Shown here piece by piece: positions 1 through 64,000 of a stretch of DNA of 64,000 nucleotides. Positions within the stretch are counted from its first letter, which is position 1. Each line of letters opens with the position of its first letter. A program made the position numbers and the translations under genes. The stretch comes from Pseudomonas sp. WJP1 (GTDB taxonomy: Bacteria; Pseudomonadota; Gammaproteobacteria; Pseudomonadales; Pseudomonadaceae): the NCBI RefSeq assembly GCF_028471945.1, contig NZ_CP110128.1, positions 3,026,501 to 3,090,500 of the forward strand, given 5' to 3'. A model generated the notes under the pieces. That model was not told the DNA's origin. It did not search any database and saw only the letters and a program-made list of their open reading frames with translations.

Positions 1-93
1 TGGACGTCAACGATAACGCGCCCTGTCTGGATAAACGCGTCGCTCTGGAGTTTTTCGTCGGAACGCCGCCCGGAGCATGCTCGATCCTACAGG
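1..93 (-). repeat. REPIN-like palindromic repeat, cut by window edge
   Basis: The stretch ends in a REP-type arm reading GCCGCCCGGAGCATGCTCG and then ATCCTACAG. It matches, in opposite orientation, the second half of the complete element at 31620-31751, including the central stretch CAACGATAACGCG. The other arm lies outside the window. The last bases overlap the 3' end of the exporter gene and supply its stop codon. Confidence 0.75.
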
Positions 94-1718
94 GGAATGC
101 ATTCCGCCCGGGGCGTGATATCGCTGAGCATGCCGTTTTCGATGCGAATCAGTCGGTCGGCCAGGCCGAAGTAGGTATCGTCATGGGAAATGACGATCAC
201 CAGTTTGCCGCGCTCGCGCAGGTCCGCCAGGATCCTGCTGTAGAAAAACTGCTTGAACACCGGGTCTTGATCGGCCGCCCATTCATCGAACAGATAGCAG
301 GGGCGATCATCCAGGTAAGCACTGAGCAGCGCCAGGCGCTTGCGTTGCCCGGTGGACAGCGCCAACGTCGTCAACCGGCCTGCCTCGATCTGCACCTTGT
401 GGTCCAGTTGCAGGTGGGTCAGGTACTCCTGTGCCTGCTGCAACCGTTGCGGGTCGTCACCATCCAGCAGGTTTTCGAACAGGCAAAAGTCAGTGAAGAT
501 CGCCGAGAAGTGCTGACGGTAACGGTGGTTGTCACCGGCCGAGGACACGCTCTCGTCGAGCACGATGTCACCACTCTCCGGCTGGTAAAGGCCGGTCAGC
601 AACAACCCCAGGGTGGTTTTGCCGCTGCCATTGCCGCCGGTGATGAACACCACTTCACCGGCGTCGAGGGCGAGGTCGATGGGGCCCAGGGTGAAATGAC
701 CGTCCTCGCGTTCGCGGTAGTAAGTGTGGGTGACCTGCTGGCACACCAGGCGGCGAACCCGGGTTGCGGTGCTTGTGTCGAGGGTCTCGTTGGCACCTTG
801 CAGTTGGCCTTCCAGGGCGCGGATCTTGTTCAGTGCCACGCTGGCCCGACCCAGGGTGGGCAGGGCATGCATCAGCTCCGATAGGGGGGTGATCATGTAG
901 AGGATGGCCAGGATGTAGCCGGTGACCAGGCTGGCGCTCAGCTCGATGAAGTGCGGCGCGGCGAACAGCACCACGCCGATCAGCAGGTAGAACACCGCAT
1001 TGCCCCAGTTGAGCACCACGGCATAGATACTCATGCCATGCACGAAATCCCGACGGTACTGCTGGCTCGCGGGGAGCAACAGGCGAGTGAAGAAGTGTTG
1101 CCGGCGCGGGTGGTTGAGCTGCAATTCCTTGGTGCCGTCGGTGAGCAGGCGGTAGTGATCGAACAACTGATCCTTGAGCTCGCGAGCCTGGGAGATCGAG
1201 GTCAGTGCCCGCCGTTGCGGCCAGTTGAAACTGAGGCTACCCAGGGCGATCAGCAACAGCGTCAAGCCCAGCAGCGGCAGGCTTAGCCAGCCCAGGTAAC
1301 CCAGGCAGGCGGCAATGATGCCGGCATTGACCAGCAGGATCGGCACCCACTCTACCGCCTGGCTGATCGTCTGCGTGTCGTCGGTGAGCATGGCCAGCAA
1401 GCGGTGTTTGCCCAGGCGCTGCAATTGCGCGTAAGGGGTATCGATCAGCCTGGCACTGAGATGCAGGCGCATATCGTGAACCGCGCCTTGGCCCAGGCGC
1501 AGCAGGCTGATGTCGGAGATCACCCGCGAGACCGCCACCAGCACCACCAGGCCGGCAAAGTACAGGCCGTCTGCCGGTCGCAGTTGGTCGAACACCATCA
1601 GGCTGTGGTTGATGTTGGCAATCAGGCCCGCCGCTGCCAGGCCACAGGCCAGCCCCGTCAGCGTCGCGACCAATAAAGCGCGCCACGAACGTCTGGCCAT
1701 GAGTAACAACAAATCCAT
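87..1718 (-). CDS. Cyclic-peptide / siderophore-type ABC exporter (PvdE/SyrD family)
   Basis: This is a half-size ABC exporter of 543 residues with an N-terminal membrane domain and a C-terminal ATPase domain. The ATPase part shows a Walker A motif (GGNGSGKTT, near residue 360), an unusual signature region (LSTGQRKRLAL instead of LSGGQ) and a Walker B region CYLFDEWAADQDP. That signature and Walker B are typical of the PvdE/SyrD cyclic-peptide exporter family, which moves peptide siderophores or lipopeptides across the inner membrane. I chose the ATG at 1718 because GGAG lies nine bases upstream. The longest frame begins further up at a TTG (1760) with no good ribosome site. It diverges from a TonB receptor, suggesting a shared siderophore role. 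No peptide synthetase is visible, so the substrate is unknown. The stop codon lies inside a REP repeat. Confidence 0.85.
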   Translation of the reverse strand: MDLLLLMARRSWRALLVATLTGLACGLAAAGLIANINHSLMVFDQLRPADGLYFAGLVVLVAVSRVISDISLLRLGQGAVHDMRLHLSARLIDTPYAQLQRLGKHRLLAMLTDDTQTISQAVEWVPILLVNAGIIAACLGYLGWLSLPLLGLTLLLIALGSLSFNWPQRRALTSISQARELKDQLFDHYRLLTDGTKELQLNHPRRQHFFTRLLLPASQQYRRDFVHGMSIYAVVLNWGNAVFYLLIGVVLFAAPHFIELSASLVTGYILAILYMITPLSELMHALPTLGRASVALNKIRALEGQLQGANETLDTSTATRVRRLVCQQVTHTYYREREDGHFTLGPIDLALDAGEVVFITGGNGSGKTTLGLLLTGLYQPESGDIVLDESVSSAGDNHRYRQHFSAIFTDFCLFENLLDGDDPQRLQQAQEYLTHLQLDHKVQIEAGRLTTLALSTGQRKRLALLSAYLDDRPCYLFDEWAADQDPVFKQFFYSRILADLRERGKLVIVISHDDTYFGLADRLIRIENGMLSDITPRAECIPL

Positions 1719-2013
1719 TTCACGCGGCTCCGTCAGTGCGGGCGCCATCAAGGCGGGCAACCCGTTGCTGCTGCAAGGTAGCGGTCAGCTTAACCGTTGT
1801 GAATGCAAGGCTGCGAACCCTGAACACGAGGCAAAAGGGGGGCGAGCGTAATGTATTCGATCCGATACGAAGTGGCACTTTAAATACAAATGAGAGGATT
1901 TATCAATAGTGTTTGTTTAAGCATTACTTTGGATTAAACTCCCGCCGGCTGTAGGAAAACGGCGTTCTGGACGTAAGAAAAAACACAAAATATCTGTCGC
2001 AGGGGAGCGGGGC
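1719..2013. promoter_or_regulatory. Divergent control region, exporter / TonB receptor
   Basis: The 295 bp separate the two divergent start codons. The part from about 1855 to 1985 is clearly more AT-rich than the surrounding coding DNA, as expected for promoters. A Fur box would be expected for siderophore genes, but I could not find a convincing 19-bp match. Only loosely AT-rich stretches such as AAATGAGAGGATTTATC are present. Confidence 0.4.
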
Positions 2014-4074
2014 GTGAATTTCAAAAAAACTACAATGGCGTTGGCGGTGGGCTCGGCGGTCTGCCTGTCCAACGGCGTATGGGCGGCCGAGCAATCGAGC
2101 TCACTGGAAATTGCGCCCATCACGGTGACGGGTGAAAAAATCAACCGCACCCTGGAGCAGACCCAGTCGAGTGTCGCCGTGGTGACCGACAAGCAGCTGC
2201 GCGAGAAGGAAGACCATAGCCTGGTCGATGTCTTCGCTCGCACCCCGGGTGTCTACAACACGTCCGGCAACGAAAACTGGGGTATCCGTGGCGTGCCGGT
2301 CTCCGGTTACGATGACCAGGGCCCGGCTGCACTCAATGGTGCGGTCTCGGTATTCGTCGACGGCGCCGTGCAGCCCAACCGTGCACTGACCCTGAGCCCG
2401 ATGCCGCTGTGGGACGTCGAGCAGGTCGAAGTATTCCTCGGCCCGCAATCCACCACCCAGGGCCGCAACTCCCTGGCCGGTGCCGTGGTCATCCAGACCA
2501 AAAATCCAACCTTCGAACCGAGCCTTTCGGCGATGGCCAATGGCGGTACCTATGGTGAGCGCGGGGGTGCGCTGGCCGGTGGCGGCGCGATCGTCGACGA
2601 CAAGATCGCCGGCCGTATCGCCGTGGATTATCAGGAGGGTGACGGTTACATCGACAACCTCTTCAACGGAAACGACGCCAACCAGACCCGCACCGCGAAC
2701 TACCGTGGCAAGCTGCTGATCCTGCCGAACGATGATCTTGATGTGCTGCTGACCTATGCCCATGCTGAAAACCGCAAGGGCGATAACGCGGTCGTTCGCC
2801 AAGGCGACAGGATTCGTTATTACAAAATCGACTCCAACACCGACGCCTACGACAAACTCAAGCAGGACACCGTCAGTGCCAAGGTCGACTACCGCCTCAA
2901 TGACGACTGGTCCATCACCAGCCTCACGGCCAACACCGACTCCGATTACGATGCTCGCCTGGACTTCGACCAGACCTCCGTCGACAACCAGGTGGTGCTG
3001 CGCAAGCAATATGGCGACCTGTTCAGCCAGGAACTGCGCCTGAACTACAACTCGGAGACGTTGAAGAGTTTTGCCGGCCTCTACTACGGCCACAACACCA
3101 ACAATTTCCACGACCGCTTGTTCTTCGAGGGCGATCCGTTCGGCACGGTCAAGGGTGATACGACGATCGAGAACAAGGCCGTGTTCGGTGAAGTCAACTG
3201 GACCTTCGCCCCGCGCTGGACCTTGATCACCGGCCTGCGCTACGACCACGAGACCAACGACACCGACGTCAAGGAAGATGATTTCTCGCAGCCTGGCAAA
3301 GACAAGCAGACCTCTGATGCCGTCCTGCCCAAACTCGGACTCGACTACGAGCTGGCTGCCAACCAATACCTGGGCTTCATGGTGCAGCGAGGTTATCGCG
3401 GTGGCGGCGTCAACGTCCGTGCCGGCAGCGGTCACGAGTCCTACGATCCGGAATTCACCACCAACTACGAACTGTCCTACCGTGGTTCGTTCATGGACCA
3501 GACCCTGCGTACCCGCGCCAACCTGTACTACACCGACTGGAAAGACCAGCAGGTCAGTGTGCTGAACCCGCAAACCGAGTTTCTTGACGTATTCAACGCC
3601 GGCAGCAGTGATATCAAGGGCCTGGAAGTCTCCATTGAAAAAGACTTCGGCCAACAGCTGACCCTGAATGCCGGTGCTTCGGTGACCGACGGCAAGTACA
3701 AGGACTTCGTCACCAGCGACGGCCGGGACATGAGCGGCGAAGACTTCCTCTTTTCGCCCAAGTACAAGATGGCATTGGGCGCGACCTATCGCTGGAACGA
3801 CCGTGTGACCCTCAACACCGATGTCGTCTGGCAGAGCACTTCACCGTCTGAGTACGAGTTCGATGACGCGGGCCAGGTTACCGGCGAGCGCAAGGCCGAC
3901 GCCTACTGGCTGGCCAACTTCAACGCCGAGTACAAACTCACCAAGAACGTCTCGGTTTCTGGCTACGTGAAAAACGCCTTCGACAAGGAATACGTCACCA
4001 ACAACCGCAGTGGCGACATCATCGATGTCGGCGCCCCGCGCACAGCGGGCCTGATCCTGCGCTACGACATGTAA
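2014..4074 (+). CDS. TonB-dependent outer-membrane receptor
   Basis: A 686-residue outer-membrane receptor for energised uptake, most likely of a ferric siderophore. It starts with GTG at 2014, preceded by AGGGGAG. It has a Sec signal peptide ending near VWAA (about residue 25). A plug domain follows (SSVAVVTDKQL, then ARTPGVYNTSG, then VEVFLGPQSTTQGRNSLAGAV). The rest is a beta-barrel region ending in an aromatic-rich strand with a C-terminal methionine (LILRYDM). The mature N-terminus goes almost directly into the TonB-box/plug region (APITVTGEK). There is therefore no N-terminal signalling (STN) domain, and it should not act through its own sigma/anti-sigma pair, unlike FpvA. Its neighbour is the divergent peptide exporter. 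The exact ligand cannot be told from sequence. Confidence 0.88.
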   Translation: MNFKKTTMALAVGSAVCLSNGVWAAEQSSSLEIAPITVTGEKINRTLEQTQSSVAVVTDKQLREKEDHSLVDVFARTPGVYNTSGNENWGIRGVPVSGYDDQGPAALNGAVSVFVDGAVQPNRALTLSPMPLWDVEQVEVFLGPQSTTQGRNSLAGAVVIQTKNPTFEPSLSAMANGGTYGERGGALAGGGAIVDDKIAGRIAVDYQEGDGYIDNLFNGNDANQTRTANYRGKLLILPNDDLDVLLTYAHAENRKGDNAVVRQGDRIRYYKIDSNTDAYDKLKQDTVSAKVDYRLNDDWSITSLTANTDSDYDARLDFDQTSVDNQVVLRKQYGDLFSQELRLNYNSETLKSFAGLYYGHNTNNFHDRLFFEGDPFGTVKGDTTIENKAVFGEVNWTFAPRWTLITGLRYDHETNDTDVKEDDFSQPGKDKQTSDAVLPKLGLDYELAANQYLGFMVQRGYRGGGVNVRAGSGHESYDPEFTTNYELSYRGSFMDQTLRTRANLYYTDWKDQQVSVLNPQTEFLDVFNAGSSDIKGLEVSIEKDFGQQLTLNAGASVTDGKYKDFVTSDGRDMSGEDFLFSPKYKMALGATYRWNDRVTLNTDVVWQSTSPSEYEFDDAGQVTGERKADAYWLANFNAEYKLTKNVSVSGYVKNAFDKEYVTNNRSGDIIDVGAPRTAGLILRYDM

Positions 4075-4223
4075 AGCGACACCCCATGGACGCGGGAAAA
4101 GGATTGCCCGCATCCGGTTTCATGGCTGTCGTGACCTGAAACGTTCCAGGCGTCGATGCAGGGTTCGGTGTGTCATTTGCTTTGTTCTGTACAAACTTCG
4201 CGGCCGCCATGGCTTTAGTCGGA

Positions 4224-6584
4224 TCAATCACTTTGCGGGCGTTCGCCGGTTATCAGTCCGCGAATGGCGTTGATGGCGCGTTCGCGGGCGCTTTTCAGCA
4301 GTTGTGGAGAAAGCATTGGCGGCTGCAAGGTCCCTTGTGACAAGGGCATGACGCCAAGCGCGATATGCGCCTGCTCGAATTGCCGCTCCCGCCTTATCAG
4401 TCCGCCCGACACGAGTTTGAAATAGAATCTGCTGAAGCCTTCCTGTTGCTTGGGTGTGCCACGTACTCCCGTTGTGCGGTCAATGACCCCCAGTCGTTGC
4501 TCCAGAGCATGGCGAAGCCGGGCTTTGCCCTTGCGTTGGATGGGCAACGGAAATACCGCGACCGGACGTCCGGTCATGCAGGCCTCTGTCAGCATTGAAA
4601 GGCTGTCGCCGGTGACGATAAATCCATCCGCCAGCGCGAGAAATGCAGGATAGGGATTGTCTGGCGTCTCACCGAATCGATACGCCCAGCATGGAACGTC
4701 AATGGCAGTCAGCACCGCATCGGTGGTCGTTGCCGATGAGCGCGGACTGGTCGATAACAGAATCGAGCCGCCCAGGGCCTTGACCGCGGCATTGGCTTCA
4801 CGGCCGAGTCGAACCTCAGCATCGGCGTCCATGCAATAAGGTGCGGCGCTTGCGCCCACGAGGACGGCGATCCAGGGGCGCGGCAGTGAAGTGAAGCGCT
4901 GTCGCCATAGCTCCAGTTGCGCCTGATCCAGCGTGCGCGGGTTCATGTACGGGGCAGGGAGGTCCACTACGTTGTCCGCCAGGGCAAGCCCATATTGCGG
5001 CGTCGACAACACCAGGTCGAAGCGCCACAAGGGGACCTGGGCACGTCCCACATGGACCAGTCGTGTCGTGTCCTTGGAGCGATGCTTGATCCACTGGGCA
5101 ATCTGGGCGCAACGCCGTCCCGCACTCAGGACCATGTCTGGCCAGGGTGCGCTCAGGCCCGGTACTGGCCGTCTGGGCAACCAGGTGCCCAGCAGGGCGT
5201 CGAGCAGATAAGGGCGAGGTGGGATGGTGATGCGTTTGCATTCGTAAGGCCAGCCCAACGCGTCGGCCATGGCCATCAGCTGTGCATTGTCACCTGCATG
5301 ATTGCTCAGCAGCACCCAGACCTTGGGGCTGTCGGCCGTCTTGCGCCGCAACGCATAGTCCGCGACAAAGCGCTGCGTGCGACCCTTCTCATCCTCGCAA
5401 TCGAGCTGCCAGCAACGATCCGGATAGCGCCGCGCGATGCGCCGCAGGAGTCGGCGCCAGCCGCTGACAGAGCTGATCATCGAACCATCGCCACTGAGCC
5501 TTGCCTTGATGTAAAGCAATCGGGTGGCCAGGCTGAACAGGCGATCGATGACCCAGGGCAGGTCTTGCGGCGCCAGCTTTTCAAGGCCATGGGCCGCGAT
5601 GAAATCCTGAGGGGGTAGATCGACCTGGCGAAGCTGCTCAATATCGAACTGCCTGACTGTTGGGCCGTGTGCCTGCGCTTGTTGCCATGGTCCGATCAGC
5701 CCGAGCTTCGCACACTGCAGCTTGTGACTGAGCAGTTTGACATCTTCCGGGATAAGCGCCGGTTGCGTGGTGATTTCCTGGCTGGCGTGGACGAATCGGG
5801 GACTGGGTTGTGCGGCCGTGTAGAGCTCATACCCGGCAGCGTCTGCCGCTTCCTCAAGGCTGAGAAAAATTTCGCCGTAGGGATGGATCTGATAGCTGTA
5901 TTGCGCGGGCAGCGGTCTCCAGGGCTGCAGATGCAGCGTCGTGTAATGCAACAACCGGGACTCGCCGTGTTTGTATTCCAGGTCCCGTGCGTGCCAAATC
6001 GCATCCAGTATCCCGAAGCAGCCCGGTATCTCGGCTGCAAGCGCGTGCAGTTTCTTTTTACTGGTCGTGGTGGCAGCTTTCATGTTCCAGCAGCGGTGCA
6101 TCCGCTCGCAGTCGATGAGCATGACGGCGGTCTCTCTGGGCGCGAGCGCCAGATAGCCGTGCTCGCCCATCGGTTGGTCGAACAGCGGGGCCGGGTCGGC
6201 GGTGTAGATCTGATCGACGTCATTATAGAGCGCGCGACCGTGGCGCCCAGCCAGGTCCGGGATAGCGAAGCGGTAATTGGTGAAGCCGGTACGCCAGCCC
6301 GCCTGGTCGAAACCGGGCAGGCCCGTCATCCGGTAAATTTCATAACGACGGTCCGGGTTTCGCACCTGCTCCAGCGCATAGACGAACATGCGCTCGGCAC
6401 GGTACTGCGCAGGTTCGGTACCCAGGAATATGCGCACGGCGGGTGCCTGCGGGGCACCGGCTCGGGCTGCCAGGACGATCGGCTCGATGCGGGGGATCGC
6501 CACCTGATCCCCAGTGTTCGCTTCGGCGACGGGATCGCGGGTGTCGATGCTTGAGGATGACTGTGCTGAACCCTCCAAGCGCAT
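4224..6584 (-). CDS. Fused glycosyltransferase-like / ELM1-family (DUF1022) protein
   Basis: A 786-residue protein of two parts. The N-terminal part (about residues 48-270) looks like a nucleotide-sugar glycosyltransferase: it begins VRIFLGTEP and carries a DxD-type motif in YNDVDQIYTADP (DVD at 122-124). The C-terminal part (from about residue 420) is a typical ELM1/DUF1022 domain, with VWVLLSNHAGDNAQ and VTGDSLSMLTEA, then TGRPVAVF. ELM1 proteins have a GT-B-like fold and are often called mitochondrial fission proteins by transfer from plants; in bacteria they are probably glycosyltransferases. The start at 6584 has GAGGA seven bases upstream. It lies beside the candidate sphingolipid operon and diverges from the LicC-like gene, so it may glycosylate the lipid head group. 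That role is inferred from location only. Confidence 0.75.
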   Translation of the reverse strand: MRLEGSAQSSSSIDTRDPVAEANTGDQVAIPRIEPIVLAARAGAPQAPAVRIFLGTEPAQYRAERMFVYALEQVRNPDRRYEIYRMTGLPGFDQAGWRTGFTNYRFAIPDLAGRHGRALYNDVDQIYTADPAPLFDQPMGEHGYLALAPRETAVMLIDCERMHRCWNMKAATTTSKKKLHALAAEIPGCFGILDAIWHARDLEYKHGESRLLHYTTLHLQPWRPLPAQYSYQIHPYGEIFLSLEEAADAAGYELYTAAQPSPRFVHASQEITTQPALIPEDVKLLSHKLQCAKLGLIGPWQQAQAHGPTVRQFDIEQLRQVDLPPQDFIAAHGLEKLAPQDLPWVIDRLFSLATRLLYIKARLSGDGSMISSVSGWRRLLRRIARRYPDRCWQLDCEDEKGRTQRFVADYALRRKTADSPKVWVLLSNHAGDNAQLMAMADALGWPYECKRITIPPRPYLLDALLGTWLPRRPVPGLSAPWPDMVLSAGRRCAQIAQWIKHRSKDTTRLVHVGRAQVPLWRFDLVLSTPQYGLALADNVVDLPAPYMNPRTLDQAQLELWRQRFTSLPRPWIAVLVGASAAPYCMDADAEVRLGREANAAVKALGGSILLSTSPRSSATTTDAVLTAIDVPCWAYRFGETPDNPYPAFLALADGFIVTGDSLSMLTEACMTGRPVAVFPLPIQRKGKARLRHALEQRLGVIDRTTGVRGTPKQQEGFSRFYFKLVSGGLIRRERQFEQAHIALGVMPLSQGTLQPPMLSPQLLKSARERAINAIRGLITGERPQSD

Positions 6585-6794
6585 GGGCGTGTCCTCGGAA
6601 AATTAACCACCCAAGCATAGAGCGAAATACGAGAGTCGAGGATAAAGTTTCCGAGTGGTGTTTTTTTCAGTCGAGGCGATGGGCGGGTGTCGAAAGGTTT
6701 AACTGAGCGAATGGATTGTTCTAGTCTAGCAAGCAAGTCTTTAAATGATCGCAGGTCCTGCTAGTTCAAATCCTTAAACAGGAGCCCGGGACAA

Positions 6795-7604
6795 ATGGGT
6801 CTATTCGAACAACGCACCCGTACTGCAGCAATCTTGTTGAGCGCCGGACAAGGACGACGGCTTCTTCCCTATACGACGAACAGCCCCAAGTGCCTGATCG
6901 AGGTGGGTGGGCAGCGGGTCATAGAATGGCAGATTGATGCGCTGATGGCCGCCGGGATAAGCCGGATAACCGCGGTGATCGGTTATGGTGCAGAGCAGGT
7001 CGAGCGGGTGTTGAACGAACGTTACGGGCCAGGTGTCATTTCTACGATTTACAACCCGTTCTTTGAAGTTGCCGATAACCTGGCCAGTTGCTGGATGGCT
7101 CGCCAGATAATGCATGACGATTTCATCCTGCTAAATGGCGATACACTATTCGACCAGCCAGTCCTGGAGCGTCTACTTGATGCGCCTGCCAGGGCAATTA
7201 CACTCGCGGTCGACAGGAAACCGGCTTACGACAGCGACGATATGAAAGTTCAACTCGTCGGTGATCGAATCAGCGCCATCAGTAAACAGATCCCGCTCGA
7301 TTATGTCGACGGGGAGTCTATTGGCATGATGCATTTCCAGACGGGAGGAGGGCCGCTGTTTCGAAGTGCGCTGGAAGAAAGCATGCGCCGTCCTGAAGCC
7401 CTGCAAATGTGGTATTTGAGCATCATCGATCATCTTGCAGGGACTACTGGACAGGTTTTCGCGCAGTCAATCGAAGGGTTGGGCTGGGTTGAGTTGGACT
7501 ATCCTGCCGACCTCAGGGCAGCACAAGTGCTGGTCAGGCCCTGGGTAGACCGCAAGCGTGGCACAGAAACCTCCTGCGTTCAGGGCGAGAACGAGCGCTC
7601 CTGA
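6795..7604 (+). CDS. LicC-like sugar/choline-phosphate nucleotidyltransferase
   Basis: A 269-residue single-domain nucleotidyltransferase. It has the nucleotide-binding loop AGQGRRLLPYT (about residues 17-27), PKCL (31-34), the DNLASCW segment characteristic of the phosphocholine cytidylyltransferase (LicC) family, and a metal-binding NGDTLFD. Such enzymes join CTP to a small phosphorylated alcohol, giving a CDP-activated head group in the cytoplasm. ATG at 6795 follows AGGAG by about ten bases. The gene converges on the metallophosphoesterase (20 bases between stops) and diverges from the ELM1 fusion gene across about 210 bp. It could supply the CDP-head group for the CDP-alcohol phosphatidyltransferase in the neighbouring operon. 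The true substrate is unknown. Confidence 0.78.
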   Translation: MGLFEQRTRTAAILLSAGQGRRLLPYTTNSPKCLIEVGGQRVIEWQIDALMAAGISRITAVIGYGAEQVERVLNERYGPGVISTIYNPFFEVADNLASCWMARQIMHDDFILLNGDTLFDQPVLERLLDAPARAITLAVDRKPAYDSDDMKVQLVGDRISAISKQIPLDYVDGESIGMMHFQTGGGPLFRSALEESMRRPEALQMWYLSIIDHLAGTTGQVFAQSIEGLGWVELDYPADLRAAQVLVRPWVDRKRGTETSCVQGENERS

Positions 7605-7624
7605 CGTGGGAACTTCAAGCCCCT

Positions 7625-8461
7625 TCAATCGATTGGGCTCACAACCGTAGACAGCCGACAGTCACAATGAGATTCGACGCTGCGTTCAAACGCGCTGCGG
7701 GAGACAGAATACTCCCAGCGTTCGATGCTGACGTGCCGGGTTCGTTTATCCAGATAGAGTCGGTTGAACGAATTGGGCGCATTGCCGCGTAGACGTGACG
7801 AGAGCGTGGTTCCCGCCTGAACCCCCCAGATTTCCTTGGACAGTCCGGCATATTGCGTGCTGAGTGCCAGCACATAGGGAAGATGAATGTGCCCCCCCAT
7901 CACCAGGTCGAGCCCTGCCGAGGCCCAGCGTTCCAATGCAGCCCTGGCGCCGATCTGCAGGTTGCGTCGGTCGCTGGCGACGATTGAGCCGAACGGTTGA
8001 TGAGCGACGACGATGCGCAGTTTTTGCGGATCGCATTTCTGTAGCCGCTCAGCCACTTCCTCGACTTGCCGGGCCGTAACCTTGCCCGCTTTGCGCCGTT
8101 TAGGGTGTGTCGTGTTCAAGCAGATGATCAGGGCATCGTCATTCTCGAAGATGGGCGCGAGATTGCTGTCGATGTACCGGTAATAATTCCCATAGGGTGC
8201 AAAAATCCGCGCGAACAGGTTGTACATGGGAATATCGTGGTTGCCGGGTATCGTCAGGACTTGCGGTACTCCGTAGTCCTTGATGCGCTTGATGAATGCC
8301 TGCGCCGAGGCGAATTGCTCACGCCTGGCGCGCTGCGTGATGTCCCCTGAGAAAAGGACCAGGTCGGCACCGTGAGCCTTGACGTGCGTTTCGAAGGCTT
8401 GCATGACGGGGGGCTGTTCCGTGCCGAAATGCGTATCGGAAATATGCAGGAGACGGGTCAT
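7625..8461 (-). CDS. Calcineurin-type metallophosphoesterase
   Basis: A 278-residue metal-dependent phosphoesterase. All family motifs are visible: DTH in HISDTHFG (residues 9-11), SGDITQR (38-44), PGNHD (72-76), the catalytic-site histidine in VAHQPF, and GGHIHLPY. The start is the ATG at 8461, which overlaps the stop of the upstream 50-codon gene as ATGA. A longer reading frame continues upstream to 8638 but lacks family similarity and would run through that small gene. It is the last gene of the nine-gene minus-strand operon with lipid-activation enzymes. It might remove a phosphate or hydrolyse a CDP-lipid (an LpxH-like reaction), but this is inference. Confidence 0.85.
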   Translation of the reverse strand: MTRLLHISDTHFGTEQPPVMQAFETHVKAHGADLVLFSGDITQRARREQFASAQAFIKRIKDYGVPQVLTIPGNHDIPMYNLFARIFAPYGNYYRYIDSNLAPIFENDDALIICLNTTHPKRRKAGKVTARQVEEVAERLQKCDPQKLRIVVAHQPFGSIVASDRRNLQIGARAALERWASAGLDLVMGGHIHLPYVLALSTQYAGLSKEIWGVQAGTTLSSRLRGNAPNSFNRLYLDKRTRHVSIERWEYSVSRSAFERSVESHCDCRLSTVVSPID

Positions 8462-8610
8462 CGTGGCTGGTAATCCTCTATACCCGACAGGGCTCGGCTG
8501 CGCAGGACGACTTTTTCCAGGCGCTTGATAATCCACAACCCGAGCGCCACGCTGGGCTGATGCATGCGCTTTGGAGATCGGGCGCTGGGGCGATCTTCGC
8601 CTCTGTTCAT
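8458..8610 (-). CDS. Small 50-residue protein, translationally coupled to the phosphoesterase
   Basis: A 50-codon frame too short for most gene finders. ATG at 8610 is preceded by AGAGG with seven bases between. Its TGA overlaps the ATG of the metallophosphoesterase (ATGA), a classic coupling arrangement. The peptide starts MNRGEDRPSARSPKR and contains a short hydrophobic/basic stretch (VALGLWIIKRLEKVVL, about residues 21-36) that could form a membrane-surface helix. I do not recognise it. Without it there would be a 190-bp gap in an otherwise tightly packed operon. It could be a real small protein or a leader that mainly delivers ribosomes to the next gene. Confidence 0.5.
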   Translation of the reverse strand: MNRGEDRPSARSPKRMHQPSVALGLWIIKRLEKVVLRSRALSGIEDYQPR

Positions 8611-8650
8611 GGGTTGCCTCTGTGGTTCGCGTTGGCAAGGAGCGACTTCA

Positions 8651-9616
8651 TCAGCGTAACCGGCGGTTTTTCAGCAGTCGCCAGAGCAGCGGCCAACCGA
8701 AGATCAGGGGGAAGCGGCGCAACCTGTGGGTCACGACGACGGATTCACCCAAGTGGCGCTCCAGCTTCCAGATCAGGTAGTCGACACCGTTTTCGAAGGT
8801 GAAGAAGGATTTGACCAGCCGCGCTACGTTCAAGGTTCTCCCCTGAACCCGCCTTAATCTCCACGCTCGCTCATTATCTCGACGCGTTGCGGCGGGGCTA
8901 AGGTTGCGATAACTATCCTCTTCGCCCGCACAGCTTGCCAAGTGCTTCACAGCAGGCGCGGCGGCTCGGGTAATGCGCGAATAATAGGTCCTGTCATGCC
9001 TGACGAGCTGCCCGGGGCGATCGGCTGATTCGGGGCGCAGCTCGGCCCCGTATGTCAGCGACAGTGCCCTAACCCATAGTGTGTAGCTGTCGAATCGATC
9101 CGGTAGATTGGCGACGCAGTGGCCCATCAGCGTCACCACGGCTTGAGCCAATGCGAGATGGATACGCCCCTGCGTATCCTCGTCCTTGAAATAAACGAGT
9201 CGGCAGGGCTGGGCGAAACGGGCCCAGAGGTAGCTTTGAAACCACGAACGGGTACCCACCTCGAAGTCCTGCAGCGACAGGAGGGCGCATTTGGCATGGA
9301 GTATTTGCCCATCGGGCGCAGGCGTCCTGACGAGGATCACAGTGGGAGGGAGCCAAGCATTGGCGAGTTGCTGCACGCGCTTTGGATGAGCGTGAGCGTA
9401 GCTGTCGACCAGCGCATAAAAGTCGACAATGCCATCGGTGAGGTCGCCGTTGCGCAGGCATGAACCGTAGACCAGCAGCGCCACCAATGCGTCACCCAGG
9501 CGTATGTGCAATGCCTGGACAATCCTGTCCAGCTCGCCGGGCATCGGCTGCGCGCATTGCTCCCTGACCAGTTCGAGCAGGTCCGCTGGGGGCGGGGGAG
9601 AATCAGTGGCTCGCAT
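8651..9616 (-). CDS. Tam41/Mmp37-like phosphatidate cytidylyltransferase
   Basis: A 321-residue protein with a nucleotidyltransferase active-site pattern: VYGSCLRNG (about 49-57), followed by an acidic VDFYALVD (64-71). Downstream, HAKCALLSLQDF and YLWARFAQPCRLVY match the positions of the Tam41 family motifs (KYGVIS... and YLAGR.QKPV). Tam41 is the mitochondrial CDP-diacylglycerol synthase, joining CTP and phosphatidate; bacterial relatives exist. Here it lies between the lipid-kinase-family gene and the phosphoesterase in the operon. It may therefore activate the phosphorylated lipid made by the kinase, either phosphatidate or ceramide-1-phosphate. The family call comes from motif spacing by eye; the substrate is a guess. 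Confidence 0.65.
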   Translation of the reverse strand: MRATDSPPPPADLLELVREQCAQPMPGELDRIVQALHIRLGDALVALLVYGSCLRNGDLTDGIVDFYALVDSYAHAHPKRVQQLANAWLPPTVILVRTPAPDGQILHAKCALLSLQDFEVGTRSWFQSYLWARFAQPCRLVYFKDEDTQGRIHLALAQAVVTLMGHCVANLPDRFDSYTLWVRALSLTYGAELRPESADRPGQLVRHDRTYYSRITRAAAPAVKHLASCAGEEDSYRNLSPAATRRDNERAWRLRRVQGRTLNVARLVKSFFTFENGVDYLIWKLERHLGESVVVTHRLRRFPLIFGWPLLWRLLKNRRLR

Positions 9617-9631
9617 GGGATCTCAATTGTC

Positions 9632-10603
9632 CTAAAAGGTCATGAAGCGGATCGGGTCCGTGGCGGCGAGCGTGATCGTGCCCTGTGCTGCAAAAATTTC
9701 CCCGTCCAGCACGTACTCGTCGGCACCACCGAGATCCATCCGGGTGAAATTGTGGCTGTAGTAACCATCCTGCTCTTTGATCATCGAGCAGGCCCGCCCC
9801 CGGAGCAGGAACGGCAGGATGAGGGCCAGTCGCCTGGGTCGATGCGCAATGGCGGTTAAATGAACAGGCTGCTGTTCGGTGCCCCAATAAGGCCTGCTCC
9901 CGGCCAGGAGCCTGTTCAGGGTCGTGGCAAACACCAACAGCCAGTCGCCTTCCCAGACGCCGCGATGGGTGTCCAGGCGAGCAGGCAATGCCGGGAATAG
10001 ATCGTGTGGCAATTTTCTCAGCGCTGAGAGCAGCATTCGGCCGAAAGCCAGCAACGGCCCCAGTGCCCCGGGTACGCGCTTGGGCCGCAGCTCCCGATGG
10101 TAGTAGCGCACGCCGTTCACAACAGCACCAATGGCGAAGAACATTCCGAATCGCGGCCCTTGGTACAGCGAGCCATCCACCCGAAGCGCCGCGCGCGATA
10201 CGATTTTTGGCGCGGCGCAATTCCCGGCGAGCCAGGCGGATAAGCTCCTCAGGGCCTTTTCGGCGCTCAGGCGCGCGCCCAGATCGATCGCACTCATGTT
10301 AGTGGTGCCGCCCGGAATAACCAGAACGGTGGGTAGGCCTGCAGGCTCGCGACCCAGCAGAATGGATAGGGCGGCTTGCAGGGTTCCGTCGCCGCCCAGG
10401 ATCACCAACAGGTCACTTTCCCTCAGCTGGAAATGGCACACGGCATGGGCGATCTCCTGGGACGTGGTCGCTTCGAGCATGACCGCACCGGGTACGTTGC
10501 GAGCGAGCAGGCGGAACCTGGGCAAGGCGCGTCGCAGGGTGCCGCTGCAAGGATTGAGCACAATCGCGACTTTCCCGGGCCGCGCGCAGGCTTCATGCAT
10601 CAT
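9632..10603 (-). CDS. Diacylglycerol/sphingoid-base kinase family lipid kinase
   Basis: A 323-residue lipid kinase of the DAGK/LCB5/YegS fold. It shows LNPCSGT (about 16-22, the usual NP.SG loop), LGGDGTL at 69-75 (ATP and catalytic loop) and PGGTTN at 97-102. Enzymes of this family transfer phosphate from ATP to diacylglycerol, sphingosine or ceramide at the membrane. The ATG at 10603 overlaps the end of the CDP-alcohol phosphatidyltransferase gene by 11 bp, so the two are co-translated. In Caulobacter a bacterial ceramide kinase is needed for ceramide phosphoglycerate. Placed next to a candidate ceramide synthase, this gene is a good ceramide kinase candidate, but diacylglycerol is not excluded. 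Confidence 0.8.
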   Translation of the reverse strand: MMHEACARPGKVAIVLNPCSGTLRRALPRFRLLARNVPGAVMLEATTSQEIAHAVCHFQLRESDLLVILGGDGTLQAALSILLGREPAGLPTVLVIPGGTTNMSAIDLGARLSAEKALRSLSAWLAGNCAAPKIVSRAALRVDGSLYQGPRFGMFFAIGAVVNGVRYYHRELRPKRVPGALGPLLAFGRMLLSALRKLPHDLFPALPARLDTHRGVWEGDWLLVFATTLNRLLAGSRPYWGTEQQPVHLTAIAHRPRRLALILPFLLRGRACSMIKEQDGYYSHNFTRMDLGGADEYVLDGEIFAAQGTITLAATDPIRFMTF

Positions 10604-11777
10604 TGAGGCCCGAGCGGGGCGCGAACATCCGCACGATCAAGCGGTCGCGTTCGGCGGCCATGTCGATGCGGCTAAGCCAGGGCTGGGGCGGCTGTCCCCG
10701 GTGCTTCAAGACAATGGCGGACATTGAGCGAACCCCCAGGATCAGCGTCGAGAGGCAGGTCCAGACGGCCACCCAAATCAACGCCGTGTCATGGGCATCC
10801 ACCGCCCATAAGCAGGTCAATATGAGCAAATTGGGATTACGCCGCGCGGTGACCAGCCTGTTGAGTGAGTCGAACGGGCGCCAGAGAAACAGCGAAAAAG
10901 GCGCAGCGAACTTGAACGCAGCTTCGCACAGCCGACCCGCGACATAGCCCAGGCAAATGGCCCAGAGCACCGGGTCGAGGGGTATGTCCGAGTCCCAGGT
11001 GGCCTCATAGCCCAATCCCCACGCGATATACCAGAGCGGCGGGTGAATCAGGTCCAGGCCATGGTCGAAAATGTTTCCGAAGCGAGTGGAGGTCACGGTG
11101 ACGCGTGCCAGCTTGCCATCCACCGTATCCAGGAACGTCATCAACCAGCCAGCCAGCAGGCCAGCACCAAATAGTCCATGCCAGAACAGAAAGCCTGCGG
11201 CGATGGCCAGGACATAGCTTGCCGCAGTCACCTGATTGGGACTGAGGCCCCGCCGCACGCACCAGACGGTGGCCCAGCGAGCCGGGACAGGCCAGATCGC
11301 CCGGGTGATGAAGTCGGTGACGCCTTTGTAGGAACCGTTGAACAGCGACTTCTCAAGATGAGCCTGATTGGCGGCGGTGATTTGCGCGACCCACGGCGGA
11401 TCGAATTTGCGCAGTTGTGTCTGCATCGCGGTGGCCACGGTGCCGGGAACCACTTTGCGTAATCCGGCGACGGCGTCGCTGTCCAGGCTGGGCGAGTGTG
11501 CGAGGCGTTCGACATGGGTGTGGGCCGCGACGATGGCACCGGTCCGCGGGTCCTGTAGCGCGACCTCAGGTGTTGCCAGCAGCCCCTGGAGCACGCGGTC
11601 ATCGTAAAGGTAATCCTCGCGCAGCAGGACGACCTCGCCCTGGGCCGGCAACGGATCGTGCGCGTTGCACAGATAGGCGTCGGGAAACTTTGCGAGCATA
11701 CGGCCCACTCGCTCCCTGGAAGTCAGGCCCCACAGCCGAACCGGGCAGCTACAGATCAGGTAAACGGGAGTCTTCAT
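10593..11777 (-). CDS. CDP-alcohol phosphatidyltransferase with degenerate nucleotidyltransferase N-terminus
   Basis: A 394-residue protein. The C-terminal half is a membrane CDP-alcohol phosphatidyltransferase with a perfect signature: D217, D220, G221, A224, R225, G234, D238 and D242 (D-x2-DG-x2-AR-x8-G-x3-D-x3-D), flanked by hydrophobic helices. The first ~140 residues (CPVRLWGLTSRERVGRML, VVLLREDYLYDD) resemble a nucleotidyltransferase fold that has lost its GxGxR nucleotide loop. Members transfer a phospho-alcohol between a CDP-donor and a lipid or alcohol acceptor in the inner membrane, so this is the likely head-group step. The operon also encodes a MobA-like nucleotidyltransferase that could replace the missing activity. 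The fusion resembles the IPCT/DIPPS layout of inositol-phosphate enzymes. Confidence 0.85.
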   Translation of the reverse strand: MKTPVYLICSCPVRLWGLTSRERVGRMLAKFPDAYLCNAHDPLPAQGEVVLLREDYLYDDRVLQGLLATPEVALQDPRTGAIVAAHTHVERLAHSPSLDSDAVAGLRKVVPGTVATAMQTQLRKFDPPWVAQITAANQAHLEKSLFNGSYKGVTDFITRAIWPVPARWATVWCVRRGLSPNQVTAASYVLAIAAGFLFWHGLFGAGLLAGWLMTFLDTVDGKLARVTVTSTRFGNIFDHGLDLIHPPLWYIAWGLGYEATWDSDIPLDPVLWAICLGYVAGRLCEAAFKFAAPFSLFLWRPFDSLNRLVTARRNPNLLILTCLWAVDAHDTALIWVAVWTCLSTLILGVRSMSAIVLKHRGQPPQPWLSRIDMAAERDRLIVRMFAPRSGLNDA

Positions 11778-11852
11778 GGTTGTGCCTGTGCCGAATCACG
11801 TTGATTGAAGGAGCGGGCGCCAACGCCCTGTCCATTGAACAGCATGACGGTT

Positions 11853-12935
11853 TCAATGACTGCCCCGGTCGAGATACCCCACCATCACGATAGCCACGGC
11901 GAGCAAGACCAGTGCCGGCCCCAACGTAGTGATCAGGATGTTCATTTTTAGCAGTAGACCGAGGTTTACGATGATCTGATTACTGACATAGACCATTAAC
12001 CCGACCAACGCACCCAAGGCCAGCCGTGCACCCAGGTTGGGCGAACGCGGTTGTGCAAAGGCAAACGGGATGGCGAACAGGATCATCGCCAGGGTCAGGA
12101 TCGGGCGCCCGAGCTTTTGCCACATCGCCATTTCGTATTGCGCCGAGGGCTGGCCGGAGCCCTTGAGGTACGCGATGTAGCGATAGAGCTGGCGAGCCGA
12201 CAGGCTTTCGGTCGGCAGCGTGATCTCGCCCAACCGTGCTCCGCCAAAAATCGAGTGCCAAGGCATATGATCGAGTTGTTGCGTCGTTTCAGCGCCCTGG
12301 TCCCACTGTTTCACCTGGACCTTGTTCAAACGCCATTGGCCTGCTTCCAGTATGTCCGCCGACTCTGCAAAGATGTAGGAAACCAGTGAACGCTCATTGT
12401 CGAACCTGAAAATCTCGATATTGACCGGCAACCGTTTGTGCGCAAGATTGCCAATACGTACGATCTGATCGTCCTGTCGAGCCCATACACTGCCTTGATC
12501 GTTGCTGGCCTGCGCGCCGGCGGCGATCGCTTCGTTGCGCAGTTCCAGGCCATTTTGCTGCAGGGGAGAGGCCACCCATTCATCCAGCGCCGCCCATGAC
12601 AGCGCCAAAGCGAGGCCGGCCAGCGTCGCCGTGAACCCGATCCGGGCAATCGACAGCCCGGTGGCGCGCATGACCGTCAGTTCCCGGGTGGCTGACAATT
12701 GACCCAGCGCGGCAATGCCGCCAAGCAGGGCGATAAAGGGGCCAAGCTCGACCACGCGGCGTGGCAGCGTCAGGAACACGACTTCGATGGCCTGGCTCAA
12801 CCGGTACCCGCCAGGCTCCACGTCGTCAAGTTCACCCACCAGGTCGAGCGTACTGAACAACGGTAGCAGCAGCGCTGCCGCCGCCGCGAAACCGAAGAAA
12901 ACATGGCGGGTAATGTAGCGATCGAGGATTTTCAT
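11853..12935 (-). CDS. LptG-like permease
   Basis: A 360-residue LptF/LptG-family permease. It begins with the usual amphipathic helix plus first membrane segment (MKILDRYITRHVFFGF) and has two N-terminal membrane helices and the conserved loop ATRELTVMRATGLS. A periplasmic beta-jellyroll region spans about residues 130-250, with C-terminal membrane segments after it. In the LPS export machine LptF and LptG extract LPS from the inner membrane together with the ATPase LptB. The gene overlaps the LptF-like gene by four bases (ATGA). Canonical lptFG of Pseudomonas normally lie next to pepA, not here, so this is probably a second pair for another lipid. No lptB-like gene is seen nearby. Confidence 0.85.
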   Translation of the reverse strand: MKILDRYITRHVFFGFAAAAALLLPLFSTLDLVGELDDVEPGGYRLSQAIEVVFLTLPRRVVELGPFIALLGGIAALGQLSATRELTVMRATGLSIARIGFTATLAGLALALSWAALDEWVASPLQQNGLELRNEAIAAGAQASNDQGSVWARQDDQIVRIGNLAHKRLPVNIEIFRFDNERSLVSYIFAESADILEAGQWRLNKVQVKQWDQGAETTQQLDHMPWHSIFGGARLGEITLPTESLSARQLYRYIAYLKGSGQPSAQYEMAMWQKLGRPILTLAMILFAIPFAFAQPRSPNLGARLALGALVGLMVYVSNQIIVNLGLLLKMNILITTLGPALVLLAVAIVMVGYLDRGSH

Positions 12936-14005
12936 CGGTAGCCGAACCGAAAATTTGCCAGGTCACGCGCCAGGAAAACCAGGAGGGCCAGGCTCATCAG
13001 CAACGGTACGGTCCACAAACCCGGATACAAGGGCAGGGTGCTGTTGCCCACCATCGTCTTGCAGATGTCCGCTGCGTAGTAGATCAAGGCGAAGACCGCG
13101 GTCACGGGCAGCAGGGTCGCGAATCGTCCCTGCCGGGGGCGGGTGCGGCTCAACGGAATGGCGAGCAGTGCAAGTATCGTAGCGCTTACGCCCCGCGTCT
13201 GGCGCCATTGCAATTCGGCCTTGTCCGAAGGCGCGCTGGAAGCCTTCAACACGTCGTTGGGAGCCGCCTTGCGCTTACCTTCGGCGGCCCGTTCGATGGG
13301 CAGCAAGTGCAGTCGCATGTGCTCGAACTTTTCCGAAATGTCCCGTGAAGCACTGTGCTTGAGCAAATAGGAATGGCCTTGCGTAAGCTCCACGATCGGA
13401 TCGTCTGGATCCGGATCGAGGATGCGCGCTTGTTCGGCGCGAAATACACGGGTTTTCGAGTCACCCGGATCATAGATCAGCACATCGTGGAGCCGGCCAT
13501 CGGTCCGGTCGATCCGTTCCGCCAGAATCATCCTGCCGTTGTCGTTGTTCAGGTTGAATCGCTGCGCTTGCAGATGATTGACGTCCAGGTCCGTTCGTGA
13601 TTGCTGTTCCAGTACATAGGCCTGCGTATAAGCCCAGGGGCGCCCATAGAGCGAAAGCATCGCCACCGCCAGCGAGACCGGTATGGCCAGCAGCAGGACA
13701 GCCCGGTAGATCCGTAGCGGGCTTGCACCCGAAGCCGCTATCGCGATGATCTCCGAATCATGGCACAGGCGTCCGACCGCCAGGGTCACCGAGGCATATA
13801 AAGCCACCGGCACCAGCATTTCGAGGGCAATCAGGACCTTGTAGAACACCATCTCCAGCACGTCTTGCATCGCGAGCGTTCCCTCGACGGCGTCAGCGAG
13901 ATAGCGCTCTGCGGAATAACTGGCAAAGATAAACACCAGGATGCTGACCATGACGATCACCGGCCGGCGGATCTCGGCGATCACGTACCGTTCGATCAGG
14001 AACAT
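12932..14005 (-). CDS. LptF-like permease
   Basis: The partner of the LptG-like protein, 357 residues from the ATG at 14005. I chose this start because AGGA lies eight bases upstream and MFLIERYVIAEI matches the usual LptF N-terminus. A start at 14059 would add 18 basic residues. The protein has N-terminal membrane helices, the conserved segment DSEIIAIAASGASPLRIYR, a large periplasmic domain and three C-terminal membrane helices. In the Lpt bridge, LptF passes the lipid to the periplasmic LptC/LptA jellyrolls. Its place between a ceramide-synthase-like gene and a head-group enzyme suggests export of the lipid made by this locus. Confidence 0.82.
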   Translation of the reverse strand: MFLIERYVIAEIRRPVIVMVSILVFIFASYSAERYLADAVEGTLAMQDVLEMVFYKVLIALEMLVPVALYASVTLAVGRLCHDSEIIAIAASGASPLRIYRAVLLLAIPVSLAVAMLSLYGRPWAYTQAYVLEQQSRTDLDVNHLQAQRFNLNNDNGRMILAERIDRTDGRLHDVLIYDPGDSKTRVFRAEQARILDPDPDDPIVELTQGHSYLLKHSASRDISEKFEHMRLHLLPIERAAEGKRKAAPNDVLKASSAPSDKAELQWRQTRGVSATILALLAIPLSRTRPRQGRFATLLPVTAVFALIYYAADICKTMVGNSTLPLYPGLWTVPLLMSLALLVFLARDLANFRFGYR

Positions 14006-14077
14006 GTCCTGGATCCTGACCTTGCGCCGTGCCCGGACCGTGCTCGCGCGATCGGGCATTCCTGCCGTCCAGATCCA

Positions 14078-14908
14078 TCAGGTATCGTTCGGTATCGACT
14101 GATTTCTCTGGGCATGAAACCTCTCCACCATTTGATAATCCAGCGGTGAATCGACATCGATGGCGGCCTCCGCGAAGGGCATGATCACCGCCCCGAGACT
14201 CACTCCCAACCTGTCGGAAAGCTGTTGCAGCGCTTGTTCCAGGGTCAACCGACCCAACAGATAGCGCAGTATTCCCGCAAAGCCCAGAGCGCCGGCGACG
14301 ACCCGCCTGGGATGCTTGCGATCGTTTTCGACCCGTTGCCAGAAGCTGGCGAGGCGTCGAGCATCGTCTGTCATGAAGGCGAACAGGTTGCTGCCGCAAT
14401 ACGGGCCACCGCGCAGCCGGATGCCGGTGCGGCGGGTGCCTGGAAAACGAGCCAGCACGGTGTCCAGTGGTGTCACCGCCACCACAAAGTCATGGCCGCT
14501 TGCAGTCGCTTGTTGTAGAAAATAGTCGACCATCTCCCGGCAGAGCAGCGCATGGTCCGCTGTAGTCACCAACACGGGGCTGTCTGCCGGTTGGCGCGCC
14601 AGCGCCAGCGCCGCGCTGGCACTAGGGGAGCTGGCGGGTTCCAGCCAACTGACTGTGGCGGTGTCCAGCAGTCGTGTCATCGAGGCATCTTGCGCCAGTA
14701 AATTGCGCGCAGGGCCCACGAGCACGATTCGGTCGATACGGTCAGTGGCTGCCAACGCCTCGACTACGCGACGGACCATGGGTACACCCGCCACCGGTGC
14801 CAATGCCTTGCAGCAAGTCCCGGCCATGGCGGCAACGGGATCGGCCGGGCCCCTGTCAGCCGCCAGGACCAAAGCGGTGAACTGACGGACCTCAAATTCG
14901 TTTTTCAT
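14078..14908 (-). CDS. MobA-like nucleotidyltransferase
   Basis: A 276-residue NTP-transferase-fold protein starting at the ATG at 14908 (MKNEFEV). The first ORF codon at 14971 lies well inside the ceramide-synthase-like gene. The N-terminus reads ALVLAADRGPADP and then CCKALAPVAGVPMV, corresponding to the LAaGxGxR...K...L nucleotide-binding pattern. The usual GxG loop is altered, while the downstream CKALAPV lysine is kept. A metal site is suggested by TTADHALL and DVDSPLDYQ. It overlaps the 3' end of the upstream gene by 17 bp. It could charge a head-group phosphate with CTP for the CDP-alcohol phosphatidyltransferase. The altered loop makes activity uncertain. Confidence 0.7.
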   Translation of the reverse strand: MKNEFEVRQFTALVLAADRGPADPVAAMAGTCCKALAPVAGVPMVRRVVEALAATDRIDRIVLVGPARNLLAQDASMTRLLDTATVSWLEPASSPSASAALALARQPADSPVLVTTADHALLCREMVDYFLQQATASGHDFVVAVTPLDTVLARFPGTRRTGIRLRGGPYCGSNLFAFMTDDARRLASFWQRVENDRKHPRRVVAGALGFAGILRYLLGRLTLEQALQQLSDRLGVSLGAVIMPFAEAAIDVDSPLDYQMVERFHAQRNQSIPNDT

Positions 14909-16037
14909 AGATCCGGTAGCGCTTGTAGGAGGTGGCACCGATTTGATCGAGAATCTTGCGCATGACCGCATTCGATTCCAGGATCCAGGACATTTCCAGG
15001 GCTTCTATGCCGCGTTTAACGAAGGGTGGCTTGAGCGCTTCGATCAATAGCAAGGCGAGTGCAGGCCCCAATCGGCTGAATTGGTAAGTCTGCTTGACGC
15101 CCATCAGGGGCACGCGTGCAGTCCGCGGGCCCTTGACATAGAGCCGCCACAGCAGCCGCAGCCAGCCAAAGGGCAGCAAGCGCCCGTTGAGCGAGGCGAT
15201 CGCCTCGTTGATGTTCGGCATGGCCACGATAAACGCGCAGGGTTCGCCGTCGACTTCGGCGATGTACAGCAGGTCTTTGGGGACCAGTAGCCGCAATTGG
15301 CTGCCAAGCTCGTAGAATTCGGATTCGGTGAAGGGTACGAAACCCCAGTTACGGCTCCAGGCGTCATTGAAAATTTCTCGCAGAATGCGCATGTCTCGCC
15401 GGAACTGACGGGGGGCCAGGGGCCTGATCACCACGCGTTTGCGCTCGCGCGCCATCATCGCCGACAAGGCCGGTGGGAAATGCAATTGGTCGGTGCGCAT
15501 CCAGTAGGCGAGCAGATCCTTGGCTTGCCGGTAGCCCAGGGCAGCGAGCCTTTGGTCATAAAAACGCTGTCCGTGTCCCATCATGGCGGACGGGGGATGA
15601 TCGAATCCCTCCACCAGCAGCCCGCTTTCCTGGTTGATGGTCAGGTTGAAGGGGCCTGTGATGCGTGCAGCGCCACGTTCACGCAGCCAGGCCTCTGCCG
15701 CCGCGAACAGGCTGTCGAAAACAGCGGGGTCGTCCACGGCTTCCAGCATCCCGAAGTGCCCCGAATCGTCGCCGTGCAATTGCCGGTGAAGGGTGTCGAC
15801 CTGTGCGGTGATACGCCCCACGACTTCAGTTCCCGACCAGGCCAGCCACGCCTGCCATGTCAGATGAGGGGATGCCGGATTCTTTGCAGAAAGGAGTTCA
15901 TGGCGCTCGTAATGGATAGGTTCGATCCAGCAAGGATCGTTGCGATACAGGGTCCCCGGGAAACTGATGAATGTCTCGAGATCCAGGCGTGAGAGGACAG
16001 GGCGCGTAATGATTGGCAACTTCTTATTGATCATCAT
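14892..16037 (-). CDS. GNAT-family protein resembling bacterial ceramide synthase
   Basis: A 381-residue protein. The N-terminal segment has an FPGTLYRNDPCWIEP motif and ITGPFNLTINQESGLLVEGF. The C-terminal GNAT-like acyltransferase core has YIAEVDGEPCAFIVAMPNINEA and a final LEMSWILESNAVMRKIL. Length and motifs fit the bacterial ceramide synthase (bCerS) family first shown in Caulobacter, which N-acylates a sphingoid base with fatty acyl-CoA. I use the ATG at 16037 (a second ATG follows at 16034); the longer frame begins at a TTG. It heads a nine-gene minus-strand operon and diverges from the AMP-ligase/reductase/ACP/SPT operon, the partners expected for ceramide synthesis. It may be another acyltransferase, but the neighbourhood strongly supports this call. 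Confidence 0.72.
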   Translation of the reverse strand: MMINKKLPIITRPVLSRLDLETFISFPGTLYRNDPCWIEPIHYERHELLSAKNPASPHLTWQAWLAWSGTEVVGRITAQVDTLHRQLHGDDSGHFGMLEAVDDPAVFDSLFAAAEAWLRERGAARITGPFNLTINQESGLLVEGFDHPPSAMMGHGQRFYDQRLAALGYRQAKDLLAYWMRTDQLHFPPALSAMMARERKRVVIRPLAPRQFRRDMRILREIFNDAWSRNWGFVPFTESEFYELGSQLRLLVPKDLLYIAEVDGEPCAFIVAMPNINEAIASLNGRLLPFGWLRLLWRLYVKGPRTARVPLMGVKQTYQFSRLGPALALLLIEALKPPFVKRGIEALEMSWILESNAVMRKILDQIGATSYKRYRIYEKRI

Positions 16038-16453
16038 TGGCCACAAAAGTCCATAGCAGTTGAACTCGCATCTCTTTCTTAGTGCCTGGCAGAGCGTAGC
16101 TGAAGTATTGGCGCACGGTGCGCGTGCAGCAAATATAGGTGCCTGTGCTTCAGTAAGCGCTTAGTAATCAACGCACTTTGCGACAATCGTCGTGTTTGAG
16201 AACGAGGTGCTATTGCGATGCTCGAAACTCGCCGGTCGTCGCTCACCCGGGAAAAAATTTGCGCTCACCCAGATGCCGATTAGTATTGCGTTAGGCTTTG
16301 TAATTAATTGAAAAGGCTAAGCCGGATATCCTGGGGCCAGGACCCCATGGAAACGGTTTTGAGGGCAGTAGAACGGCACGTGTTTTACTGGCGCAGGTGA
16401 TCATTCCGCTATTTGACTTGTCCTTACTTGGCTAAATGGATGGGTGTTTTGTT
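16038..16453. promoter_or_regulatory. Bidirectional control region of the sphingolipid locus
   Basis: This 416-bp gap separates the two divergent operons. It is visibly more AT-rich around 16280-16320 (TTTGTAATTAATTGAAAAGG) than the coding DNA. It holds a short dyad, TGGGG-N6-CCCCA, at 16332-16347. No convincing coding frame or RNA gene was seen, and no sigma-70 promoter could be placed with confidence. Coordinated control of both operons from here is likely. Confidence 0.5.
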
Positions 16454-18184
16454 ATGTCTGCGACCCTTTCAAACCAGGCACTCACCCAACGTCTAGCGGA
16501 CTTTTCCACGCTGGTGGAAGCACTCGATTATGCCGCTTCAGGTCATACCGGCTTGAACTTCTACGACAGGCATTGCCACTTGGATGCAGCGCTCGAATAC
16601 GCGACGCTCAGAAGTAATGCGGTCGCGATTGCACAGCGGCTACTTGGGCTCAAGTTGAAGAAAGGCGATCGGGTCGCGCTGATCGCCGATACGCACCCCA
16701 GCTTTATCGAGTCCTTTTTTGCCTGCCAATACGCCGGCCTGATCGCCGTTCCGCTTCTGGTTCCGTCCAGCCTGGGAAGCCATCGTCCTTACGTGGACAA
16801 GTTGAAAGGGCTGTTCGCCAACTGCACACCCGCGGCCGTTTTAGGGTTGGAGGAATGGCTTCCCTATATCCGCGAAGCGCTGGGGGACACCCGCCAGGTG
16901 TTCGTCGGGTCTGTTCAGAAATTGGGCGAATTGCCTGCGGTGCAGGCGCTTCCCAGCGTCTTGCCGGAGGACATCGCCTACTTGCAATACACGTCCGGCA
17001 GTACCCGCTTTCCTCGTGGCGTGATCATTACCCAGCGTGCGGTGATGGCCAACATCAGGGGCATCGTCGTGGACGGTGTCGGTGTTCGCGCAGGGGACCG
17101 ATGTGCCTCCTGGTTGCCCTTTTATCATGACATGGGGCTGGTGGGTTTTGTCTTGGCGCCTATGGCAGCGCAACTGACTGTCGACTACTTGCACACCCGG
17201 GATTTTGCCACCCGGCCCGGGCAATGGCTCAAGCTTATCAGCCAGAATCGGGTGACTGTCTCGGTATCTCCGCCGTTTGGCTATGACCTGTGTACCCGGC
17301 GAGTCCGGGACCTGGAAAAAGCTGCGCTGGATCTCCGCTGTTGGCGTGTCGCGGGGATCGGTGCAGAACCGATTCGGGCATCGGTGTTAAGCCGTTTCGC
17401 CAATTGTTTTCTTGATACCGGATTCGATCCGGCCGCCTTCACGCCTTGCTACGGTCTGGCGGAAAGCACACTTGCCGTCAGCTTTGCCCGCCGCGGGGTA
17501 GGGGTGCAGGTGGATCATGTGGTTCGCCAGGTATTGGAGCATCAGTTCAGGGCGCAGGTGTGCACGGCCGATGATTCGGCAACCTGCACCTTTACCAACT
17601 GTGGCGCCCCTTTGCCCGGTCATTGTGTGGAAATCCGCAATGCTGCGGGGCTGGTGCTGGCGGAGCGGGAAGTGGGGCATATATTCGTTCAGGGTCCCAG
17701 CGTAATGTCAGGATATTTCAATGACTCGCCAAGCACGCAGATGGCCTTGAAAGCCGACTGGCTGGACACCGGCGACCTGGGGTACCTGTCCCGAGGCGAA
17801 CTCCATATCACCGGACGGCGCAAGGATTTGCTGATTGTCCGCGGTAGAAACATCTGGCCGCAGGATATCGAATACCTGGTGGAGTCCGAAGCCGAACTGA
17901 GACCGGGCGATGCCATCGTATTTGTCGTGCCCGGCGATGATGAGCCTCAGGTGGTGGTCCAGGTTCAATGTCGCATCCGTGAACCGGAAATTCGCGAACG
18001 CCTGGTCCGTACCCTGGTCGCGAAGATCATCAGTGAGTTCGGCCTGGCTACTGACGTGCACCTTGTACCGCCTCACTCGCTGCCTCGAACCTCCTCGGGC
18101 AAACCTTCCCGTGCCGAAGCCCTGGAACGATTCATGGCCCAGGCGAACACCGACCTTCCTTATCCGGCACTGGAGGAGACGTGA
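16454..18184 (+). CDS. FAAL-like acyl-AMP / acyl-ACP ligase (AasR-type)
   Basis: A 576-residue adenylate-forming enzyme. It has the P-loop YTSGSTRFPRG (arginine where most have lysine), the GYGLAEST-type motif (CYGLAESTL), the hinge TGRRKDLLIVRGRN and the catalytic C-terminal lysine in TSSGKPSR. This pattern fits fatty acyl-AMP ligases that load an acyl carrier protein. I use the ATG at 16454 (MSATLSNQ); an upstream ATG at 16436 adds six residues, and neither has a strong ribosome site. Its stop overlaps the next gene (GTGA). With the adjacent ACP gene it probably activates a fatty acid as acyl-ACP for the serine palmitoyltransferase-like enzyme, as the corresponding Caulobacter pair does. 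Confidence 0.83.
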   Translation: MSATLSNQALTQRLADFSTLVEALDYAASGHTGLNFYDRHCHLDAALEYATLRSNAVAIAQRLLGLKLKKGDRVALIADTHPSFIESFFACQYAGLIAVPLLVPSSLGSHRPYVDKLKGLFANCTPAAVLGLEEWLPYIREALGDTRQVFVGSVQKLGELPAVQALPSVLPEDIAYLQYTSGSTRFPRGVIITQRAVMANIRGIVVDGVGVRAGDRCASWLPFYHDMGLVGFVLAPMAAQLTVDYLHTRDFATRPGQWLKLISQNRVTVSVSPPFGYDLCTRRVRDLEKAALDLRCWRVAGIGAEPIRASVLSRFANCFLDTGFDPAAFTPCYGLAESTLAVSFARRGVGVQVDHVVRQVLEHQFRAQVCTADDSATCTFTNCGAPLPGHCVEIRNAAGLVLAEREVGHIFVQGPSVMSGYFNDSPSTQMALKADWLDTGDLGYLSRGELHITGRRKDLLIVRGRNIWPQDIEYLVESEAELRPGDAIVFVVPGDDEPQVVVQVQCRIREPEIRERLVRTLVAKIISEFGLATDVHLVPPHSLPRTSSGKPSRAEALERFMAQANTDLPYPALEET

Positions 18185-19098
18185 GTGCTCGCGTTGTTTC
18201 GCTCACTGGCGCGACTGGCTTCATAGGCAGTGTCCTACGCGAACGACTCGTCACCCGTGGTGTGGAGGTCCGTGCCTTGGCTCGCACCAGGGGAGGAACG
18301 GCAGAGGATGGAACAACGTGGATCAGGGGAACACTGGAAGACCGGCAGGCCCTCGCCGAGCTCACCAAGGGGGCGGATGCCGTCATTCATTGCGCAGGCA
18401 AGGTCCGGGGCAGGAATGCCCGAGACTTCGACGCGGTCAATGTGCAGGGCAGCAAGCGCTTGATGGAGGCGACGCGGCTGGGTGGCAGTTGCGAGCGTTT
18501 CCTGTTGATTTCGTCCCTTGCCGCCAGGCATCCGACATTGTCCTGGTACGCCGCTTCCAAACTCGAAGGTGAACGGCAGGTCAAGGCCGCTGCCGGGGCG
18601 ATCCCCGTGTGTATTTTCAGGCCGACCGCCGTGTATGGACCGGGCGATCGCGAGTTGCGTCCGGTGTTCGAGTGGCTTCTACGCGGCTGGCTGGTGACCC
18701 TCGGTCGAGACGATTCACAGTTCAGCTTTCTCCACGTGGACGATTTGGTCAGTGCCGTCATGCAGTGGCTGGATTCACCTGTCGTGCAATCGCAGACCTT
18801 TGAGTTATGTGACGGCCGGGTGCAGGGGTACGACTGGGCAAGCCTGGCCAGCATCGCCACCGACATCCGCAATGCGCCGGTACGGCAAGCGGTAGTGCCT
18901 GCCTCGGTATTGAAAGCAATCGCACGGGCTAACCTGGTGCTGTCTCGTTTCACCCGGCAGGCGCCTATGCTGACCCCCGGTAAGGTCAATGAACTGATGC
19001 ACCCTGACTGGACTTGCAGCAATGCCCGCATTAGCGCGACATTGGGCTGGGAGCCCCGGATTCTGTTACCGCAAGCGTTGCGCAATCACCTGTTTTGA
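18181..19098 (+). CDS. NAD-dependent epimerase/reductase, candidate 3-ketosphinganine reductase (CerR-type)
   Basis: A 305-residue extended short-chain dehydrogenase with the NAD(P)-binding motif TGATGFIG (residues 9-16) and the catalytic pair Y123 and K127 in WYAASK. It starts with GTG, overlapping the ligase stop codon by four bases, so it is co-translated. In the Caulobacter ceramide cluster an enzyme of this epimerase family reduces the keto group of the sphingoid intermediate, replacing the SDR used by eukaryotes. The same order here (ligase, reductase, ACP, SPT) suggests the same role. Confidence 0.78.
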   Translation: MSARVVSLTGATGFIGSVLRERLVTRGVEVRALARTRGGTAEDGTTWIRGTLEDRQALAELTKGADAVIHCAGKVRGRNARDFDAVNVQGSKRLMEATRLGGSCERFLLISSLAARHPTLSWYAASKLEGERQVKAAAGAIPVCIFRPTAVYGPGDRELRPVFEWLLRGWLVTLGRDDSQFSFLHVDDLVSAVMQWLDSPVVQSQTFELCDGRVQGYDWASLASIATDIRNAPVRQAVVPASVLKAIARANLVLSRFTRQAPMLTPGKVNELMHPDWTCSNARISATLGWEPRILLPQALRNHLF

Positions 19099-19134
19099 AC
19101 GCGCGAAGAGCCACTGAACCCAAGGAGACCTTCG

Positions 19135-19395
19135 ATGATCACACAAGAAACGATACTCGAAAGGGTGATGATGCTCATCGTGCGGTTCGCACCTCCAGGA
19201 ACGCCAATCAACCCCAATACCGACCTGGCCCAGGACCTGGGAATGGAATCGATCAAGGTGATGGACATGCTGATGGAACTGGAAGACGAGTTCGACATCT
19301 CGATCCATCTCAATATCCTGATGGATGTGCGCACACCTAAGCAGTTGGCTGACGCCATTCTCAACCTGATGGAGCACGCCAATGGGACTCTTTGA
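19135..19395 (+). CDS. Dedicated acyl carrier protein
   Basis: An 86-residue, acidic, helical carrier protein with the 4'-phosphopantetheine attachment site DLGMESIKVMD; the modified residue would be S39. ATG at 19135 follows AAGGAG. It overlaps the serine palmitoyltransferase-like gene by 14 bp, so both are translated together. It differs from housekeeping AcpP (DLGADSLDTVE), pointing to a pathway-specific carrier that delivers the fatty acyl group for the first sphingolipid step. Confidence 0.88.
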   Translation: MITQETILERVMMLIVRFAPPGTPINPNTDLAQDLGMESIKVMDMLMELEDEFDISIHLNILMDVRTPKQLADAILNLMEHANGTL

Positions 19396-20584
19396 CAAGT
19401 TCGGCAAGCTGGCCGCCGAGCGCGCCAGTCTCTGTGACTCACAGATCCATCCTTTTGGAATTCGCATCGATGAGATGTATTCCCCAACCGAGGGCTGTAT
19501 TCAGGGGCAAAGGGTCATTCTGGCCGGCACCAATAATTATCTCGGGCTGACGTTCGACCCCGATAGCATCAAGGCGGCGCAGCGCTCACTGGAGCTTGAA
19601 GGCACCGGCACCACCGGCTCTCGCATGGCCAACGGCAGTTATGCCGGGCACAGCGCGCTGGAGGACGAACTGGTTGATTTCCTGGGGCGGCGTTCCGTCA
19701 TTGTGTTCTCGACCGGGTATGTCGCCAACCTGGGCGTCATCGGAACGCTGGCGGGTGCGCGCGAGGTGGTGCTGCTTGACGCCGACTGCCACGCGAGCAT
19801 CTACGACGCCTGCAAGCTGGGAGGTGCGGAGATCATCCGTTTTCGCCATAACGATGTCGCTGATCTGGAACGGCGCATGGTCCGCCTCGGCGACCGCGCG
19901 CGGGAAGCGATCATCCTGGTGGAAGGGATCTACAGCATGCTCGGTGACCAGGCTCCGCTCAGGGAAATAGTCGAGGTCAAGCGTCGCCTCGGCGGTTACC
20001 TGCTGGTTGACGAGGCGCATTCCTTTGGCGTCCTGGGGGCCAACGGGCGAGGGCTGGCCGAGGAGTTGGGCGTGGACTCGGAGGTGGACATCCTGTTGGG
20101 CACGTTCAGCAAGAGCCTGGGCGCCGTCGGCGGATTCGCCGCCTGTCATGACGGGCAAATGGACCTGCTTCGCTACGCCAGCAGACCCTATATTTTTACC
20201 GCTTCACCCGCCCCCTCGGCGATTGCCTCGGTAAGATCGGCGCTTGCGGCCATCAAGGAACGCCCGGAGCTGCGGCATCAGCTGTGGTCGAACGCCCGGC
20301 GGCTTTATCAAGGTTTGGCAGAGTCAGGCTACCAGTTGGGGCCGCAGGCCAGCCCCGTGATTGCCGTCATGCTGAAGTCGCCTCACGAGGGCCTGGCCGT
20401 CTGGCGGGGGCTGATGGAGAGGGGCGTCTATGTCAATCTGGTCCTTCCTCCCGCGACACCCGGCGCCGTCACCCTGGTGCGTTGCAGCGTCAGTGCAGCC
20501 CATACACCTGAACAAATAGACCGGATCATCGAGGCCTTCGCTTCACTGCGTGGCCCGATGGGCCTGGTCACAGCGGGCGCTTGA
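19382..20584 (+). CDS. spt: Alpha-oxoamine synthase, candidate serine palmitoyltransferase
   Basis: A 400-residue PLP-dependent enzyme of the alpha-oxoamine synthase family. It shows NNYLGL near the N-terminus, GTGTTGSRMANGS, the cofactor-stacking histidine in DADCHASI, DEAHSFG (D210-H213) and the PLP lysine K244 in GTFSKSLGAVGG. The family joins an amino acid and an acyl thioester with loss of CO2: BioF, KBL, ALA synthase and SPT. No bio genes are present. The overlap with a dedicated ACP gene and the ligase/reductase neighbours fit serine palmitoyltransferase, which makes 3-ketosphinganine-type bases from serine and acyl-ACP. Saxitoxin- or quorum-signal-type synthases are alternatives but less consistent with the context. 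Confidence 0.8.
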   Translation: MGLFDKFGKLAAERASLCDSQIHPFGIRIDEMYSPTEGCIQGQRVILAGTNNYLGLTFDPDSIKAAQRSLELEGTGTTGSRMANGSYAGHSALEDELVDFLGRRSVIVFSTGYVANLGVIGTLAGAREVVLLDADCHASIYDACKLGGAEIIRFRHNDVADLERRMVRLGDRAREAIILVEGIYSMLGDQAPLREIVEVKRRLGGYLLVDEAHSFGVLGANGRGLAEELGVDSEVDILLGTFSKSLGAVGGFAACHDGQMDLLRYASRPYIFTASPAPSAIASVRSALAAIKERPELRHQLWSNARRLYQGLAESGYQLGPQASPVIAVMLKSPHEGLAVWRGLMERGVYVNLVLPPATPGAVTLVRCSVSAAHTPEQIDRIIEAFASLRGPMGLVTAGA

Positions 20585-20642
20585 TGAGTGTCGCGAGCTG
20601 TCGGTGAGCTAATCTTTACCTACGTCATAGTGAACGACAGTC

Positions 20643-22370
20643 ATGCGGATTATTTTTGCCTTTGGCCGCTCCTATCCGGCCCGCACCGTGCTGATGCTCC
20701 TGAGTCTGCTGTTGGCAGGGGTGGTTGAAAGCGTCAGCCTGAGCGCAATGCTGCCCCTGATATCGGCCGTGCTTGAGGACCAGCCCCATTCAAAGCTGGC
20801 GGTCCAGGTCTTCGCGATCATGGACTCGATAGGCCTGGAACCCACGATCGCGAACATGCTGGTGATCATCGTCGTGGGCATGACGCTGAGTAACCTGCTG
20901 ATATTGCTGGGCAATCGACAGGTCGGCTACACCGTGGCGCATGTGGCAACCGACCTGCGTATTGACCTGATCAAGGCGTCGTTGGGCAGCCGCTGGGAAT
21001 ATTATCTACGCCAACCCGCCGGAGCGCTGGCCAACGCCGTGGCAACCGAAGCCTACCGCGCTTCCACCGCCTATGAGCACGCGGCCAATATGCTGGCGCT
21101 GGGTATCCAGGCCGCGGCCTACGCGATCATTGCGCTTTTTGTCTCCTGGCAGGCGGCGATCCTGTCATTGCTGATCGGCTTTGTGCTGCTGGTGGCTGTG
21201 CGGGGACTGGTAAAGACATCGCGGCGGGTGGGCAAAAGCCAGACCCGACTGATGCGCGAGCTGCTGGTCTACCTGACAGACACGCTTGCTTCGGTGAAAC
21301 CGCTCAAAGCCATGGCCCGCGATGACATCGCCGATTCTTTGCTGCGCGGTCACGCCGGCGAGCTGAACACGGCACTGGAACGCGAAGTGATGAGCCGCGA
21401 AACACTGAGGGCCCTGCAGGAACCCATGCTTGCGATCCTTGCCGCGGCGGGTCTCTACGCGGGGCTGGTCATCGGCGGTATGCCGCTGTCTTCGGTGATG
21501 GTGCTGATCTTCGTGGTGGTGCGCATGCTGGGGCTGCTGCACAAGGCGCAGCAGCGCTATCACCGGATGGCCGCGCAGGAGAGCGCCTACTGGGCCATCA
21601 ACGAGTCGATCGACAACGCTATCGCCGATGCCGAACCTGTCGGAGGGACTTGCACGCCTTCCCTGAAGCGGCAAATCGTTTTCGACAATGTCAGCTTTGG
21701 CTACGGGGGGCGGCAGGTCCTTGACAGCGTGTCGCTGAACTTTCCGGTCGGTTCATTCACCACCATGATCGGTCCTTCCGGTGCAGGCAAGACCACCGTG
21801 CTCGACCTGATCTGTTCGCTGCTCGCGCCGCAGGCTGGACGCATCAGGGTAGACGACTGTGACTTGCATGACCTTGACAGGAGGGCCTGGCGCCGAATGA
21901 TCGGCTATGTCACACAAGAAACCTTGCTGCTGCACGATAGCGTCCTGGCGAACGTCACGTTGGGAGACAAGGCCTTGAATGCCGCCGACGCCGAGCGCGC
22001 GCTCCGCCAGGCCGGTGCATGGCAGTTTGTGCAGGAGTGTCCTGGCGGGCTGCAATCGATCGTAGGCGAGCGCGGTGCCAAACTCTCGGGCGGTCAACGG
22101 CAGCGTATCGTCATCGCGCGTGCCCTGGCCCATCGCCCCAGGCTTCTGATCCTGGACGAAGCCACCAGTGCACTCGACCCGGAATCGGAGGTCGAGATAT
22201 GCCAGGTGCTGAAAAATCTGACCCCTGGCATCACTGTCATCGCGGTATCCCATCGCCCTGCCATGATCCGCATTGCTGATCAGATTCTCGAGGTGCGAGA
22301 CGGCAAGGTGTTGGCCATACACAATGCCGTCGATCCGGACGGCACCCGGGCTGACGAGGCGAAAGCCTGA
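20643..22370 (+). CDS. MsbA-like lipid ABC transporter
   Basis: A 575-residue half-size ABC exporter. The N-terminal region holds about six membrane helices (residues 10-300). The ATPase domain has Walker A GPSGAGKTT, signature LSGGQRQR, Walker B LLILDEATSALD and the switch histidine AVSHRP. It follows the SPT-like gene by 58 bp on the same strand. MsbA-type transporters flip lipids across the inner membrane, so it could flip the sphingolipid or its precursor before the LptF/LptG-like system exports it. The substrate is inferred from context only. Confidence 0.82.
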   Translation: MRIIFAFGRSYPARTVLMLLSLLLAGVVESVSLSAMLPLISAVLEDQPHSKLAVQVFAIMDSIGLEPTIANMLVIIVVGMTLSNLLILLGNRQVGYTVAHVATDLRIDLIKASLGSRWEYYLRQPAGALANAVATEAYRASTAYEHAANMLALGIQAAAYAIIALFVSWQAAILSLLIGFVLLVAVRGLVKTSRRVGKSQTRLMRELLVYLTDTLASVKPLKAMARDDIADSLLRGHAGELNTALEREVMSRETLRALQEPMLAILAAAGLYAGLVIGGMPLSSVMVLIFVVVRMLGLLHKAQQRYHRMAAQESAYWAINESIDNAIADAEPVGGTCTPSLKRQIVFDNVSFGYGGRQVLDSVSLNFPVGSFTTMIGPSGAGKTTVLDLICSLLAPQAGRIRVDDCDLHDLDRRAWRRMIGYVTQETLLLHDSVLANVTLGDKALNAADAERALRQAGAWQFVQECPGGLQSIVGERGAKLSGGQRQRIVIARALAHRPRLLILDEATSALDPESEVEICQVLKNLTPGITVIAVSHRPAMIRIADQILEVRDGKVLAIHNAVDPDGTRADEAKA

Positions 22371-22505
22371 AGTCTGGACATCTACGCTGGATACGCAGTT
22401 TGATCAAAAGAGCAGGGGGGGGGCGTCACCCCCATCCACGTGAGGGGGAGAGTGGACAGGCAGTAATGGGTAGGCTGTTGGCAGGACACATTCGAGGGAC
22501 ATTGA

Positions 22506-23822
22506 ATGACAGCGCCAAGTGGTTTACCCGCAGGAAAAAGACGCAAGAACACCCAGCAAGTCTGGACTCGGGTCATCGGCATGCCGCACGTGCGTCGAGC
22601 GGATCGTCCCGATCGCGATGCCCGGGCTTTTCTGCGCATTCTCAACATGGCGACGCGCCTGCGCCCGGTCGAGCACTATTCGCTGCGCGCATTGCGTGAA
22701 GTCTGGCGCCTGAGCTCGCTGGCCCTGGGGCAACAGCCCCCGGTCGCCACCGTGATCGAGACGGTCATCGACGGCCCGGGCGGGCCCATCGAGTTACGTA
22801 TTTTCAAACCTCATGAAACCGATCAGCTGCTGCCTGCGTTCCTTTGGTGCCACGGCGGCGGATTTGTGGTCGGTGGCCTGGATACCTGCGAATCGATTTG
22901 CCGCAGCACGACCCGCAACGCCAACTGCATCAGCATCGCTGTGCGCTATCGACTGGCGCCGGAGCATGATCTGGCAGCGGGGCGCGAGGATTGTCTCGCA
23001 GCGCTGCAATGGATTGCCGAGAACGGCGCGACGCTGGGTATCGATACCTCGCGACTGGCCATCGGCGGCGATTCGGCGGGTGGCAATATCTGCGCTGCCG
23101 TGGCCCAGCAAGCGTTGCGTAACGGCGGACCGGCGCTCTGCCTGCAGGTGCTGGCTTATCCTGCGACCGACCTGGTGCAGGAGTTTCCTTCATTCGCAGA
23201 GAATGCCGAAGGCTTCATGATCACGGACAGGCTGCTGGCGCAGATCAATCAGACTGTGGCCGGCTCACTCCATTCGCTCAATCCCGAAGAACCTTGGCTG
23301 TCCCCGCGTCGCAGTCAGGATATGCGGGGCTTGCCACCGGCGCTGGTCATCAGTGCGGGGTTCGACCCGATCCGCGACGACGGGCTGGACTATAGCGCTC
23401 GCTTGCGTGCAGCCGGGGTGCCGGTGGAGCTTTTGCATTACGCGGGCCAGTTCCATGGCTTCCTGAATTTCGACGCCGTCATCGGCGCCGGCGGTGACGC
23501 CTTGCGACGTATCGGCGAGTCACTGGCGGGTGCCTTTCGCACCGAGCCCGCGCCGGATCGCACGCTGGAAATTGCCGACAGGGCAGCCGCGCAACCCTCA
23601 CGCCTGTGCGCGGCGATGGGGGAGCTGTCGACGTCGAGCCTGATGGTCTCGGTCGCAACCGAACGCTGGACCGGCACGCTCCTGCGCCAGGTTTCTCCGG
23701 TTTGTGCCAGCACCCTGCGGGTGGCACTGCGGCCCTGGAGCGCGCCCTTGTCTTTGATGCGCCGCCGGCTGAGCGCACGGCTCGATCGGCGGATCGCGCA
23801 CCAGACCTATCCACAAGCGTAA
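22506..23822 (+). CDS. Hormone-sensitive-lipase-type alpha/beta hydrolase
   Basis: A 438-residue esterase of the HSL group. It has the oxyanion motif CHGGGFVVGG and the nucleophile motif GGDSAGG (S190). A later DPIRDDG and an FHGFL histidine complete the triad. ATG at 22506 follows GAGGGA. The protein has about 90 extra C-terminal residues beyond the usual domain, rich in arginine and alanine and of unknown role. It is separated by 20 bp from a phasin-like gene and leads a four-gene set with a PhaC-like synthase and an SDR. It may be a depolymerase/esterase for hydroxyacyl polymers, or simply a carboxylesterase. Confidence 0.8.
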   Translation: MTAPSGLPAGKRRKNTQQVWTRVIGMPHVRRADRPDRDARAFLRILNMATRLRPVEHYSLRALREVWRLSSLALGQQPPVATVIETVIDGPGGPIELRIFKPHETDQLLPAFLWCHGGGFVVGGLDTCESICRSTTRNANCISIAVRYRLAPEHDLAAGREDCLAALQWIAENGATLGIDTSRLAIGGDSAGGNICAAVAQQALRNGGPALCLQVLAYPATDLVQEFPSFAENAEGFMITDRLLAQINQTVAGSLHSLNPEEPWLSPRRSQDMRGLPPALVISAGFDPIRDDGLDYSARLRAAGVPVELLHYAGQFHGFLNFDAVIGAGGDALRRIGESLAGAFRTEPAPDRTLEIADRAAAQPSRLCAAMGELSTSSLMVSVATERWTGTLLRQVSPVCASTLRVALRPWSAPLSLMRRRLSARLDRRIAHQTYPQA

Positions 23823-23842
23823 AGCTGAGCAGGAGTATTGCC

Positions 23843-24238
23843 ATGGGCATTCTTGATCCATTTCATATCTGGCGTGAAGCAATCGGCCTGGTCGAGGGCG
23901 AAATCAACTCGCTGGCTGCGAGAAAGCTCGAGTCGGCGGAAGTCGCCAAGGCCGTCAACCAGTTTTCCAAGGTATCGCTGGGTGTCCAGCATGTGTTCGA
24001 CCGGTCGTTCGCCAGTGCATTGCGCCGCCTGGAGCTGCCCAGCCGGTCTGAAGTCGATGCGCTGGCAACCGCTGTGCAGCGCATCGAAGACAAGCTCGAT
24101 CGACTGCTGCCAGCGCCCCTCAATGATGCGCTTGTACCTCGGCCGTCACGCGCCCGTCAGCCATCACCGCCGCCTGCGCCGAAAACAGTGAAACGAACCC
24201 TTAAACCGGCTACCCGGCGTGCGCCCAAGGAGGATTGA
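23843..24238 (+). CDS. Phasin / PhaE-like small protein
   Basis: A 131-residue protein starting at ATG 23843 behind AGGAG. The first 95 residues look helical, ending in LPSRSEVDALATAVQRIEDK. This resembles the conserved C-terminal helix of PhaE and the oligomerising coiled coil of phasins. The tail (about 96-131) is rich in proline, lysine and arginine (PPAPKTVKRTLKP), like the basic DNA-binding tails of PhaF-type phasins. It ends one base before the PhaC-like start, so the two probably work together, as granule protein or synthase subunit. Confidence 0.6.
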   Translation: MGILDPFHIWREAIGLVEGEINSLAARKLESAEVAKAVNQFSKVSLGVQHVFDRSFASALRRLELPSRSEVDALATAVQRIEDKLDRLLPAPLNDALVPRPSRARQPSPPPAPKTVKRTLKPATRRAPKED

Positions 24239-25330
24239 ATGATGGCTGCAACGCAACCGCATCAAGGTCACGTCCGCGCCCTCGCGGGCCGACTCTGTAC
24301 CGAGGTCGACCGGATGGTCCAGCGTCGGCTCAAGGGGCTCGAGTTCCTCGGTTCGCCCGGCCCCGCAATGGGCAAGACGCCCCGGACGTTATTGCACCGG
24401 CGGGGCACGCTGGGCCTGTATCGGTATCACCCGACCTGCCAGGACGTGTATCGGGTGCCATTGCTGTTGGTGATGGCCCCCACCAACAAGGCCTACATCT
24501 TCGACCTTGCCGAGCGCCAGAGCCTGATCGAGTTTCTCCTCGATCGCGGTTACGACGTCTATGTGATGGACTGGAATGCACCGACCCAGGCTGAGCGCAC
24601 GCTGCGGGTTGAAGATTACGTGCTGGACTTCATTCCCGACTGCATGGCCCGGGTACAGGCAGACGCCGGGGTCGATCAGGTGACCTTGGCCGGTTACTGC
24701 ATGGGCGGCGTGCTCTCGACCCTGTATGCGGCGCTGCATGTCGACGGCCCGCTGAAGAACCTCCTGTGCTTCACGACGCCGGTGGACTGGTCGCAGATGA
24801 GCTGGTCGCGAGGCATCGCCAATCAACGTTTTTTCGAGATCGACAAGCTGGTCGATACCGTGGGGATCATCCCCGGCGAGATGATCATGGCGGCGATCGA
24901 CCTCCAGCGCCCCGCCAGCCGCATCGCCGGGCAACTGCGGCTGTGGGACAACATGTGGAACGACGCCTACGTCAGGCACCACCGGATGATGGTGGGCTGG
25001 GGCAACGATCACTTGCCGCTGGCCGGTGAGTACTACCGCCAGGTCATCAAGGAGTTGATGTGGAACAACAGCCTGCATGAGGGCAGCTTGCACATTTCCG
25101 GCCGCAAGATCGATCTGGCAAACATCAAGGTGCCCTTGCTGCACGTGATCGCCGAGCACGACTCGCTGGTGCCTCCAGCCTGTGCCCGACCGTTAGTGGA
25201 GAAGGTCGGATCGTTGGACAAGCAGGAACTGGTGTTGCCGGGCGGCCATGTCAGCCTGATAGCTGGGCCGGCTGCGAAACAACGCATGTGGCCGGCACTC
25301 GATGAATGGCTGGGGCAGCGCTCCCTGTAA
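24239..25330 (+). CDS. PhaC-like (class III size) polyhydroxyalkanoate synthase
   Basis: A 363-residue alpha/beta-hydrolase-fold protein with a PHA-synthase-type lipase box GYCMGG, in which cysteine C154 replaces serine as nucleophile. An aspartate in AEHDSLVPP and a histidine in PGGHVSL complete the triad. Length matches class III PhaC, which polymerises 3-hydroxyacyl-CoA together with PhaE; Pseudomonas normally carry longer class II PhaC1/PhaC2 enzymes. The start is one of two adjacent ATGs (24239/24242) behind AAGGAGG. The short upstream gene may be its partner. Whether it makes polymer or another ester product is not certain. Confidence 0.72.
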   Translation: MMAATQPHQGHVRALAGRLCTEVDRMVQRRLKGLEFLGSPGPAMGKTPRTLLHRRGTLGLYRYHPTCQDVYRVPLLLVMAPTNKAYIFDLAERQSLIEFLLDRGYDVYVMDWNAPTQAERTLRVEDYVLDFIPDCMARVQADAGVDQVTLAGYCMGGVLSTLYAALHVDGPLKNLLCFTTPVDWSQMSWSRGIANQRFFEIDKLVDTVGIIPGEMIMAAIDLQRPASRIAGQLRLWDNMWNDAYVRHHRMMVGWGNDHLPLAGEYYRQVIKELMWNNSLHEGSLHISGRKIDLANIKVPLLHVIAEHDSLVPPACARPLVEKVGSLDKQELVLPGGHVSLIAGPAAKQRMWPALDEWLGQRSL

Positions 25331-25379
25331 GGCTTTCAACCTTCCCGACAACGAACAAACTCAACAGTGGAGAACTGCG

Positions 25380-26150
25380 ATGAACCTTGGTGCGATGCTC
25401 AGCGGACAACGGATTTTGATCACCGGCGCGTCTTCGGGGCTGGGCAATCATTTCGCCCGATTGGCGGCCAGTTGCGGTGCCCAGGTGGTGATCGGCGCGC
25501 GCCGTACCTCACGGCTGGAGGCTCTTGCCGTCGAGCTTTCGGCGCTCGGCGCCGAACAGGTGACGGTCGTCGAACTGGACGTTGCGTCGCAATCCTCGGT
25601 GGCGCAGGCCGTCGCCACGATCAACGCAACCGGCAAGCCCCTGGATGTGCTGGTCAACAATGCGGGCGTCGGCCATGAAGGGGCCGCGATGACCCAGCCG
25701 ATCGATGAGTTCGACGACATCATCGCCACCAATCTTCGCGGCGTCTGGCTGGTGTCCACGGAAGTGGCGCGGCTATGGAAAGCCCAGGGGCAGGGCGGGA
25801 TCATCGTCAACATCGCCTCGATCCAGGGGGAGCGGGTGATGCCGGGGGTCGCGGCCTATTCGGCTTCCAAGGCGGCCGTCGTGCACCTGACCAAGAGCCT
25901 GGCGCTCGAGTGGGCCCGTGATGGTATTCGGGTCAATGCGATCGCACCCGGCTACATTTCTACCGAGATGACGCAAGCCGCTTGGGACACGCCACAGGGT
26001 GCGGCCCTCATCAAGCGCATCCCCCTGCGCCGGCTTGGGACTGCGCAGGAACTGGATGGTGCGTTATTGCTGCTGTCGACGCAGGCTTCGTCCTGGATGA
26101 CGGGGTCGGTGATTACGGTGGATGGTGGGCATCTTGTTTCGGGACTCTAG
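25380..26150 (+). CDS. Short-chain dehydrogenase/reductase
   Basis: A 256-residue classical SDR starting at ATG 25380 (GGAG upstream). It has the cofactor motif TGASSGLG, NNAG and the catalytic YSASK (Y-x3-K), and ends in the FabG-like VDGGH segment. It closes the hydrolase/phasin/PhaC-like set. With a PhaC-like synthase it could make 3-hydroxyacyl-CoA like PhaB, but it is clearly paralogous to the SDR at 28642-29418, which belongs to a beta-oxidation block. Exact substrate unknown. Confidence 0.82.
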   Translation: MNLGAMLSGQRILITGASSGLGNHFARLAASCGAQVVIGARRTSRLEALAVELSALGAEQVTVVELDVASQSSVAQAVATINATGKPLDVLVNNAGVGHEGAAMTQPIDEFDDIIATNLRGVWLVSTEVARLWKAQGQGGIIVNIASIQGERVMPGVAAYSASKAAVVHLTKSLALEWARDGIRVNAIAPGYISTEMTQAAWDTPQGAALIKRIPLRRLGTAQELDGALLLLSTQASSWMTGSVITVDGGHLVSGL

Positions 26151-26201
26151 GGTTTGGGTGGGTGGTCGCCCAAGGTATCGTCCTGAAGGCGGGCGCAAAT
26201 C

Positions 26202-27011
26202 CTGTAGGAGCCCGGCTTGCCGGCGAAGGCGTCCTCATAGCCGGCCATTTTCTTTCAGGTGTACATATCCATTCCTGCGGTAACGGCCACCTAGGGTTTC
26301 GCCCTTACGGCGAGTCACTTGGAAAAGCCCCAAGTAACCAAGGGCTCTTGCCCCTGGCGTTCGGTGCCTCGCTAGGGCTCGGCATGCCCTCGCTCCGGTC
26401 CTGCTCCGTGGGTCGCCGCGATGGGCCATCCATGGCCCAGCGCGGCTAAACCGGCATCCATGCCGGTTTACCCACTGCGCAGAACCTCCACTCGGCCTCT
26501 CGAGGGGGCAAGAAAATCAAAAGCCAGATCAAGATCAAACGCAAAAGCGAGGCGGCCTGACAGCCGACCTGATTGCGGGTCTGTCCGCGTTCCCCCCGTA
26601 GGAGCCAGGCTTGCCGGCGAAGAACGATAACGCGGTACAACAGATACACCGCAGCGCCTGGTTCGCCGGCAAGCCTGGCTCCTACAGGGGGATTGGGGTA
26701 TCTGCAAAAGTCAGGTCGGCTGTCAGGCCGCCTCGCTTTGGCTTTTGATCTGGGTGCCCCATTAACCACGATGGCCGAACGCAGGCATTGCGCAGTGGGT
26801 AAACCGGCAGGACGCCGGTTTAGCCGCGCTGGGCCAGGGATGGCCCATCGCGGCGACCCACGGAGCAATGCCGGAGTGAGGGCATGCCGAGCCCTAGCGA
26901 GGCACCGAGTGGTGGGGCAAAGCCTTTTGGTTCCTTTTTGGCGTTTGAAAAAGGGACTCGCCGTAAGGGCGAAACCATAAGTGGTCGTTACCGCAGCAAT
27001 GGATATACACC
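26202..27011. repeat. Composite inverted repeat, copy 1
   Basis: A non-coding composite filling most of the 940-bp gap. It contains a short REP arm (26202-26236), a forward arm of about 315 bp (26257-26572), a REPIN hairpin (26597-26697) and an arm in the reverse sense (26710-27011) that shares blocks with the first, such as GCCGCGATGGGCCATCC and GCCTCGCTAGGGCTCGGCAT. The whole composite recurs in opposite orientation at 37195-38033. Frames within it (for example 26446-26868) follow the repeat rather than any protein family, and I do not call them genes. Confidence 0.85.
26597..26697. repeat. REPIN (paired REP hairpin) inside composite copy 1
   Basis: Two inverted REP arms, TAGGAGCCAGGCTTGCCGGC and its near-exact reverse complement GCCGGCAAGCCTGGCTCCTA, enclose a short spacer (ACGATAACGCGGTACAACAG). 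It would fold as a long stem-loop. Such paired elements are typical of Pseudomonas intergenic DNA and are moved by RAYT transposases, none of which is in the window. Confidence 0.85.
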
Positions 27012-27092
27012 CAATCCAGTTCTTAAATAAAACTCATGCTTAACTGAACAGCACAACACTAAAGACCCCCCGCTGTTCAGGTGGAGTAAACG

Positions 27093-28424
27093 ATGGATCG
27101 CTCAGGATTTTCCCGCACAATAACGTTGCTCGGCATGATGCTATTCACCGCAGGCAACAGCTCTGCAGCAGATCAGATGCAACCCGGCGATCAGGACATC
27201 GCCAATTCGTACATTTACCTGCTCGGCCGCCTGCACGTGACGCGCCAGCAACAACTGGATTTCCAGGAAGGTTTCAAATGGAATGAAATCCTCCACCGCA
27301 CCCCCGGAGCAGTCGATTGGCCCAACCCCAACCTTGATGTGGCCTACTCGGAAGCCTGGGTCGCGGTCGATGAGTCCAGCTGCACCATCGTTTCGGTGCC
27401 GAAAATCCAGGATCGCTACTTTACCGTGCAGTTTCTCAACGGCTGGGGCGAGACACTCGCCAACATCAACGAGCGGGTGTTCCCCAGGCAGTCGTCGGGC
27501 GATTTTGCCGTGTGCCTCAAAGGCGCCAAGGTCAAGTTGCCAGACGGCCTGACCAGCCGCATCGATCTGCCGGTCAAACAGGCGCGGATCCTGGCGCGTG
27601 TGGCGCTGGGCGACGACCCGGATGCCGCCGTTGCCCTGCAGCATCAGTTCAAGCTCGCGGCCACCGGCAGTCCCAAGCTGCCAGAGATCCCCAAGACGCC
27701 GATCTTCGAGCTGGAGACGCTGCCCGGCGTCGAAGCCTTCGATGCCGCGCCAGTTGCACTCGATAGCGAGCCGGATCTCAGCGTCGGCCTGGAGCCGCTG
27801 CAACAGACAACACTCGCGGTGGCCAAGGCCATCAGCGATCCTGCCGAACGGGCGCGTGTCGACAAGATCATTCGCACCGTCGCCTTCGCGCAGATCGGCA
27901 AGGCCGGTCGACTCATCGGCCATGGCACCTCTGCAAATGGCTGGGCACGTCCGGGGGTCGTCGGAGAATACGGGCTCGACTATCTGGCTCGGACCCTGGT
28001 CAACCATGGCGGGATCTGGGCCAACATCAAGCCCGAGGTCCTCTACTATCGCGGTGGCAGCGATTCGACGGGGGCCGAACTCAATGGCAACAACGTCTAT
28101 ACGCTGACGTTCCCGGCCGACGCCTTGCCGACCCGGTTTGCCAAGTATTTCTGGTCGGTGATTGCCGTCGACAACGTGCTTTTTCGCGTGCTGCCCAACC
28201 CTGAGAAACGCTATCTGCTCAATGAGCAGACCAAGCCCCAGCGCGGGGCGGATGGTTCGCTAACGCTGTATTTTGCTGCCGAGAAACCGGAGAACGCGCC
28301 GCCGGGAAACTGGCTTCCCACGCCCAAGGGCAGCGTCTACCGCCTGACGATGCGTTTCTACGGCCCGCTGGACGGCGTGGCCAACGGTACTTACTTCCCG
28401 CCGCCACTGGTCAAGGTCCTGTAG
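27093..28424 (+). CDS. DUF1254/DUF1214 protein, exported
   Basis: A 443-residue protein with a signal peptide (cleavage near NSSAADQ, about residue 25). The N-terminal DUF1254 region includes VAYSEAWVAVD and DRYFTVQFLNGWGET. The C-terminal DUF1214 region includes NGNNVYTLTF and FWSVIAVDN, with LNEQTKP near the end. These domains occur together in periplasmic or surface proteins of unknown biochemical role. ATG at 27093 is preceded by GGTGGAG. The coding sequence runs straight into a REP repeat, whose CTGTAG provides the stop codon. It lies just inside the inverted composite repeats, alone on this strand. Confidence 0.82.
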   Translation: MDRSGFSRTITLLGMMLFTAGNSSAADQMQPGDQDIANSYIYLLGRLHVTRQQQLDFQEGFKWNEILHRTPGAVDWPNPNLDVAYSEAWVAVDESSCTIVSVPKIQDRYFTVQFLNGWGETLANINERVFPRQSSGDFAVCLKGAKVKLPDGLTSRIDLPVKQARILARVALGDDPDAAVALQHQFKLAATGSPKLPEIPKTPIFELETLPGVEAFDAAPVALDSEPDLSVGLEPLQQTTLAVAKAISDPAERARVDKIIRTVAFAQIGKAGRLIGHGTSANGWARPGVVGEYGLDYLARTLVNHGGIWANIKPEVLYYRGGSDSTGAELNGNNVYTLTFPADALPTRFAKYFWSVIAVDNVLFRVLPNPEKRYLLNEQTKPQRGADGSLTLYFAAEKPENAPPGNWLPTPKGSVYRLTMRFYGPLDGVANGTYFPPPLVKVL

Positions 28425-28611
28425 GAGCCAGCGGTGCGGCGATCCGACTTGCCGGCGAAGAACGGTAACGCGGTATTACTGATACACCGCGGTGTCTGGT
28501 TCGCCTGTAGGAGCCAGCGGTGCGGCGATCCGACTTGCCGGCGAAGAACGATGACGCGGTATTACTGATACACCGCGGTGTCTGGTTCGCGGGCAAGCCT
28601 CGCTCCTACAG
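28419..28611. repeat. Tandem REP elements (86-bp unit duplicated)
   Basis: Two direct copies of an 86-bp unit start at 28419 and 28505 with CTGTAGGAGCCAGCGGTGCG and continue through GATACACCGCGGTGTCTGGTTCGC. Only the second copy is followed by the closing inverted arm (GGGCAAGCCTCGCTCCTACAG). The pair looks like a recent tandem duplication of a REPIN half. Confidence 0.85.
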
Positions 28612-28641
28612 GGGAGCGAGTACATCCGTGGGAGCTTGCGT

Positions 28642-29418
28642 TTACAGGCTGCCGACCAGATGCCCACCGTCCACCGCCAGCACCGCGCCTGTCATGAAGG
28701 CGCCGGCCTCGCTCGCGAGCAGGAGAAACGGGCCTTCCAGTTCCTGTAAAGTTCCCAGGCGCCGCATCGGCACGGTGTCGCGTAAGTACGCCTGGCCCCC
28801 TTCGGTGTCGAACCAGTCACCGGTCATTTCGGTCTTGAAGTAACCCGGCGCAATCGCATTCACGCGGATCTGGTAGCGCGCCAGTTCCAGCGCCAGGGAT
28901 TTGCTCAGTTGCACCACGCCGGCCTTCGCCGCGCAGTAGTGGCTGTAGCCGGTCCCCACGCGCAGGCCGAGCATCGAGGCGATGTTGACGATGCTGCCGG
29001 GACGCTGTGCCTTGGCGAGCCGTTGCGCGGCACACTGGGCAACGCGCCAGACGCCGTCGAGGTTGGTCGACAGCATCGCGCGCCAATCCGCCTCGCTGAT
29101 CTCCAGCACCCGCTGGCCATTGCCGATTCCGGCATTGTTGAGCACCGCGTCCACCACATCGAAAGCAGCTTCGGCGGCATCAAACGCTGCTTCAACGCTG
29201 TCCCGGTCGGTAACGTCCAACGCCACGGCAAGCGCTTGACCACCGGTCTGGCGAATCTCGTCTGCCAGCTGCTGCAAGCGCTCGACACGCCGGGCGCCCA
29301 GCACCACGCGCGCACCCGCAGCGCTGGCCACGTGCGCCAGATGCGCGCCAATGCCGCTGGAGGCGCCAGTGACCAACAGCGTTTTGCCTTTCAGGGAAAA
29401 ACCGAGGTTTTCTTTCAT
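28642..29418 (-). CDS. Short-chain dehydrogenase/reductase
   Basis: A 258-residue classical SDR with TGASSGIG, NNAG and the catalytic YCAAK (tyrosine and lysine), ending in VDGGH. The start at 29418 (MKENLGF) is placed by the TGASSG motif position; the frame extends further upstream only as read-through. It lies 53 bp downstream of the FadB-like gene, so it is probably the last gene of the minus-strand catabolic operon. There it may oxidise a hydroxyacyl-CoA or alcohol intermediate. It is a close paralogue of the SDR at 25380-26150. Confidence 0.83.
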   Translation of the reverse strand: MKENLGFSLKGKTLLVTGASSGIGAHLAHVASAAGARVVLGARRVERLQQLADEIRQTGGQALAVALDVTDRDSVEAAFDAAEAAFDVVDAVLNNAGIGNGQRVLEISEADWRAMLSTNLDGVWRVAQCAAQRLAKAQRPGSIVNIASMLGLRVGTGYSHYCAAKAGVVQLSKSLALELARYQIRVNAIAPGYFKTEMTGDWFDTEGGQAYLRDTVPMRRLGTLQELEGPFLLLASEAGAFMTGAVLAVDGGHLVGSL

Positions 29419-29471
29419 CGTATTGCTCCTGTTCGGGAGTGGTTCGGCCACCCAGGGCGGCCGATCCGCAC

Positions 29472-31583
29472 TCAGATTCGTTCGATGCGGGTCTTGCCGG
29501 CAGCAACCAGGCGCTCCAGCAGCGGGGCAGGGTGGAACCACATCTCGCCGTATTCGCCGAGGGCCTTGCGGTAATGGCGGATGCCGGCCAGCACCTGGTC
29601 CAGGCCGATCTGCTCGGCGTAGTGCATTGGCCCACCGAGCCAGGCCGGGAAGCCGTAGCCGTTGATCCACACCAGGTCGATATCGCCACTGCGTTCGGCG
29701 ATGCCTTCGTCGAGCAGCTGGAGGCCTTCGTTGATCAGCATGAACAGGCAGCGGTCATGAATCTCCTGCGTGGTGATTGGCCGGCGCGGGATGTCCAGTT
29801 CGCCAGCGATGCGTTCGGCCAGGGTGATGACCTCGAAGTCTTCCTTGCGCTCGCGGCCCTCATAGATGTACGCACCACGCTTGGTCTTCTGGCCGAAGCG
29901 ACCGAGGGCGTTCAGTTCGTCAGCCAGACGGCAATAACTTGGGTCATGGGCAATCGCCTCACGGCGCGACTCGCGCACCAGGAAGCTGACGTCGATGCCG
30001 GCCAGGTCGTGCATCGCCATCACCCCCATGGCCAGGCCCAGGTCAGTCAGCACCTGATCGATCTGCGCAGGCGTCGCGCCTTCCAACACCAGGCGATGGG
30101 CTTCGCGGGAGTAGGGTTCGAGCATGCGATTGCCGATGAAGCCGAAGCACACGCCGGACACCACTGGGATTTTTCCAATGGTCTTGCCCAGCTTCAGCGT
30201 GGTCGCCAGCACCTCGGGCGCGGTGAGTTTGCCGCGAACCACTTCGAGCAGGCGCATCACATTGGCCGGACTGAAAAAGTGCAGGCCGATGACATCTTGC
30301 GGGCGGCGGGTGACCGCGGCGATCTGATCGACATCGAGGGTGGAAGTGTTGCTGGCCAGAATCGCCCCCGGCTTGCACACCTCATCCAGGGTGCGGAACA
30401 CCTGCTGTTTGATCGGCAGGCTTTCGAACACCGCCTCGATCACCAGGTCGCACTCGGCAATGTCGGCATACTCTAGGGTGCCGGTGAGCAAGGCCATGCG
30501 CTGGTCAAGCTGTTCCTGGGTCAGCTTGCCGCGTTGCAGGCTGATCTGGTAGCTGTTGCGGATCTGCCCCAGCCCGCGCTCCAGCGCGTCGGGCTTGAGC
30601 TCCAGCAGCGTGACGGGAATGCCCACGTTGGCGAAGTTCATGGCGATGCCACCGCCCATGGTCCCCGCGCCGATCACCGCCACCCGGGCTACCGGGCGCA
30701 AGGCTGTGGACGCGCTGACCCCGGCCACTTTGCCGGCCTCGCGCTCGGCGAAAAACACATGGCGCAGGGCCTGGGATTGCGTCGAGGCTTCGGCTTCCTT
30801 GAACAGCGCGACTTCGCGCTGCAGACCGGCCTGCAATGGCAGCACGCAGGCCGATTCGACGGCCGCCAGCACCAACCGGGGTGCCAGACGGTTTTTCCAG
30901 CGCGGTTCGTGGCTGGCGCGATAGTCCGTGAAATAGCCATCGGGCAGGGCGGCGGCCGGATTGGCGTGACGTTCTGCAGGACGCGCCGGTGCGCCTTCGC
31001 GAATCAGTTCGCGGGCGAACGCGTGTGCGCCGTCGAGCAGGCAGTCGCCTTCCCCGAGCAGGCGATCGATCAGGCCGAGCTCAAGGGCACGGCCCGCGCT
31101 GACAGGCTGGCCGGACATCATCATCTCCAGTGCCGGTTCGGCCCCGATCAATCGCGGCAAACGCTGGGTCCCGCCCGCACCGGGCAACAGGCCCAGGTTG
31201 ATTTCCGGCAGGCCGAGGCGGCTGTCGGCAGCGCTGATGCGGTAACCGCAGGCCAGCGCCAGTTCCAGCCCGCCACCGAGGGCGAAGCGGCCGATGCTGG
31301 CAATCAGCGGCTTGTCGATCTGGGTCAGGCGCAGCAGCAGGTCGGGCAGGGACGGGGCGGCGAACGACCCGGGCAGACCGAATTCGCTGATATCGGCACC
31401 GGCGCAGAACAAGCCGTTTGCACCGTGCACAATGATCGCCGAGATGTCAGGGTCGCTGGCGGCGAGCTCACAGGCCTCGAGAATGGCCGCGCGCAGGGGT
31501 TGCCCCAGTGCGTTGACGGGCTTTGATGCGAGGCCGATCAGGGCGAGATTGTCTTCGACGTGGTAGGTGACCAAGTTGCTCAT
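29472..31583 (-). CDS. FadB-like bifunctional enoyl-CoA hydratase / 3-hydroxyacyl-CoA dehydrogenase
   Basis: A 703-residue fused beta-oxidation enzyme. Residues 1-250 form an enoyl-CoA hydratase/isomerase domain (GLFCAGADISEF, GRFALGGGLELALACGYR, LGLPEINLGLLPGAGGTQRL). From about 290 comes a 3-hydroxyacyl-CoA dehydrogenase with NAD-binding VIGAGTMGGGIA, LASNTSTL and GLHFFSPANVM, with C-terminal domains ending in NGYGFPAWLGGPM. It hydrates an enoyl-CoA and oxidises the product to a 3-ketoacyl-CoA. The start at 31583 is set by the domain start; the frame upstream comes from the REPIN. Its organisation matches peroxisomal-type MFE1 enzymes. It lies in the catabolic block with DUF1302/DUF1329 and an acyl-CoA dehydrogenase. 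Confidence 0.9.
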   Translation of the reverse strand: MSNLVTYHVEDNLALIGLASKPVNALGQPLRAAILEACELAASDPDISAIIVHGANGLFCAGADISEFGLPGSFAAPSLPDLLLRLTQIDKPLIASIGRFALGGGLELALACGYRISAADSRLGLPEINLGLLPGAGGTQRLPRLIGAEPALEMMMSGQPVSAGRALELGLIDRLLGEGDCLLDGAHAFARELIREGAPARPAERHANPAAALPDGYFTDYRASHEPRWKNRLAPRLVLAAVESACVLPLQAGLQREVALFKEAEASTQSQALRHVFFAEREAGKVAGVSASTALRPVARVAVIGAGTMGGGIAMNFANVGIPVTLLELKPDALERGLGQIRNSYQISLQRGKLTQEQLDQRMALLTGTLEYADIAECDLVIEAVFESLPIKQQVFRTLDEVCKPGAILASNTSTLDVDQIAAVTRRPQDVIGLHFFSPANVMRLLEVVRGKLTAPEVLATTLKLGKTIGKIPVVSGVCFGFIGNRMLEPYSREAHRLVLEGATPAQIDQVLTDLGLAMGVMAMHDLAGIDVSFLVRESRREAIAHDPSYCRLADELNALGRFGQKTKRGAYIYEGRERKEDFEVITLAERIAGELDIPRRPITTQEIHDRCLFMLINEGLQLLDEGIAERSGDIDLVWINGYGFPAWLGGPMHYAEQIGLDQVLAGIRHYRKALGEYGEMWFHPAPLLERLVAAGKTRIERI

Positions 31584-31619
31584 GATGCTTTCCTGAAATT
31601 TATTGTTATCACCGACCCC

Positions 31620-31751
31620 CTGTAGGAGCGAGCATGCTCCGGGCGGCGTTCCGACGATGGACTCCAGAACACCGCGTGAACCCAGAAAGCACGCGTTATC
31701 GTTGACGACCATCGTCGGAACGCCGCCCGGAGCAGGCTCGCTCCTACAGGG
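31620..31751. repeat. REPIN with long arms
   Basis: Inverted arms of about 35 bp (TGTAGGAGCGAGCATGCTCC...CGTTCCGACGATGG and its complement) surround a 60-bp middle. The element lies between the FadB-like and acyl-CoA dehydrogenase genes. The fragment at 1-93 is the same element in opposite orientation. Confidence 0.88.
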
Positions 31752-31760
31752 GGAGAGGCG

Positions 31761-33563
31761 TTAGAACCAGCGGTCCTGCATGTAATAGGCGACATGGTTG
31801 GCTTCAGTGAGCAGGCGCCCCTGGGACTCCAGCGCAGCCAGTTCCCAGGTCATGAAGTAATGCGCGGCCTGCAACTTGCCTTGATAGAAATCCGCGTCGC
31901 TAACGCCTGCGCCCGTCCCCAGGGCGCGGCTGGCCAGCAGGGCCTGGCGCAACCAGATCCAGCCGACCACCACCCGTCCAAACAGGTCCAGATAGGGCGT
32001 GGCATTGGCCATGCCGAGATTGGCATCGGCCGCCACCTGCGCTTGCAGGCTGGCGGTGACTTGCTCAAGTACGCTCAAGGCATCGGCCAGCAGTGCTGCG
32101 AGCGGCGCGCAGTGTGCATCGCTGTTGGCGGCGAGCAGGGTGGCAAGCACTTCGGCGATGAACAGTCGATAACCGTCACCCCCGCGCGTTCCCAGTTTGC
32201 GGCCCAGCAGGTCAATCGCCTGGATGCCTTCGGTGCCTTCATGGATCGGGTTCAGGCGGTTGTCGCGGTAGTACTGTTCCAACGGGTATTCGCGGGTATA
32301 ACCGGCACCGCCAAGTACCTGCACGCCAATCTCCGACGCGAGCAGGCCGTAGCGTGAAGGGTAGGTCTTGACCACCGGCGTCAGCACGTCGAGCAGTTCA
32401 GCGGCGTTGCTGCGCTCAAGCGGCGTGCCGGCGGTGTGGGCATCCTCCACCAGGCTGCTGGCATACAGGCACAGCGCCAGGCTGCCCTCGGCATAGACTT
32501 TCTGTTGCAGCAGCAGCCGGCGCACATCGGCATGCTCGACGATGCGCACCTGGGGCGCCGCCGGGTTCTTGTTCCCGGGCAGGCGGCCCTGTGGGCGCTG
32601 GCGGGCGTAGTCCAGGGCGTGAATGTAGCTCTGGTAGGCGAGGCTGGCGGCCCCCAGGCCGACGCCGATGCGGGCCTCGTTCATCATCTGGAACATGTAG
32701 CTCAGGCCCTGATGCGCCTCACCGACCAGGTAACCCACGGCGCCGTCATGCTCGCCGAAACTGAGCACCGTGGACGTGGTGTTGCGGTAGCCCATCTTGT
32801 GCAGCAGGCCGGCCAGGGCCACGTCGTTGCGCGCACCGACGCTGCCGTCGGCATTGACCAGGAACTTGGGCACCAGGAACAGCGAAATACCCTTGGTACC
32901 GGCCGGCGCGCCTTCGATGCGGGCCAACACCATGTGCACGATGTTCTCGGTCAGTTCGTGATCGCCACCGGAGATGAACATCTTCTGGCCGAAGATTCGG
33001 TAAGTGCCGTTTTCGGCCGGGCGTGCCAGGGTGCGCAGGTCGCCCAGCGCCGAACCCTGGCCGGGTTCGGTGAGGGCCATGGTGCCGCTGAAGCGGCCGT
33101 CGAGCATCGGCGCCAGGAAACGCTCGCGCAACTGTGGACCGGCAAAGGCCTTGAGCAGATTGGTCGCGCCGATGCTCAGGAAGGAATAGGCCACCGTGGA
33201 GATGTTCGCCGCGTTGAAATAGGCCATGCAGGCGCGCAGGACCACTTCGGGCAGTTGCAGGCCGCCATCGGCGAAATCGTGGTGCGCGGCCAGGAAGCCG
33301 GCCTGGGCAAAGGCATCCCAGGCGACTTTGGTCTCGGCGATCATGTGAATCCGCTCGCCATCGAAGGTCGGCTCGTTGGCATCGCCCTTGTGGTTGTGCG
33401 GGGCGAACAGCTCGGCGGCGATCTGGCGGGCGGTGGTGAGAGAAGCGTCGAACACGCCGCGGTCGTGGTCCGCGTAGCGCGGACGTTGCAGCAACGCTTC
33501 GGTCTCGAGCAGCTCATAAAGCTGGAAGCGCAGTTCGCGTTCGTTGAGCAGCAGGTCAGTCAT
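31761..33563 (-). CDS. Acyl-CoA dehydrogenase with C-terminal extension (FadE-type)
   Basis: A 600-residue flavoprotein that removes two hydrogens from an acyl-CoA. It has the FAD/substrate motif GTMALTEPGQGSALGDL, ISGGDHELTENIVHMVLARI, the C-terminal-domain motif YTREYPLEQYYRD and NPIHEGTEGIQAIDLLGRK. About 120 extra residues at the end match the extended FadE-type family rather than the usual 380-residue ACADs. The start at 33563 (MTDLLLNERELRFQLYELL) is typical of the family; upstream read-through was trimmed. It is transcribed with the FadB-like gene, although a REPIN lies between them. Electrons would go to ETF. Confidence 0.88.
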   Translation of the reverse strand: MTDLLLNERELRFQLYELLETEALLQRPRYADHDRGVFDASLTTARQIAAELFAPHNHKGDANEPTFDGERIHMIAETKVAWDAFAQAGFLAAHHDFADGGLQLPEVVLRACMAYFNAANISTVAYSFLSIGATNLLKAFAGPQLRERFLAPMLDGRFSGTMALTEPGQGSALGDLRTLARPAENGTYRIFGQKMFISGGDHELTENIVHMVLARIEGAPAGTKGISLFLVPKFLVNADGSVGARNDVALAGLLHKMGYRNTTSTVLSFGEHDGAVGYLVGEAHQGLSYMFQMMNEARIGVGLGAASLAYQSYIHALDYARQRPQGRLPGNKNPAAPQVRIVEHADVRRLLLQQKVYAEGSLALCLYASSLVEDAHTAGTPLERSNAAELLDVLTPVVKTYPSRYGLLASEIGVQVLGGAGYTREYPLEQYYRDNRLNPIHEGTEGIQAIDLLGRKLGTRGGDGYRLFIAEVLATLLAANSDAHCAPLAALLADALSVLEQVTASLQAQVAADANLGMANATPYLDLFGRVVVGWIWLRQALLASRALGTGAGVSDADFYQGKLQAAHYFMTWELAALESQGRLLTEANHVAYYMQDRWF

Positions 33564-33658
33564 GGCATCTCTCGTCAGACAGTGTCGAGTGTGGGCCATG
33601 GAAGGAATTCGTGGCCCGTTACAGGCGTTCACAATAGAGGCATGTGCCGGGCATTTAT

Positions 33659-33677
33659 CCCCCTCCTTTGGGGTAGG
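33659..33677. promoter_or_regulatory. Possible regulator half-site upstream of the acyl-CoA dehydrogenase
   Basis: CCCCCTCC-TTT-GGGGTAGG lies about 100 bp upstream of the acyl-CoA dehydrogenase start. Its GGGTAGG half equals the half-site of the dyad upstream of hyuA (56571-56588), and the other half matches only loosely. It may be a degenerate operator for a MalT-type regulator. Confidence 0.3.
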
Positions 33678-33756
33678 CCCGGACGTTGCGGGTTGCCCAA
33701 GTGGGCAGTGCATCCCGGTTGCGAAATGTCACCGCCCACTCGACAGGATTGGCGTA

Positions 33757-35124
33757 TCAGCGCACGCCAGCGATGCGCAGCGCGGCCGGTGTGAAGTCGG
33801 TCATCTTGGCGGACTTGCCGAACAGCGGCGCCTGCTTGGATTCGTTGATCATCGCCAGCACGTTGTAGCGGCCGGCGATCAGGTCATAAATCCCCATCAT
33901 CGCGTAGCCGGCGGCGCCGCGTTCGTAATCGTTGGCACCATAGCCTTCGCCGACACGCCAGAGCTGACCGCGACCGTCATAGTGATCGACCTCGGCGATC
34001 TGCCAGGTGTCTTCATCGAAGTACAGGTCGCGCTTGGCATAGACGTGACGCTGCCCAGGCTTTAGCGTGGCCTCGACGTGCCATACACGGTGCAGCTCGT
34101 AGCGGGTCAGGTCCTGGTTGATATGGCCCGGCTTGATGATGTCGTCATACTTCAACTTGGGTGATTGCAGCTTGAAGTTGTTGTACGGGATGTACAGTTC
34201 CTTCTTGCCGATCAGCTTCCAGTCGTAACGGTCCGGCGCGCCGTTCATCAAGTCGGTGTTGTCGGCCGTGCGCATGCCGTCGGAACCGTTGCCCGGGCCG
34301 TCGTAGGCCACTTGCGGCGCACGGCGTACCCGGCGCTGGCCGGCGTTGTAGACCCACGCCAGGCGCGGTTCCTTGACCTGGTCGATGGTCTCGTGAATCA
34401 GCACCACGCTACCGGCCAGGCGTGAAGGGGCGGTGATTTCCTGTTTGTAGTAATACAGGACGTTGTCGGCCTGTCCCGCTTCGATCCCTTCCATCAGTTG
34501 CGGGAAGGCGAGCTCGTCCTGGTACTCGACAATCGAGTAGGAGCCGTTGGTTTGCGGTGCGGCCTGAGCGGCCTGGCGCTGCATGTTGCCACCGCGATAA
34601 CGGTTGGTATGGTTCCAGTAGACCTCGACGCCGCTCCTTGGAATCGGGAACGGGTAGTAGCGGGTCTGGCTGAAATTCTCCAGGCCGCTGCCCTCGTTGA
34701 TGAGTTGGGTGGTCACCGCGCTTTTCCTGGCAATCTCGTAGATCTCCTGGGGATTGGCGGCGGTACGCTGGGTCTTGTACACGGGAATCTTGTAACTGTC
34801 CGGGTAGCGCTTGAACATCGCCAGTTGGCCCGGGGTCAGCTTGTCCTTGTATTGCTCCACGTTGGCCGCGGTGATCACGAACTGCGGCTTGTCGGCGGCG
34901 AACGGGTCACCGAGAAAGCCTCGGTCAAGCGGGGCGGCGCCGGGCTTGAGGCCACCGGTCCAGGCCGGAATGCTGCCGTCGGCATTGCCGGCTTTTTCGG
35001 CGCCCAAGGGTGTCAGGGTAGTGCCCAGTTGAGCCGCCTCCTGCGGTGAAACAGCGGCCAGGACGCTGGTGGCCAATAACGACAGGGTCAATGCGCTGGC
35101 GCGCAGCATGGATGTTGTTTTCAT
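33757..35124 (-). CDS. DUF1329 outer-membrane/periplasmic protein
   Basis: A 455-residue exported protein with a signal peptide (MKTTSMLRASALTLSLLATS, cleavage after VLAA). The DUF1329 family is predicted to resemble LolA/LolB-like lipid-binding folds. Conserved-looking segments include TPLGAEKAGNADGSIPAWTGG near the start and RWYELHRVWHVEA-like KPGHINQDLTRYELHRVW. It is 27 bp downstream of the DUF1302 gene and forms a pair with it. Such pairs accompany catabolism of hydrophobic substrates in Pseudomonas and may help import or deliver them. The biochemical role is unproven. Confidence 0.85.
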   Translation of the reverse strand: MKTTSMLRASALTLSLLATSVLAAVSPQEAAQLGTTLTPLGAEKAGNADGSIPAWTGGLKPGAAPLDRGFLGDPFAADKPQFVITAANVEQYKDKLTPGQLAMFKRYPDSYKIPVYKTQRTAANPQEIYEIARKSAVTTQLINEGSGLENFSQTRYYPFPIPRSGVEVYWNHTNRYRGGNMQRQAAQAAPQTNGSYSIVEYQDELAFPQLMEGIEAGQADNVLYYYKQEITAPSRLAGSVVLIHETIDQVKEPRLAWVYNAGQRRVRRAPQVAYDGPGNGSDGMRTADNTDLMNGAPDRYDWKLIGKKELYIPYNNFKLQSPKLKYDDIIKPGHINQDLTRYELHRVWHVEATLKPGQRHVYAKRDLYFDEDTWQIAEVDHYDGRGQLWRVGEGYGANDYERGAAGYAMMGIYDLIAGRYNVLAMINESKQAPLFGKSAKMTDFTPAALRIAGVR

Positions 35125-35151
35125 TGTTCGGGCTCCTCGGCCAGTGGTGCG

Positions 35152-36984
35152 TCAGAAGTTCACGCCGAAGCTGAGCGCGACGTAGTCGCGGTCGACGTTG
35201 GTGTTGAAGTCGCCGCCAAAGTAATTGGTGTAACTGAGGCTGCTGGTGTAGGTGTTCTGGTAGTCGGCATCCACGCCCAGGCTGACGGCTTTGGAACCCT
35301 CTTCGAAGTTCGGGCCGTAACCTTCAACGTCATGGGACCAGGCGATGTTGGGCGACAGGTTGATGCCGGCGATCACGTTCTGGTAGTCGAGCTTTCCGCG
35401 CAGGCGATAGCCCCAGCTGTTGCTGGTGTAGAAGCCATGGTCGTTGCATTCCTGCGCCGGGTTGCTGGCTGCTGGTGTGCCCACGGCCGTGCCGGCGCAG
35501 GTGGCCGGGCCTGCTGCGCCTTGCAGTTCGCCGGAACCGAAGGACGGGCTGCGGCCGAAGCGCAAGTCGCTACCGTCGGCCTTGCCCAGGCCATTGATGT
35601 GGTTGTAACCCACTTCGCCGACCACGGTCAGGCGGCTGGCTCCCAGCACCTGATCGAAGAACTGGGTCGCGGTCACTTGCGCCTGGGTCACCGGCATGCG
35701 CTTGTAGCCGTTGACCTCGGCACCGAGGTTGCGACCGGCGAAACCGGTGGTGATCAGCGGTGAGGTGGCGCCGAAGGTCGCGGCGGACAACAGGTCGGCG
35801 GTGTTCAGTTGCAGTGGCATGTTCGGCCTGTAGCTGACTTCACCGCCCAGGGATACGCCGGAAACGTTGGTCTGGAAGCTCAGGCCATAGAGGCGAATGT
35901 CTTCCGGGTAATCGATGAAATACCGCACGCTGCGTGCCGAGGTCACACCTCCTGCCGCACTGCTCATCTGGTTGATGCTCAGGTACGGGTTGCGGCTGTG
36001 GTAGTTCAGTGCATAGGCGCCGAACTCGGTGTCGTTCGCTTCCGGCACGTACCAGCGCAGGGCGATGCCATACTGGCCGCTGTCGCGCGCATCGTTGTCC
36101 TTCAGGCGCGGAATGAACGCGTTGTCCGTGCCCGCGGCGATGGCCGCCAGGCCGCCTGTGTTCTGCGCCACTCCCGGTGGCAGATCACGGCCGGCGACCA
36201 CCAGGCGGTCGTTGCAGCCCTGGGGCACGCCGTCCGTGCCGAAGAAGGTGCCGCAGTTGTCGAGTACCGACTTGTCCCACTCCAGCTGGTAAAACGCTTC
36301 GGCGGTGATGTTGTCAGCCAGGCCCTGGGACACGTAGAGCAGGTTGACCGGAATCAGGCCTTCCTTCACTTCCGCACCCGGACGGCGTAGCGCGGCGACG
36401 TCGACCGGGTTGATGCTGTTGATCGAGTTGCCGATGAACGTACTCTCGCCCCAGCTCACCACCTGCTTGCCCAGGCGCACGTTGCCGACCTGATCGCCCA
36501 ACGAATAGTTGTGGTAGACGAAGCTGTCGAGGAACATCGCCCCGGACGACTTGGCCGCGCGGTCACGGCCGCTGTTGTCGATGTCATAGAAGGGCCGATG
36601 CTCGTCCATCAGCTCGAAGTCGTACCAGTATTTGCCGCGCACGAAGGCGCCGCTGTCGCCGTATTTCAGCTCCAGGTCATGCACGCCCTTGAAGATCTTC
36701 GAGAAGGTTTCGCCTTTCTTGAAGTTCAGGCGATTGTCGTCGGTGGTCCGCGAGGACGACTCGCCACCGGTCACGCCCTGGGAGTTGAAGTTGGAAATGA
36801 ACTGCTTGTCCGGATCGGTGGTGGACCAGCTGGCGCCAACCGACAACGACGAATCGAACGTGCCTTGAATCTCCCCGATGTTGAATTCAACCGCGTGAGC
36901 TTGAGTACTCGCGCCGATGGCAACCATTACCGCTACGGCCAGCAGACTGGGCTGGAAGACGCCGCGCTTTGTTTTTTTTGTCAT
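35152..36984 (-). CDS. DUF1302 outer-membrane beta-barrel protein
   Basis: A 610-residue exported protein with a signal peptide (cleavage after STQAHA, about residue 31) and a beta-barrel-like body rich in alternating aromatic residues, ending in FGVNF, a typical outer-membrane C-terminal strand. The N-terminus of the mature part reads IGEIQGTFDSSLSVGASWS, characteristic of DUF1302. It probably forms a pore or surface receptor for a hydrophobic substrate together with DUF1329. It heads the minus-strand catabolic block, with a dyad at 37058-37080 upstream. Confidence 0.86.
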   Translation of the reverse strand: MTKKTKRGVFQPSLLAVAVMVAIGASTQAHAVEFNIGEIQGTFDSSLSVGASWSTTDPDKQFISNFNSQGVTGGESSSRTTDDNRLNFKKGETFSKIFKGVHDLELKYGDSGAFVRGKYWYDFELMDEHRPFYDIDNSGRDRAAKSSGAMFLDSFVYHNYSLGDQVGNVRLGKQVVSWGESTFIGNSINSINPVDVAALRRPGAEVKEGLIPVNLLYVSQGLADNITAEAFYQLEWDKSVLDNCGTFFGTDGVPQGCNDRLVVAGRDLPPGVAQNTGGLAAIAAGTDNAFIPRLKDNDARDSGQYGIALRWYVPEANDTEFGAYALNYHSRNPYLSINQMSSAAGGVTSARSVRYFIDYPEDIRLYGLSFQTNVSGVSLGGEVSYRPNMPLQLNTADLLSAATFGATSPLITTGFAGRNLGAEVNGYKRMPVTQAQVTATQFFDQVLGASRLTVVGEVGYNHINGLGKADGSDLRFGRSPSFGSGELQGAAGPATCAGTAVGTPAASNPAQECNDHGFYTSNSWGYRLRGKLDYQNVIAGINLSPNIAWSHDVEGYGPNFEEGSKAVSLGVDADYQNTYTSSLSYTNYFGGDFNTNVDRDYVALSFGVNF

Positions 36985-37057
36985 GCGGTTTCTCTGCTAC
37001 AGGATGTTGTGGAGTGGGCATCCTATGCAGCTGTGGCCGAGGCCTGAATTGCCTGAT

Positions 37058-37080
37058 CAGGTGATTTTGCGTATTACCTG
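37058..37080. promoter_or_regulatory. Candidate operator upstream of the DUF1302 operon
   Basis: CAGGTGAT-N7-ATTACCTG, two 8-bp half-sites with one mismatch, lies 74 bp upstream of the DUF1302 start codon. This is the right place for an activator site. No regulator can be assigned to it from sequence. Confidence 0.4.
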
Positions 37081-37194
37081 AAAGTGTTATTTCTCCCTTG
37101 GAGTGGGTGTTTTTTCTCCTGGTCGAATCGCTGGATCTGTGTGGTGTGATGGTAGTTGTTGCAGAAGGTAACAGGCCTGGGGGACTTGTTGTTG

Positions 37195-38033
37195 GAGTAC
37201 ATATCCGTTGCTGCGGTAACGGCCCCTTAGGGTTTCGCCCTTACGGCGACTCACTTTTCCAAACGCCGAAAAGTAAGCAAAAGGCTTTGCCCCACCACTC
37301 GGTGCCTCGCTAGGGCTCGGCATGCCCTCACTCCGGCATTGCTCCGTGGGTCGCCGCGATGGGCCATCCCTGGCCCAGCGCGGCTAAACCGGCGTCCTGC
37401 CGGTTTCCCCACTGCGCAATGCCTGCGTTCGGCCATCGTGGTTTAACGGGGCACCCAGATCAAAAACAAAAGCGAGGCGGCCTTAAAGCCGACCTGACTC
37501 TTCCGGATACCCCCAACCCCCTGTAGGAGCCAGCGGTGCGGCGATCCGACTTGCCGGCGAACCAGGCGCCGCGGTGTATCTGTTGTACCGCATTATCGTT
37601 CTTCGCCGGCAAGCCTGGCTCCTACAGAGGGAACGCGTACGGCTCTCGATCAGGTCGGCTGTCAGGCCGCCTCGCTTTGGCGTTTGATCTTGATCTGGCT
37701 TTTGATTTTCTTGCCCCATCGAGAGGCCGAGTGGAGGTTCTGCGCAGTGGGTAAACCGGCAAGGATGCCGGTTTAGCCGCGCTGGGCCATGGATGGCCCA
37801 TCGCGGCGACCCACGGAGCAGGACCGGAGCGAGGGCATGCCGAGCATTAGCGAGGCACCGAACGCCAGGGGCAAGAGCCCTTGGTTACTTGGGGCTTTTC
37901 CAAGTGACTCGCCGTAAGGGCGAAACCCTAGGTGGCCGTTACCGCAGGAATGGATATGTACACCTGAAAGACAATCATCGGCAGCGATGACGCCTTCGCC
38001 GGCAAGTCGGATCGCCGCACCGCTGGCTCTACA
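37195..38033. repeat. Composite inverted repeat, copy 2 (opposite orientation to copy 1)
   Basis: The block reads as the reverse complement of 26202-27011 almost base for base. It has an arm at 37195-37500, a REPIN at 37522-37625 (TGTAGGAGCC...GGCTCCTACA), a second arm at 37650-37970 and a closing REP arm near 37990-38033. Shared rare stretches include TTGGTTACTTGGGGCTTTTC and CACTCGGTGCCTCGCTAGGG. It fills most of the 1.2-kb gap between the DUF1302 gene and the next regulator. Frames inside it, such as 37773-38417, are repeat-derived. Confidence 0.85.
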
Positions 38034-38035
38034 AA

Positions 38036-38097
38036 GTGAATCGTCGTAAGGGCGAAACCATAGGTGGCCGTTACCGCAGCAATGGATATATACACAC
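38036..38097. repeat. Truncated extra copy of the composite arm end
   Basis: GTCGTAAGGGCGAAACCATA and CCGTTACCGCAGCAATGGAT repeat the outer end of the composite arms (compare 26958-27007) directly after copy 2. It is a short remnant, and no other feature is seen between it and the regulator start at 38258. Confidence 0.75.
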
Positions 38098-38257
38098 TCC
38101 CGACCAAAAAAAGGGCGCCGCACAAAATACCTCGAATGGCGGATAGGTAAGCCGTCCCACGCGCGCGAAGATGGCCGCAAATCTTGTCCCGACCCCCAAC
38201 GCCTATCCCAAGCGAAGGGTGATGGACCATGGCCGATATCAGGAGGGCCACGAGCCC

Positions 38258-40759
38258 ATGCTCCTTTCAATGACGCGCAGGAATGAAAGCAAGCCTGTCG
38301 ACGCCTGCGCCTCTCGATTGGCGAACCCGCCCCGGTTGCCGCCCGTGCATCTGCCACGGCGCCGGCTGGTCGAAACACTGCTTGAGAGTGCGCAGCGGTT
38401 GCGTCTTTTGTGCGCACCGGTAGGTTATGGCAAGACGGCCCTGCTCAACGAATGCCTGCGCCAGCACAACCCCGAGCATTATCTGTGGCTTGATCTGGAA
38501 GGGCGCGCGCTGACGCTTGCGCAGTTTTGCCAACGACTGGTCGCCAGCCTCAAGGACAAGGCGCCTGAGGTCCGCGATCCGCGTGCGCTGCTGGCATGGC
38601 TGGAACACAACGAGAACCCCTGGTGGCTGGTGCTGGATGATTATCCGGCCCAATCGTGTCCCGAACTCGATGGATGGATCGAGCGCTTGCTGCGCTCGCA
38701 AGGGGCGGTGCAACTCTGGGTCAGTAGCAGGCAAAGGCCAAACTGGAAACTGGCGCGATTGATGCTGGAAGGGCAATTGCTGGAGCTTGGTGCCGGGCAA
38801 TTGGCTTTCGACCGCGAGGAGTTCGAGCAGGTGGTCCGTTTGCTTGATCCGGCAGCAGAGACTTCGACCCGCGACAGACTGTGGCGCCAGACCCATGGCT
38901 GGTGCGCCGGAGCCTTCCTGTTGCTCAACCCCTCAGGCCGTCAGGAGCGGGCAGGGGAGTTGTGGATGCGCGACTACCTGGGCGGCGAACTGCTGGCCCG
39001 GGTTGACGCCGATGAGCGCAAGCTGTTGCTCGGCATCGCCCATTTGCCCAGGGTGTCGATGCCGCTGTGTCAGCAGCTCTGGCCGGACATCGACGCCGGA
39101 TGCGTGTTTCACCGCTTGCTGCAATCGCAGTCATTCTTCGCGCCACTGGATGACGAGGCGCACTGGTACCGCCTGTTGCCTGCCGTGGCGCAGGCACTAC
39201 AGGGCGAGTTGAGCACAGCGGGCGCCAACCATTTGCGCTTGAGCGCCTGCCGCCTGCTGTGCAACGACGGGTTTGTCGACGAGGCCATCGAGCTGGCGCT
39301 GTCCATCGGTTATGTGGATGTGGCGGCCTGTTACATGGAGCGCCTGACACTGGACTGGCTGCTGATCGAGCGCAACCTGTTCACCTGGCTCGATTGGCGT
39401 GCGCGCCTGCCGCTGCGTTTGCTGGAGTGCACGCCCAACCTGATCTACATGAATGCCAGGGCGTTGCTCAGCAGCTGGCGGCTGGACGAAGCACAAACCT
39501 GCATCGCTCGACTTGCAAGGATTTCCCCGCAGGCCAAGGCCTCGGTGAACACCCGCATCCTGGCCAACTGGCAGGCGCTGGAGGGCACCCTGCAGGGGTT
39601 GTTGGGTAACGCCGCCGGTGCATTCGAGAATTGTGAATCGGCCTTGCAGCACCTGGAATTGCGTGACTGGCAGTCGTCGTTCCTGTGCTATTCCACGTTG
39701 GCACGGGTGTCGATGGCCGCCGGCCAGACCACGCAGGCCGAGCGCCTGCTGCAGTCCTGCCTGGCTTTGGCGCGACATCAGGGTTGCCTGGCCAGCGAGG
39801 TGCTGATCAACGCCGATCGTATCCGCCAGTTGATTCTCGGCGGTGAGTTGGCACAAGCCGAGACACTGGTCCAGGAATGCCTGCACCTGGTCACGCAATT
39901 GAGTGGCCGGCACAGCCTGTTGCTTGGCCGTTTGCGCCTGTTGCAGGGCGAGTTGTACCTGTTGCGTGGCGACCTGGATGCCAGCGAAAACGCGCTGAGC
40001 AGGGCCTTGGAGTACGGCACGGAAAGCGCTGACCCCTATGTCTTGCATGCACTGATCGGCTTGTCGGAAGTCCAGGCCTGCCGGGGTGATTTTGAACAGG
40101 CCCGGCTTCATTTGAGCAGCGCAACACGGACCATGCAGTGCGCGAAGATCAAGCACAACTGCTACCAGTCGATCATCGTCTACCAGCATCTGCGCTTGCT
40201 GGCGCGGCAAGGCGCATGGGCGCCAATGTTGTCGATGGCGCGGGCAGCCCAGGCCGGTGTCGAGGGAGACTCGCTGCAGTTGCCACCCCTGCATGCACCT
40301 TCGTTGCGCCAGCGCATCGAGCTGATGGTTGCGCTGGGCGAACAAGGTACCGGTCAAATGCAGGCTGCGCGCCAGCGCCTGGAGGCGTTGCTCGCGGATT
40401 GCGAACGCCGACGTTTCGGCAGTTTGACCAGGGAAGTGCAAGTGGCACTGGCGCGTATCGGAGCCGAACCCGGTTCGGCGCCTGTGTTACCTGAGGCACC
40501 GCTTGCGCCCTACAATCTGCTGGCCAACCACCAGCCAGCATCTGCCAACGCACCCCGACCTGCCACGGAGCTGACGCCCCGGGAAATTGGCGTATTGCAG
40601 TTGGTGGCGCAAGGACTGTCCAATCAGGAAATCAGCAACGAGCTGTTCATATCGCTCAATACCGTCAAGGCCCACACCGTGCATATCAATCACAAACTGG
40701 GCGTCAAGCGCCGTACGCAGGCGGTGATGCGGGCCAAGGCGATGGGGCTCCTGGCCTGA
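38258..40759 (+). CDS. MalT-type (LAL) LuxR-family regulator 1
   Basis: A large regulator of about 833 residues. An N-terminal STAND ATPase has the Walker A motif APVGYGKTALL and a Walker B-like WWLVLDDYP. A long helical repeat (TPR-like) middle follows. The C-terminal LuxR helix-turn-helix starts LTPREIGVLQLVAQGLSN and includes NTVKAHTVHINHKLGVKRR. Proteins of this kind bind an inducer and ATP, oligomerise and activate nearby operons. I chose ATG 38258 because AGGAGG lies 11 bases upstream; upstream ATGs at 38222 and 38171 are possible. It converges with regulator 2, with six bases between stop codons. Confidence 0.85.
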   Translation: MLLSMTRRNESKPVDACASRLANPPRLPPVHLPRRRLVETLLESAQRLRLLCAPVGYGKTALLNECLRQHNPEHYLWLDLEGRALTLAQFCQRLVASLKDKAPEVRDPRALLAWLEHNENPWWLVLDDYPAQSCPELDGWIERLLRSQGAVQLWVSSRQRPNWKLARLMLEGQLLELGAGQLAFDREEFEQVVRLLDPAAETSTRDRLWRQTHGWCAGAFLLLNPSGRQERAGELWMRDYLGGELLARVDADERKLLLGIAHLPRVSMPLCQQLWPDIDAGCVFHRLLQSQSFFAPLDDEAHWYRLLPAVAQALQGELSTAGANHLRLSACRLLCNDGFVDEAIELALSIGYVDVAACYMERLTLDWLLIERNLFTWLDWRARLPLRLLECTPNLIYMNARALLSSWRLDEAQTCIARLARISPQAKASVNTRILANWQALEGTLQGLLGNAAGAFENCESALQHLELRDWQSSFLCYSTLARVSMAAGQTTQAERLLQSCLALARHQGCLASEVLINADRIRQLILGGELAQAETLVQECLHLVTQLSGRHSLLLGRLRLLQGELYLLRGDLDASENALSRALEYGTESADPYVLHALIGLSEVQACRGDFEQARLHLSSATRTMQCAKIKHNCYQSIIVYQHLRLLARQGAWAPMLSMARAAQAGVEGDSLQLPPLHAPSLRQRIELMVALGEQGTGQMQAARQRLEALLADCERRRFGSLTREVQVALARIGAEPGSAPVLPEAPLAPYNLLANHQPASANAPRPATELTPREIGVLQLVAQGLSNQEISNELFISLNTVKAHTVHINHKLGVKRRTQAVMRAKAMGLLA

Positions 40760-40765
40760 CAGCCA

Positions 40766-43498
40766 TCAATCGAGCAGACCCTTGGCGCGCGCGATGGCGA
40801 CGACCTCTGTGCGACTGCGGGCCCCCAGTTTCGCACTGACGTTGCGCAGGTGAGTCTTCACCGTGTGCTCGGACAAGTGCATCTGCTCGGCAATGGCGCG
40901 GTTGCGATTGCCGGCAGCCAACAGCCGGATGACATGGAACTCGCGAGTCGTCAGCCGGGATTCGAGATCGTCGACCTCAGCCTCAGGCAATGCGCCCCAG
41001 GTGCTGGCGCGTTGCAGCAGGTCGCTGAGGAAAACCGGGTCGATACCGAGGTTCTTGCATTGCGCCTGGAAGGACACGGCCCATCGCTGCAGCAGCTTTG
41101 CCAGGGCCGGGCCTTCATCGACAATGGTGCGGATGAAACCTTCGTCACTCGCCAGAAGCAAGGCCTTGGTCAGGGTGTCCAGCGCCTCTTTGTGCCTGCC
41201 CAGGCCTTCCAGTGCCAGCGCATACAGCAAGCGCAACTTCAACGCCCGCCGGTGCTGCTGGCGCTCCAGTGCCTGGGTAATCGCCGGTTGCAACGCCGCC
41301 GCGGCGCTATCGTGTTCACCCTTGAGGATGCGCAGGCGTTGACGGGCGATGAATGGGGTGTCGCTATCGCAGCTGTACAGCAACAGGTCGGGTCGATCCC
41401 AATGTCCCGCCAGGTCGGCGTTATGCAGCGCCTGTGCCGCGATATCCGGCCGGTTTTCCAGGGTGGCGACACGGGCGCGTTCCAGCCACGCCGCACAGTG
41501 CATGCGCACCGACCCGCTGCGCCGACCCAATTGCTCAAGTTCCGCCAGCTGTTGCACCCACGTGTCATGTTGACCCTGTTGCCAGGCGATTCTGGCGAGC
41601 AGTATATGGCGCACGATCATCGGGTCCGGGCCGCCGCTGTCCAAAGCGTGCGGGGGGATATCCACCAGCAGCTGCCGGGCCTGGGGCAGCTGATCTTTTT
41701 CGTAGTAGGTCAGTGCCCGCAGGATATCCAGCGAGGGCCTGCCACCGGACCATTTGCCTTCGGGGCTTTGTACCTGAGCCACGCTGGCGGCGTCCAACCG
41801 GGCGCCGGCGCGTTGCAGGCGTCCCTGGATCAGGTCGAGGATGGACTCCACACAAACGACAATGGTGTCGACGATGACCGAACGGTTCTGCGCCCCCTGG
41901 CTGACCATCTGCGTCAACAGGCTTCTGGCTTGCTCATGGCGACCGGTCGCGACCATGCAGTAGGCCAGCGTCGTGGCGAGCATGCCGTACTGCAGGATGT
42001 CTTGCGGTGATATGCGTTCAATCTGCGCCAGGCCCGTGGTGTAGGCCGCATCGATCTGATCGGTAAACACCTGCAACAGGCAGCGAATCGTATCGGTCTG
42101 CGGGCTGGCGCGATGGTGCTCGATGCGCTGCATGGCGTCCTGGTAGCGGCGATCGAGCACCAGTGTCCAGGCATGGGCGAGGACCAGCCGGGGATAGGCA
42201 TCCAGCTGCCGGGCAGGAATCTGTTCGAACCAGCGCAGCAACAGACGCAGGCGGCCGGCATCGATCAACGGGTCCAAATGGCGGTCGATCTGTTGGCTTG
42301 CACCCTGCGTGTCACCCGCCAGCAGGCAGTGTTCGATCGCAGCCACCGGCTGATGGTTATCCAGGTACCAACGGGCAGCCGCGGCGTGCAGTTTTTCGGC
42401 CTGCCCGGGATGCTGGCGCTCAAGTGCGCGTCGCAGGAAGTCGGCGAACAGGGGGTGGTAACGGAACCACTGCAGGTGTTCATCCGTGGCCTGGATGAAC
42501 AGGTTGGCGCGTTGCAGGTAGTCGATCATCGCCTGGCTGTCGCCACGGGCAAACACCGCATCGCAGAGCATTGCACTGAAGCGCTCGAGGACGCTGCTGC
42601 ACAGCAGGAACTGCCGACATTCCTCGGTTTGCCGCTCGAGAATGTCCTCGGCCAGGTAATCGGTCAGCTCCAGGTTCGCGCCGGACAGAGAGGCGACGAA
42701 ATCCCTTGGCGCCTTTCGCCCTCGCAGTGACAGGGTGCTCAGGTACAGCGCGGTGATCCAGCCTTCGGTGCGTTGCTGCAGCGCGGCGATCTCGGCATCT
42801 TCAAGGGCCAGGCCGCACTTTTCTCGGATGAAGGTCGTGGTCTCGCCCAGGCTCATGCGCAGGGCGTCGGTGCCGATGTCGAGCATTTGCCCATGGGCGC
42901 GCAAACGGCCCAGGGCGATATCCGGTGTGGTTCTCGAGGCGATGACCAGCAACCCGCCATTGGGCAGGGCCTTCAGCAAGCGCTGCACGAAATCCAGTGC
43001 CTGGGCAGACTCCAGCGTTTCGAAATCGTCGAGAAAAATCGCGAAGGGCGGTGCCCGTTCGGCCAGTTTGTCGAGCAACGCCTGAGGGCTGAGGTCACTC
43101 GATTTCTGGTCACCGTCGAGCGCCTGCAAGGCGATGTGCAAGTGTGCTGCCAGGCGTCGCAGATCATTGTCGGCGCCGTCCAGTGTCAACCACAGCACCT
43201 GGCGACCCTGGGCCAGGCAGCGCTCCCGGTACTGACGCAGCAACGTGGTTTTGCCAAAGCCCGCCGCGGCCTCGATCAGGATAAGCCGGGCAGGGTCCGG
43301 GTTATCCATGCGATCCAGCAGATGAGCACGTTGCAGGTGGCTGGCCGCCGAACCCGGAATGCGAAATTTTTCCGGGTGGATGTGCGCTGCGTGGAGGGAC
43401 GTATCAGCGGCACTGCCCGCAGCAAGTCGCTCATCCGCCGAGTCGTCGAGGGTCGGGACGAGCGTGAGGCGTGCCAGAAGATTCGGGCGGTCAGGCAT
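40766..43498 (-). CDS. MalT-type (LAL) LuxR-family regulator 2
   Basis: A 910-residue LAL regulator. It has the Walker A motif AAAGFGKTTLL, then FAIFLDDFE (Walker B region) and GLLVIASRTTPDIALGRLRA, a long helical repeat region, and a C-terminal HTH from LTTREFHVIRLLAAG to HTVKTHLRNVSAKLG. The start at 43498 (MPDRPN) has GGAG eight bases upstream. It diverges from the CoA-transferase operon across 247 bp that contain a dyad at 43670-43685. It is therefore the best candidate activator of that operon. Confidence 0.86.
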   Translation of the reverse strand: MPDRPNLLARLTLVPTLDDSADERLAAGSAADTSLHAAHIHPEKFRIPGSAASHLQRAHLLDRMDNPDPARLILIEAAAGFGKTTLLRQYRERCLAQGRQVLWLTLDGADNDLRRLAAHLHIALQALDGDQKSSDLSPQALLDKLAERAPPFAIFLDDFETLESAQALDFVQRLLKALPNGGLLVIASRTTPDIALGRLRAHGQMLDIGTDALRMSLGETTTFIREKCGLALEDAEIAALQQRTEGWITALYLSTLSLRGRKAPRDFVASLSGANLELTDYLAEDILERQTEECRQFLLCSSVLERFSAMLCDAVFARGDSQAMIDYLQRANLFIQATDEHLQWFRYHPLFADFLRRALERQHPGQAEKLHAAAARWYLDNHQPVAAIEHCLLAGDTQGASQQIDRHLDPLIDAGRLRLLLRWFEQIPARQLDAYPRLVLAHAWTLVLDRRYQDAMQRIEHHRASPQTDTIRCLLQVFTDQIDAAYTTGLAQIERISPQDILQYGMLATTLAYCMVATGRHEQARSLLTQMVSQGAQNRSVIVDTIVVCVESILDLIQGRLQRAGARLDAASVAQVQSPEGKWSGGRPSLDILRALTYYEKDQLPQARQLLVDIPPHALDSGGPDPMIVRHILLARIAWQQGQHDTWVQQLAELEQLGRRSGSVRMHCAAWLERARVATLENRPDIAAQALHNADLAGHWDRPDLLLYSCDSDTPFIARQRLRILKGEHDSAAAALQPAITQALERQQHRRALKLRLLYALALEGLGRHKEALDTLTKALLLASDEGFIRTIVDEGPALAKLLQRWAVSFQAQCKNLGIDPVFLSDLLQRASTWGALPEAEVDDLESRLTTREFHVIRLLAAGNRNRAIAEQMHLSEHTVKTHLRNVSAKLGARSRTEVVAIARAKGLLD

Positions 43499-43669
43499 GG
43501 GTTTCTCCAGCGGGCCAATCACATGATGCGTGAACAAAGCGCTGCTTAAGCCCGCTCTTTTCGCAGTTTTTATCTGTCGCATAGTGCCATGCCCGTATCC
43601 GCTGGCAAGACCGCGTTGCGCAATCGGTCGGCGGGCGCGAGGGGAACTTCACTCGTTCGAGCGATTGTT

Positions 43670-43685
43670 CCACCCGTCGGGGTGG
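43670..43685. promoter_or_regulatory. Candidate LAL-regulator operator upstream of the CoA-transferase operon
   Basis: A perfect dyad CCACCC-GTCG-GGGTGG sits about 61-76 bp before the CoA-transferase start. It has the same ACCC-N4-GGGT core and spacing as the dyad upstream of hyuA (56571-56588). Both sites precede operons that lie beside MalT-type regulators. Confidence 0.45.
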
Positions 43686-43745
43686 CTAGCCTTTCGCGCT
43701 GGACTGCGCATGCAGCCAAGCATCCAACAATGAGAGAGATAAGCG

Positions 43746-44873
43746 ATGGCAGGACCACTGGCAGGTGTGAAAGTAGTCGAAATGAACGCGATCGGGCCCG
43801 CGCCTTTCGCCACCATGTTGCTGGCCGACATGGGGGCCGAAGTGATCCGTATCGACCGATTGGTGTCAGGCTTCCTCAACGGCGACGGCAGTGTGATCAG
43901 CCGGGGCCGACGCAGCCTGGCGATTGATCCGCGCAAGCCGGGTTCGGTCGACGTCCTGATGCAGTTGATCGAAGGCGCCGACGTGCTGATCGAAGGCTTT
44001 CGGCCGGGGGTCATGGAACGCCTGGGCCTGGGACCGGAACCGTGCCTGCAACGCAACCCGCGCCTGGTGTATGGGCGCATGACCGGTTGGGGCCAGACCG
44101 GCCCACTCGCCAGCGTTGCCGGCCACGATCTCAACTACCTCGCTATCACCGGCGCGCTGCATGCCATGGGCCATGCCGATCGCGAGCCGACACCGCCGCT
44201 GCATCTGGCGGGCGACATGGGCGGTGGTGCGATGTTCCTCGCCTTTGGCATCGTCAGTGCGCTGCTGGAGGCGCAAAAGTCCGGCAAGGGGCAGGTGGTG
44301 GACGCGGCAATCAGCGACGGCGCCGCGTTGCTCAGCACGATGTATTACGAGTTCAAGCAAAGCGGGGAGTGGCGGGGGCGTGGGGAAAACATCTTCGATG
44401 GCGGCGCGCCTTTTTATGGTTGCTACGCCTGCGCCGAGGGTGGCTTTGTCTCGATCGGTTCCATCGAACCGCAGTTCTATCGCCTGCTGATGCAGCTGTG
44501 CCAGATCGAAGACCCGGCGTTCGAGCGCCAGTGGGACCGCCGGCAGTGGCCGGCCCTGCGCAGCAAACTCGAGGCGATGTTCCTCACCCGCACCCGCGAT
44601 CAATGGTGCGAGCTGATGGACGGCACCGACGTCTGTTTCGCCCCTGTGCTGGATTTCAACGAGGCCCTCGAGCATCCGCACCATCAGGCCCGAAAGACCT
44701 TCATGCAGACCGACGGCGTGACGCATCCCGCACCGGCTCCACGGCTGAGCCGTACACCCGCAACCGCGGGAAGCGTGGTGAAGAATGGTGAACACACCCT
44801 CGACATTCTTCGCGAATTGGGGTTGGACGATGCCCGTATCGGCGCGCTGCGCGCGGCCGGAGCGATTGCCTGA
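43746..44873 (+). CDS. CaiB/BaiF-family CoA transferase, AMACR-like
   Basis: A 375-residue class III CoA-transferase-fold protein. It starts MAGPLAGVKVVEMNAIGPAPFATMLLADMGAEVI, typical of alpha-methylacyl-CoA racemase (AMACR) and relatives. It also has YGRMTGWGQTGPLA, the catalytic-region HDLNYLAITGAL and GDMGGGAMFLAFGI. The histidine of GHDLNY and the aspartate of GDMGG correspond to the AMACR acid/base pair, favouring a racemase over a CoA transferase. An AMACR turns (R)-2-methylacyl-CoA into the (S) form needed for beta-oxidation of branched chains. It is the first gene of a seven-gene operon. Confidence 0.8.
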   Translation: MAGPLAGVKVVEMNAIGPAPFATMLLADMGAEVIRIDRLVSGFLNGDGSVISRGRRSLAIDPRKPGSVDVLMQLIEGADVLIEGFRPGVMERLGLGPEPCLQRNPRLVYGRMTGWGQTGPLASVAGHDLNYLAITGALHAMGHADREPTPPLHLAGDMGGGAMFLAFGIVSALLEAQKSGKGQVVDAAISDGAALLSTMYYEFKQSGEWRGRGENIFDGGAPFYGCYACAEGGFVSIGSIEPQFYRLLMQLCQIEDPAFERQWDRRQWPALRSKLEAMFLTRTRDQWCELMDGTDVCFAPVLDFNEALEHPHHQARKTFMQTDGVTHPAPAPRLSRTPATAGSVVKNGEHTLDILRELGLDDARIGALRAAGAIA

Positions 44874-44964
44874 TAACGACAGCGCAGGAACCCCGAAACC
44901 CACCCCTCACCACTCCATGCGAGCGGGATACAGCCCCGGGGTGGGTACGCAACCATGACGCCAT

Positions 44965-44998
44965 GGAGCCGCAGGGTCGCGAGACGACCCAAGGCTCC
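44965..44998 (+). other. Strong intra-operon RNA hairpin
   Basis: GGAGCC-gca-GGGTCG-CGAGA-CGACCC-aa-GGCTCC forms a 12-bp stem with a small internal loop in the leader of the thiolase gene, 25 bases before its start. It has no T-run, so it is not a standard terminator. It may stabilise the downstream message or act as a processing site. A further inverted pair ACCCACCCC/GGGGTGGGT flanks 44899-44946. Confidence 0.5.
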
Positions 44999-45022
44999 GT
45001 CAATCAATTCGGGGAGAACGTG

Positions 45023-46210
45023 ATGTCACAGAAAACCTACATCGCTGGCGTCGGCATGATCCAGTTTGCCAAGCCAGGCGCCAGTGGCTCCTACGTCGAG
45101 ATGGGCGCACAGGCGGTACGCCAGGCCCTGCAGGATGCCGGGATCGGTTATGAGCTGGTGCAGCAGGCCTATGCAGGTTATGTCTATGGCGATTCCACCT
45201 GCGGTCAGTCGGCCTTGTACGAAGTCGGCATGACGGGAATTCCGGTGATCAACGTCAACAACAACTGCGCCAGTGGTTCGACCGCGTTGTACCTGGCGCG
45301 CCAGGCCGTGGAGAGCGGTGCTGTCGATTGCGCGCTGGCGTTCGGCTTCGAACAGATGCAGCCAGGTGCCCTGAAAAATTTCTGGACCGACCGTCCCCTG
45401 ACCATGGGCAAGGGCTTCGATGCCTCCGCCGCAGCTTTCCCGGAAGGCGTCGGCATGCCCGGCGCGCTGATGTTCTTCGGCGGTGCGGGCAAGGAGCACA
45501 TGGAAAAGTACGGCACCAAGATGCAAACCTTTGCCGCGATCCGCGCCAAGGCCAGCCGTCATGCCGCCAACAACCCGTTGGCGGTGTTCCGCAAGGTGGT
45601 CACCACTGAAGAAGTGATGGCCGACCAGGTGGTGTGGGAAGGGGTGATGACCCGCCTGATGGCGTGCCCACCGACCTGCGGTGGCGCGGCGGCGATCATC
45701 GTCTCCGAACGCTTTGCCAAGAAGCACGGTTTGCGCACCGACGTGACCATCCTCGCCCAGGCGCTGGCCACCGACAAACCGGACGCGTTCGAGCCACCAT
45801 CGATGATCAGCGTGGTCGGCGTGGGCATGACCCGCCAGGCCGCCAATGAAGTCTACGAAAAAGCCGGCGTCGGCCCGGAGGATATCCGCGTCTGCGAACT
45901 GCACGACTGCTTCGCCCACAACGAACTATTGACCTACGAAGGCCTGGGCTTCTGCCCGGTGGGCGGTGGCGAACAGTTCGTTATGGACGGCGACAACACC
46001 TACGGCGGCCAAGTGGTGATCAACCCGTCAGGCGGCCTGCTTTCCAAAGGCCACCCGCTGGGCGCCACGGGCCTGGCGCAGTGCTTTGAACTGACCCATC
46101 AACTGCGCGGGACCGCCGGCGCACGCCAGGTCGAAGGTTTGCAACATGCGTTGCAGCACAACCTCGGCTTGGGCGGCGCCGGTGTCGTGACGCTCTTCGG
46201 TCGCGGCTGA
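45023..46210 (+). CDS. SCPx-type thiolase / lipid-transfer protein
   Basis: A 395-residue thiolase of the sterol-carrier-protein-x group. It has the nucleophile region VNNNCASGSTALYLARQ, CELHDCFAHNELLTYEGLG and the C-terminal active-site motif NPSGGLLSKGHPLGATG. This subfamily cleaves 3-ketoacyl-CoAs of 2-methyl-branched chains and sterol side chains, as human SCPx does for pristanoyl and bile-acid precursors. ATG at 45023 follows GGGGAG; an upstream ATG at 44963 would run through a hairpin and is rejected. It catalyses the last step of the pathway encoded by this operon. Confidence 0.87.
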   Translation: MSQKTYIAGVGMIQFAKPGASGSYVEMGAQAVRQALQDAGIGYELVQQAYAGYVYGDSTCGQSALYEVGMTGIPVINVNNNCASGSTALYLARQAVESGAVDCALAFGFEQMQPGALKNFWTDRPLTMGKGFDASAAAFPEGVGMPGALMFFGGAGKEHMEKYGTKMQTFAAIRAKASRHAANNPLAVFRKVVTTEEVMADQVVWEGVMTRLMACPPTCGGAAAIIVSERFAKKHGLRTDVTILAQALATDKPDAFEPPSMISVVGVGMTRQAANEVYEKAGVGPEDIRVCELHDCFAHNELLTYEGLGFCPVGGGEQFVMDGDNTYGGQVVINPSGGLLSKGHPLGATGLAQCFELTHQLRGTAGARQVEGLQHALQHNLGLGGAGVVTLFGRG

Positions 46211-46275
46211 CCCAACCTTGGCTCGCGCACCTCGATGGGGCGCGATGACCTGATCACCCACAGGAATCAATTGAA

Positions 46276-46716
46276 ATGGCAGACAAGAGTCTGATCGGCC
46301 GTTCCCTTGGCGTCACCACCAGTGAAGTGGAAAAAGGTCGCCTGCGTTTTTTCGCCAAGGCCATTGGCGAGACTGACCCGGTCTATACCGACGAGGCAGC
46401 CGCAAAAGCCGCCGGCCATAAAGCGCTGCCGGTACCGCCGACGTTCCTGCTGTGCCTGGAAAGCGAAGGGCGCAACCCGCAGGCCATCGTCGAAGACATC
46501 ATGGGCTTTGATCTGGGCCGCATCCTCCACGCCGAGCAGGAGTTCAACTATCACCGCATGGCCTTTGCCGGTGACGTGCTGACGTTCGAAACCCGCATTG
46601 CCGACGTGTACGAGAAGAAGGGCGGGGCGCTGCAGTTCGTGGTGCAGGAAACCCGCGTGACCAACCAGGACGGCGAACACATTGCCGATCTTCGTTCTTC
46701 GCTCGTGCAGCGCTGA
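46276..46716 (+). CDS. MaoC-like hot-dog protein, HadA/HadC type (probably non-catalytic partner)
   Basis: A 146-residue hot-dog-fold protein with the FAS1-like/HadA signature FFAKAIGETDPVYTDEAAA and a VPPTFLLCL segment. The hydratase dyad (D-x4-H as in GDHNEIH of the next gene) is absent, since the equivalent region reads GETDPVYTD. By analogy with mycobacterial HadAB or ChsH1/ChsH2, it should pair with the following MaoC protein, which has the catalytic residues. The two genes are 10 bp apart. Confidence 0.8.
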   Translation: MADKSLIGRSLGVTTSEVEKGRLRFFAKAIGETDPVYTDEAAAKAAGHKALPVPPTFLLCLESEGRNPQAIVEDIMGFDLGRILHAEQEFNYHRMAFAGDVLTFETRIADVYEKKGGALQFVVQETRVTNQDGEHIADLRSSLVQR

Positions 46717-46726
46717 GGAATAACCC

Positions 46727-47161
46727 ATGACCCAACTCGCAAAAATCGCGCCCCAGTTCAGCGATGTCCAGGAAGGCGACGTAGTGCCGCTGATGAAGCT
46801 GCGTCCGATCAACCGCACGATGCTGGCGCTCTACGCCGGTGCGTCGGGCGATCACAACGAGATCCACATCGACATTGATTTTGCCCGCAAGGCGCGCGTA
46901 CCCGATGTGTTCGCCCACGGCATGCTCTCGGCCGCCTACCTCGGCCGCCTGCTGACCCATTGGGTGCCGCAACCGCAGATCCGCAAGCTGTCAGTGCGCT
47001 TCACCGGCATCACCCAGATCGGCCACATCCCGCACCTGACCGGGCGGGTGGCGCAGAAATTCGAAGCAGGCGGTGAGCGCCTCGTGCGTCTGGAAATCAA
47101 GTGCAGCAACCAGTACGGCGAAGACAAGCTGGTGGGAGAAGCGGTCGTGGCCTTGAACTGA
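46727..47161 (+). CDS. MaoC-like (R)-enoyl-CoA hydratase, catalytic partner
   Basis: A 144-residue hot-dog-fold hydratase with the active-site pattern YAGASGDHNEIHID (aspartate and histidine of the MaoC dyad) and FAHGMLSAAYLGR. It adds water to an enoyl-CoA giving the (R)-3-hydroxyacyl-CoA, the stereochemistry used by peroxisomal MFE2 rather than FadB. The preceding gene is its likely heterodimer partner and the following SDR its likely dehydrogenase. Start at 46727 with GAGGA upstream. Confidence 0.85.
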   Translation: MTQLAKIAPQFSDVQEGDVVPLMKLRPINRTMLALYAGASGDHNEIHIDIDFARKARVPDVFAHGMLSAAYLGRLLTHWVPQPQIRKLSVRFTGITQIGHIPHLTGRVAQKFEAGGERLVRLEIKCSNQYGEDKLVGEAVVALN

Positions 47162-47220
47162 ATTGCGAATTGAACCCCAGTCTGAACCCAGCAGACGATA
47201 ACAAAAAATACAGGTACCAA

Positions 47221-48054
47221 ATGATGAAAAAGCTTGAAGGAAAAGTAGCCCTGGTCACCGGCTCCGGCCGCGGTATCGGACGCAGCGTCGCCCTGAAACT
47301 CGCCGCCGATGGCGCCCGCGTAGTGGTCAACGACCTCGATGCCGGCCCGGCCGAAGAAGTGGTGGCGGAAATCCGCGAAGCCGGTGGCGAGGCGGTGGCC
47401 TGCGTCGGTAGCGTGACCGCTGTCGATTTCGCCGACCGCTTCATCAAGACCGCCGTCGACAACTACGGCGGCATCGACATCATCGTCAACAACGCCGGCT
47501 ACACCTGGGACAACGTCATCCAGAAAATGTCGGACGAACAGTGGTACGCAATCATCGATTGCCACCTGACCGCGCCGTTCCGCATCCTGCGCGCGGCCTA
47601 CCCGGTGATCAGCGCCGCCGCCAAGGCAGAAGCCGCCGAAGGCCGCGTGGTGCCGCGCAAGGTGGTGAACATTTCCTCCATCGCCGCTGCCGGCAACGCA
47701 GGGCAGGCCAACTACTCGACGGCCAAGGCCGGGATCCTGGGCATGACCAAGACCATGTCCAAGGAGTGGGGCCGTCACAAGGTCAACGTCAATGCCGTGG
47801 CCTACGGTCACATCGAAACCCGCATGACCCAGGCCCTGGCCGGCGACGCGAGCAAGACCGTGAACATCGAAGGTCGCGAGATCAAGGTCGGCATCCAGGC
47901 CGCGGCGATCGAAGCGGGCAAGATGATGTGCCCGCTGGGACGCCCGGGTACCCCGGATGAAGCGGCCGGCGCCGTGTATCTGTTCTGCATCCCGGAATCG
48001 GACTACGTGTCCGGCCAGGTCCTGGTCTGCGGCGGCGGCCTCGGCACTGTCTGA
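47221..48054 (+). CDS. SDR-family 3-hydroxyacyl-CoA dehydrogenase (FabG/MFE2-like)
   Basis: A 277-residue classical SDR with TGSGRGIG, NNAGYTWDN, SSIAAAGNAGQANYSTAK (catalytic Y and K) and the C-terminal VCGGG. Residues 190-235 carry an insertion relative to FabG (ALAGDASKTVNIEGREIKV). It follows the MaoC pair and so probably oxidises the (R)-3-hydroxyacyl-CoA they make. The two adjacent ATGs at 47221/47224 have only a weak ribosome site; the frame upstream overlaps the MaoC gene and is not used. Confidence 0.85.
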   Translation: MMKKLEGKVALVTGSGRGIGRSVALKLAADGARVVVNDLDAGPAEEVVAEIREAGGEAVACVGSVTAVDFADRFIKTAVDNYGGIDIIVNNAGYTWDNVIQKMSDEQWYAIIDCHLTAPFRILRAAYPVISAAAKAEAAEGRVVPRKVVNISSIAAAGNAGQANYSTAKAGILGMTKTMSKEWGRHKVNVNAVAYGHIETRMTQALAGDASKTVNIEGREIKVGIQAAAIEAGKMMCPLGRPGTPDEAAGAVYLFCIPESDYVSGQVLVCGGGLGTV

Positions 48055-48073
48055 TCCATTGAGGAGATTTGTC

Positions 48074-49225
48074 ATGCAACTGGAAAACTACACATCCCCA
48101 TGGATGGACGCGGACCTTGGCGCCTTCCGTGACAGCATTCGCCGCTTTGTCCGCGAACAGCTGCTCCCCCACGAAGACAAGTGGCGCGAGCAGCACCGCT
48201 CCGATCGTAGCGCCTGGCTGGCTTGCGGCGAGATGGGCATGATCCTGCCGGACATGCCGTCGCAGTACGGTGGCGCCGATGGCACCCCGGCGCACTACGC
48301 CGTGGCCATGGAAGAACTGACCTATGCCGGTGTGATGAGCATCGCCCTGAGCATCAACCACATTGTCGGGCACTACATCCTCGCCAGTGGTACCGAAGCG
48401 CAGAAGCAGCAGTGGCTGCCGAAAATCGCCTCCGGCGAGTGCATCACTTCCATCGCCATGACTGAGCCGGGCACCGGTTCCGACCTGCAAGGCGTGCGCA
48501 CCCGCGCGGTGAAAAAGGGTGACAAGTACGTCATCAGCGGCTCGAAGACCTTCATCAGCAACGGCCAGAACAGTGACATGGTGGTGGTCATCGCCAAGAC
48601 CGACCTGGAAGCCAAGGGCTCCAAGGGCATCTCGCTGTTTATCGTCGACACCAACACCAAGGGCTTCGTCCGTGGTCAGTGCCTGGACAAGATCGGCCTG
48701 CCGGGGCAAGACACCTCGGAAATGTTCTTCGACGAATGCGAAGTGCCGGCCGATTGCCTGCTGGGCGGCGTCGAGGGGCAGGGCTTCTATCAGTTGATGC
48801 AGCAATTGCCATACGAGCGAGCGGAAATCTCCATCCAGGCCGTTGCCGCGATGGAGCGCGCCCTGGCGCTGACCGTTGAATACACCAAGGAACGCAAGGC
48901 GTTCGGCAAGGCGATCCTGGACTTCCAGAACACCCGTTTTACCCTCGCGGACGTCAAGGCCACGGTCACCGCCGCGCGCACCTTCGGCGACCTGATCATC
49001 CAGCGCTGGGTTGATGGCACCCTCGATACCACCACGGCGTCGATGGGCAAGTTCTGGCTGACCGACCGCCAGGGCGAGGTCATGGACCGCTGCCTGCAAT
49101 TCTTCGGCGGCTTCGGCTACATGAACGAATACCCGATCGCCCGGATGTTCGCCGACGCCCGCGTGGCGCGTATCTACGGCGGTGCCAACGAAATCCAGCG
49201 TGAGCTGGTGGGGCGTTCGCTCTAA
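48074..49225 (+). CDS. Acyl-CoA dehydrogenase (standard length)
   Basis: A 383-residue ACAD with the FAD motif ITSIAMTEPGTGSDLQG, YVISGSKTFISNG, the C-terminal motif QFFGGFGYMNEYPIARMFADARV and IYGGANEIQRELVGRSL. The catalytic base is likely the glutamate of GGANEI. ATG at 48074 follows GAGGAG. It would introduce the first double bond for the operon's pathway. A REPIN begins three bases after the stop codon. Confidence 0.9.
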   Translation: MQLENYTSPWMDADLGAFRDSIRRFVREQLLPHEDKWREQHRSDRSAWLACGEMGMILPDMPSQYGGADGTPAHYAVAMEELTYAGVMSIALSINHIVGHYILASGTEAQKQQWLPKIASGECITSIAMTEPGTGSDLQGVRTRAVKKGDKYVISGSKTFISNGQNSDMVVVIAKTDLEAKGSKGISLFIVDTNTKGFVRGQCLDKIGLPGQDTSEMFFDECEVPADCLLGGVEGQGFYQLMQQLPYERAEISIQAVAAMERALALTVEYTKERKAFGKAILDFQNTRFTLADVKATVTAARTFGDLIIQRWVDGTLDTTTASMGKFWLTDRQGEVMDRCLQFFGGFGYMNEYPIARMFADARVARIYGGANEIQRELVGRSL

Positions 49226-49227
49226 AT

Positions 49228-49330
49228 TGTAGGAGCGAGCCTGCTCGCGATGGACTTCAGAACACCGCGTTGAATCAGTAAGTACGCGTATTCGTTAACG
49301 ACCATCGCGAGCAGGCTCGCTCCTACAGGA
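49228..49330. repeat. REPIN
   Basis: TGTAGGAGCGAGCCTGCTCGCGATGG and its inverted partner CCATCGCGAGCAGGCTCGCTCCTACA enclose about 50 bp. The stem may act as a transcript end or RNA stabiliser between the acyl-CoA dehydrogenase and the ligase. Confidence 0.9.
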
Positions 49331-49374
49331 GAGGCAACTGCTTTACTTATAACAACAAGATTCTGGAGGCTCAG

Positions 49375-50943
49375 ATGTACATCACCCAAGGATTGCACCG
49401 ACACATGCAGCAGCGCCCGGATGCAACCGCCATCCGCTATCAGGGCCGCAGCCTGTCATTTGCCGCGCTGGGCGAGCGGGTTGCCCGCCTGGCCGGTGCG
49501 TTGAAGAAGCTCGGTCTGGCGAGCGGTGATTGCGTCGCCATGCTGTCGCGCAACTCCCAGCGCTACATCGAGTACAGCCTCGGCGTACCTTGGGCCGACG
49601 GCGTGCTGAACCCGGTCAACACCCGCTGGAGCGTGGTGGAAATCGTCTACTCCTTGGACGATTCGAATTCGACCATCCTTATCGTCGATGACGCCTTCAG
49701 CACCATGGGCGCCATGATCGCGCGCCAGGCCAAGACCATTCGCCACGTGATCTATGCCGGCGATCAGGAAACACCCGAGGGCATGCTGTCCTACGAAGCC
49801 TTGCTGGCCGAGGCAGAGGCCGTCGACGATGTGCGTCGTAGTGGCGATGCCTTGCTGGGCATTTTCTACACCGGCGGCACCACCGGTTTCCCCAAGGGCG
49901 TCATGATCAGCCAGGACAACCTGGCATTCGCCGCGCTGGCCAGCCTGAGCAAAGGTTTTTACGGCAGCGAGTCGAAGTTTCTGCATGCGATGCCCATGTT
50001 CCATCTGGCTGATTTTGGCGGCATGTCCGCCATGCTCATCTGCGGTGGCACTCACGTGGTGCTACCGGCCTTCAGCGGTGAAGCTGCACTCGAACTGATC
50101 AGCCAGGAAGGCGTGACCGATGCCATGCTCGCGCCGACCATGATCCAGATGATGCTGGATGCGCGCGACGCCCAGCCGGCCTTGAGCGCGTTGGATCTGA
50201 GCTCGATCAAGAACATCATCTATGGCGCTTCACCGATTTCCCCCGCACTGCTGGACCGGGCTTGCGAGGCGTTTACCACTGCCCGGTTTTTCCAGGGTTA
50301 TGGCATGACCGAACTGACTACCGGCGGCACGATGCTCGATGCGCAGTATCACAGCCCCGAACACCAGGCCAGCGGCAAGATGTATTCGGCCGGCCGGGCG
50401 ATCAGCTGTGTCGAACTGCGAATCGTCGACAACGAGGGCCGCGAAGTGCCTCGCGGCACCGTCGGCGAGATCGTGGTGCGCGGCCCGAACGTGATGCTCG
50501 GCTACTGGAACAATCCCGCTGCCACGGCGCAAGTGCTCAAGGACGGCTGGATGCACACCGGTGACGGTGCCTATATGGATGAGGAAGGTTTCGTGTACAT
50601 CGTCGATCGTCTCAAGGACATGATCGTCAGTGGCGGGGAGAACATTTACTCCGCCGAAGTGGAAAATGCCCTTGCCAGCCATCCGGCCGTGGCGCAAAGC
50701 GCGGTCATCGGCATCCCCTGCGAAAAGTGGGGCGAGACGGTGCACGCGGTGATCGTGCTCAAGCCGCAAGCCGTGGCCACCGAGGAGGAAATCGTTGCCC
50801 ATTGCCGCGCGCGCATTGCCGGGTACAAATGCCCGCGCAGTGTCGAGTTCCGCCAGGCGATGCCATTGTCCACCGTGGGCAAAATCCTCAAGAACGAACT
50901 GCGCCAACCCTATTGGGCGAACCATGATCGCAACATCGCCTGA
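49375..50943 (+). CDS. Acyl-CoA synthetase (AMP-forming)
   Basis: A 522-residue adenylate-forming ligase. It has the P-loop YTGGTTGFPKG, the GYGMTE motif (FQGYGMTELTTGG), TGDGAYMDEEGF, the hinge VDRLKDMIVSGGENIYS and the catalytic C-terminal lysine in STVGKILKNELR. It activates a carboxylic acid to its CoA ester, presumably the entry step of the preceding beta-oxidation genes. ATG at 49375 follows CTGGAGG. The acid is not identifiable from sequence. Confidence 0.88.
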   Translation: MYITQGLHRHMQQRPDATAIRYQGRSLSFAALGERVARLAGALKKLGLASGDCVAMLSRNSQRYIEYSLGVPWADGVLNPVNTRWSVVEIVYSLDDSNSTILIVDDAFSTMGAMIARQAKTIRHVIYAGDQETPEGMLSYEALLAEAEAVDDVRRSGDALLGIFYTGGTTGFPKGVMISQDNLAFAALASLSKGFYGSESKFLHAMPMFHLADFGGMSAMLICGGTHVVLPAFSGEAALELISQEGVTDAMLAPTMIQMMLDARDAQPALSALDLSSIKNIIYGASPISPALLDRACEAFTTARFFQGYGMTELTTGGTMLDAQYHSPEHQASGKMYSAGRAISCVELRIVDNEGREVPRGTVGEIVVRGPNVMLGYWNNPAATAQVLKDGWMHTGDGAYMDEEGFVYIVDRLKDMIVSGGENIYSAEVENALASHPAVAQSAVIGIPCEKWGETVHAVIVLKPQAVATEEEIVAHCRARIAGYKCPRSVEFRQAMPLSTVGKILKNELRQPYWANHDRNIA

Positions 50944-51110
50944 ACCCCCGTTCAAGCCCACGTCAGCCAAACTCATTCGTTTGAGCGATGGGTGAGGGAC
51001 CTCATTGTGGCTAGGCTCTGACGCGTTGCCTGCCATCGGTGGCAACGCTCATTGCAATCACCGTCCTGGGCCCATTGCGTGCTCAGTACCGCCGGACCGA
51101 GCACGCTCCC

Positions 51111-53804
51111 ATGAACACCCACTTAGTGCAGACCACCACCCGATTCGCCCCGCCGCGAATCGGCAGCCAGGCCGTATCCCGTGAACAGTTGCTGGCCAGG
51201 TTGCAGCGAGAACGTCAATGTCGCCTGCAGCTGGTCACCGGTAGCGCCGGCTTTGGCAAAACCACCTTGATGGCTCAGTGGCGCCAGCAGCTGATAAAAA
51301 ACGGCGCCCAGGTGGCCTGGTTGTCGTTGTCGCCGGACGACTGCCGGCTGGAGGCGTTTTGCGCAAGTTTGCTCGGTGCCTTGCGCCAGGCGGGCCTGCC
51401 CCTGGATGGCGACCTGCTGCTGTTAGCCGGGCCGGAAGCCATCAGCACGCAGGCGATGGCGTCGCTGCTGATCAATGCGCTGGCCAGGATGAGCGGTGAG
51501 CTGTATCTGATGCTCGATGATTTCCAGCAGGCAGCGGATGTGCGTATCGCCCAGTTGATGCAGGCGCTGATCGACGATGCACCGCATCACTTGCACGTGG
51601 TGCTGGCTTCGCGCAGTACGCCGCCCTTGCTGTTGGGCCGCCTGCGGGCCATGGGCGAGCTGTGCGAAGTGGATTGTGCGGGGTTGTCGTTCAACTTCGC
51701 GGAGTCCCTGGCCTTCCTCAAGGCGCATCTGGACCAGGGCGTGGACCTGGATGCCGCGCACGCCATCCACGACCTCACCGATGGCTGGCCGATCGGCCTG
51801 CAGTTGATGTCCATCGCCTTGAAGGCTAACCCGAAAAAAGGCGTCAAGCGCGCGGCATTGTTGCCCGACAGCGCGGCCCTCAAAGCCTATTTGTCCGAAG
51901 ATGTGGTGGCGGATTTGCCCACGGAACTGTTCGATTTCCTGCAGAAAATTTCCATCCTCCGGCGCTTTAATGTCGATGTCGCCGCGCATGTCACCGGCTC
52001 TGCGCAGGCGGCGCAGTTGATCGCGGCGGTGGAAGAACGCAATCTGTTCATCCAGCCAGTCGATCTGCCGGGCAATCGCCAGTGGTATCGCCTGCATCCG
52101 TTGTTCGTCGAGTTCCTCACCCAGCGCCTGCAGGCCAGCAGTGCGGATATCGCGCCATTGCACCAGCGCGCGGCAGCATGGTTCGAACAGGCCGGGCTGG
52201 TGCCGGAAGCGCTTCGCCATGGGCTGCACTGCAACGATTTCACTGTGGTGGTGCAGCTGTTGGAGCGCGTGCAACCGTCCTATCGCAGCGTCAGTCATCT
52301 GAGCCAGTTCATGCGCTGGCTCGAACAGGTGCCCTTGCATGAGTTGAGCAGGCACCCGTCGCTGATGTTGTTGGGCATCTGGGGCGCGGTCCTCACGGTG
52401 CTGACCAGCAAGGCGCGGGCCTGGATAAGCGCATTCGAGAGCGTGCCGCAAGCGCCCCGGTGGACGGATCAGTTGCAGTTGTTGAAGGCGTCCCTGGCCA
52501 TGCACGGCGATGATGAAACGACCTGCCTGGCCTTGTTGGACTCGCTTGCCGAGCAGTTCGCCAACCATCCGTTCATGGAGCAGGTGCGCGTGGGCATGAT
52601 GATCACTTGCCTGGGACTTGCCGGTCGCCACAATGAGGTGCGCAGCCTGTTCAATGGCACTGCCGGGCGCTGTCTGCGCAACAGCAATGACGAAATGGCG
52701 TTGATGGGGATGGCCGCCATGGCCTCGGCGATGCTGTTGGAAGGCAAGGTGCTGGAGGCCGAGCGCATGGGCGCGTTGGTGTTGGCCCAGGCGCAGTCCT
52801 TGCACGGGCGCCGCTCGGTGAGCGCCTGTGGCAGCGCCGCGATCATGGCCGAGATTTTCTATGAGCTCGACCGTCTTGACGAGGCGCGCGAGGTGCTGGC
52901 CAATCGTCTGGATATCCTGCGGTTCTCCGCACCGGGATACATGATCGGCGCTGCATTGTGCCACGCACGCCTGCTGGACCTGCAAGACTCGCCACGTAGC
53001 GCGCTGGAGTACCTGGTCCACAAGGAGCAGCATTTTCGTGCCCTGGGTCTTGATCGTGGTACCGCGAGGATGATCGATGAACAGCTGCGCATCACCTTGA
53101 AGTGCGGCGACTGGCGCCATGCCGAGTCGCTGCAGGGGCTGCTCGACGATCTTGCGCGCAACCATCGGGGAGCGTCCTCTTGCGATGCCGAGGTCATGAC
53201 CCTGGCGGCCTTGTCGAAGGCGCGCCTGGCGTTGGCACGACGGCAACCCGAGGCGGCGTTGCAGGCGCTGGACATTGTCGATCGTTTTGCCAGTGAGCTG
53301 GCAAGGGTGCAATGGCGGGTAAAAGTCGAATTGCTCCGCGCCTTCGCGCTGGATGAACTGGAGCGCAGCGACGAGGCCCTGGAGTCGTTGCGCTCGGCGG
53401 TTGCCAGCGGCTACCGGTTGGGCCTGGTGCGTACGTTCCTGGATGAGGGGCAAGCGTTCCATGCCTTGCTGCCAAGGCTTGAACTCAAGGGCGATGCGGA
53501 TTTCAGCGCCTATCACGAAAAACTCGGCCTGCCAGCGCCGAAGCCGTCATCAGGCGACAGCCGTGAAACGTCGTCGGTGGCCATGGGCGCCACGCGCGAA
53601 CAGGTGGCACTGACCCGACGCGAGCAGGACATCATCGATCTGCTGGAACAATCGATGTCCAACAAGCGCATTGCCTTGGCGTTGAATCTCAGCTTGCAAA
53701 CCGTGAAGTGGAACCTGAAGAACATCTTTTTCAAATTCGGCGTATCAAGCCGCTATGACGCGATTATCGTCGCCCGTGGCAGGCGCGACGAGAGAGTCTC
53801 GTAG
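51111..53804 (+). CDS. MalT-type (LAL) LuxR-family regulator 3
   Basis: An 897-residue LAL regulator. It has Walker A GSAGFGKTTLM, LYLMLDDFQQ (Walker B region) and VVLASRSTPPLLLGRLRAM, a helical repeat middle and a C-terminal HTH from LTRREQDIIDLLEQSMSNK with QTVKWNLKNIFFKFGVSSR. I use ATG 51111 (MNTHLVQ); a GTG at 51039 would add 24 residues, and neither has a clear ribosome site. It follows the acyl-CoA ligase and precedes a fourth regulator in the same direction. Confidence 0.85.
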   Translation: MNTHLVQTTTRFAPPRIGSQAVSREQLLARLQRERQCRLQLVTGSAGFGKTTLMAQWRQQLIKNGAQVAWLSLSPDDCRLEAFCASLLGALRQAGLPLDGDLLLLAGPEAISTQAMASLLINALARMSGELYLMLDDFQQAADVRIAQLMQALIDDAPHHLHVVLASRSTPPLLLGRLRAMGELCEVDCAGLSFNFAESLAFLKAHLDQGVDLDAAHAIHDLTDGWPIGLQLMSIALKANPKKGVKRAALLPDSAALKAYLSEDVVADLPTELFDFLQKISILRRFNVDVAAHVTGSAQAAQLIAAVEERNLFIQPVDLPGNRQWYRLHPLFVEFLTQRLQASSADIAPLHQRAAAWFEQAGLVPEALRHGLHCNDFTVVVQLLERVQPSYRSVSHLSQFMRWLEQVPLHELSRHPSLMLLGIWGAVLTVLTSKARAWISAFESVPQAPRWTDQLQLLKASLAMHGDDETTCLALLDSLAEQFANHPFMEQVRVGMMITCLGLAGRHNEVRSLFNGTAGRCLRNSNDEMALMGMAAMASAMLLEGKVLEAERMGALVLAQAQSLHGRRSVSACGSAAIMAEIFYELDRLDEAREVLANRLDILRFSAPGYMIGAALCHARLLDLQDSPRSALEYLVHKEQHFRALGLDRGTARMIDEQLRITLKCGDWRHAESLQGLLDDLARNHRGASSCDAEVMTLAALSKARLALARRQPEAALQALDIVDRFASELARVQWRVKVELLRAFALDELERSDEALESLRSAVASGYRLGLVRTFLDEGQAFHALLPRLELKGDADFSAYHEKLGLPAPKPSSGDSRETSSVAMGATREQVALTRREQDIIDLLEQSMSNKRIALALNLSLQTVKWNLKNIFFKFGVSSRYDAIIVARGRRDERVS

Positions 53805-53914
53805 GTTCCGGGCTCAGGGCTTGACTTTACTTCAAGTAGTCCAGCATCTTCCCGTGGCAATACAGGCTCCGTCGACAGGCAGTCGGTTCTTCTTCTCAGC
53901 CTCGGTTCTGCAGC

Positions 53915-56566
53915 ATGAATGATCATCGCCAAGACTTAAACTCACCTGGCGCGTGGATGTGGGTGGGCAAGCTGGCACCTCCGCAGGCCCAACTTGAAGC
54001 CGTGCCTCGCAACGATCTGCTGGGCGCTTTGGGCCTGCATCGCAACAAGCCCTTGACGCTGGTGATCTCTGCGCCCGGGTTTGGCAAGACAACCCTGCTG
54101 GCGCAGTGGCGAACCTTCCTGATGCAACAGCAGGACACCGAACCATTGGCCTGGTTGTCCCTGGATGAAGCCGATGCGCAAACGAACCGTTTTCTGGCGT
54201 ATCTGATATGGGCGCTAGAAGAGGCAGGACTGGATGTAGGCGGTTTGGCGGCGCTGGCCCAGGCCCAGGCTCTGGATGTGCGCCCGCAGCGCACGGTAGC
54301 CGCGTTGTTGCAGGTGCTTGCCAATCATGGCCGCCGCGTCACCTTGATGATCGACGACTATCATCGCGCGTCCAGCAGCGGAGTCGATGAAGTGATGCTC
54401 ACGCTGCTAGAGCGCGGGAGTCAGTGGTTGCATCTGATCGTGGCCAGTCGGATGCGCCCGGCCTGGCCTCTGGCCAGGCTCAAGTCACAAGGCCTGGTCC
54501 ACGAGTTGGGGCCGCGGGATCTGGCGCTCTCGCAGACAGAGGCCGCACAGATTTTTGGAACCGATCTGGGTGAACCCGCGCTTGCCAGTTTGCACGAGAA
54601 GACCGAAGGCTGGGCCGTTGCCGTGCAATTGGCGCACCACTGGCTCAGTGGCGCCCATGGTTCGGTGTTTGGATTGCAGTCGTTTTCCGGTCGCGTTACC
54701 GATGTGGCCGAGTATTTGACCGAGCAGATTTTCGAAACACTGCCTGAAGATTGCCGTGCATTTCTCCTCGAGACTTCGCTGCTGGAGCGTTTCAACGCTG
54801 AGCTGGCAGATGTCGTACGGGGACGCGAAGACAGTGCTTCGTTACTCGCGCAACTGTCTGCGTTCGAAGCCCTGTTGGTGCCTCTGGACGCCAGTCGCAG
54901 CTGGTTTCGTTATCACTTGCTATTGAGCGATTTTCTGCGCCCGCGCCTTGAGGCGGCACGGGCTCAACGCATTCATCGGGCGGCTGCGCAATGGCTGGCG
55001 GTGCAAACAGATTGGGTGCTGGCTGTCGCCCATGCATTGCGTGCCGACGATACCGCACTGGCAGTCAATCTGGTCGTGCGGGCAGGGGGTTGGGAGTTGG
55101 TGCTGCGCAAGGGAATCAGCTATGCGCAGAGCCTGTTGCAACAGTTCGACGACCGGACCCGCGGCAGTGAACCGGATCTGTTGCTGATGCAAGCCTATCT
55201 TCACGCCAAGCTGGGTAATCGGGCGTTATCGACCGAACTGCTGCGCCTGGCACAAATTGCCGTGCGTGGTGATGATCGCCTGGAGCGCGATTTTGAAGTG
55301 ATCCAGGCGTTGGCGCGTGCCTATTTTGATCAATTCGGTGCCGAGCGAGACTGGCCTGGTGGTGAGGGCTGGGCAGGGAGTGCATTGGCTCAAGCCACGT
55401 TGCAATGCGTGGGGGTGATGAATTTGCTGGTGCACGCCAATCTGCCGCAAGCCCTGAGCATGGCTCGCGCGGCGCGGGTGCAGATGCGCATGGTGGCAAG
55501 TCCTCTGGGGGAGAACTATTGCCTGATCCACGAAGCACAAGTCCTGGCACTGGCCGGAGAAGTGGGCGCCTCAGCAAAAGTGATCGACGAAGCATTGGCC
55601 ATGGCGCAAGACAATTTCGGCAGTGAAAGCTCGCTCAAGGCGGTGGTAGGCTGTTTCAAGGCTCAGCATCTGTATTGGCAAGGCGACTGGACCCAAGCGT
55701 TGCCCTGGACCCGCGAAGGCTGGGACTCACTTGAACACACCGATGGCTGGCTGGATGTTTTCGCCACCACCGCTGAAGTCTCCTGGCGGACCGTATTGCG
55801 TTCGCTGGGTACGCAGCCGGCACTGATCGAGCTCGAAAAGGTGGCCAGGATCGCCAAGGAGCGGCAACTCGATCGCCTGGTTCGGCTGGTTCACGCATGG
55901 CGAATCGACCTGCTGGTGCAATCGGGGCTTGTGAACCAAGCCCGTCAGGAGGCTCAGGACGCTGGCCTGGACGATGTGTGTGCCGATGACCTTGACTGGC
56001 GCAACCGGGAGGCTGTCGCACTGGCCATGGCACGGTTGCAATTGGCCGGCGGCGCCTCCGCTGCCGCGCTTGCCCGGCTTGAGCGTGATATAGATGCCCT
56101 GCAGAAAAAAGGCTTGACGCTGCCCGTTTGGCGCTTGCGCATCATGGCTTTGCTGGCGAGGCGCAAGGCCCACGGCGAGGTGACCGTCGAGGAGACCAAT
56201 GCCGTGCTGGCGCCCATTCTGCGGCAAGGCATGACGGGCCTGCTGCTGGAGGCCGGGCCGGGAATCTTGCCCATGCTCGAGGCCATGCCGGACACATTCC
56301 CCGCAATGTCCGCACTGATTACCCGTTTGCGTGGATGGCGAGCCCATCCGGTTCGTCCGCGCGCGCAACTGAGTGCCAAGGAAACGCAGCTGCTGGCCTT
56401 ACTGGCCGCAGGTCAATCGAACAAGACCATCGCCCAGGCGCTGGACATCTCCGAAAACACCGTGAAGTTTCATCTCAAGCAGATATTTCGCAAGCTCGAA
56501 GTCGAAAACCGCTCGGCGGCGATCAATGCCGCCCTGCGCCAAGGCCTCATCGATCCTCGCCTCTGA
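53915..56566 (+). CDS. MalT-type (LAL) LuxR-family regulator 4
   Basis: An 883-residue LAL regulator with Walker A SAPGFGKTTLL, VTLMIDDYHRA, HLIVASRMRPAWPLARL, helical repeats and a C-terminal HTH (LSAKETQLLALLAAGQSNK, ENTVKFHLKQIFRKLEVENR). It lies 110 bp after regulator 3 and directly upstream of the hyu operon, with an ACCTACCC/GGGTAGGT dyad right after its stop. It probably activates the hydantoinase-type operon. Confidence 0.86.
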   Translation: MNDHRQDLNSPGAWMWVGKLAPPQAQLEAVPRNDLLGALGLHRNKPLTLVISAPGFGKTTLLAQWRTFLMQQQDTEPLAWLSLDEADAQTNRFLAYLIWALEEAGLDVGGLAALAQAQALDVRPQRTVAALLQVLANHGRRVTLMIDDYHRASSSGVDEVMLTLLERGSQWLHLIVASRMRPAWPLARLKSQGLVHELGPRDLALSQTEAAQIFGTDLGEPALASLHEKTEGWAVAVQLAHHWLSGAHGSVFGLQSFSGRVTDVAEYLTEQIFETLPEDCRAFLLETSLLERFNAELADVVRGREDSASLLAQLSAFEALLVPLDASRSWFRYHLLLSDFLRPRLEAARAQRIHRAAAQWLAVQTDWVLAVAHALRADDTALAVNLVVRAGGWELVLRKGISYAQSLLQQFDDRTRGSEPDLLLMQAYLHAKLGNRALSTELLRLAQIAVRGDDRLERDFEVIQALARAYFDQFGAERDWPGGEGWAGSALAQATLQCVGVMNLLVHANLPQALSMARAARVQMRMVASPLGENYCLIHEAQVLALAGEVGASAKVIDEALAMAQDNFGSESSLKAVVGCFKAQHLYWQGDWTQALPWTREGWDSLEHTDGWLDVFATTAEVSWRTVLRSLGTQPALIELEKVARIAKERQLDRLVRLVHAWRIDLLVQSGLVNQARQEAQDAGLDDVCADDLDWRNREAVALAMARLQLAGGASAAALARLERDIDALQKKGLTLPVWRLRIMALLARRKAHGEVTVEETNAVLAPILRQGMTGLLLEAGPGILPMLEAMPDTFPAMSALITRLRGWRAHPVRPRAQLSAKETQLLALLAAGQSNKTIAQALDISENTVKFHLKQIFRKLEVENRSAAINAALRQGLIDPRL

Positions 56567-56569
56567 CCA

Positions 56570-56617
56570 ACCTACCCATCCGGGTAGGTGGTGTTCCCAC
56601 CTGATCCGCACCTACCC
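56570..56617. promoter_or_regulatory. Operator-like dyad plus third half-site upstream of hyuA
   Basis: ACCTACCC-ATCC-GGGTAGGT (56570-56589) is a perfect 8-bp dyad, and a third ACCTACCC follows at 56610-56617. It lies about 130-175 bp before the hyuA GTG start and just after the regulator-4 stop. It could double as a short hairpin, but the extra half-site and the similar dyad at 43670 favour protein binding. Confidence 0.5.
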
Positions 56618-56745
56618 GCCGGCAGCGTTGAAGCGTTTGCGGTGGATTCATAGCATCGATTGCAACAGCGATTCATTGCCCGAGCGGCAAGGGGTCTGAA
56701 GCACCTCCTGTTGCGAATAAAAACAATCATGCTAGGAGATACACT

Positions 56746-58830
56746 GTGGGTACGAACGGCAAGACCGTGCGCGTAGCGACCGACGTAGGTGGCACATTCA
56801 CCGACCTGGTCTATTTCGAGACCGATCCGGTCAGTGGCAGACAGACGATTCGCACGGCAAAATCAGACACGACTCCCCCCAATTTTGAACAGGGCATTCT
56901 CAACGTACTGCGCAAGGCGGATGTGTGCCTTTCGGATGTCGACTTCCTTGCCCATGGCACCACGGTAGTGATCAACGCCCTGACCGAGCGCCGTGGTGTG
57001 CGTACGGGCCTTATCACCACCCAGGGCTTTCGCGACATTCTCGAGATCGCCCGCGCCAACCGGCCCGATTTCTTCAACCTCAAATGGGTCAAGCCGACAC
57101 CGTTTGTGCCACGTCATCTGCGCCGGGAAGTTGCCGGCCGGGTCCATTGCGATGGGCAGGAGCGCGAGCCGCTGGATCTGAGCGGACTCGAGCAAATACT
57201 CGATGACTTCCGTCGCGAAGAGGTCGAGGCGGTGGCGGTTTGCCTGTTGCATGCCTACGCCAATCCCGAGCACGAGCTGGCAGTGCTCGCCGAAGTTCGC
57301 CGCCTTTGGCCGCAAGTGTCGGTCGTGGCGTCGCACCAGATCACCCGCGAATGGCGTGAATACGAGCGCACCAGCACCACCGTGCTGTCTGCCTATGTGC
57401 AACCGATTGCCGCCCGTTATCTCAGTGACCTGGAGCAGGGGCTGCGTGCCGGCGGCTACAAGGCGCCGCTGTATGTGATGCAGTCCAACTGCGGTGTGGA
57501 CACGGTTGCCCATGCCCGTGAAACCCCGATCACCATGGTCGAATCCGGTCCGGCCAGCGGCTTTTGGGCCGCCGCCGAACTGGGCCGTCTGATCGATGAG
57601 CCCAATCTGCTGGCGCTGGACATCGGTGGCACCACGGCCAAATGTTCTCTGATCCGCGACGGCCAGGTAACGATCAAGACCGACTACTGGATCGAGCGTG
57701 ACCGCATCAGCGCCGGCTTCCCGATCATGGTGCCGGTGGTGGACCTGGTGGAGATCGGCAACGGCGGTGGTTCCATCGCCTGGGTCGATGACTTCGACAA
57801 GCTACATGTCGGTCCGCAATCGGCGGGAGCCCAGCCGGGTCCCGCGGCCTATGGCAACGGCGGCACACAGGCGACCACCACCGATGCCAATCTGGTGCTC
57901 GGGCGCATCAACAAGGATTACTTCTGCGGCGGTGAACTTGAAGCCGACATGCCCGCTGTGGAGCGTGCGCTCGGTTCACTGGGCGAACAGTTGGGATTGT
58001 CTTGCGTGGAGGTCGCGCGCGGAATAGTGCGCATTGCCAATGACAACATGGTCAATGCGCTGAAGCTGGTGTCCCTGAATCGGGGCTATGACCCGAGGGA
58101 ATTCACCCTGATCGCGTTCGGTGGCGGCGGGGCCATGCACGCGGTGGCGCTGGGTCAGGAGCTGGGTGTGCAGAAGGTGATCATCCCGCGTGGCGCTTCG
58201 GTGTTTTCGGCATGGGGCATGACCATGTCGGATTTGCGTCGGGACATGTTCGTCAACCGCTTCTTCGAATGCGCTCGTGAAGGCGCCCTGCTTGAAGCGC
58301 AGGGCTTCCTTGAGCAGATGATTGCCTCGGCGCAAGGGCAGTTCGAAGACCAGGCACTCGAGTCGAAACAGGTCGAGCTTTCGGTCCACTGCAAGCTGCG
58401 TTACCAGAACCAGGAACACTCTGTCGAGGTGCCATTGCAGGCCAGTGAAAGCATCGCCGGGCACTGGGAGGAAATTGCCCGACGCTTCCATGGCCTGTAC
58501 GAGCAGCAATACAGCTATCGGCTGGACGCACCGCTGGAGATTGTCGGCTTCCATATCGTTGCCGTCGCGCAGATAGGCAAGCTCGATCTCGATGATTTGC
58601 CAGTGACCGGTGCATTGCTGGTGGCAGCGCTCAAGGGGCGTCGCCTGGTGGACTACGCCCTCGAAGGTCGACACGAAGCGTGCATCTACGACTACGCCAA
58701 ACTCGAACCGGGCATGACCTTCGACGGTCCCGCAGTGATCGAAGATGCGGGAACGACGATCGTGGTGCATCCGCGTAACAGCGTGCGGGTCGATCGTCTC
58801 GGCAACCTTCACATTTCAATCGGCAACTAA
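56746..58830 (+). CDS. Hydantoinase/oxoprolinase subunit A (HyuA-type)
   Basis: A 694-residue ATP-dependent hydantoinase/5-oxoprolinase A subunit. It has the N-terminal actin-like ATP site VATDVGGTFTDLVYFE, then DFLAHGTTVVINALTER, a second ATP-site motif LLALDIGGTTAKCSLI, and FGGGGAMHAVALGQELG. It works with HyuB to open a cyclic amide (hydantoin, N-methylhydantoin or oxoproline) using ATP. The start is GTG at 56746 with AGGAG eight bases upstream. It is the first gene of an operon that also has an aminopeptidase, racemase and transporter. Confidence 0.88.
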   Translation: MGTNGKTVRVATDVGGTFTDLVYFETDPVSGRQTIRTAKSDTTPPNFEQGILNVLRKADVCLSDVDFLAHGTTVVINALTERRGVRTGLITTQGFRDILEIARANRPDFFNLKWVKPTPFVPRHLRREVAGRVHCDGQEREPLDLSGLEQILDDFRREEVEAVAVCLLHAYANPEHELAVLAEVRRLWPQVSVVASHQITREWREYERTSTTVLSAYVQPIAARYLSDLEQGLRAGGYKAPLYVMQSNCGVDTVAHARETPITMVESGPASGFWAAAELGRLIDEPNLLALDIGGTTAKCSLIRDGQVTIKTDYWIERDRISAGFPIMVPVVDLVEIGNGGGSIAWVDDFDKLHVGPQSAGAQPGPAAYGNGGTQATTTDANLVLGRINKDYFCGGELEADMPAVERALGSLGEQLGLSCVEVARGIVRIANDNMVNALKLVSLNRGYDPREFTLIAFGGGGAMHAVALGQELGVQKVIIPRGASVFSAWGMTMSDLRRDMFVNRFFECAREGALLEAQGFLEQMIASAQGQFEDQALESKQVELSVHCKLRYQNQEHSVEVPLQASESIAGHWEEIARRFHGLYEQQYSYRLDAPLEIVGFHIVAVAQIGKLDLDDLPVTGALLVAALKGRRLVDYALEGRHEACIYDYAKLEPGMTFDGPAVIEDAGTTIVVHPRNSVRVDRLGNLHISIGN

Positions 58831-58842
58831 CGGAGCAGGGCG

Positions 58843-60501
58843 ATGAGCAGCGTTGATATTTTTACCCTGGAAATCATCCAGAACTCCCTTCAGGCGATTG
58901 CCGATGAAATGTTCGCCGCCATGCGCAAGGCGGCCATGAGCCCGGTGATTTACGAAGTGCTCGACATGGGCACCGGTATCACCGATGCCAGAGGCAACAT
59001 TGCCAGTTCGGGGGCGGGTATCCCGGCATTCGTCGGCGTGCTGGACAAGGCGGTTCGGCAAATTCTTGTGGAGCATCCGCAGGCGGGCGACATCGAGGAC
59101 GGCGATCTTTTCATCACTAACGATCCGCACAGTGGCGGGGTAACCCACCTGAACGACGTGGTTCTGGCAATGCCGGTGTTCGCCGACGGCCAGATCATCG
59201 CCTGGACCGCGAATATCGCGCACTGGAACGATGTCGGTGGCATGGTGCCCGGCTCACTGTCTACCGAGGCGACCGAAATATTCCAGGAAGGCTTGCGCCT
59301 GGCCTCGGTCAAGCTGATTTCCAAAGGTCAGCCGATCCGTTCGGTGATGCAGATCCTGAAGGCAAACACACGCATGCCCGACTTCATGGAGGGCGACCTC
59401 TGGGCGGCCATTGCGGCAGCACGCAGTGGCGCCGCACGGATTGTCGAGCTGAGCAGCAAATATGGCACGCAACTGTTCCTGACGGCGGTTGAGGACTTCA
59501 TGGAACTGGGTGAGAAGGTATCGCTCAAGGCCTTGCAGGGTGCGCCCCTTGGCCGTTTCAGCATGGAAGAGGTGCAAGACGACGGCCAGGTCTTCAAGGT
59601 GGTGGTCGACATCACCGAAACGCGAATGATCGTCGATCTGCGCGACAATCCGGCCCAGGCCGTTGGCCCCACCAACTTGAGTCGCGATGGCACCGTGGTC
59701 GCGGCACAAATGGCGTTCAAGGCGGTTACTGCGCCACAGGGGGTGACCAACGGCGGTACATTCCGCCCCCTGGAGGTTCTGACCCGTTCCGGCTCGTTGT
59801 TCGACGCTCAGGCCCCGGCCGCTGAAGGTTTCTACTTCGAAAACCTGATCCGCGTGCATGACCTGATTCTGCGCTGCCTTGCCCGGCACATGCCCGAACG
59901 CTTGCCGGCTGGAAACTTCGCTTCGGTCTGCGCAACCATCATCGGCGGGATGAATCCGGACACGGGACGTATGTTCACCCTGGTTGAACCTGAAATTGGC
60001 GGCTGGGGCGCTGAACAGGGTCGCGATGGCAACAATGCGGTGTATTCCGGGTTGCACGGTGAAACCTATAACTGCCCGGTGGAGGTCTGCGAGGCGCGCT
60101 ACGGCTTGTACGTCGAGTGCATGGCGCTCAATGACGAACCCGGCGGTCATGGCGAGTATAGGGGCGGGCAGGGCATTCGCATCGATTATCGGGTACGTAG
60201 CGATGGCACTTTCCTGACTTGCGGGTACACCCGCTCTGTCGTCTCGCCCTGGGGGCTGGAAGGCGGTGCCGAGGGTTCACCGAACTACGTCGAGGTCATA
60301 CGTACCAGTGGTGAGCGTGAGCGTCATGCCATGGCCAGTGGCGTGAACCTGAATGCAGGCGACATCATCCGCGTGCGTACCGGTGCCGGTGGTGGTTATG
60401 GCGACCCGAGGCAGCGTAGTCGTGAGGCGGTCATCGACGACCTGAAAAACGGCTACATCAGCGCCGAGACTGCCAGCACTGTCTATGGCGTGACGCCGTG
60501 A
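58843..60501 (+). CDS. Hydantoinase/oxoprolinase subunit B (HyuB-type)
   Basis: A 552-residue B subunit, 12 bp after HyuA. It starts DIFTLEIIQNSLQAIADEMFAAMRKAAMSP and has DLFITNDPHSGGVTHLNDVVLAMPVF, IAHWNDVGGMVPGSLS and a glycine-rich tail RTGAGGGYGDPRQRS, all typical of the family. It contributes the hydrolytic or metal-binding half of the complex. Its TGA overlaps a GTG of the next frame, but the real start of the next gene lies 20 bp on. Confidence 0.88.
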   Translation: MSSVDIFTLEIIQNSLQAIADEMFAAMRKAAMSPVIYEVLDMGTGITDARGNIASSGAGIPAFVGVLDKAVRQILVEHPQAGDIEDGDLFITNDPHSGGVTHLNDVVLAMPVFADGQIIAWTANIAHWNDVGGMVPGSLSTEATEIFQEGLRLASVKLISKGQPIRSVMQILKANTRMPDFMEGDLWAAIAAARSGAARIVELSSKYGTQLFLTAVEDFMELGEKVSLKALQGAPLGRFSMEEVQDDGQVFKVVVDITETRMIVDLRDNPAQAVGPTNLSRDGTVVAAQMAFKAVTAPQGVTNGGTFRPLEVLTRSGSLFDAQAPAAEGFYFENLIRVHDLILRCLARHMPERLPAGNFASVCATIIGGMNPDTGRMFTLVEPEIGGWGAEQGRDGNNAVYSGLHGETYNCPVEVCEARYGLYVECMALNDEPGGHGEYRGGQGIRIDYRVRSDGTFLTCGYTRSVVSPWGLEGGAEGSPNYVEVIRTSGERERHAMASGVNLNAGDIIRVRTGAGGGYGDPRQRSREAVIDDLKNGYISAETASTVYGVTP

Positions 60502-60521
60502 AGAGCAAGGAGTCGGCAAGC

Positions 60522-61907
60522 ATGTTTTCCAGAAATACCTACATTCAGCGTCGCCAGGCATTGCGCGAACGGCTGGGGGGCGGCCTGGTGCTGTTGCCGG
60601 GCAATCTCGATGCGCCGATCAACTTTGCTCATAACGTATACCCGTTTCGCCAGGACTCCACGTTCGCCTATTTTTTCGGCGTAAGCCGGCCAGGGCTCAG
60701 CGCCGTCATTGATCTCGATGGCGGTGGGGAAGCCGTATTCGGTGACGAGACCCGTTTCGAAGACCGGATCTGGTTGGGCGAGGGGCAGCCGCTGGCGCAG
60801 CAATGCGCGGCGGTGGGCTGTGCAACCGTCAAGCCTTCGGCCGAATTGCAAGGCGTGGTTGAAAAGGCATTGAAACGTGGACGTACGGTGCATTTTCTGC
60901 CGCCTTATCGCGTTGAAACCACACTGTTGCTGGCACAGCTGCTGGCGTCGTCGCCGCACGAGGTTGCCGGCGCGGCCTCGCCGGTCCTGATCGCGGCAGT
61001 GGTAGCCCTGCGCGAGATCAAGGATGGCAGCGAAATAGAGCAGATCGAGCAGGCCATGGCCGTTGCCAGGGAGATGCATCTGGCCGCGATGGGCGCCACT
61101 CGCCCCGGTGTGTTGGAGTACGAGGTCGTGGCAGCCATGCGCAGCGTGCTGGGACGTCACGGATTGCAGGAAGCCTACCAGCCGGTGTTCAGCCGGCGTG
61201 GCGAGATCCTGCATAACCTCGAGCATGGCGCTCGCCTGGAAGCGGGCGACCTGGTGGTGAACGATGCGGGTGCCTCGACCCTGCTGGGTTATGCCAGCGA
61301 CGTGACACGCACATTGCCCGTCGGCGGGCGCTTCCTGCCGCACCAGCGCGAGCTGTACACGCTACTGGTCCAGGTCCAGGAAGAAGCCATCGCCACCCTG
61401 CGCCCGGGTCTTGCGTTTGCCGATGTGCATCGACTGGCAGCGCAGCAAATGGTCGAGGGTATGAGCGAGCTGGGATTCTTCAAGGGAGACACGGCTCAGG
61501 TGGTGGAGTCCGGCGCCTATGCGATCTGCTTCCCCCACGGGTTGGGGCATCAGTTGGGACTGGATGTTCATGACATGGAGGCCTTGGGTGAGGATCACGT
61601 TGGCTACGACAGTGACGTCTCGCGCAGCCAGCAATTTGGTCTGTGCAACCTGCGCATGGGCAAGCGCCTGCAGCCCGGCATGGTGCTGACGGTAGAGCCT
61701 GGGATCTATTTCATCCCCGGCCTGATCGAGCAGTGGCATGCGCAAAAACGTCATGCCGGGATGATCTGTTACGAACGTTTCAAGGCCTATGCCGGGTTCG
61801 GCGGTATGCGCGTCGAAGACGTGGTCGCGATAGGCACAACGTCGGCCAGAGTGTTGGGACCACACATACCCAAGCGGGTGGGCGAAGTCGAAGCCGCCAT
61901 GTCCTGA
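60522..61907 (+). CDS. Aminopeptidase P-like metallopeptidase (M24)
   Basis: A 461-residue pita-bread-fold peptidase. It has an AMP_N domain (NVYPFRQDSTFAYFFGVSRPG) and a catalytic domain with the full dinuclear metal set: the aspartates of VVNDAGAS and YASDVTRT, the histidine in FPHGLGHQLGLDVHD, and the glutamates of LTVEPGIYF and MRVEDV. It removes an N-terminal residue next to proline, or acts on a related amide. ATG 60522 with AAGGAG nine bases upstream is chosen over the overlapping GTG at 60498. In this operon it may process a dipeptide-like or N-acyl product of HyuAB, but that is inference. Confidence 0.85.
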   Translation: MFSRNTYIQRRQALRERLGGGLVLLPGNLDAPINFAHNVYPFRQDSTFAYFFGVSRPGLSAVIDLDGGGEAVFGDETRFEDRIWLGEGQPLAQQCAAVGCATVKPSAELQGVVEKALKRGRTVHFLPPYRVETTLLLAQLLASSPHEVAGAASPVLIAAVVALREIKDGSEIEQIEQAMAVAREMHLAAMGATRPGVLEYEVVAAMRSVLGRHGLQEAYQPVFSRRGEILHNLEHGARLEAGDLVVNDAGASTLLGYASDVTRTLPVGGRFLPHQRELYTLLVQVQEEAIATLRPGLAFADVHRLAAQQMVEGMSELGFFKGDTAQVVESGAYAICFPHGLGHQLGLDVHDMEALGEDHVGYDSDVSRSQQFGLCNLRMGKRLQPGMVLTVEPGIYFIPGLIEQWHAQKRHAGMICYERFKAYAGFGGMRVEDVVAIGTTSARVLGPHIPKRVGEVEAAMS

Positions 61908-61962
61908 GGGAAGGCGGCCCTCCCGGACCGCCCATTGCTAAAACAACAAGAGAAAACCAGTG

Positions 61963-62853
61963 ATGAAACTTCGCAATTTGTCGTGCTCAGGCGCGCTGTT
62001 TCCGCTCGGCCTGACGTTGGGCCTGGCTGCAACGGCGCATGCCGATCAATTCATCGGCTTTGCCCAGCCTGGCGTTCCCGGCTCATGGGCGGTCGAATCG
62101 TTTCCCGTGATCAACCGCACCGCCGAAGATGATGTGCGGGCCGGCTCCAATACAGTATTGGCGTACTTCACCGAAACCGGCTTTACCGGTACCCACCGTG
62201 ACCAGTTCGAATTCTGGGTGGGTGCCGTACCCGGTTATTCCAGCACCGACGGTGGCGGCAGCGACAACGGTTGGGGCATTGCCTCGCCCAACATCGGTAT
62301 CGAGTACTACTACAACGTCATTGAACCGACCAAACCCTATGCGTCTTCGGACTATGTGACCTTCTGGACCAGCCCGACGCTAATGGTCGAGTTCCCCAAT
62401 GGCAATCACGATGTGGATGGTTTCGGCGCCGGTTTCAACCGTTATGCCTACAGCTTGAGCCTGGCCAACTACCTGCAGATCGGCAAGTTCGCTGTGACAT
62501 TCACCCCAGCCGGCATCTACTACGCCGAGAAAGACCGCAATACCACGGACTTTGGCGAAGGCGATCCCAAGCACCTGCGCGGCGGAGTGAGCCTGTGGCT
62601 GGGCGATATCGCGGCCGGCTATCTGGTGACCGACACCCTGTGGCTCGGTGTGCACCATGTCTACAACATCAACAATCGCACGGCCTCGGACTTTGAAGAA
62701 TCACGCGAAGGCAAGGTCGGTCCTTCCATGACCTACACAGGTTGGGCGAAGGAGGGCATCTACGTGTCGGCCAACCTGAACTTCGATTACTACCACACCG
62801 ACAACTTGCCGTACTCCAACTCGCTGACCATGGCGTTGGTAAAGAGCTTCTAA
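61963..62853 (+). CDS. Outer-membrane channel (phenol-degradation MetA-like)
   Basis: A 296-residue exported protein with a signal peptide (cleavage after ATAHA, about residue 27). Its body is made of alternating hydrophobic strands, such as WGIASPNIGIEYYYNVIEP and GGVSLWLGDIAAGYLVT, ending in MALVKSF, a typical outer-membrane terminal strand. This resembles the MetA-pathway/SphA outer-membrane family that admits aromatic or other small substrates. ATG at 61963 follows an overlapping GTG. Uptake of the hyu substrate is its likely job. Confidence 0.6.
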   Translation: MKLRNLSCSGALFPLGLTLGLAATAHADQFIGFAQPGVPGSWAVESFPVINRTAEDDVRAGSNTVLAYFTETGFTGTHRDQFEFWVGAVPGYSSTDGGGSDNGWGIASPNIGIEYYYNVIEPTKPYASSDYVTFWTSPTLMVEFPNGNHDVDGFGAGFNRYAYSLSLANYLQIGKFAVTFTPAGIYYAEKDRNTTDFGEGDPKHLRGGVSLWLGDIAAGYLVTDTLWLGVHHVYNINNRTASDFEESREGKVGPSMTYTGWAKEGIYVSANLNFDYYHTDNLPYSNSLTMALVKSF

Positions 62854-62874
62854 CTCTCAGAAGGAATCGAACAA

Positions 62875-63696
62875 ATGAGCCAGTTTTCAAGCGCTGCCGA
62901 GCCGCAGGATGTTCCCGTTTCCGTACGTTGGTTGAACCCTGTCGGCAATGCCACATTCGATGAACCCATCGCGCAACTGCTGCATTCCATCAAGCAGCCT
63001 TCGACCGAGATCGAAGTGGTGTCCCTGGACATGCACCCCAGCCCCACACACCTGGAATATCGCAGCTACGAAGCACTGATTTATGAGCGCAGCGTGCGCA
63101 TTGCCAGAGATTGCGCCAAGCGGGACGTCGATGCCCTGGTACTTGGCTGTTTCTACGATCCGGTGTTGGACGATGCCCGCGAGATTTCCGGTAAAACGAT
63201 CGTGGTCGGTCCCTGTCAGGCCAGCCTGCAAGTGGCGGCGAATCTGGCCAACCGTTATTCGATCATCGTTGGGCGCAACAAGTGGATCGAGCAAATGAGT
63301 GCACGGGTCAGGGCCTGCGGTGCCGGTGACAGGCTGGCTTCCATGCGGCCGCTGGGAATGGGGGTCGATGAGTTCCAGAGAGACCACGCGCTGACCCGTC
63401 GACGCATCATTGAACAAGCCAGGCGTGCAGTGGAAGAGGACGGTGCCGAAGCCATCATTCTGGGCTGCACCATCGAGTTCGGCTTTTTCGAGCATGTACA
63501 AGCCGAGATCGGCGTCCCGGTCATCGACCCGGTGGTAGCGGCGTTCAAGATGGCCGAAACCCTGGCGGGCATGAAACGTCGATTCGGTTGGGCGCCTAGC
63601 CGGGTCGGTAGCTGCGAACCGCCACCGGAAGCCGAGATCGCGGCCTTCGGTCTGTTCCAGGGTCCAGTCCCGATCGGCAATCGCGTCAAGGCCTGA
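62875..63696 (+). CDS. Aspartate/glutamate/hydantoin racemase family protein
   Basis: A 273-residue racemase-family protein with the two expected catalytic cysteines, C92 in LVLGCFYDP and C198 in IILGCTIEFG, one in each half. It shows VRWLNPVGNATFD at the N-terminus and VPVIDPVVAAFKMAE near the end, as in HyuE-type hydantoin racemases and allantoin/maleate-type relatives. ATG at 62875 follows AAGGA. It would interconvert the D- and L-forms of the hydantoin or amino acid so that both are used by the operon. Confidence 0.82.
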   Translation: MSQFSSAAEPQDVPVSVRWLNPVGNATFDEPIAQLLHSIKQPSTEIEVVSLDMHPSPTHLEYRSYEALIYERSVRIARDCAKRDVDALVLGCFYDPVLDDAREISGKTIVVGPCQASLQVAANLANRYSIIVGRNKWIEQMSARVRACGAGDRLASMRPLGMGVDEFQRDHALTRRRIIEQARRAVEEDGAEAIILGCTIEFGFFEHVQAEIGVPVIDPVVAAFKMAETLAGMKRRFGWAPSRVGSCEPPPEAEIAAFGLFQGPVPIGNRVKA

Positions 63697-63758
63697 TTCA
63701 TTACCGCATGCAGGGCTTGGCCAGGGGCCGGCCCTGCCGACTAACAGGATGACCCTTC

Positions 63759-64000
63759 ATGAGCCAACTATCGTCAGTTGTTGTTGCTGGTTCCACCCCT
63801 CAGCGGGACGCTTCGCCGTCCCGGGGGATGTCGGTGGGCCAGGTGTTCGAGAATTTCCCGTTGACCCGGGAGCATTTGAAAAGTTGTCTGGGACTGTTCT
63901 TCGTATTCGCCATCGAAGCCTGGGAGATGATGATCATCGTCTACACCGCGCCTTTGATCGGTAAGGATTTTCAGCTCGATTCACTGGCGATCGGCAACCT
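63759..64000 (+). CDS. MFS transporter, N-terminal part (truncated by window end)
   Basis: An open frame starting at ATG 63759 (CAGGA upstream) runs off the window after 80 codons. After a hydrophilic start it shows LTREHLKSCLGLFFVFAIEAW and MMIIVYTAPLIGKDF, a typical first membrane segment and loop of major-facilitator transporters. As part of the hyu operon it probably imports the substrate. The rest of the gene is outside the window. Confidence 0.7.
   Translation, partial: MSQLSSVVVAGSTPQRDASPSRGMSVGQVFENFPLTREHLKSCLGLFFVFAIEAWEMMIIVYTAPLIGKDFQLDSLAIGN

Follow-up and report, generated by a model that had tools for sequence, protein, structure and literature searches.

What does the cluster of 15 genes at positions 4224-22370 of the window, that is, the whole stretch of 64,000 nucleotides of Pseudomonas sp. 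WJP1 DNA analysed here, produce? A sequence-only reading had claimed that five functions encoded in this sphingolipid cluster constitute the ceramide gene set of Caulobacter, and that the additional genes decorate and export the lipid. In this study, we compared the cluster with that of Caulobacter via a close relative, G667. We found every named gene where it had been placed, except that the bCerS-like gene, as its longest ORF, spans 14892-16046 instead of 14892-16037. Gene identities, order and homology, as established from the sequence, are as follows (identities refer to G667 unless otherwise indicated).

4224-6584, minus strand: 786-aa protein with two glycosyltransferase domains, GT8-like GT-A (about 47-253) and ELM1-family GT-B (about 417-782) in predicted models
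6795-7604, plus strand: CpgD-like cytidylyltransferase, predicted CTP:phosphoglycerate type (46.5% to an ORF)
7625-8638, minus strand: calcineurin-like metallophosphoesterase, possible CC_1158 counterpart (PF00149; intact motifs)
8651-9616, minus strand: CpgC-like protein of Tam41 fold, predicted ceramide-1-phosphate cytidylyltransferase (33% to the ORF between CerK and spt)
9632-10603, minus strand: ceramide kinase, CpgB/CerK-like (PF00781; GGDGT motif; 30%)
10593-11777, minus strand: CpgA-like CDP-alcohol phosphatidyltransferase (PF01066; DGKLAR...GNIFDHGLD motif; 39%)
11853-12935, minus strand: LptG2, second LptG-type permease (TIGR04408, 309 bits, cut-off 240)
12932-14059, minus strand: LptF2, second LptF-type permease (TIGR04407, 287 bits, cut-off 230)
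14078-14971, minus strand: MobA-like nucleotidyltransferase, CC_1153-like (PF12804; 36% to the ORF between cpgD and cerS)
14892-16046, minus strand: bacterial ceramide synthase, bCerS/CerS (45% to the ORF in cerS position; 60% to E. coli YghO)
16047-16435, no strand: divergent control region between bCerS and acyl-AMP ligase, by position
16436-18184, plus strand: fatty acyl-AMP ligase, AasR-like (NF006624, 787 bits, cut-off 600; 43.5%)
18181-19098, plus strand: CerR-like ceramide reductase, epimerase/SDR (PF01370; 35%)
19135-19395, plus strand: dedicated acyl carrier protein (PF00550)
19382-20584, plus strand: serine palmitoyltransferase, Spt (NF047599, 627 bits, cut-off 500; 54%; tree)
20643-22370, plus strand: MsbA/HepA-like ABC exporter, candidate sphingolipid flippase (PF00005/PF00664)

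The reading frames of all 15 genes are open. As had been claimed, the reductase, ligase and carrier protein genes adjoin spt, which at its 5' end overlaps the carrier protein gene by 14 nt; the reductase and ligase genes overlap by 4 nt. The bCerS-like gene, taken as the longest ORF with a candidate start, and the ligase gene are divergent across 16047-16435. Good conservation of this region is confined to near relatives, and no regulator site was derived from it because the alignment is too divergent beyond them. The metallophosphoesterase probably starts near 8461. The GC content of the cluster is 60.2% versus 61.9% in the remaining window, which is not decisive as a sign of an island. Five Pseudomonas loci (L021, L023, L024, L025 and L071) exhibit an identical gene order; the short carrier protein is 67-88% identical and each of the other 14 proteins 77-96%. 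In four of these loci, the fetched flank covers only part of the glycosyltransferase, and the L021 locus lacks CerK. This shared order indicates that the arrangement is not due to chance.

We found that the synthase is of the SPT type by curated cut-offs. Its PLP lysine is K244, as in the sequence-only reading, and lies in an FSKS motif; the protein scores below the cut-offs for BioF (324 bits, cut-off 426), KBL (302, cut-off 460) and autoinducer synthases (216, cut-off 428), so that these three assignments were rejected. In a tree of 30 chosen rows, the SPT rows, including one from Bacteroidetes, split with a support of 58/9 from seven lower-scoring homologues of the same genus, for which BioF-like is a working name. 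The GNAT protein had been read as bCerS-like, and in agreement with this it shows 45% identity over 98% to the ORF in the cerS position of the Caulobacter relative, and resembles YghO, which is encoded beside an annotated spt cluster. The protein has no Pfam or NCBIfam match at E <= 0.001 and no PDB sequence match at E <= 0.1; PF00583 is precomputed for some of its homologues among the matches listed (the best 120 of 8000 candidates scored). A search of 57 genomes of relatives returned four matches (its own, 51%, 30% and 24%). The comparison with the Caulobacter set holds through G667 for Spt, CerR, the acyl-AMP ligase and bCerS, and through PF00550 for the carrier protein. The latter has a weak match elsewhere in the G667 region, which counts against the explanation preferred below. 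The aasR, cerR, acpR, spt and cerS gene set is complete at the sequence level, and a ceramide product is predicted.

As for the fate of this ceramide, it probably receives a negatively charged head group of the phosphoglycerate (CPG/CPG2) type and would then be exported to the outer membrane, the product type being deduced from Caulobacter genetics and enzymology. In the proposed route, the acyl-AMP ligase would load a fatty acid onto the dedicated carrier protein, Spt would condense it with serine, bCerS would add the second acyl chain, and CerR would then reduce the keto group. CerK would phosphorylate the ceramide, and CpgC would convert ceramide-1-phosphate and CTP into CDP-ceramide, which would give rise to CPG by a step with no named enzyme in the proposal. 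CpgD is predicted to make CDP-glycerate, which CpgA would use to add the second phosphoglycerate, and the CC_1153-like nucleotidyltransferase and the phosphoesterase may assist head-group synthesis. Glycosylation by the GT8-ELM1 protein may follow; the ABC exporter would flip the product, and LptF2G2 would feed it into an Lpt bridge, sharing a single LptC with LPS. The CDP-ceramide, glycosylation, flipping and export steps are suggested by gene context.

The Caulobacter crescentus CC_1152-CC_1168 ceramide/CPG2 cluster (Olea-Ozuna et al., 2024; PMC11324152) shares with the window, as compared via G667, Spt, bCerS, CerR, the acyl-AMP ligase, CerK, CpgC, CpgA, CpgD, the CC_1153-like protein, LptF2 and LptG2. 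The homologues of CpgA, CpgB, CpgC, CpgD and CC_1153 (39, 30, 33, 46.5 and 36%, respectively) correspond to G667 ORFs in matching places; the cpgD-like ORF of G667 was recognised because it contains the start-primer sequence from the cpgD paper. The PDB relatives of the window CpgD homologue are CTP:phosphocholine and inositol-phosphate type transferases, and the CpgD structures announced in PMC13228409 are absent among its PDB matches. On the other hand, the ABC exporter and GT8-ELM1 protein of the window have no match in the G667 region, which weighs against the main explanation. The phosphoesterase is weakly similar to the G667 counterpart of CC_1158 (27% over 67%, in a broad superfamily), and Olea-Ozuna et al. 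found an orthologue of CC_1158 in neither P. luteola nor A. vinelandii (PMC11324152).

The CpgC homologue deserves attention, as it would be the enzyme activating the ceramide. Its predicted model matches the fold of the CDP-DAG synthase Tam41 (PDB 6ig2, 6ig4 and 7ecd) over about 220-230 residues, at about 15% identity. We therefore dropped the earlier view of this 321-aa protein as an unplaced nucleotidyltransferase-like protein. Tam41 keeps one only of the three usual acidic residues (PMC11646218), and the nucleotidyltransferase motif of the window protein likewise retains one conserved acidic residue: of the first two of the three acid places, which were those examined, aspartate 65 is present in 29/29 aligned sequences, and the residue two before it is I, L, M or V in 29/29. 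The rows of the two alignments used, 29 in A1 (which includes two added loci) and 31 in A2, were chosen by hand, in each case from 120 listed matches. At E <= 1, PF09139 matches 22 of the 29 aligned relatives, with 4.4e-9 as the best value, but not the window protein itself, a point against the CPG-type explanation. Olea-Ozuna et al. pointed out that CC_1161 carries an InterPro domain of CDP-DAG synthases and suggested an NDP-activated ceramide (PMC11324152). Hence, CDP-ceramide is not a new idea, and the Tam41 fold and one-acid active site support this published suggestion of a nucleotide-activated ceramide. Our search of the literature library returned no paper with the term CDP-ceramide and, among the papers listed (10 of 203), none joining tam41 to bacterial sphingolipids. 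Since Tam41, including bacterial Tam41, converts phosphatidic acid to CDP-DAG (PMC11646218), the CpgC homologue might instead supply CDP-diacylglycerol; we regard this as unlikely. CPG is lost in the Caulobacter cpgC mutant (PMC11324152), and the gene accompanies CerK: of 31 core loci, 13 have both, one has CpgC without CerK and none has CerK without CpgC, although linkage could contribute to this pattern. Core loci are those, among the 40 of 64 loci of at least 19 kb, that carry FAAL, CerR, SPT and bCerS; a match had to cover 40% of the protein, or 25% in the case of the glycosyltransferase, and flanks end at 10 kb.

The sequence-only reading had considered such a full set unusual for Pseudomonas. 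This stands as a matter of frequency, as an SPT above the cut-off occurs in 9 of 397 genomes of the genus, the own genome included, but not as a matter of novelty, because contiguous clusters comprising 13 of the 17 genes present in Caulobacter are already published for P. luteola and Azotobacter vinelandii (PMC11324152). The latter also encodes relatives of the window bCerS and CpgC among the matches listed. Added here are the structural and active-site test of CpgC, its co-occurrence with CerK, and the existence of two forms in Pseudomonas. Because absences within 10-kb flanks are no proof, CerK, CpgA and GT8-ELM1 were searched in the nine whole genomes. Four carry cpgA and GT8-ELM1, and five lack both genome-wide. 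The full form, represented by G262 and Root562, is predicted to yield CPG2, and the reduced form, represented by P. agarici, P. marginalis and P. bohemica, CPG or a different head group with one phosphate; for P. umsongensis DSM 16611, ceramide accumulation is predicted. CpgD is absent from the reduced form within the fetched loci, a statement confined to these loci because on plasmid pPNP1 cpgD and cpgA sit about 16 kb from spt. Pseudomonas umsongensis has kept the cluster, and CerK was not found in its genome, which counts against the main explanation. It is very improbable that the locus is acquired baggage, silent or decaying, that makes no lipid. The patchy distribution, the loss of CerK in P. 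umsongensis and a plasmid copy with bCerS interrupted by IS5 would fit such decay, but the open reading frames of the window, the intact motifs checked and the high identity at which relatives retain the locus proteins argue against it. A compact cluster in full and reduced natural forms renders the pathway testable gene by gene in pseudomonads, including the role of CpgC, the CPG-forming enzyme, the transporter used and lipid glycosylation.

Sphingoid bases are also made via an SPT-type enzyme by SgaAB of P. fluorescens MYb115 (PMC12134224). In that strain, an iterative PKS supplies the chain, whereas no PKS is present among the genes scanned (2014 to 26150), and synthesis of the SgaAB type was rejected for this locus.

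The glycosyltransferase has no PDB sequence match at E <= 0.1, and relatives of it are found in both A. vinelandii and P. luteola. Acinetobacter KdoT, which acts on an outer-membrane lipid, is likewise an ELM1-family GT-B protein (PMC12856342, PMC10936431); unlike KdoT, the window protein has its ELM1 domain fused to a GT8-like domain. A double glycosyltransferase within the cluster could mean that the main end product is a glycosphingolipid, with sugars placed directly on ceramide and the phosphoglycerate genes as a side branch. Consistent with this, loci of Halieaceae pair an ELM1 homologue with the ceramide genes, and the stretch fetched from them gave no match to CerK, CpgA or CpgD. We find it improbable, however, as the motifs of the kinase and the cytidylyl enzymes are preserved and, among the nine Pseudomonas genomes, the glycosyltransferase is present in exactly the four with CpgA and is thereby linked to the CPG2 branch.

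With the phosphoglycerate ceramide as the preferred product, its export has still to be considered. LptF2 and LptG2 are the second such pair in the genome, and together with the homology to CPG2 genes they back, at the sequence level, the claim of decoration and export. These two proteins and the phosphoesterase share 24-27% identity with their G667 counterparts, which speaks against the main explanation, and some LptFG matches across loci lie at 25-35%. Unlike in Caulobacter, no second LptC was found: the genome has one PF06835 match, at 893277, and this too weighs against the main explanation. Tentatively, the product could be a surface sphingolipid resembling lipid A, built from CDP-ceramide (Tam41-type) to CPG2, with sugars added by GT8-ELM1, and carried by the MsbA-like flippase and LptF2G2 to the outer leaflet on the rest of the LPS machine; the sister form in other pseudomonads would be a simpler phosphoceramide without sugar. 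In Caulobacter, CPG2 supports viability upon LPS depletion (PMC12275187), and polymyxin presumably targets it (PMC11324152). As for the ABC exporter, every NCBIfam match falls below its cut-off, and a strong match occurs in 22 of the 31 core loci; the raw count was 24, reduced because the matches in L037 and L081 are weak (30% over half the protein).

The 15 genes at 4224-22370 are a further example of an already published type of cluster. The window covers 3.03-3.09 Mb of a genome assembled as one contig of 7.0 Mb, and in it the genes are bounded by a TonB receptor gene and a lipase-like gene (22506-23822), forming two blocks that diverge from 16047-16435, with one gene (6795-7604) opposing the direction of its own block. 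The sequence-only reading had proposed a candidate sphingolipid synthesis, head-group and export locus here. Gene and family scans of the window found its coordinates and gene descriptions correct; the observation is real and the interpretation good.

Neighbours of the cluster
2014-4074, TonB receptor
22506-26150, downstream: LipP1-like lipase, PhaC-like and SDR reductase genes (profile searches)

The PhaC-like protein scored 291 bits with TIGR01836, under the cut-off of 365.

The synthase had been taken for a serine palmitoyltransferase (SPT) rather than a BioF- or KBL-type enzyme, and this assignment holds. In the NCBIfam scan it reached 627 bits with the SPT model (cut-off 500) and stayed under the cut-offs of the BioF, KBL, 5-aminolevulinate and autoinducer synthase models. 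Its closest solved structures are bacterial SPTs. In a tree of 30 rows, it groups with 21 other proteobacterial SPTs, including that of a Caulobacter relative (support 95/99); the split taking in also a Bacteroidetes row is poorly supported (58/9). The ceramide synthase bCerS has no Pfam match of its own and is homologous to 7856 of 8000 scored candidates at E <= 0.001.

As reference for Caulobacter we used G667, a genome from the order of Algimonas arctica. Since five of the eight primer sequences of the cpgD paper are present in it at fitting places, G667 is close to C. crescentus, although not proven identical with it. The order of its ORFs matching window proteins agrees with the published Caulobacter order.

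Identity of window proteins to G667 ORFs
SPT, 54%
CpgD, 46.5%
bCerS (ORF at the cerS position), 45%
Acyl-AMP ligase, 43.5%
CpgA, 39%
CC_1153-like protein, 36%
CerR, 35%
CpgC, 33%
CerK, 30%
LptF2, 27% over 40%
Phosphoesterase, 27% over 67%
LptG2, 24%

The window ACP found only a weak match, elsewhere in the 30-kb G667 region, and the GT8-ELM1 glycosyltransferase and ABC proteins had no match within that region at E <= 1. In A. arctica itself (L077:11826-13885), two genes come after bCerS and a CC_1153-like gene: one for a PF12710 hydrolase of the HAD family and one for a protein of 455 aa with no Pfam match.

Regarding export, the chromosome carries two LptFG pairs and one LptC. The two window proteins score over the cut-offs of the LptF and LptG models and share 27-31% identity with the other pair. 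Of the 31 core loci in the named collection (those with acyl-AMP ligase, CerR, SPT and bCerS), 24 have LptF and LptG homologues alongside the ceramide genes. They do so also in enterobacteria, where the fetched stretches show no CerK, CpgC, CpgA or CpgD, which suggests that the pair belongs with the ceramide core. A strong match to the ABC exporter is present in 22 of the 31. In PMC11324152, LptC2/F2/G2 and the flippase CC_1166 are put forward, as a proposal only, as the Caulobacter transporters, and P. luteola and A. vinelandii are reported without CC_1168, CC_1167, CC_1166 and CC_1158. The window ABC exporter is a candidate replacement for CC_1166.

Within the genus, SPT exceeds the cut-off in 9 of 397 genomes, this one included. 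Genome-wide searches of these nine found CerK in all except P. umsongensis, CpgA in four, and GT8-ELM1 in the same four; by association only, the glycosyltransferase thus goes with the CPG2 branch. The five genomes without CpgA and GT8-ELM1 (G037, G303 and G085, taken as P. agarici, P. marginalis and P. bohemica, plus G235 and G396) retain CerK and CpgC. The locus offers a compact, natural two-form system for testing the unassigned steps of CPG2 synthesis and export. Among the core loci, CerK and CpgC occur jointly in 13 and CpgA and CpgD in nine; CpgC occurs without CerK in L021, and CpgD without CpgA in L031, where the sequence retrieved may be cut short. L021 is P. umsongensis DSM 16611 (G273), which lacks a CerK homologue genome-wide and retains those of cpgC, cpgA and cpgD; its bCerS and acyl-AMP ligase genes lie about 3.9 kb apart, versus about 0.4-0.7 kb in other loci.

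A PF05118 hydroxylase gene adjoins cpgC in five of six relatives' ORFs tested at that place:

L105:5192-5941
L038:18272-19039
L029:16134-16895
L106:13895-14806
L039:17201-18070

The lipid A hydroxylase LpxO belongs to PF05118, and the protein beside cpgC is a candidate ceramide acyl hydroxylase. The window has no such gene beside cpgC; two lie elsewhere in the genome.

Counterparts of all 15 genes are found on the IncP plasmid pPNP1 of Pseudomonas sp. JS425 (NZ_CP073662.1), where an IS5 element splits bCerS and a class 1 integron integrase gene lies about 19 kb before spt. In the SPT tree, the four enterobacterial rows branch among those of Pseudomonas, beside P. marginalis (support 100/99), suggesting transfer between the two groups. 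The E. coli protein YghO is homologous to bCerS, with 60% identity, and its gene adjoins spt and an LptFG pair (E. coli A0 34/86, L120:7438-15219); part of the window spt is matched in 503 of 5426 complete E. coli genomes. The acyl-AMP ligase of A0 34/86 is annotated with an internal stop. A cluster different from that of the window, at 2158-13546 of L108 (genome G025), combines a distant bCerS-like protein (30%) with acyl-AMP-ligase-like and ABC-like genes and a 1055-aa ORF.
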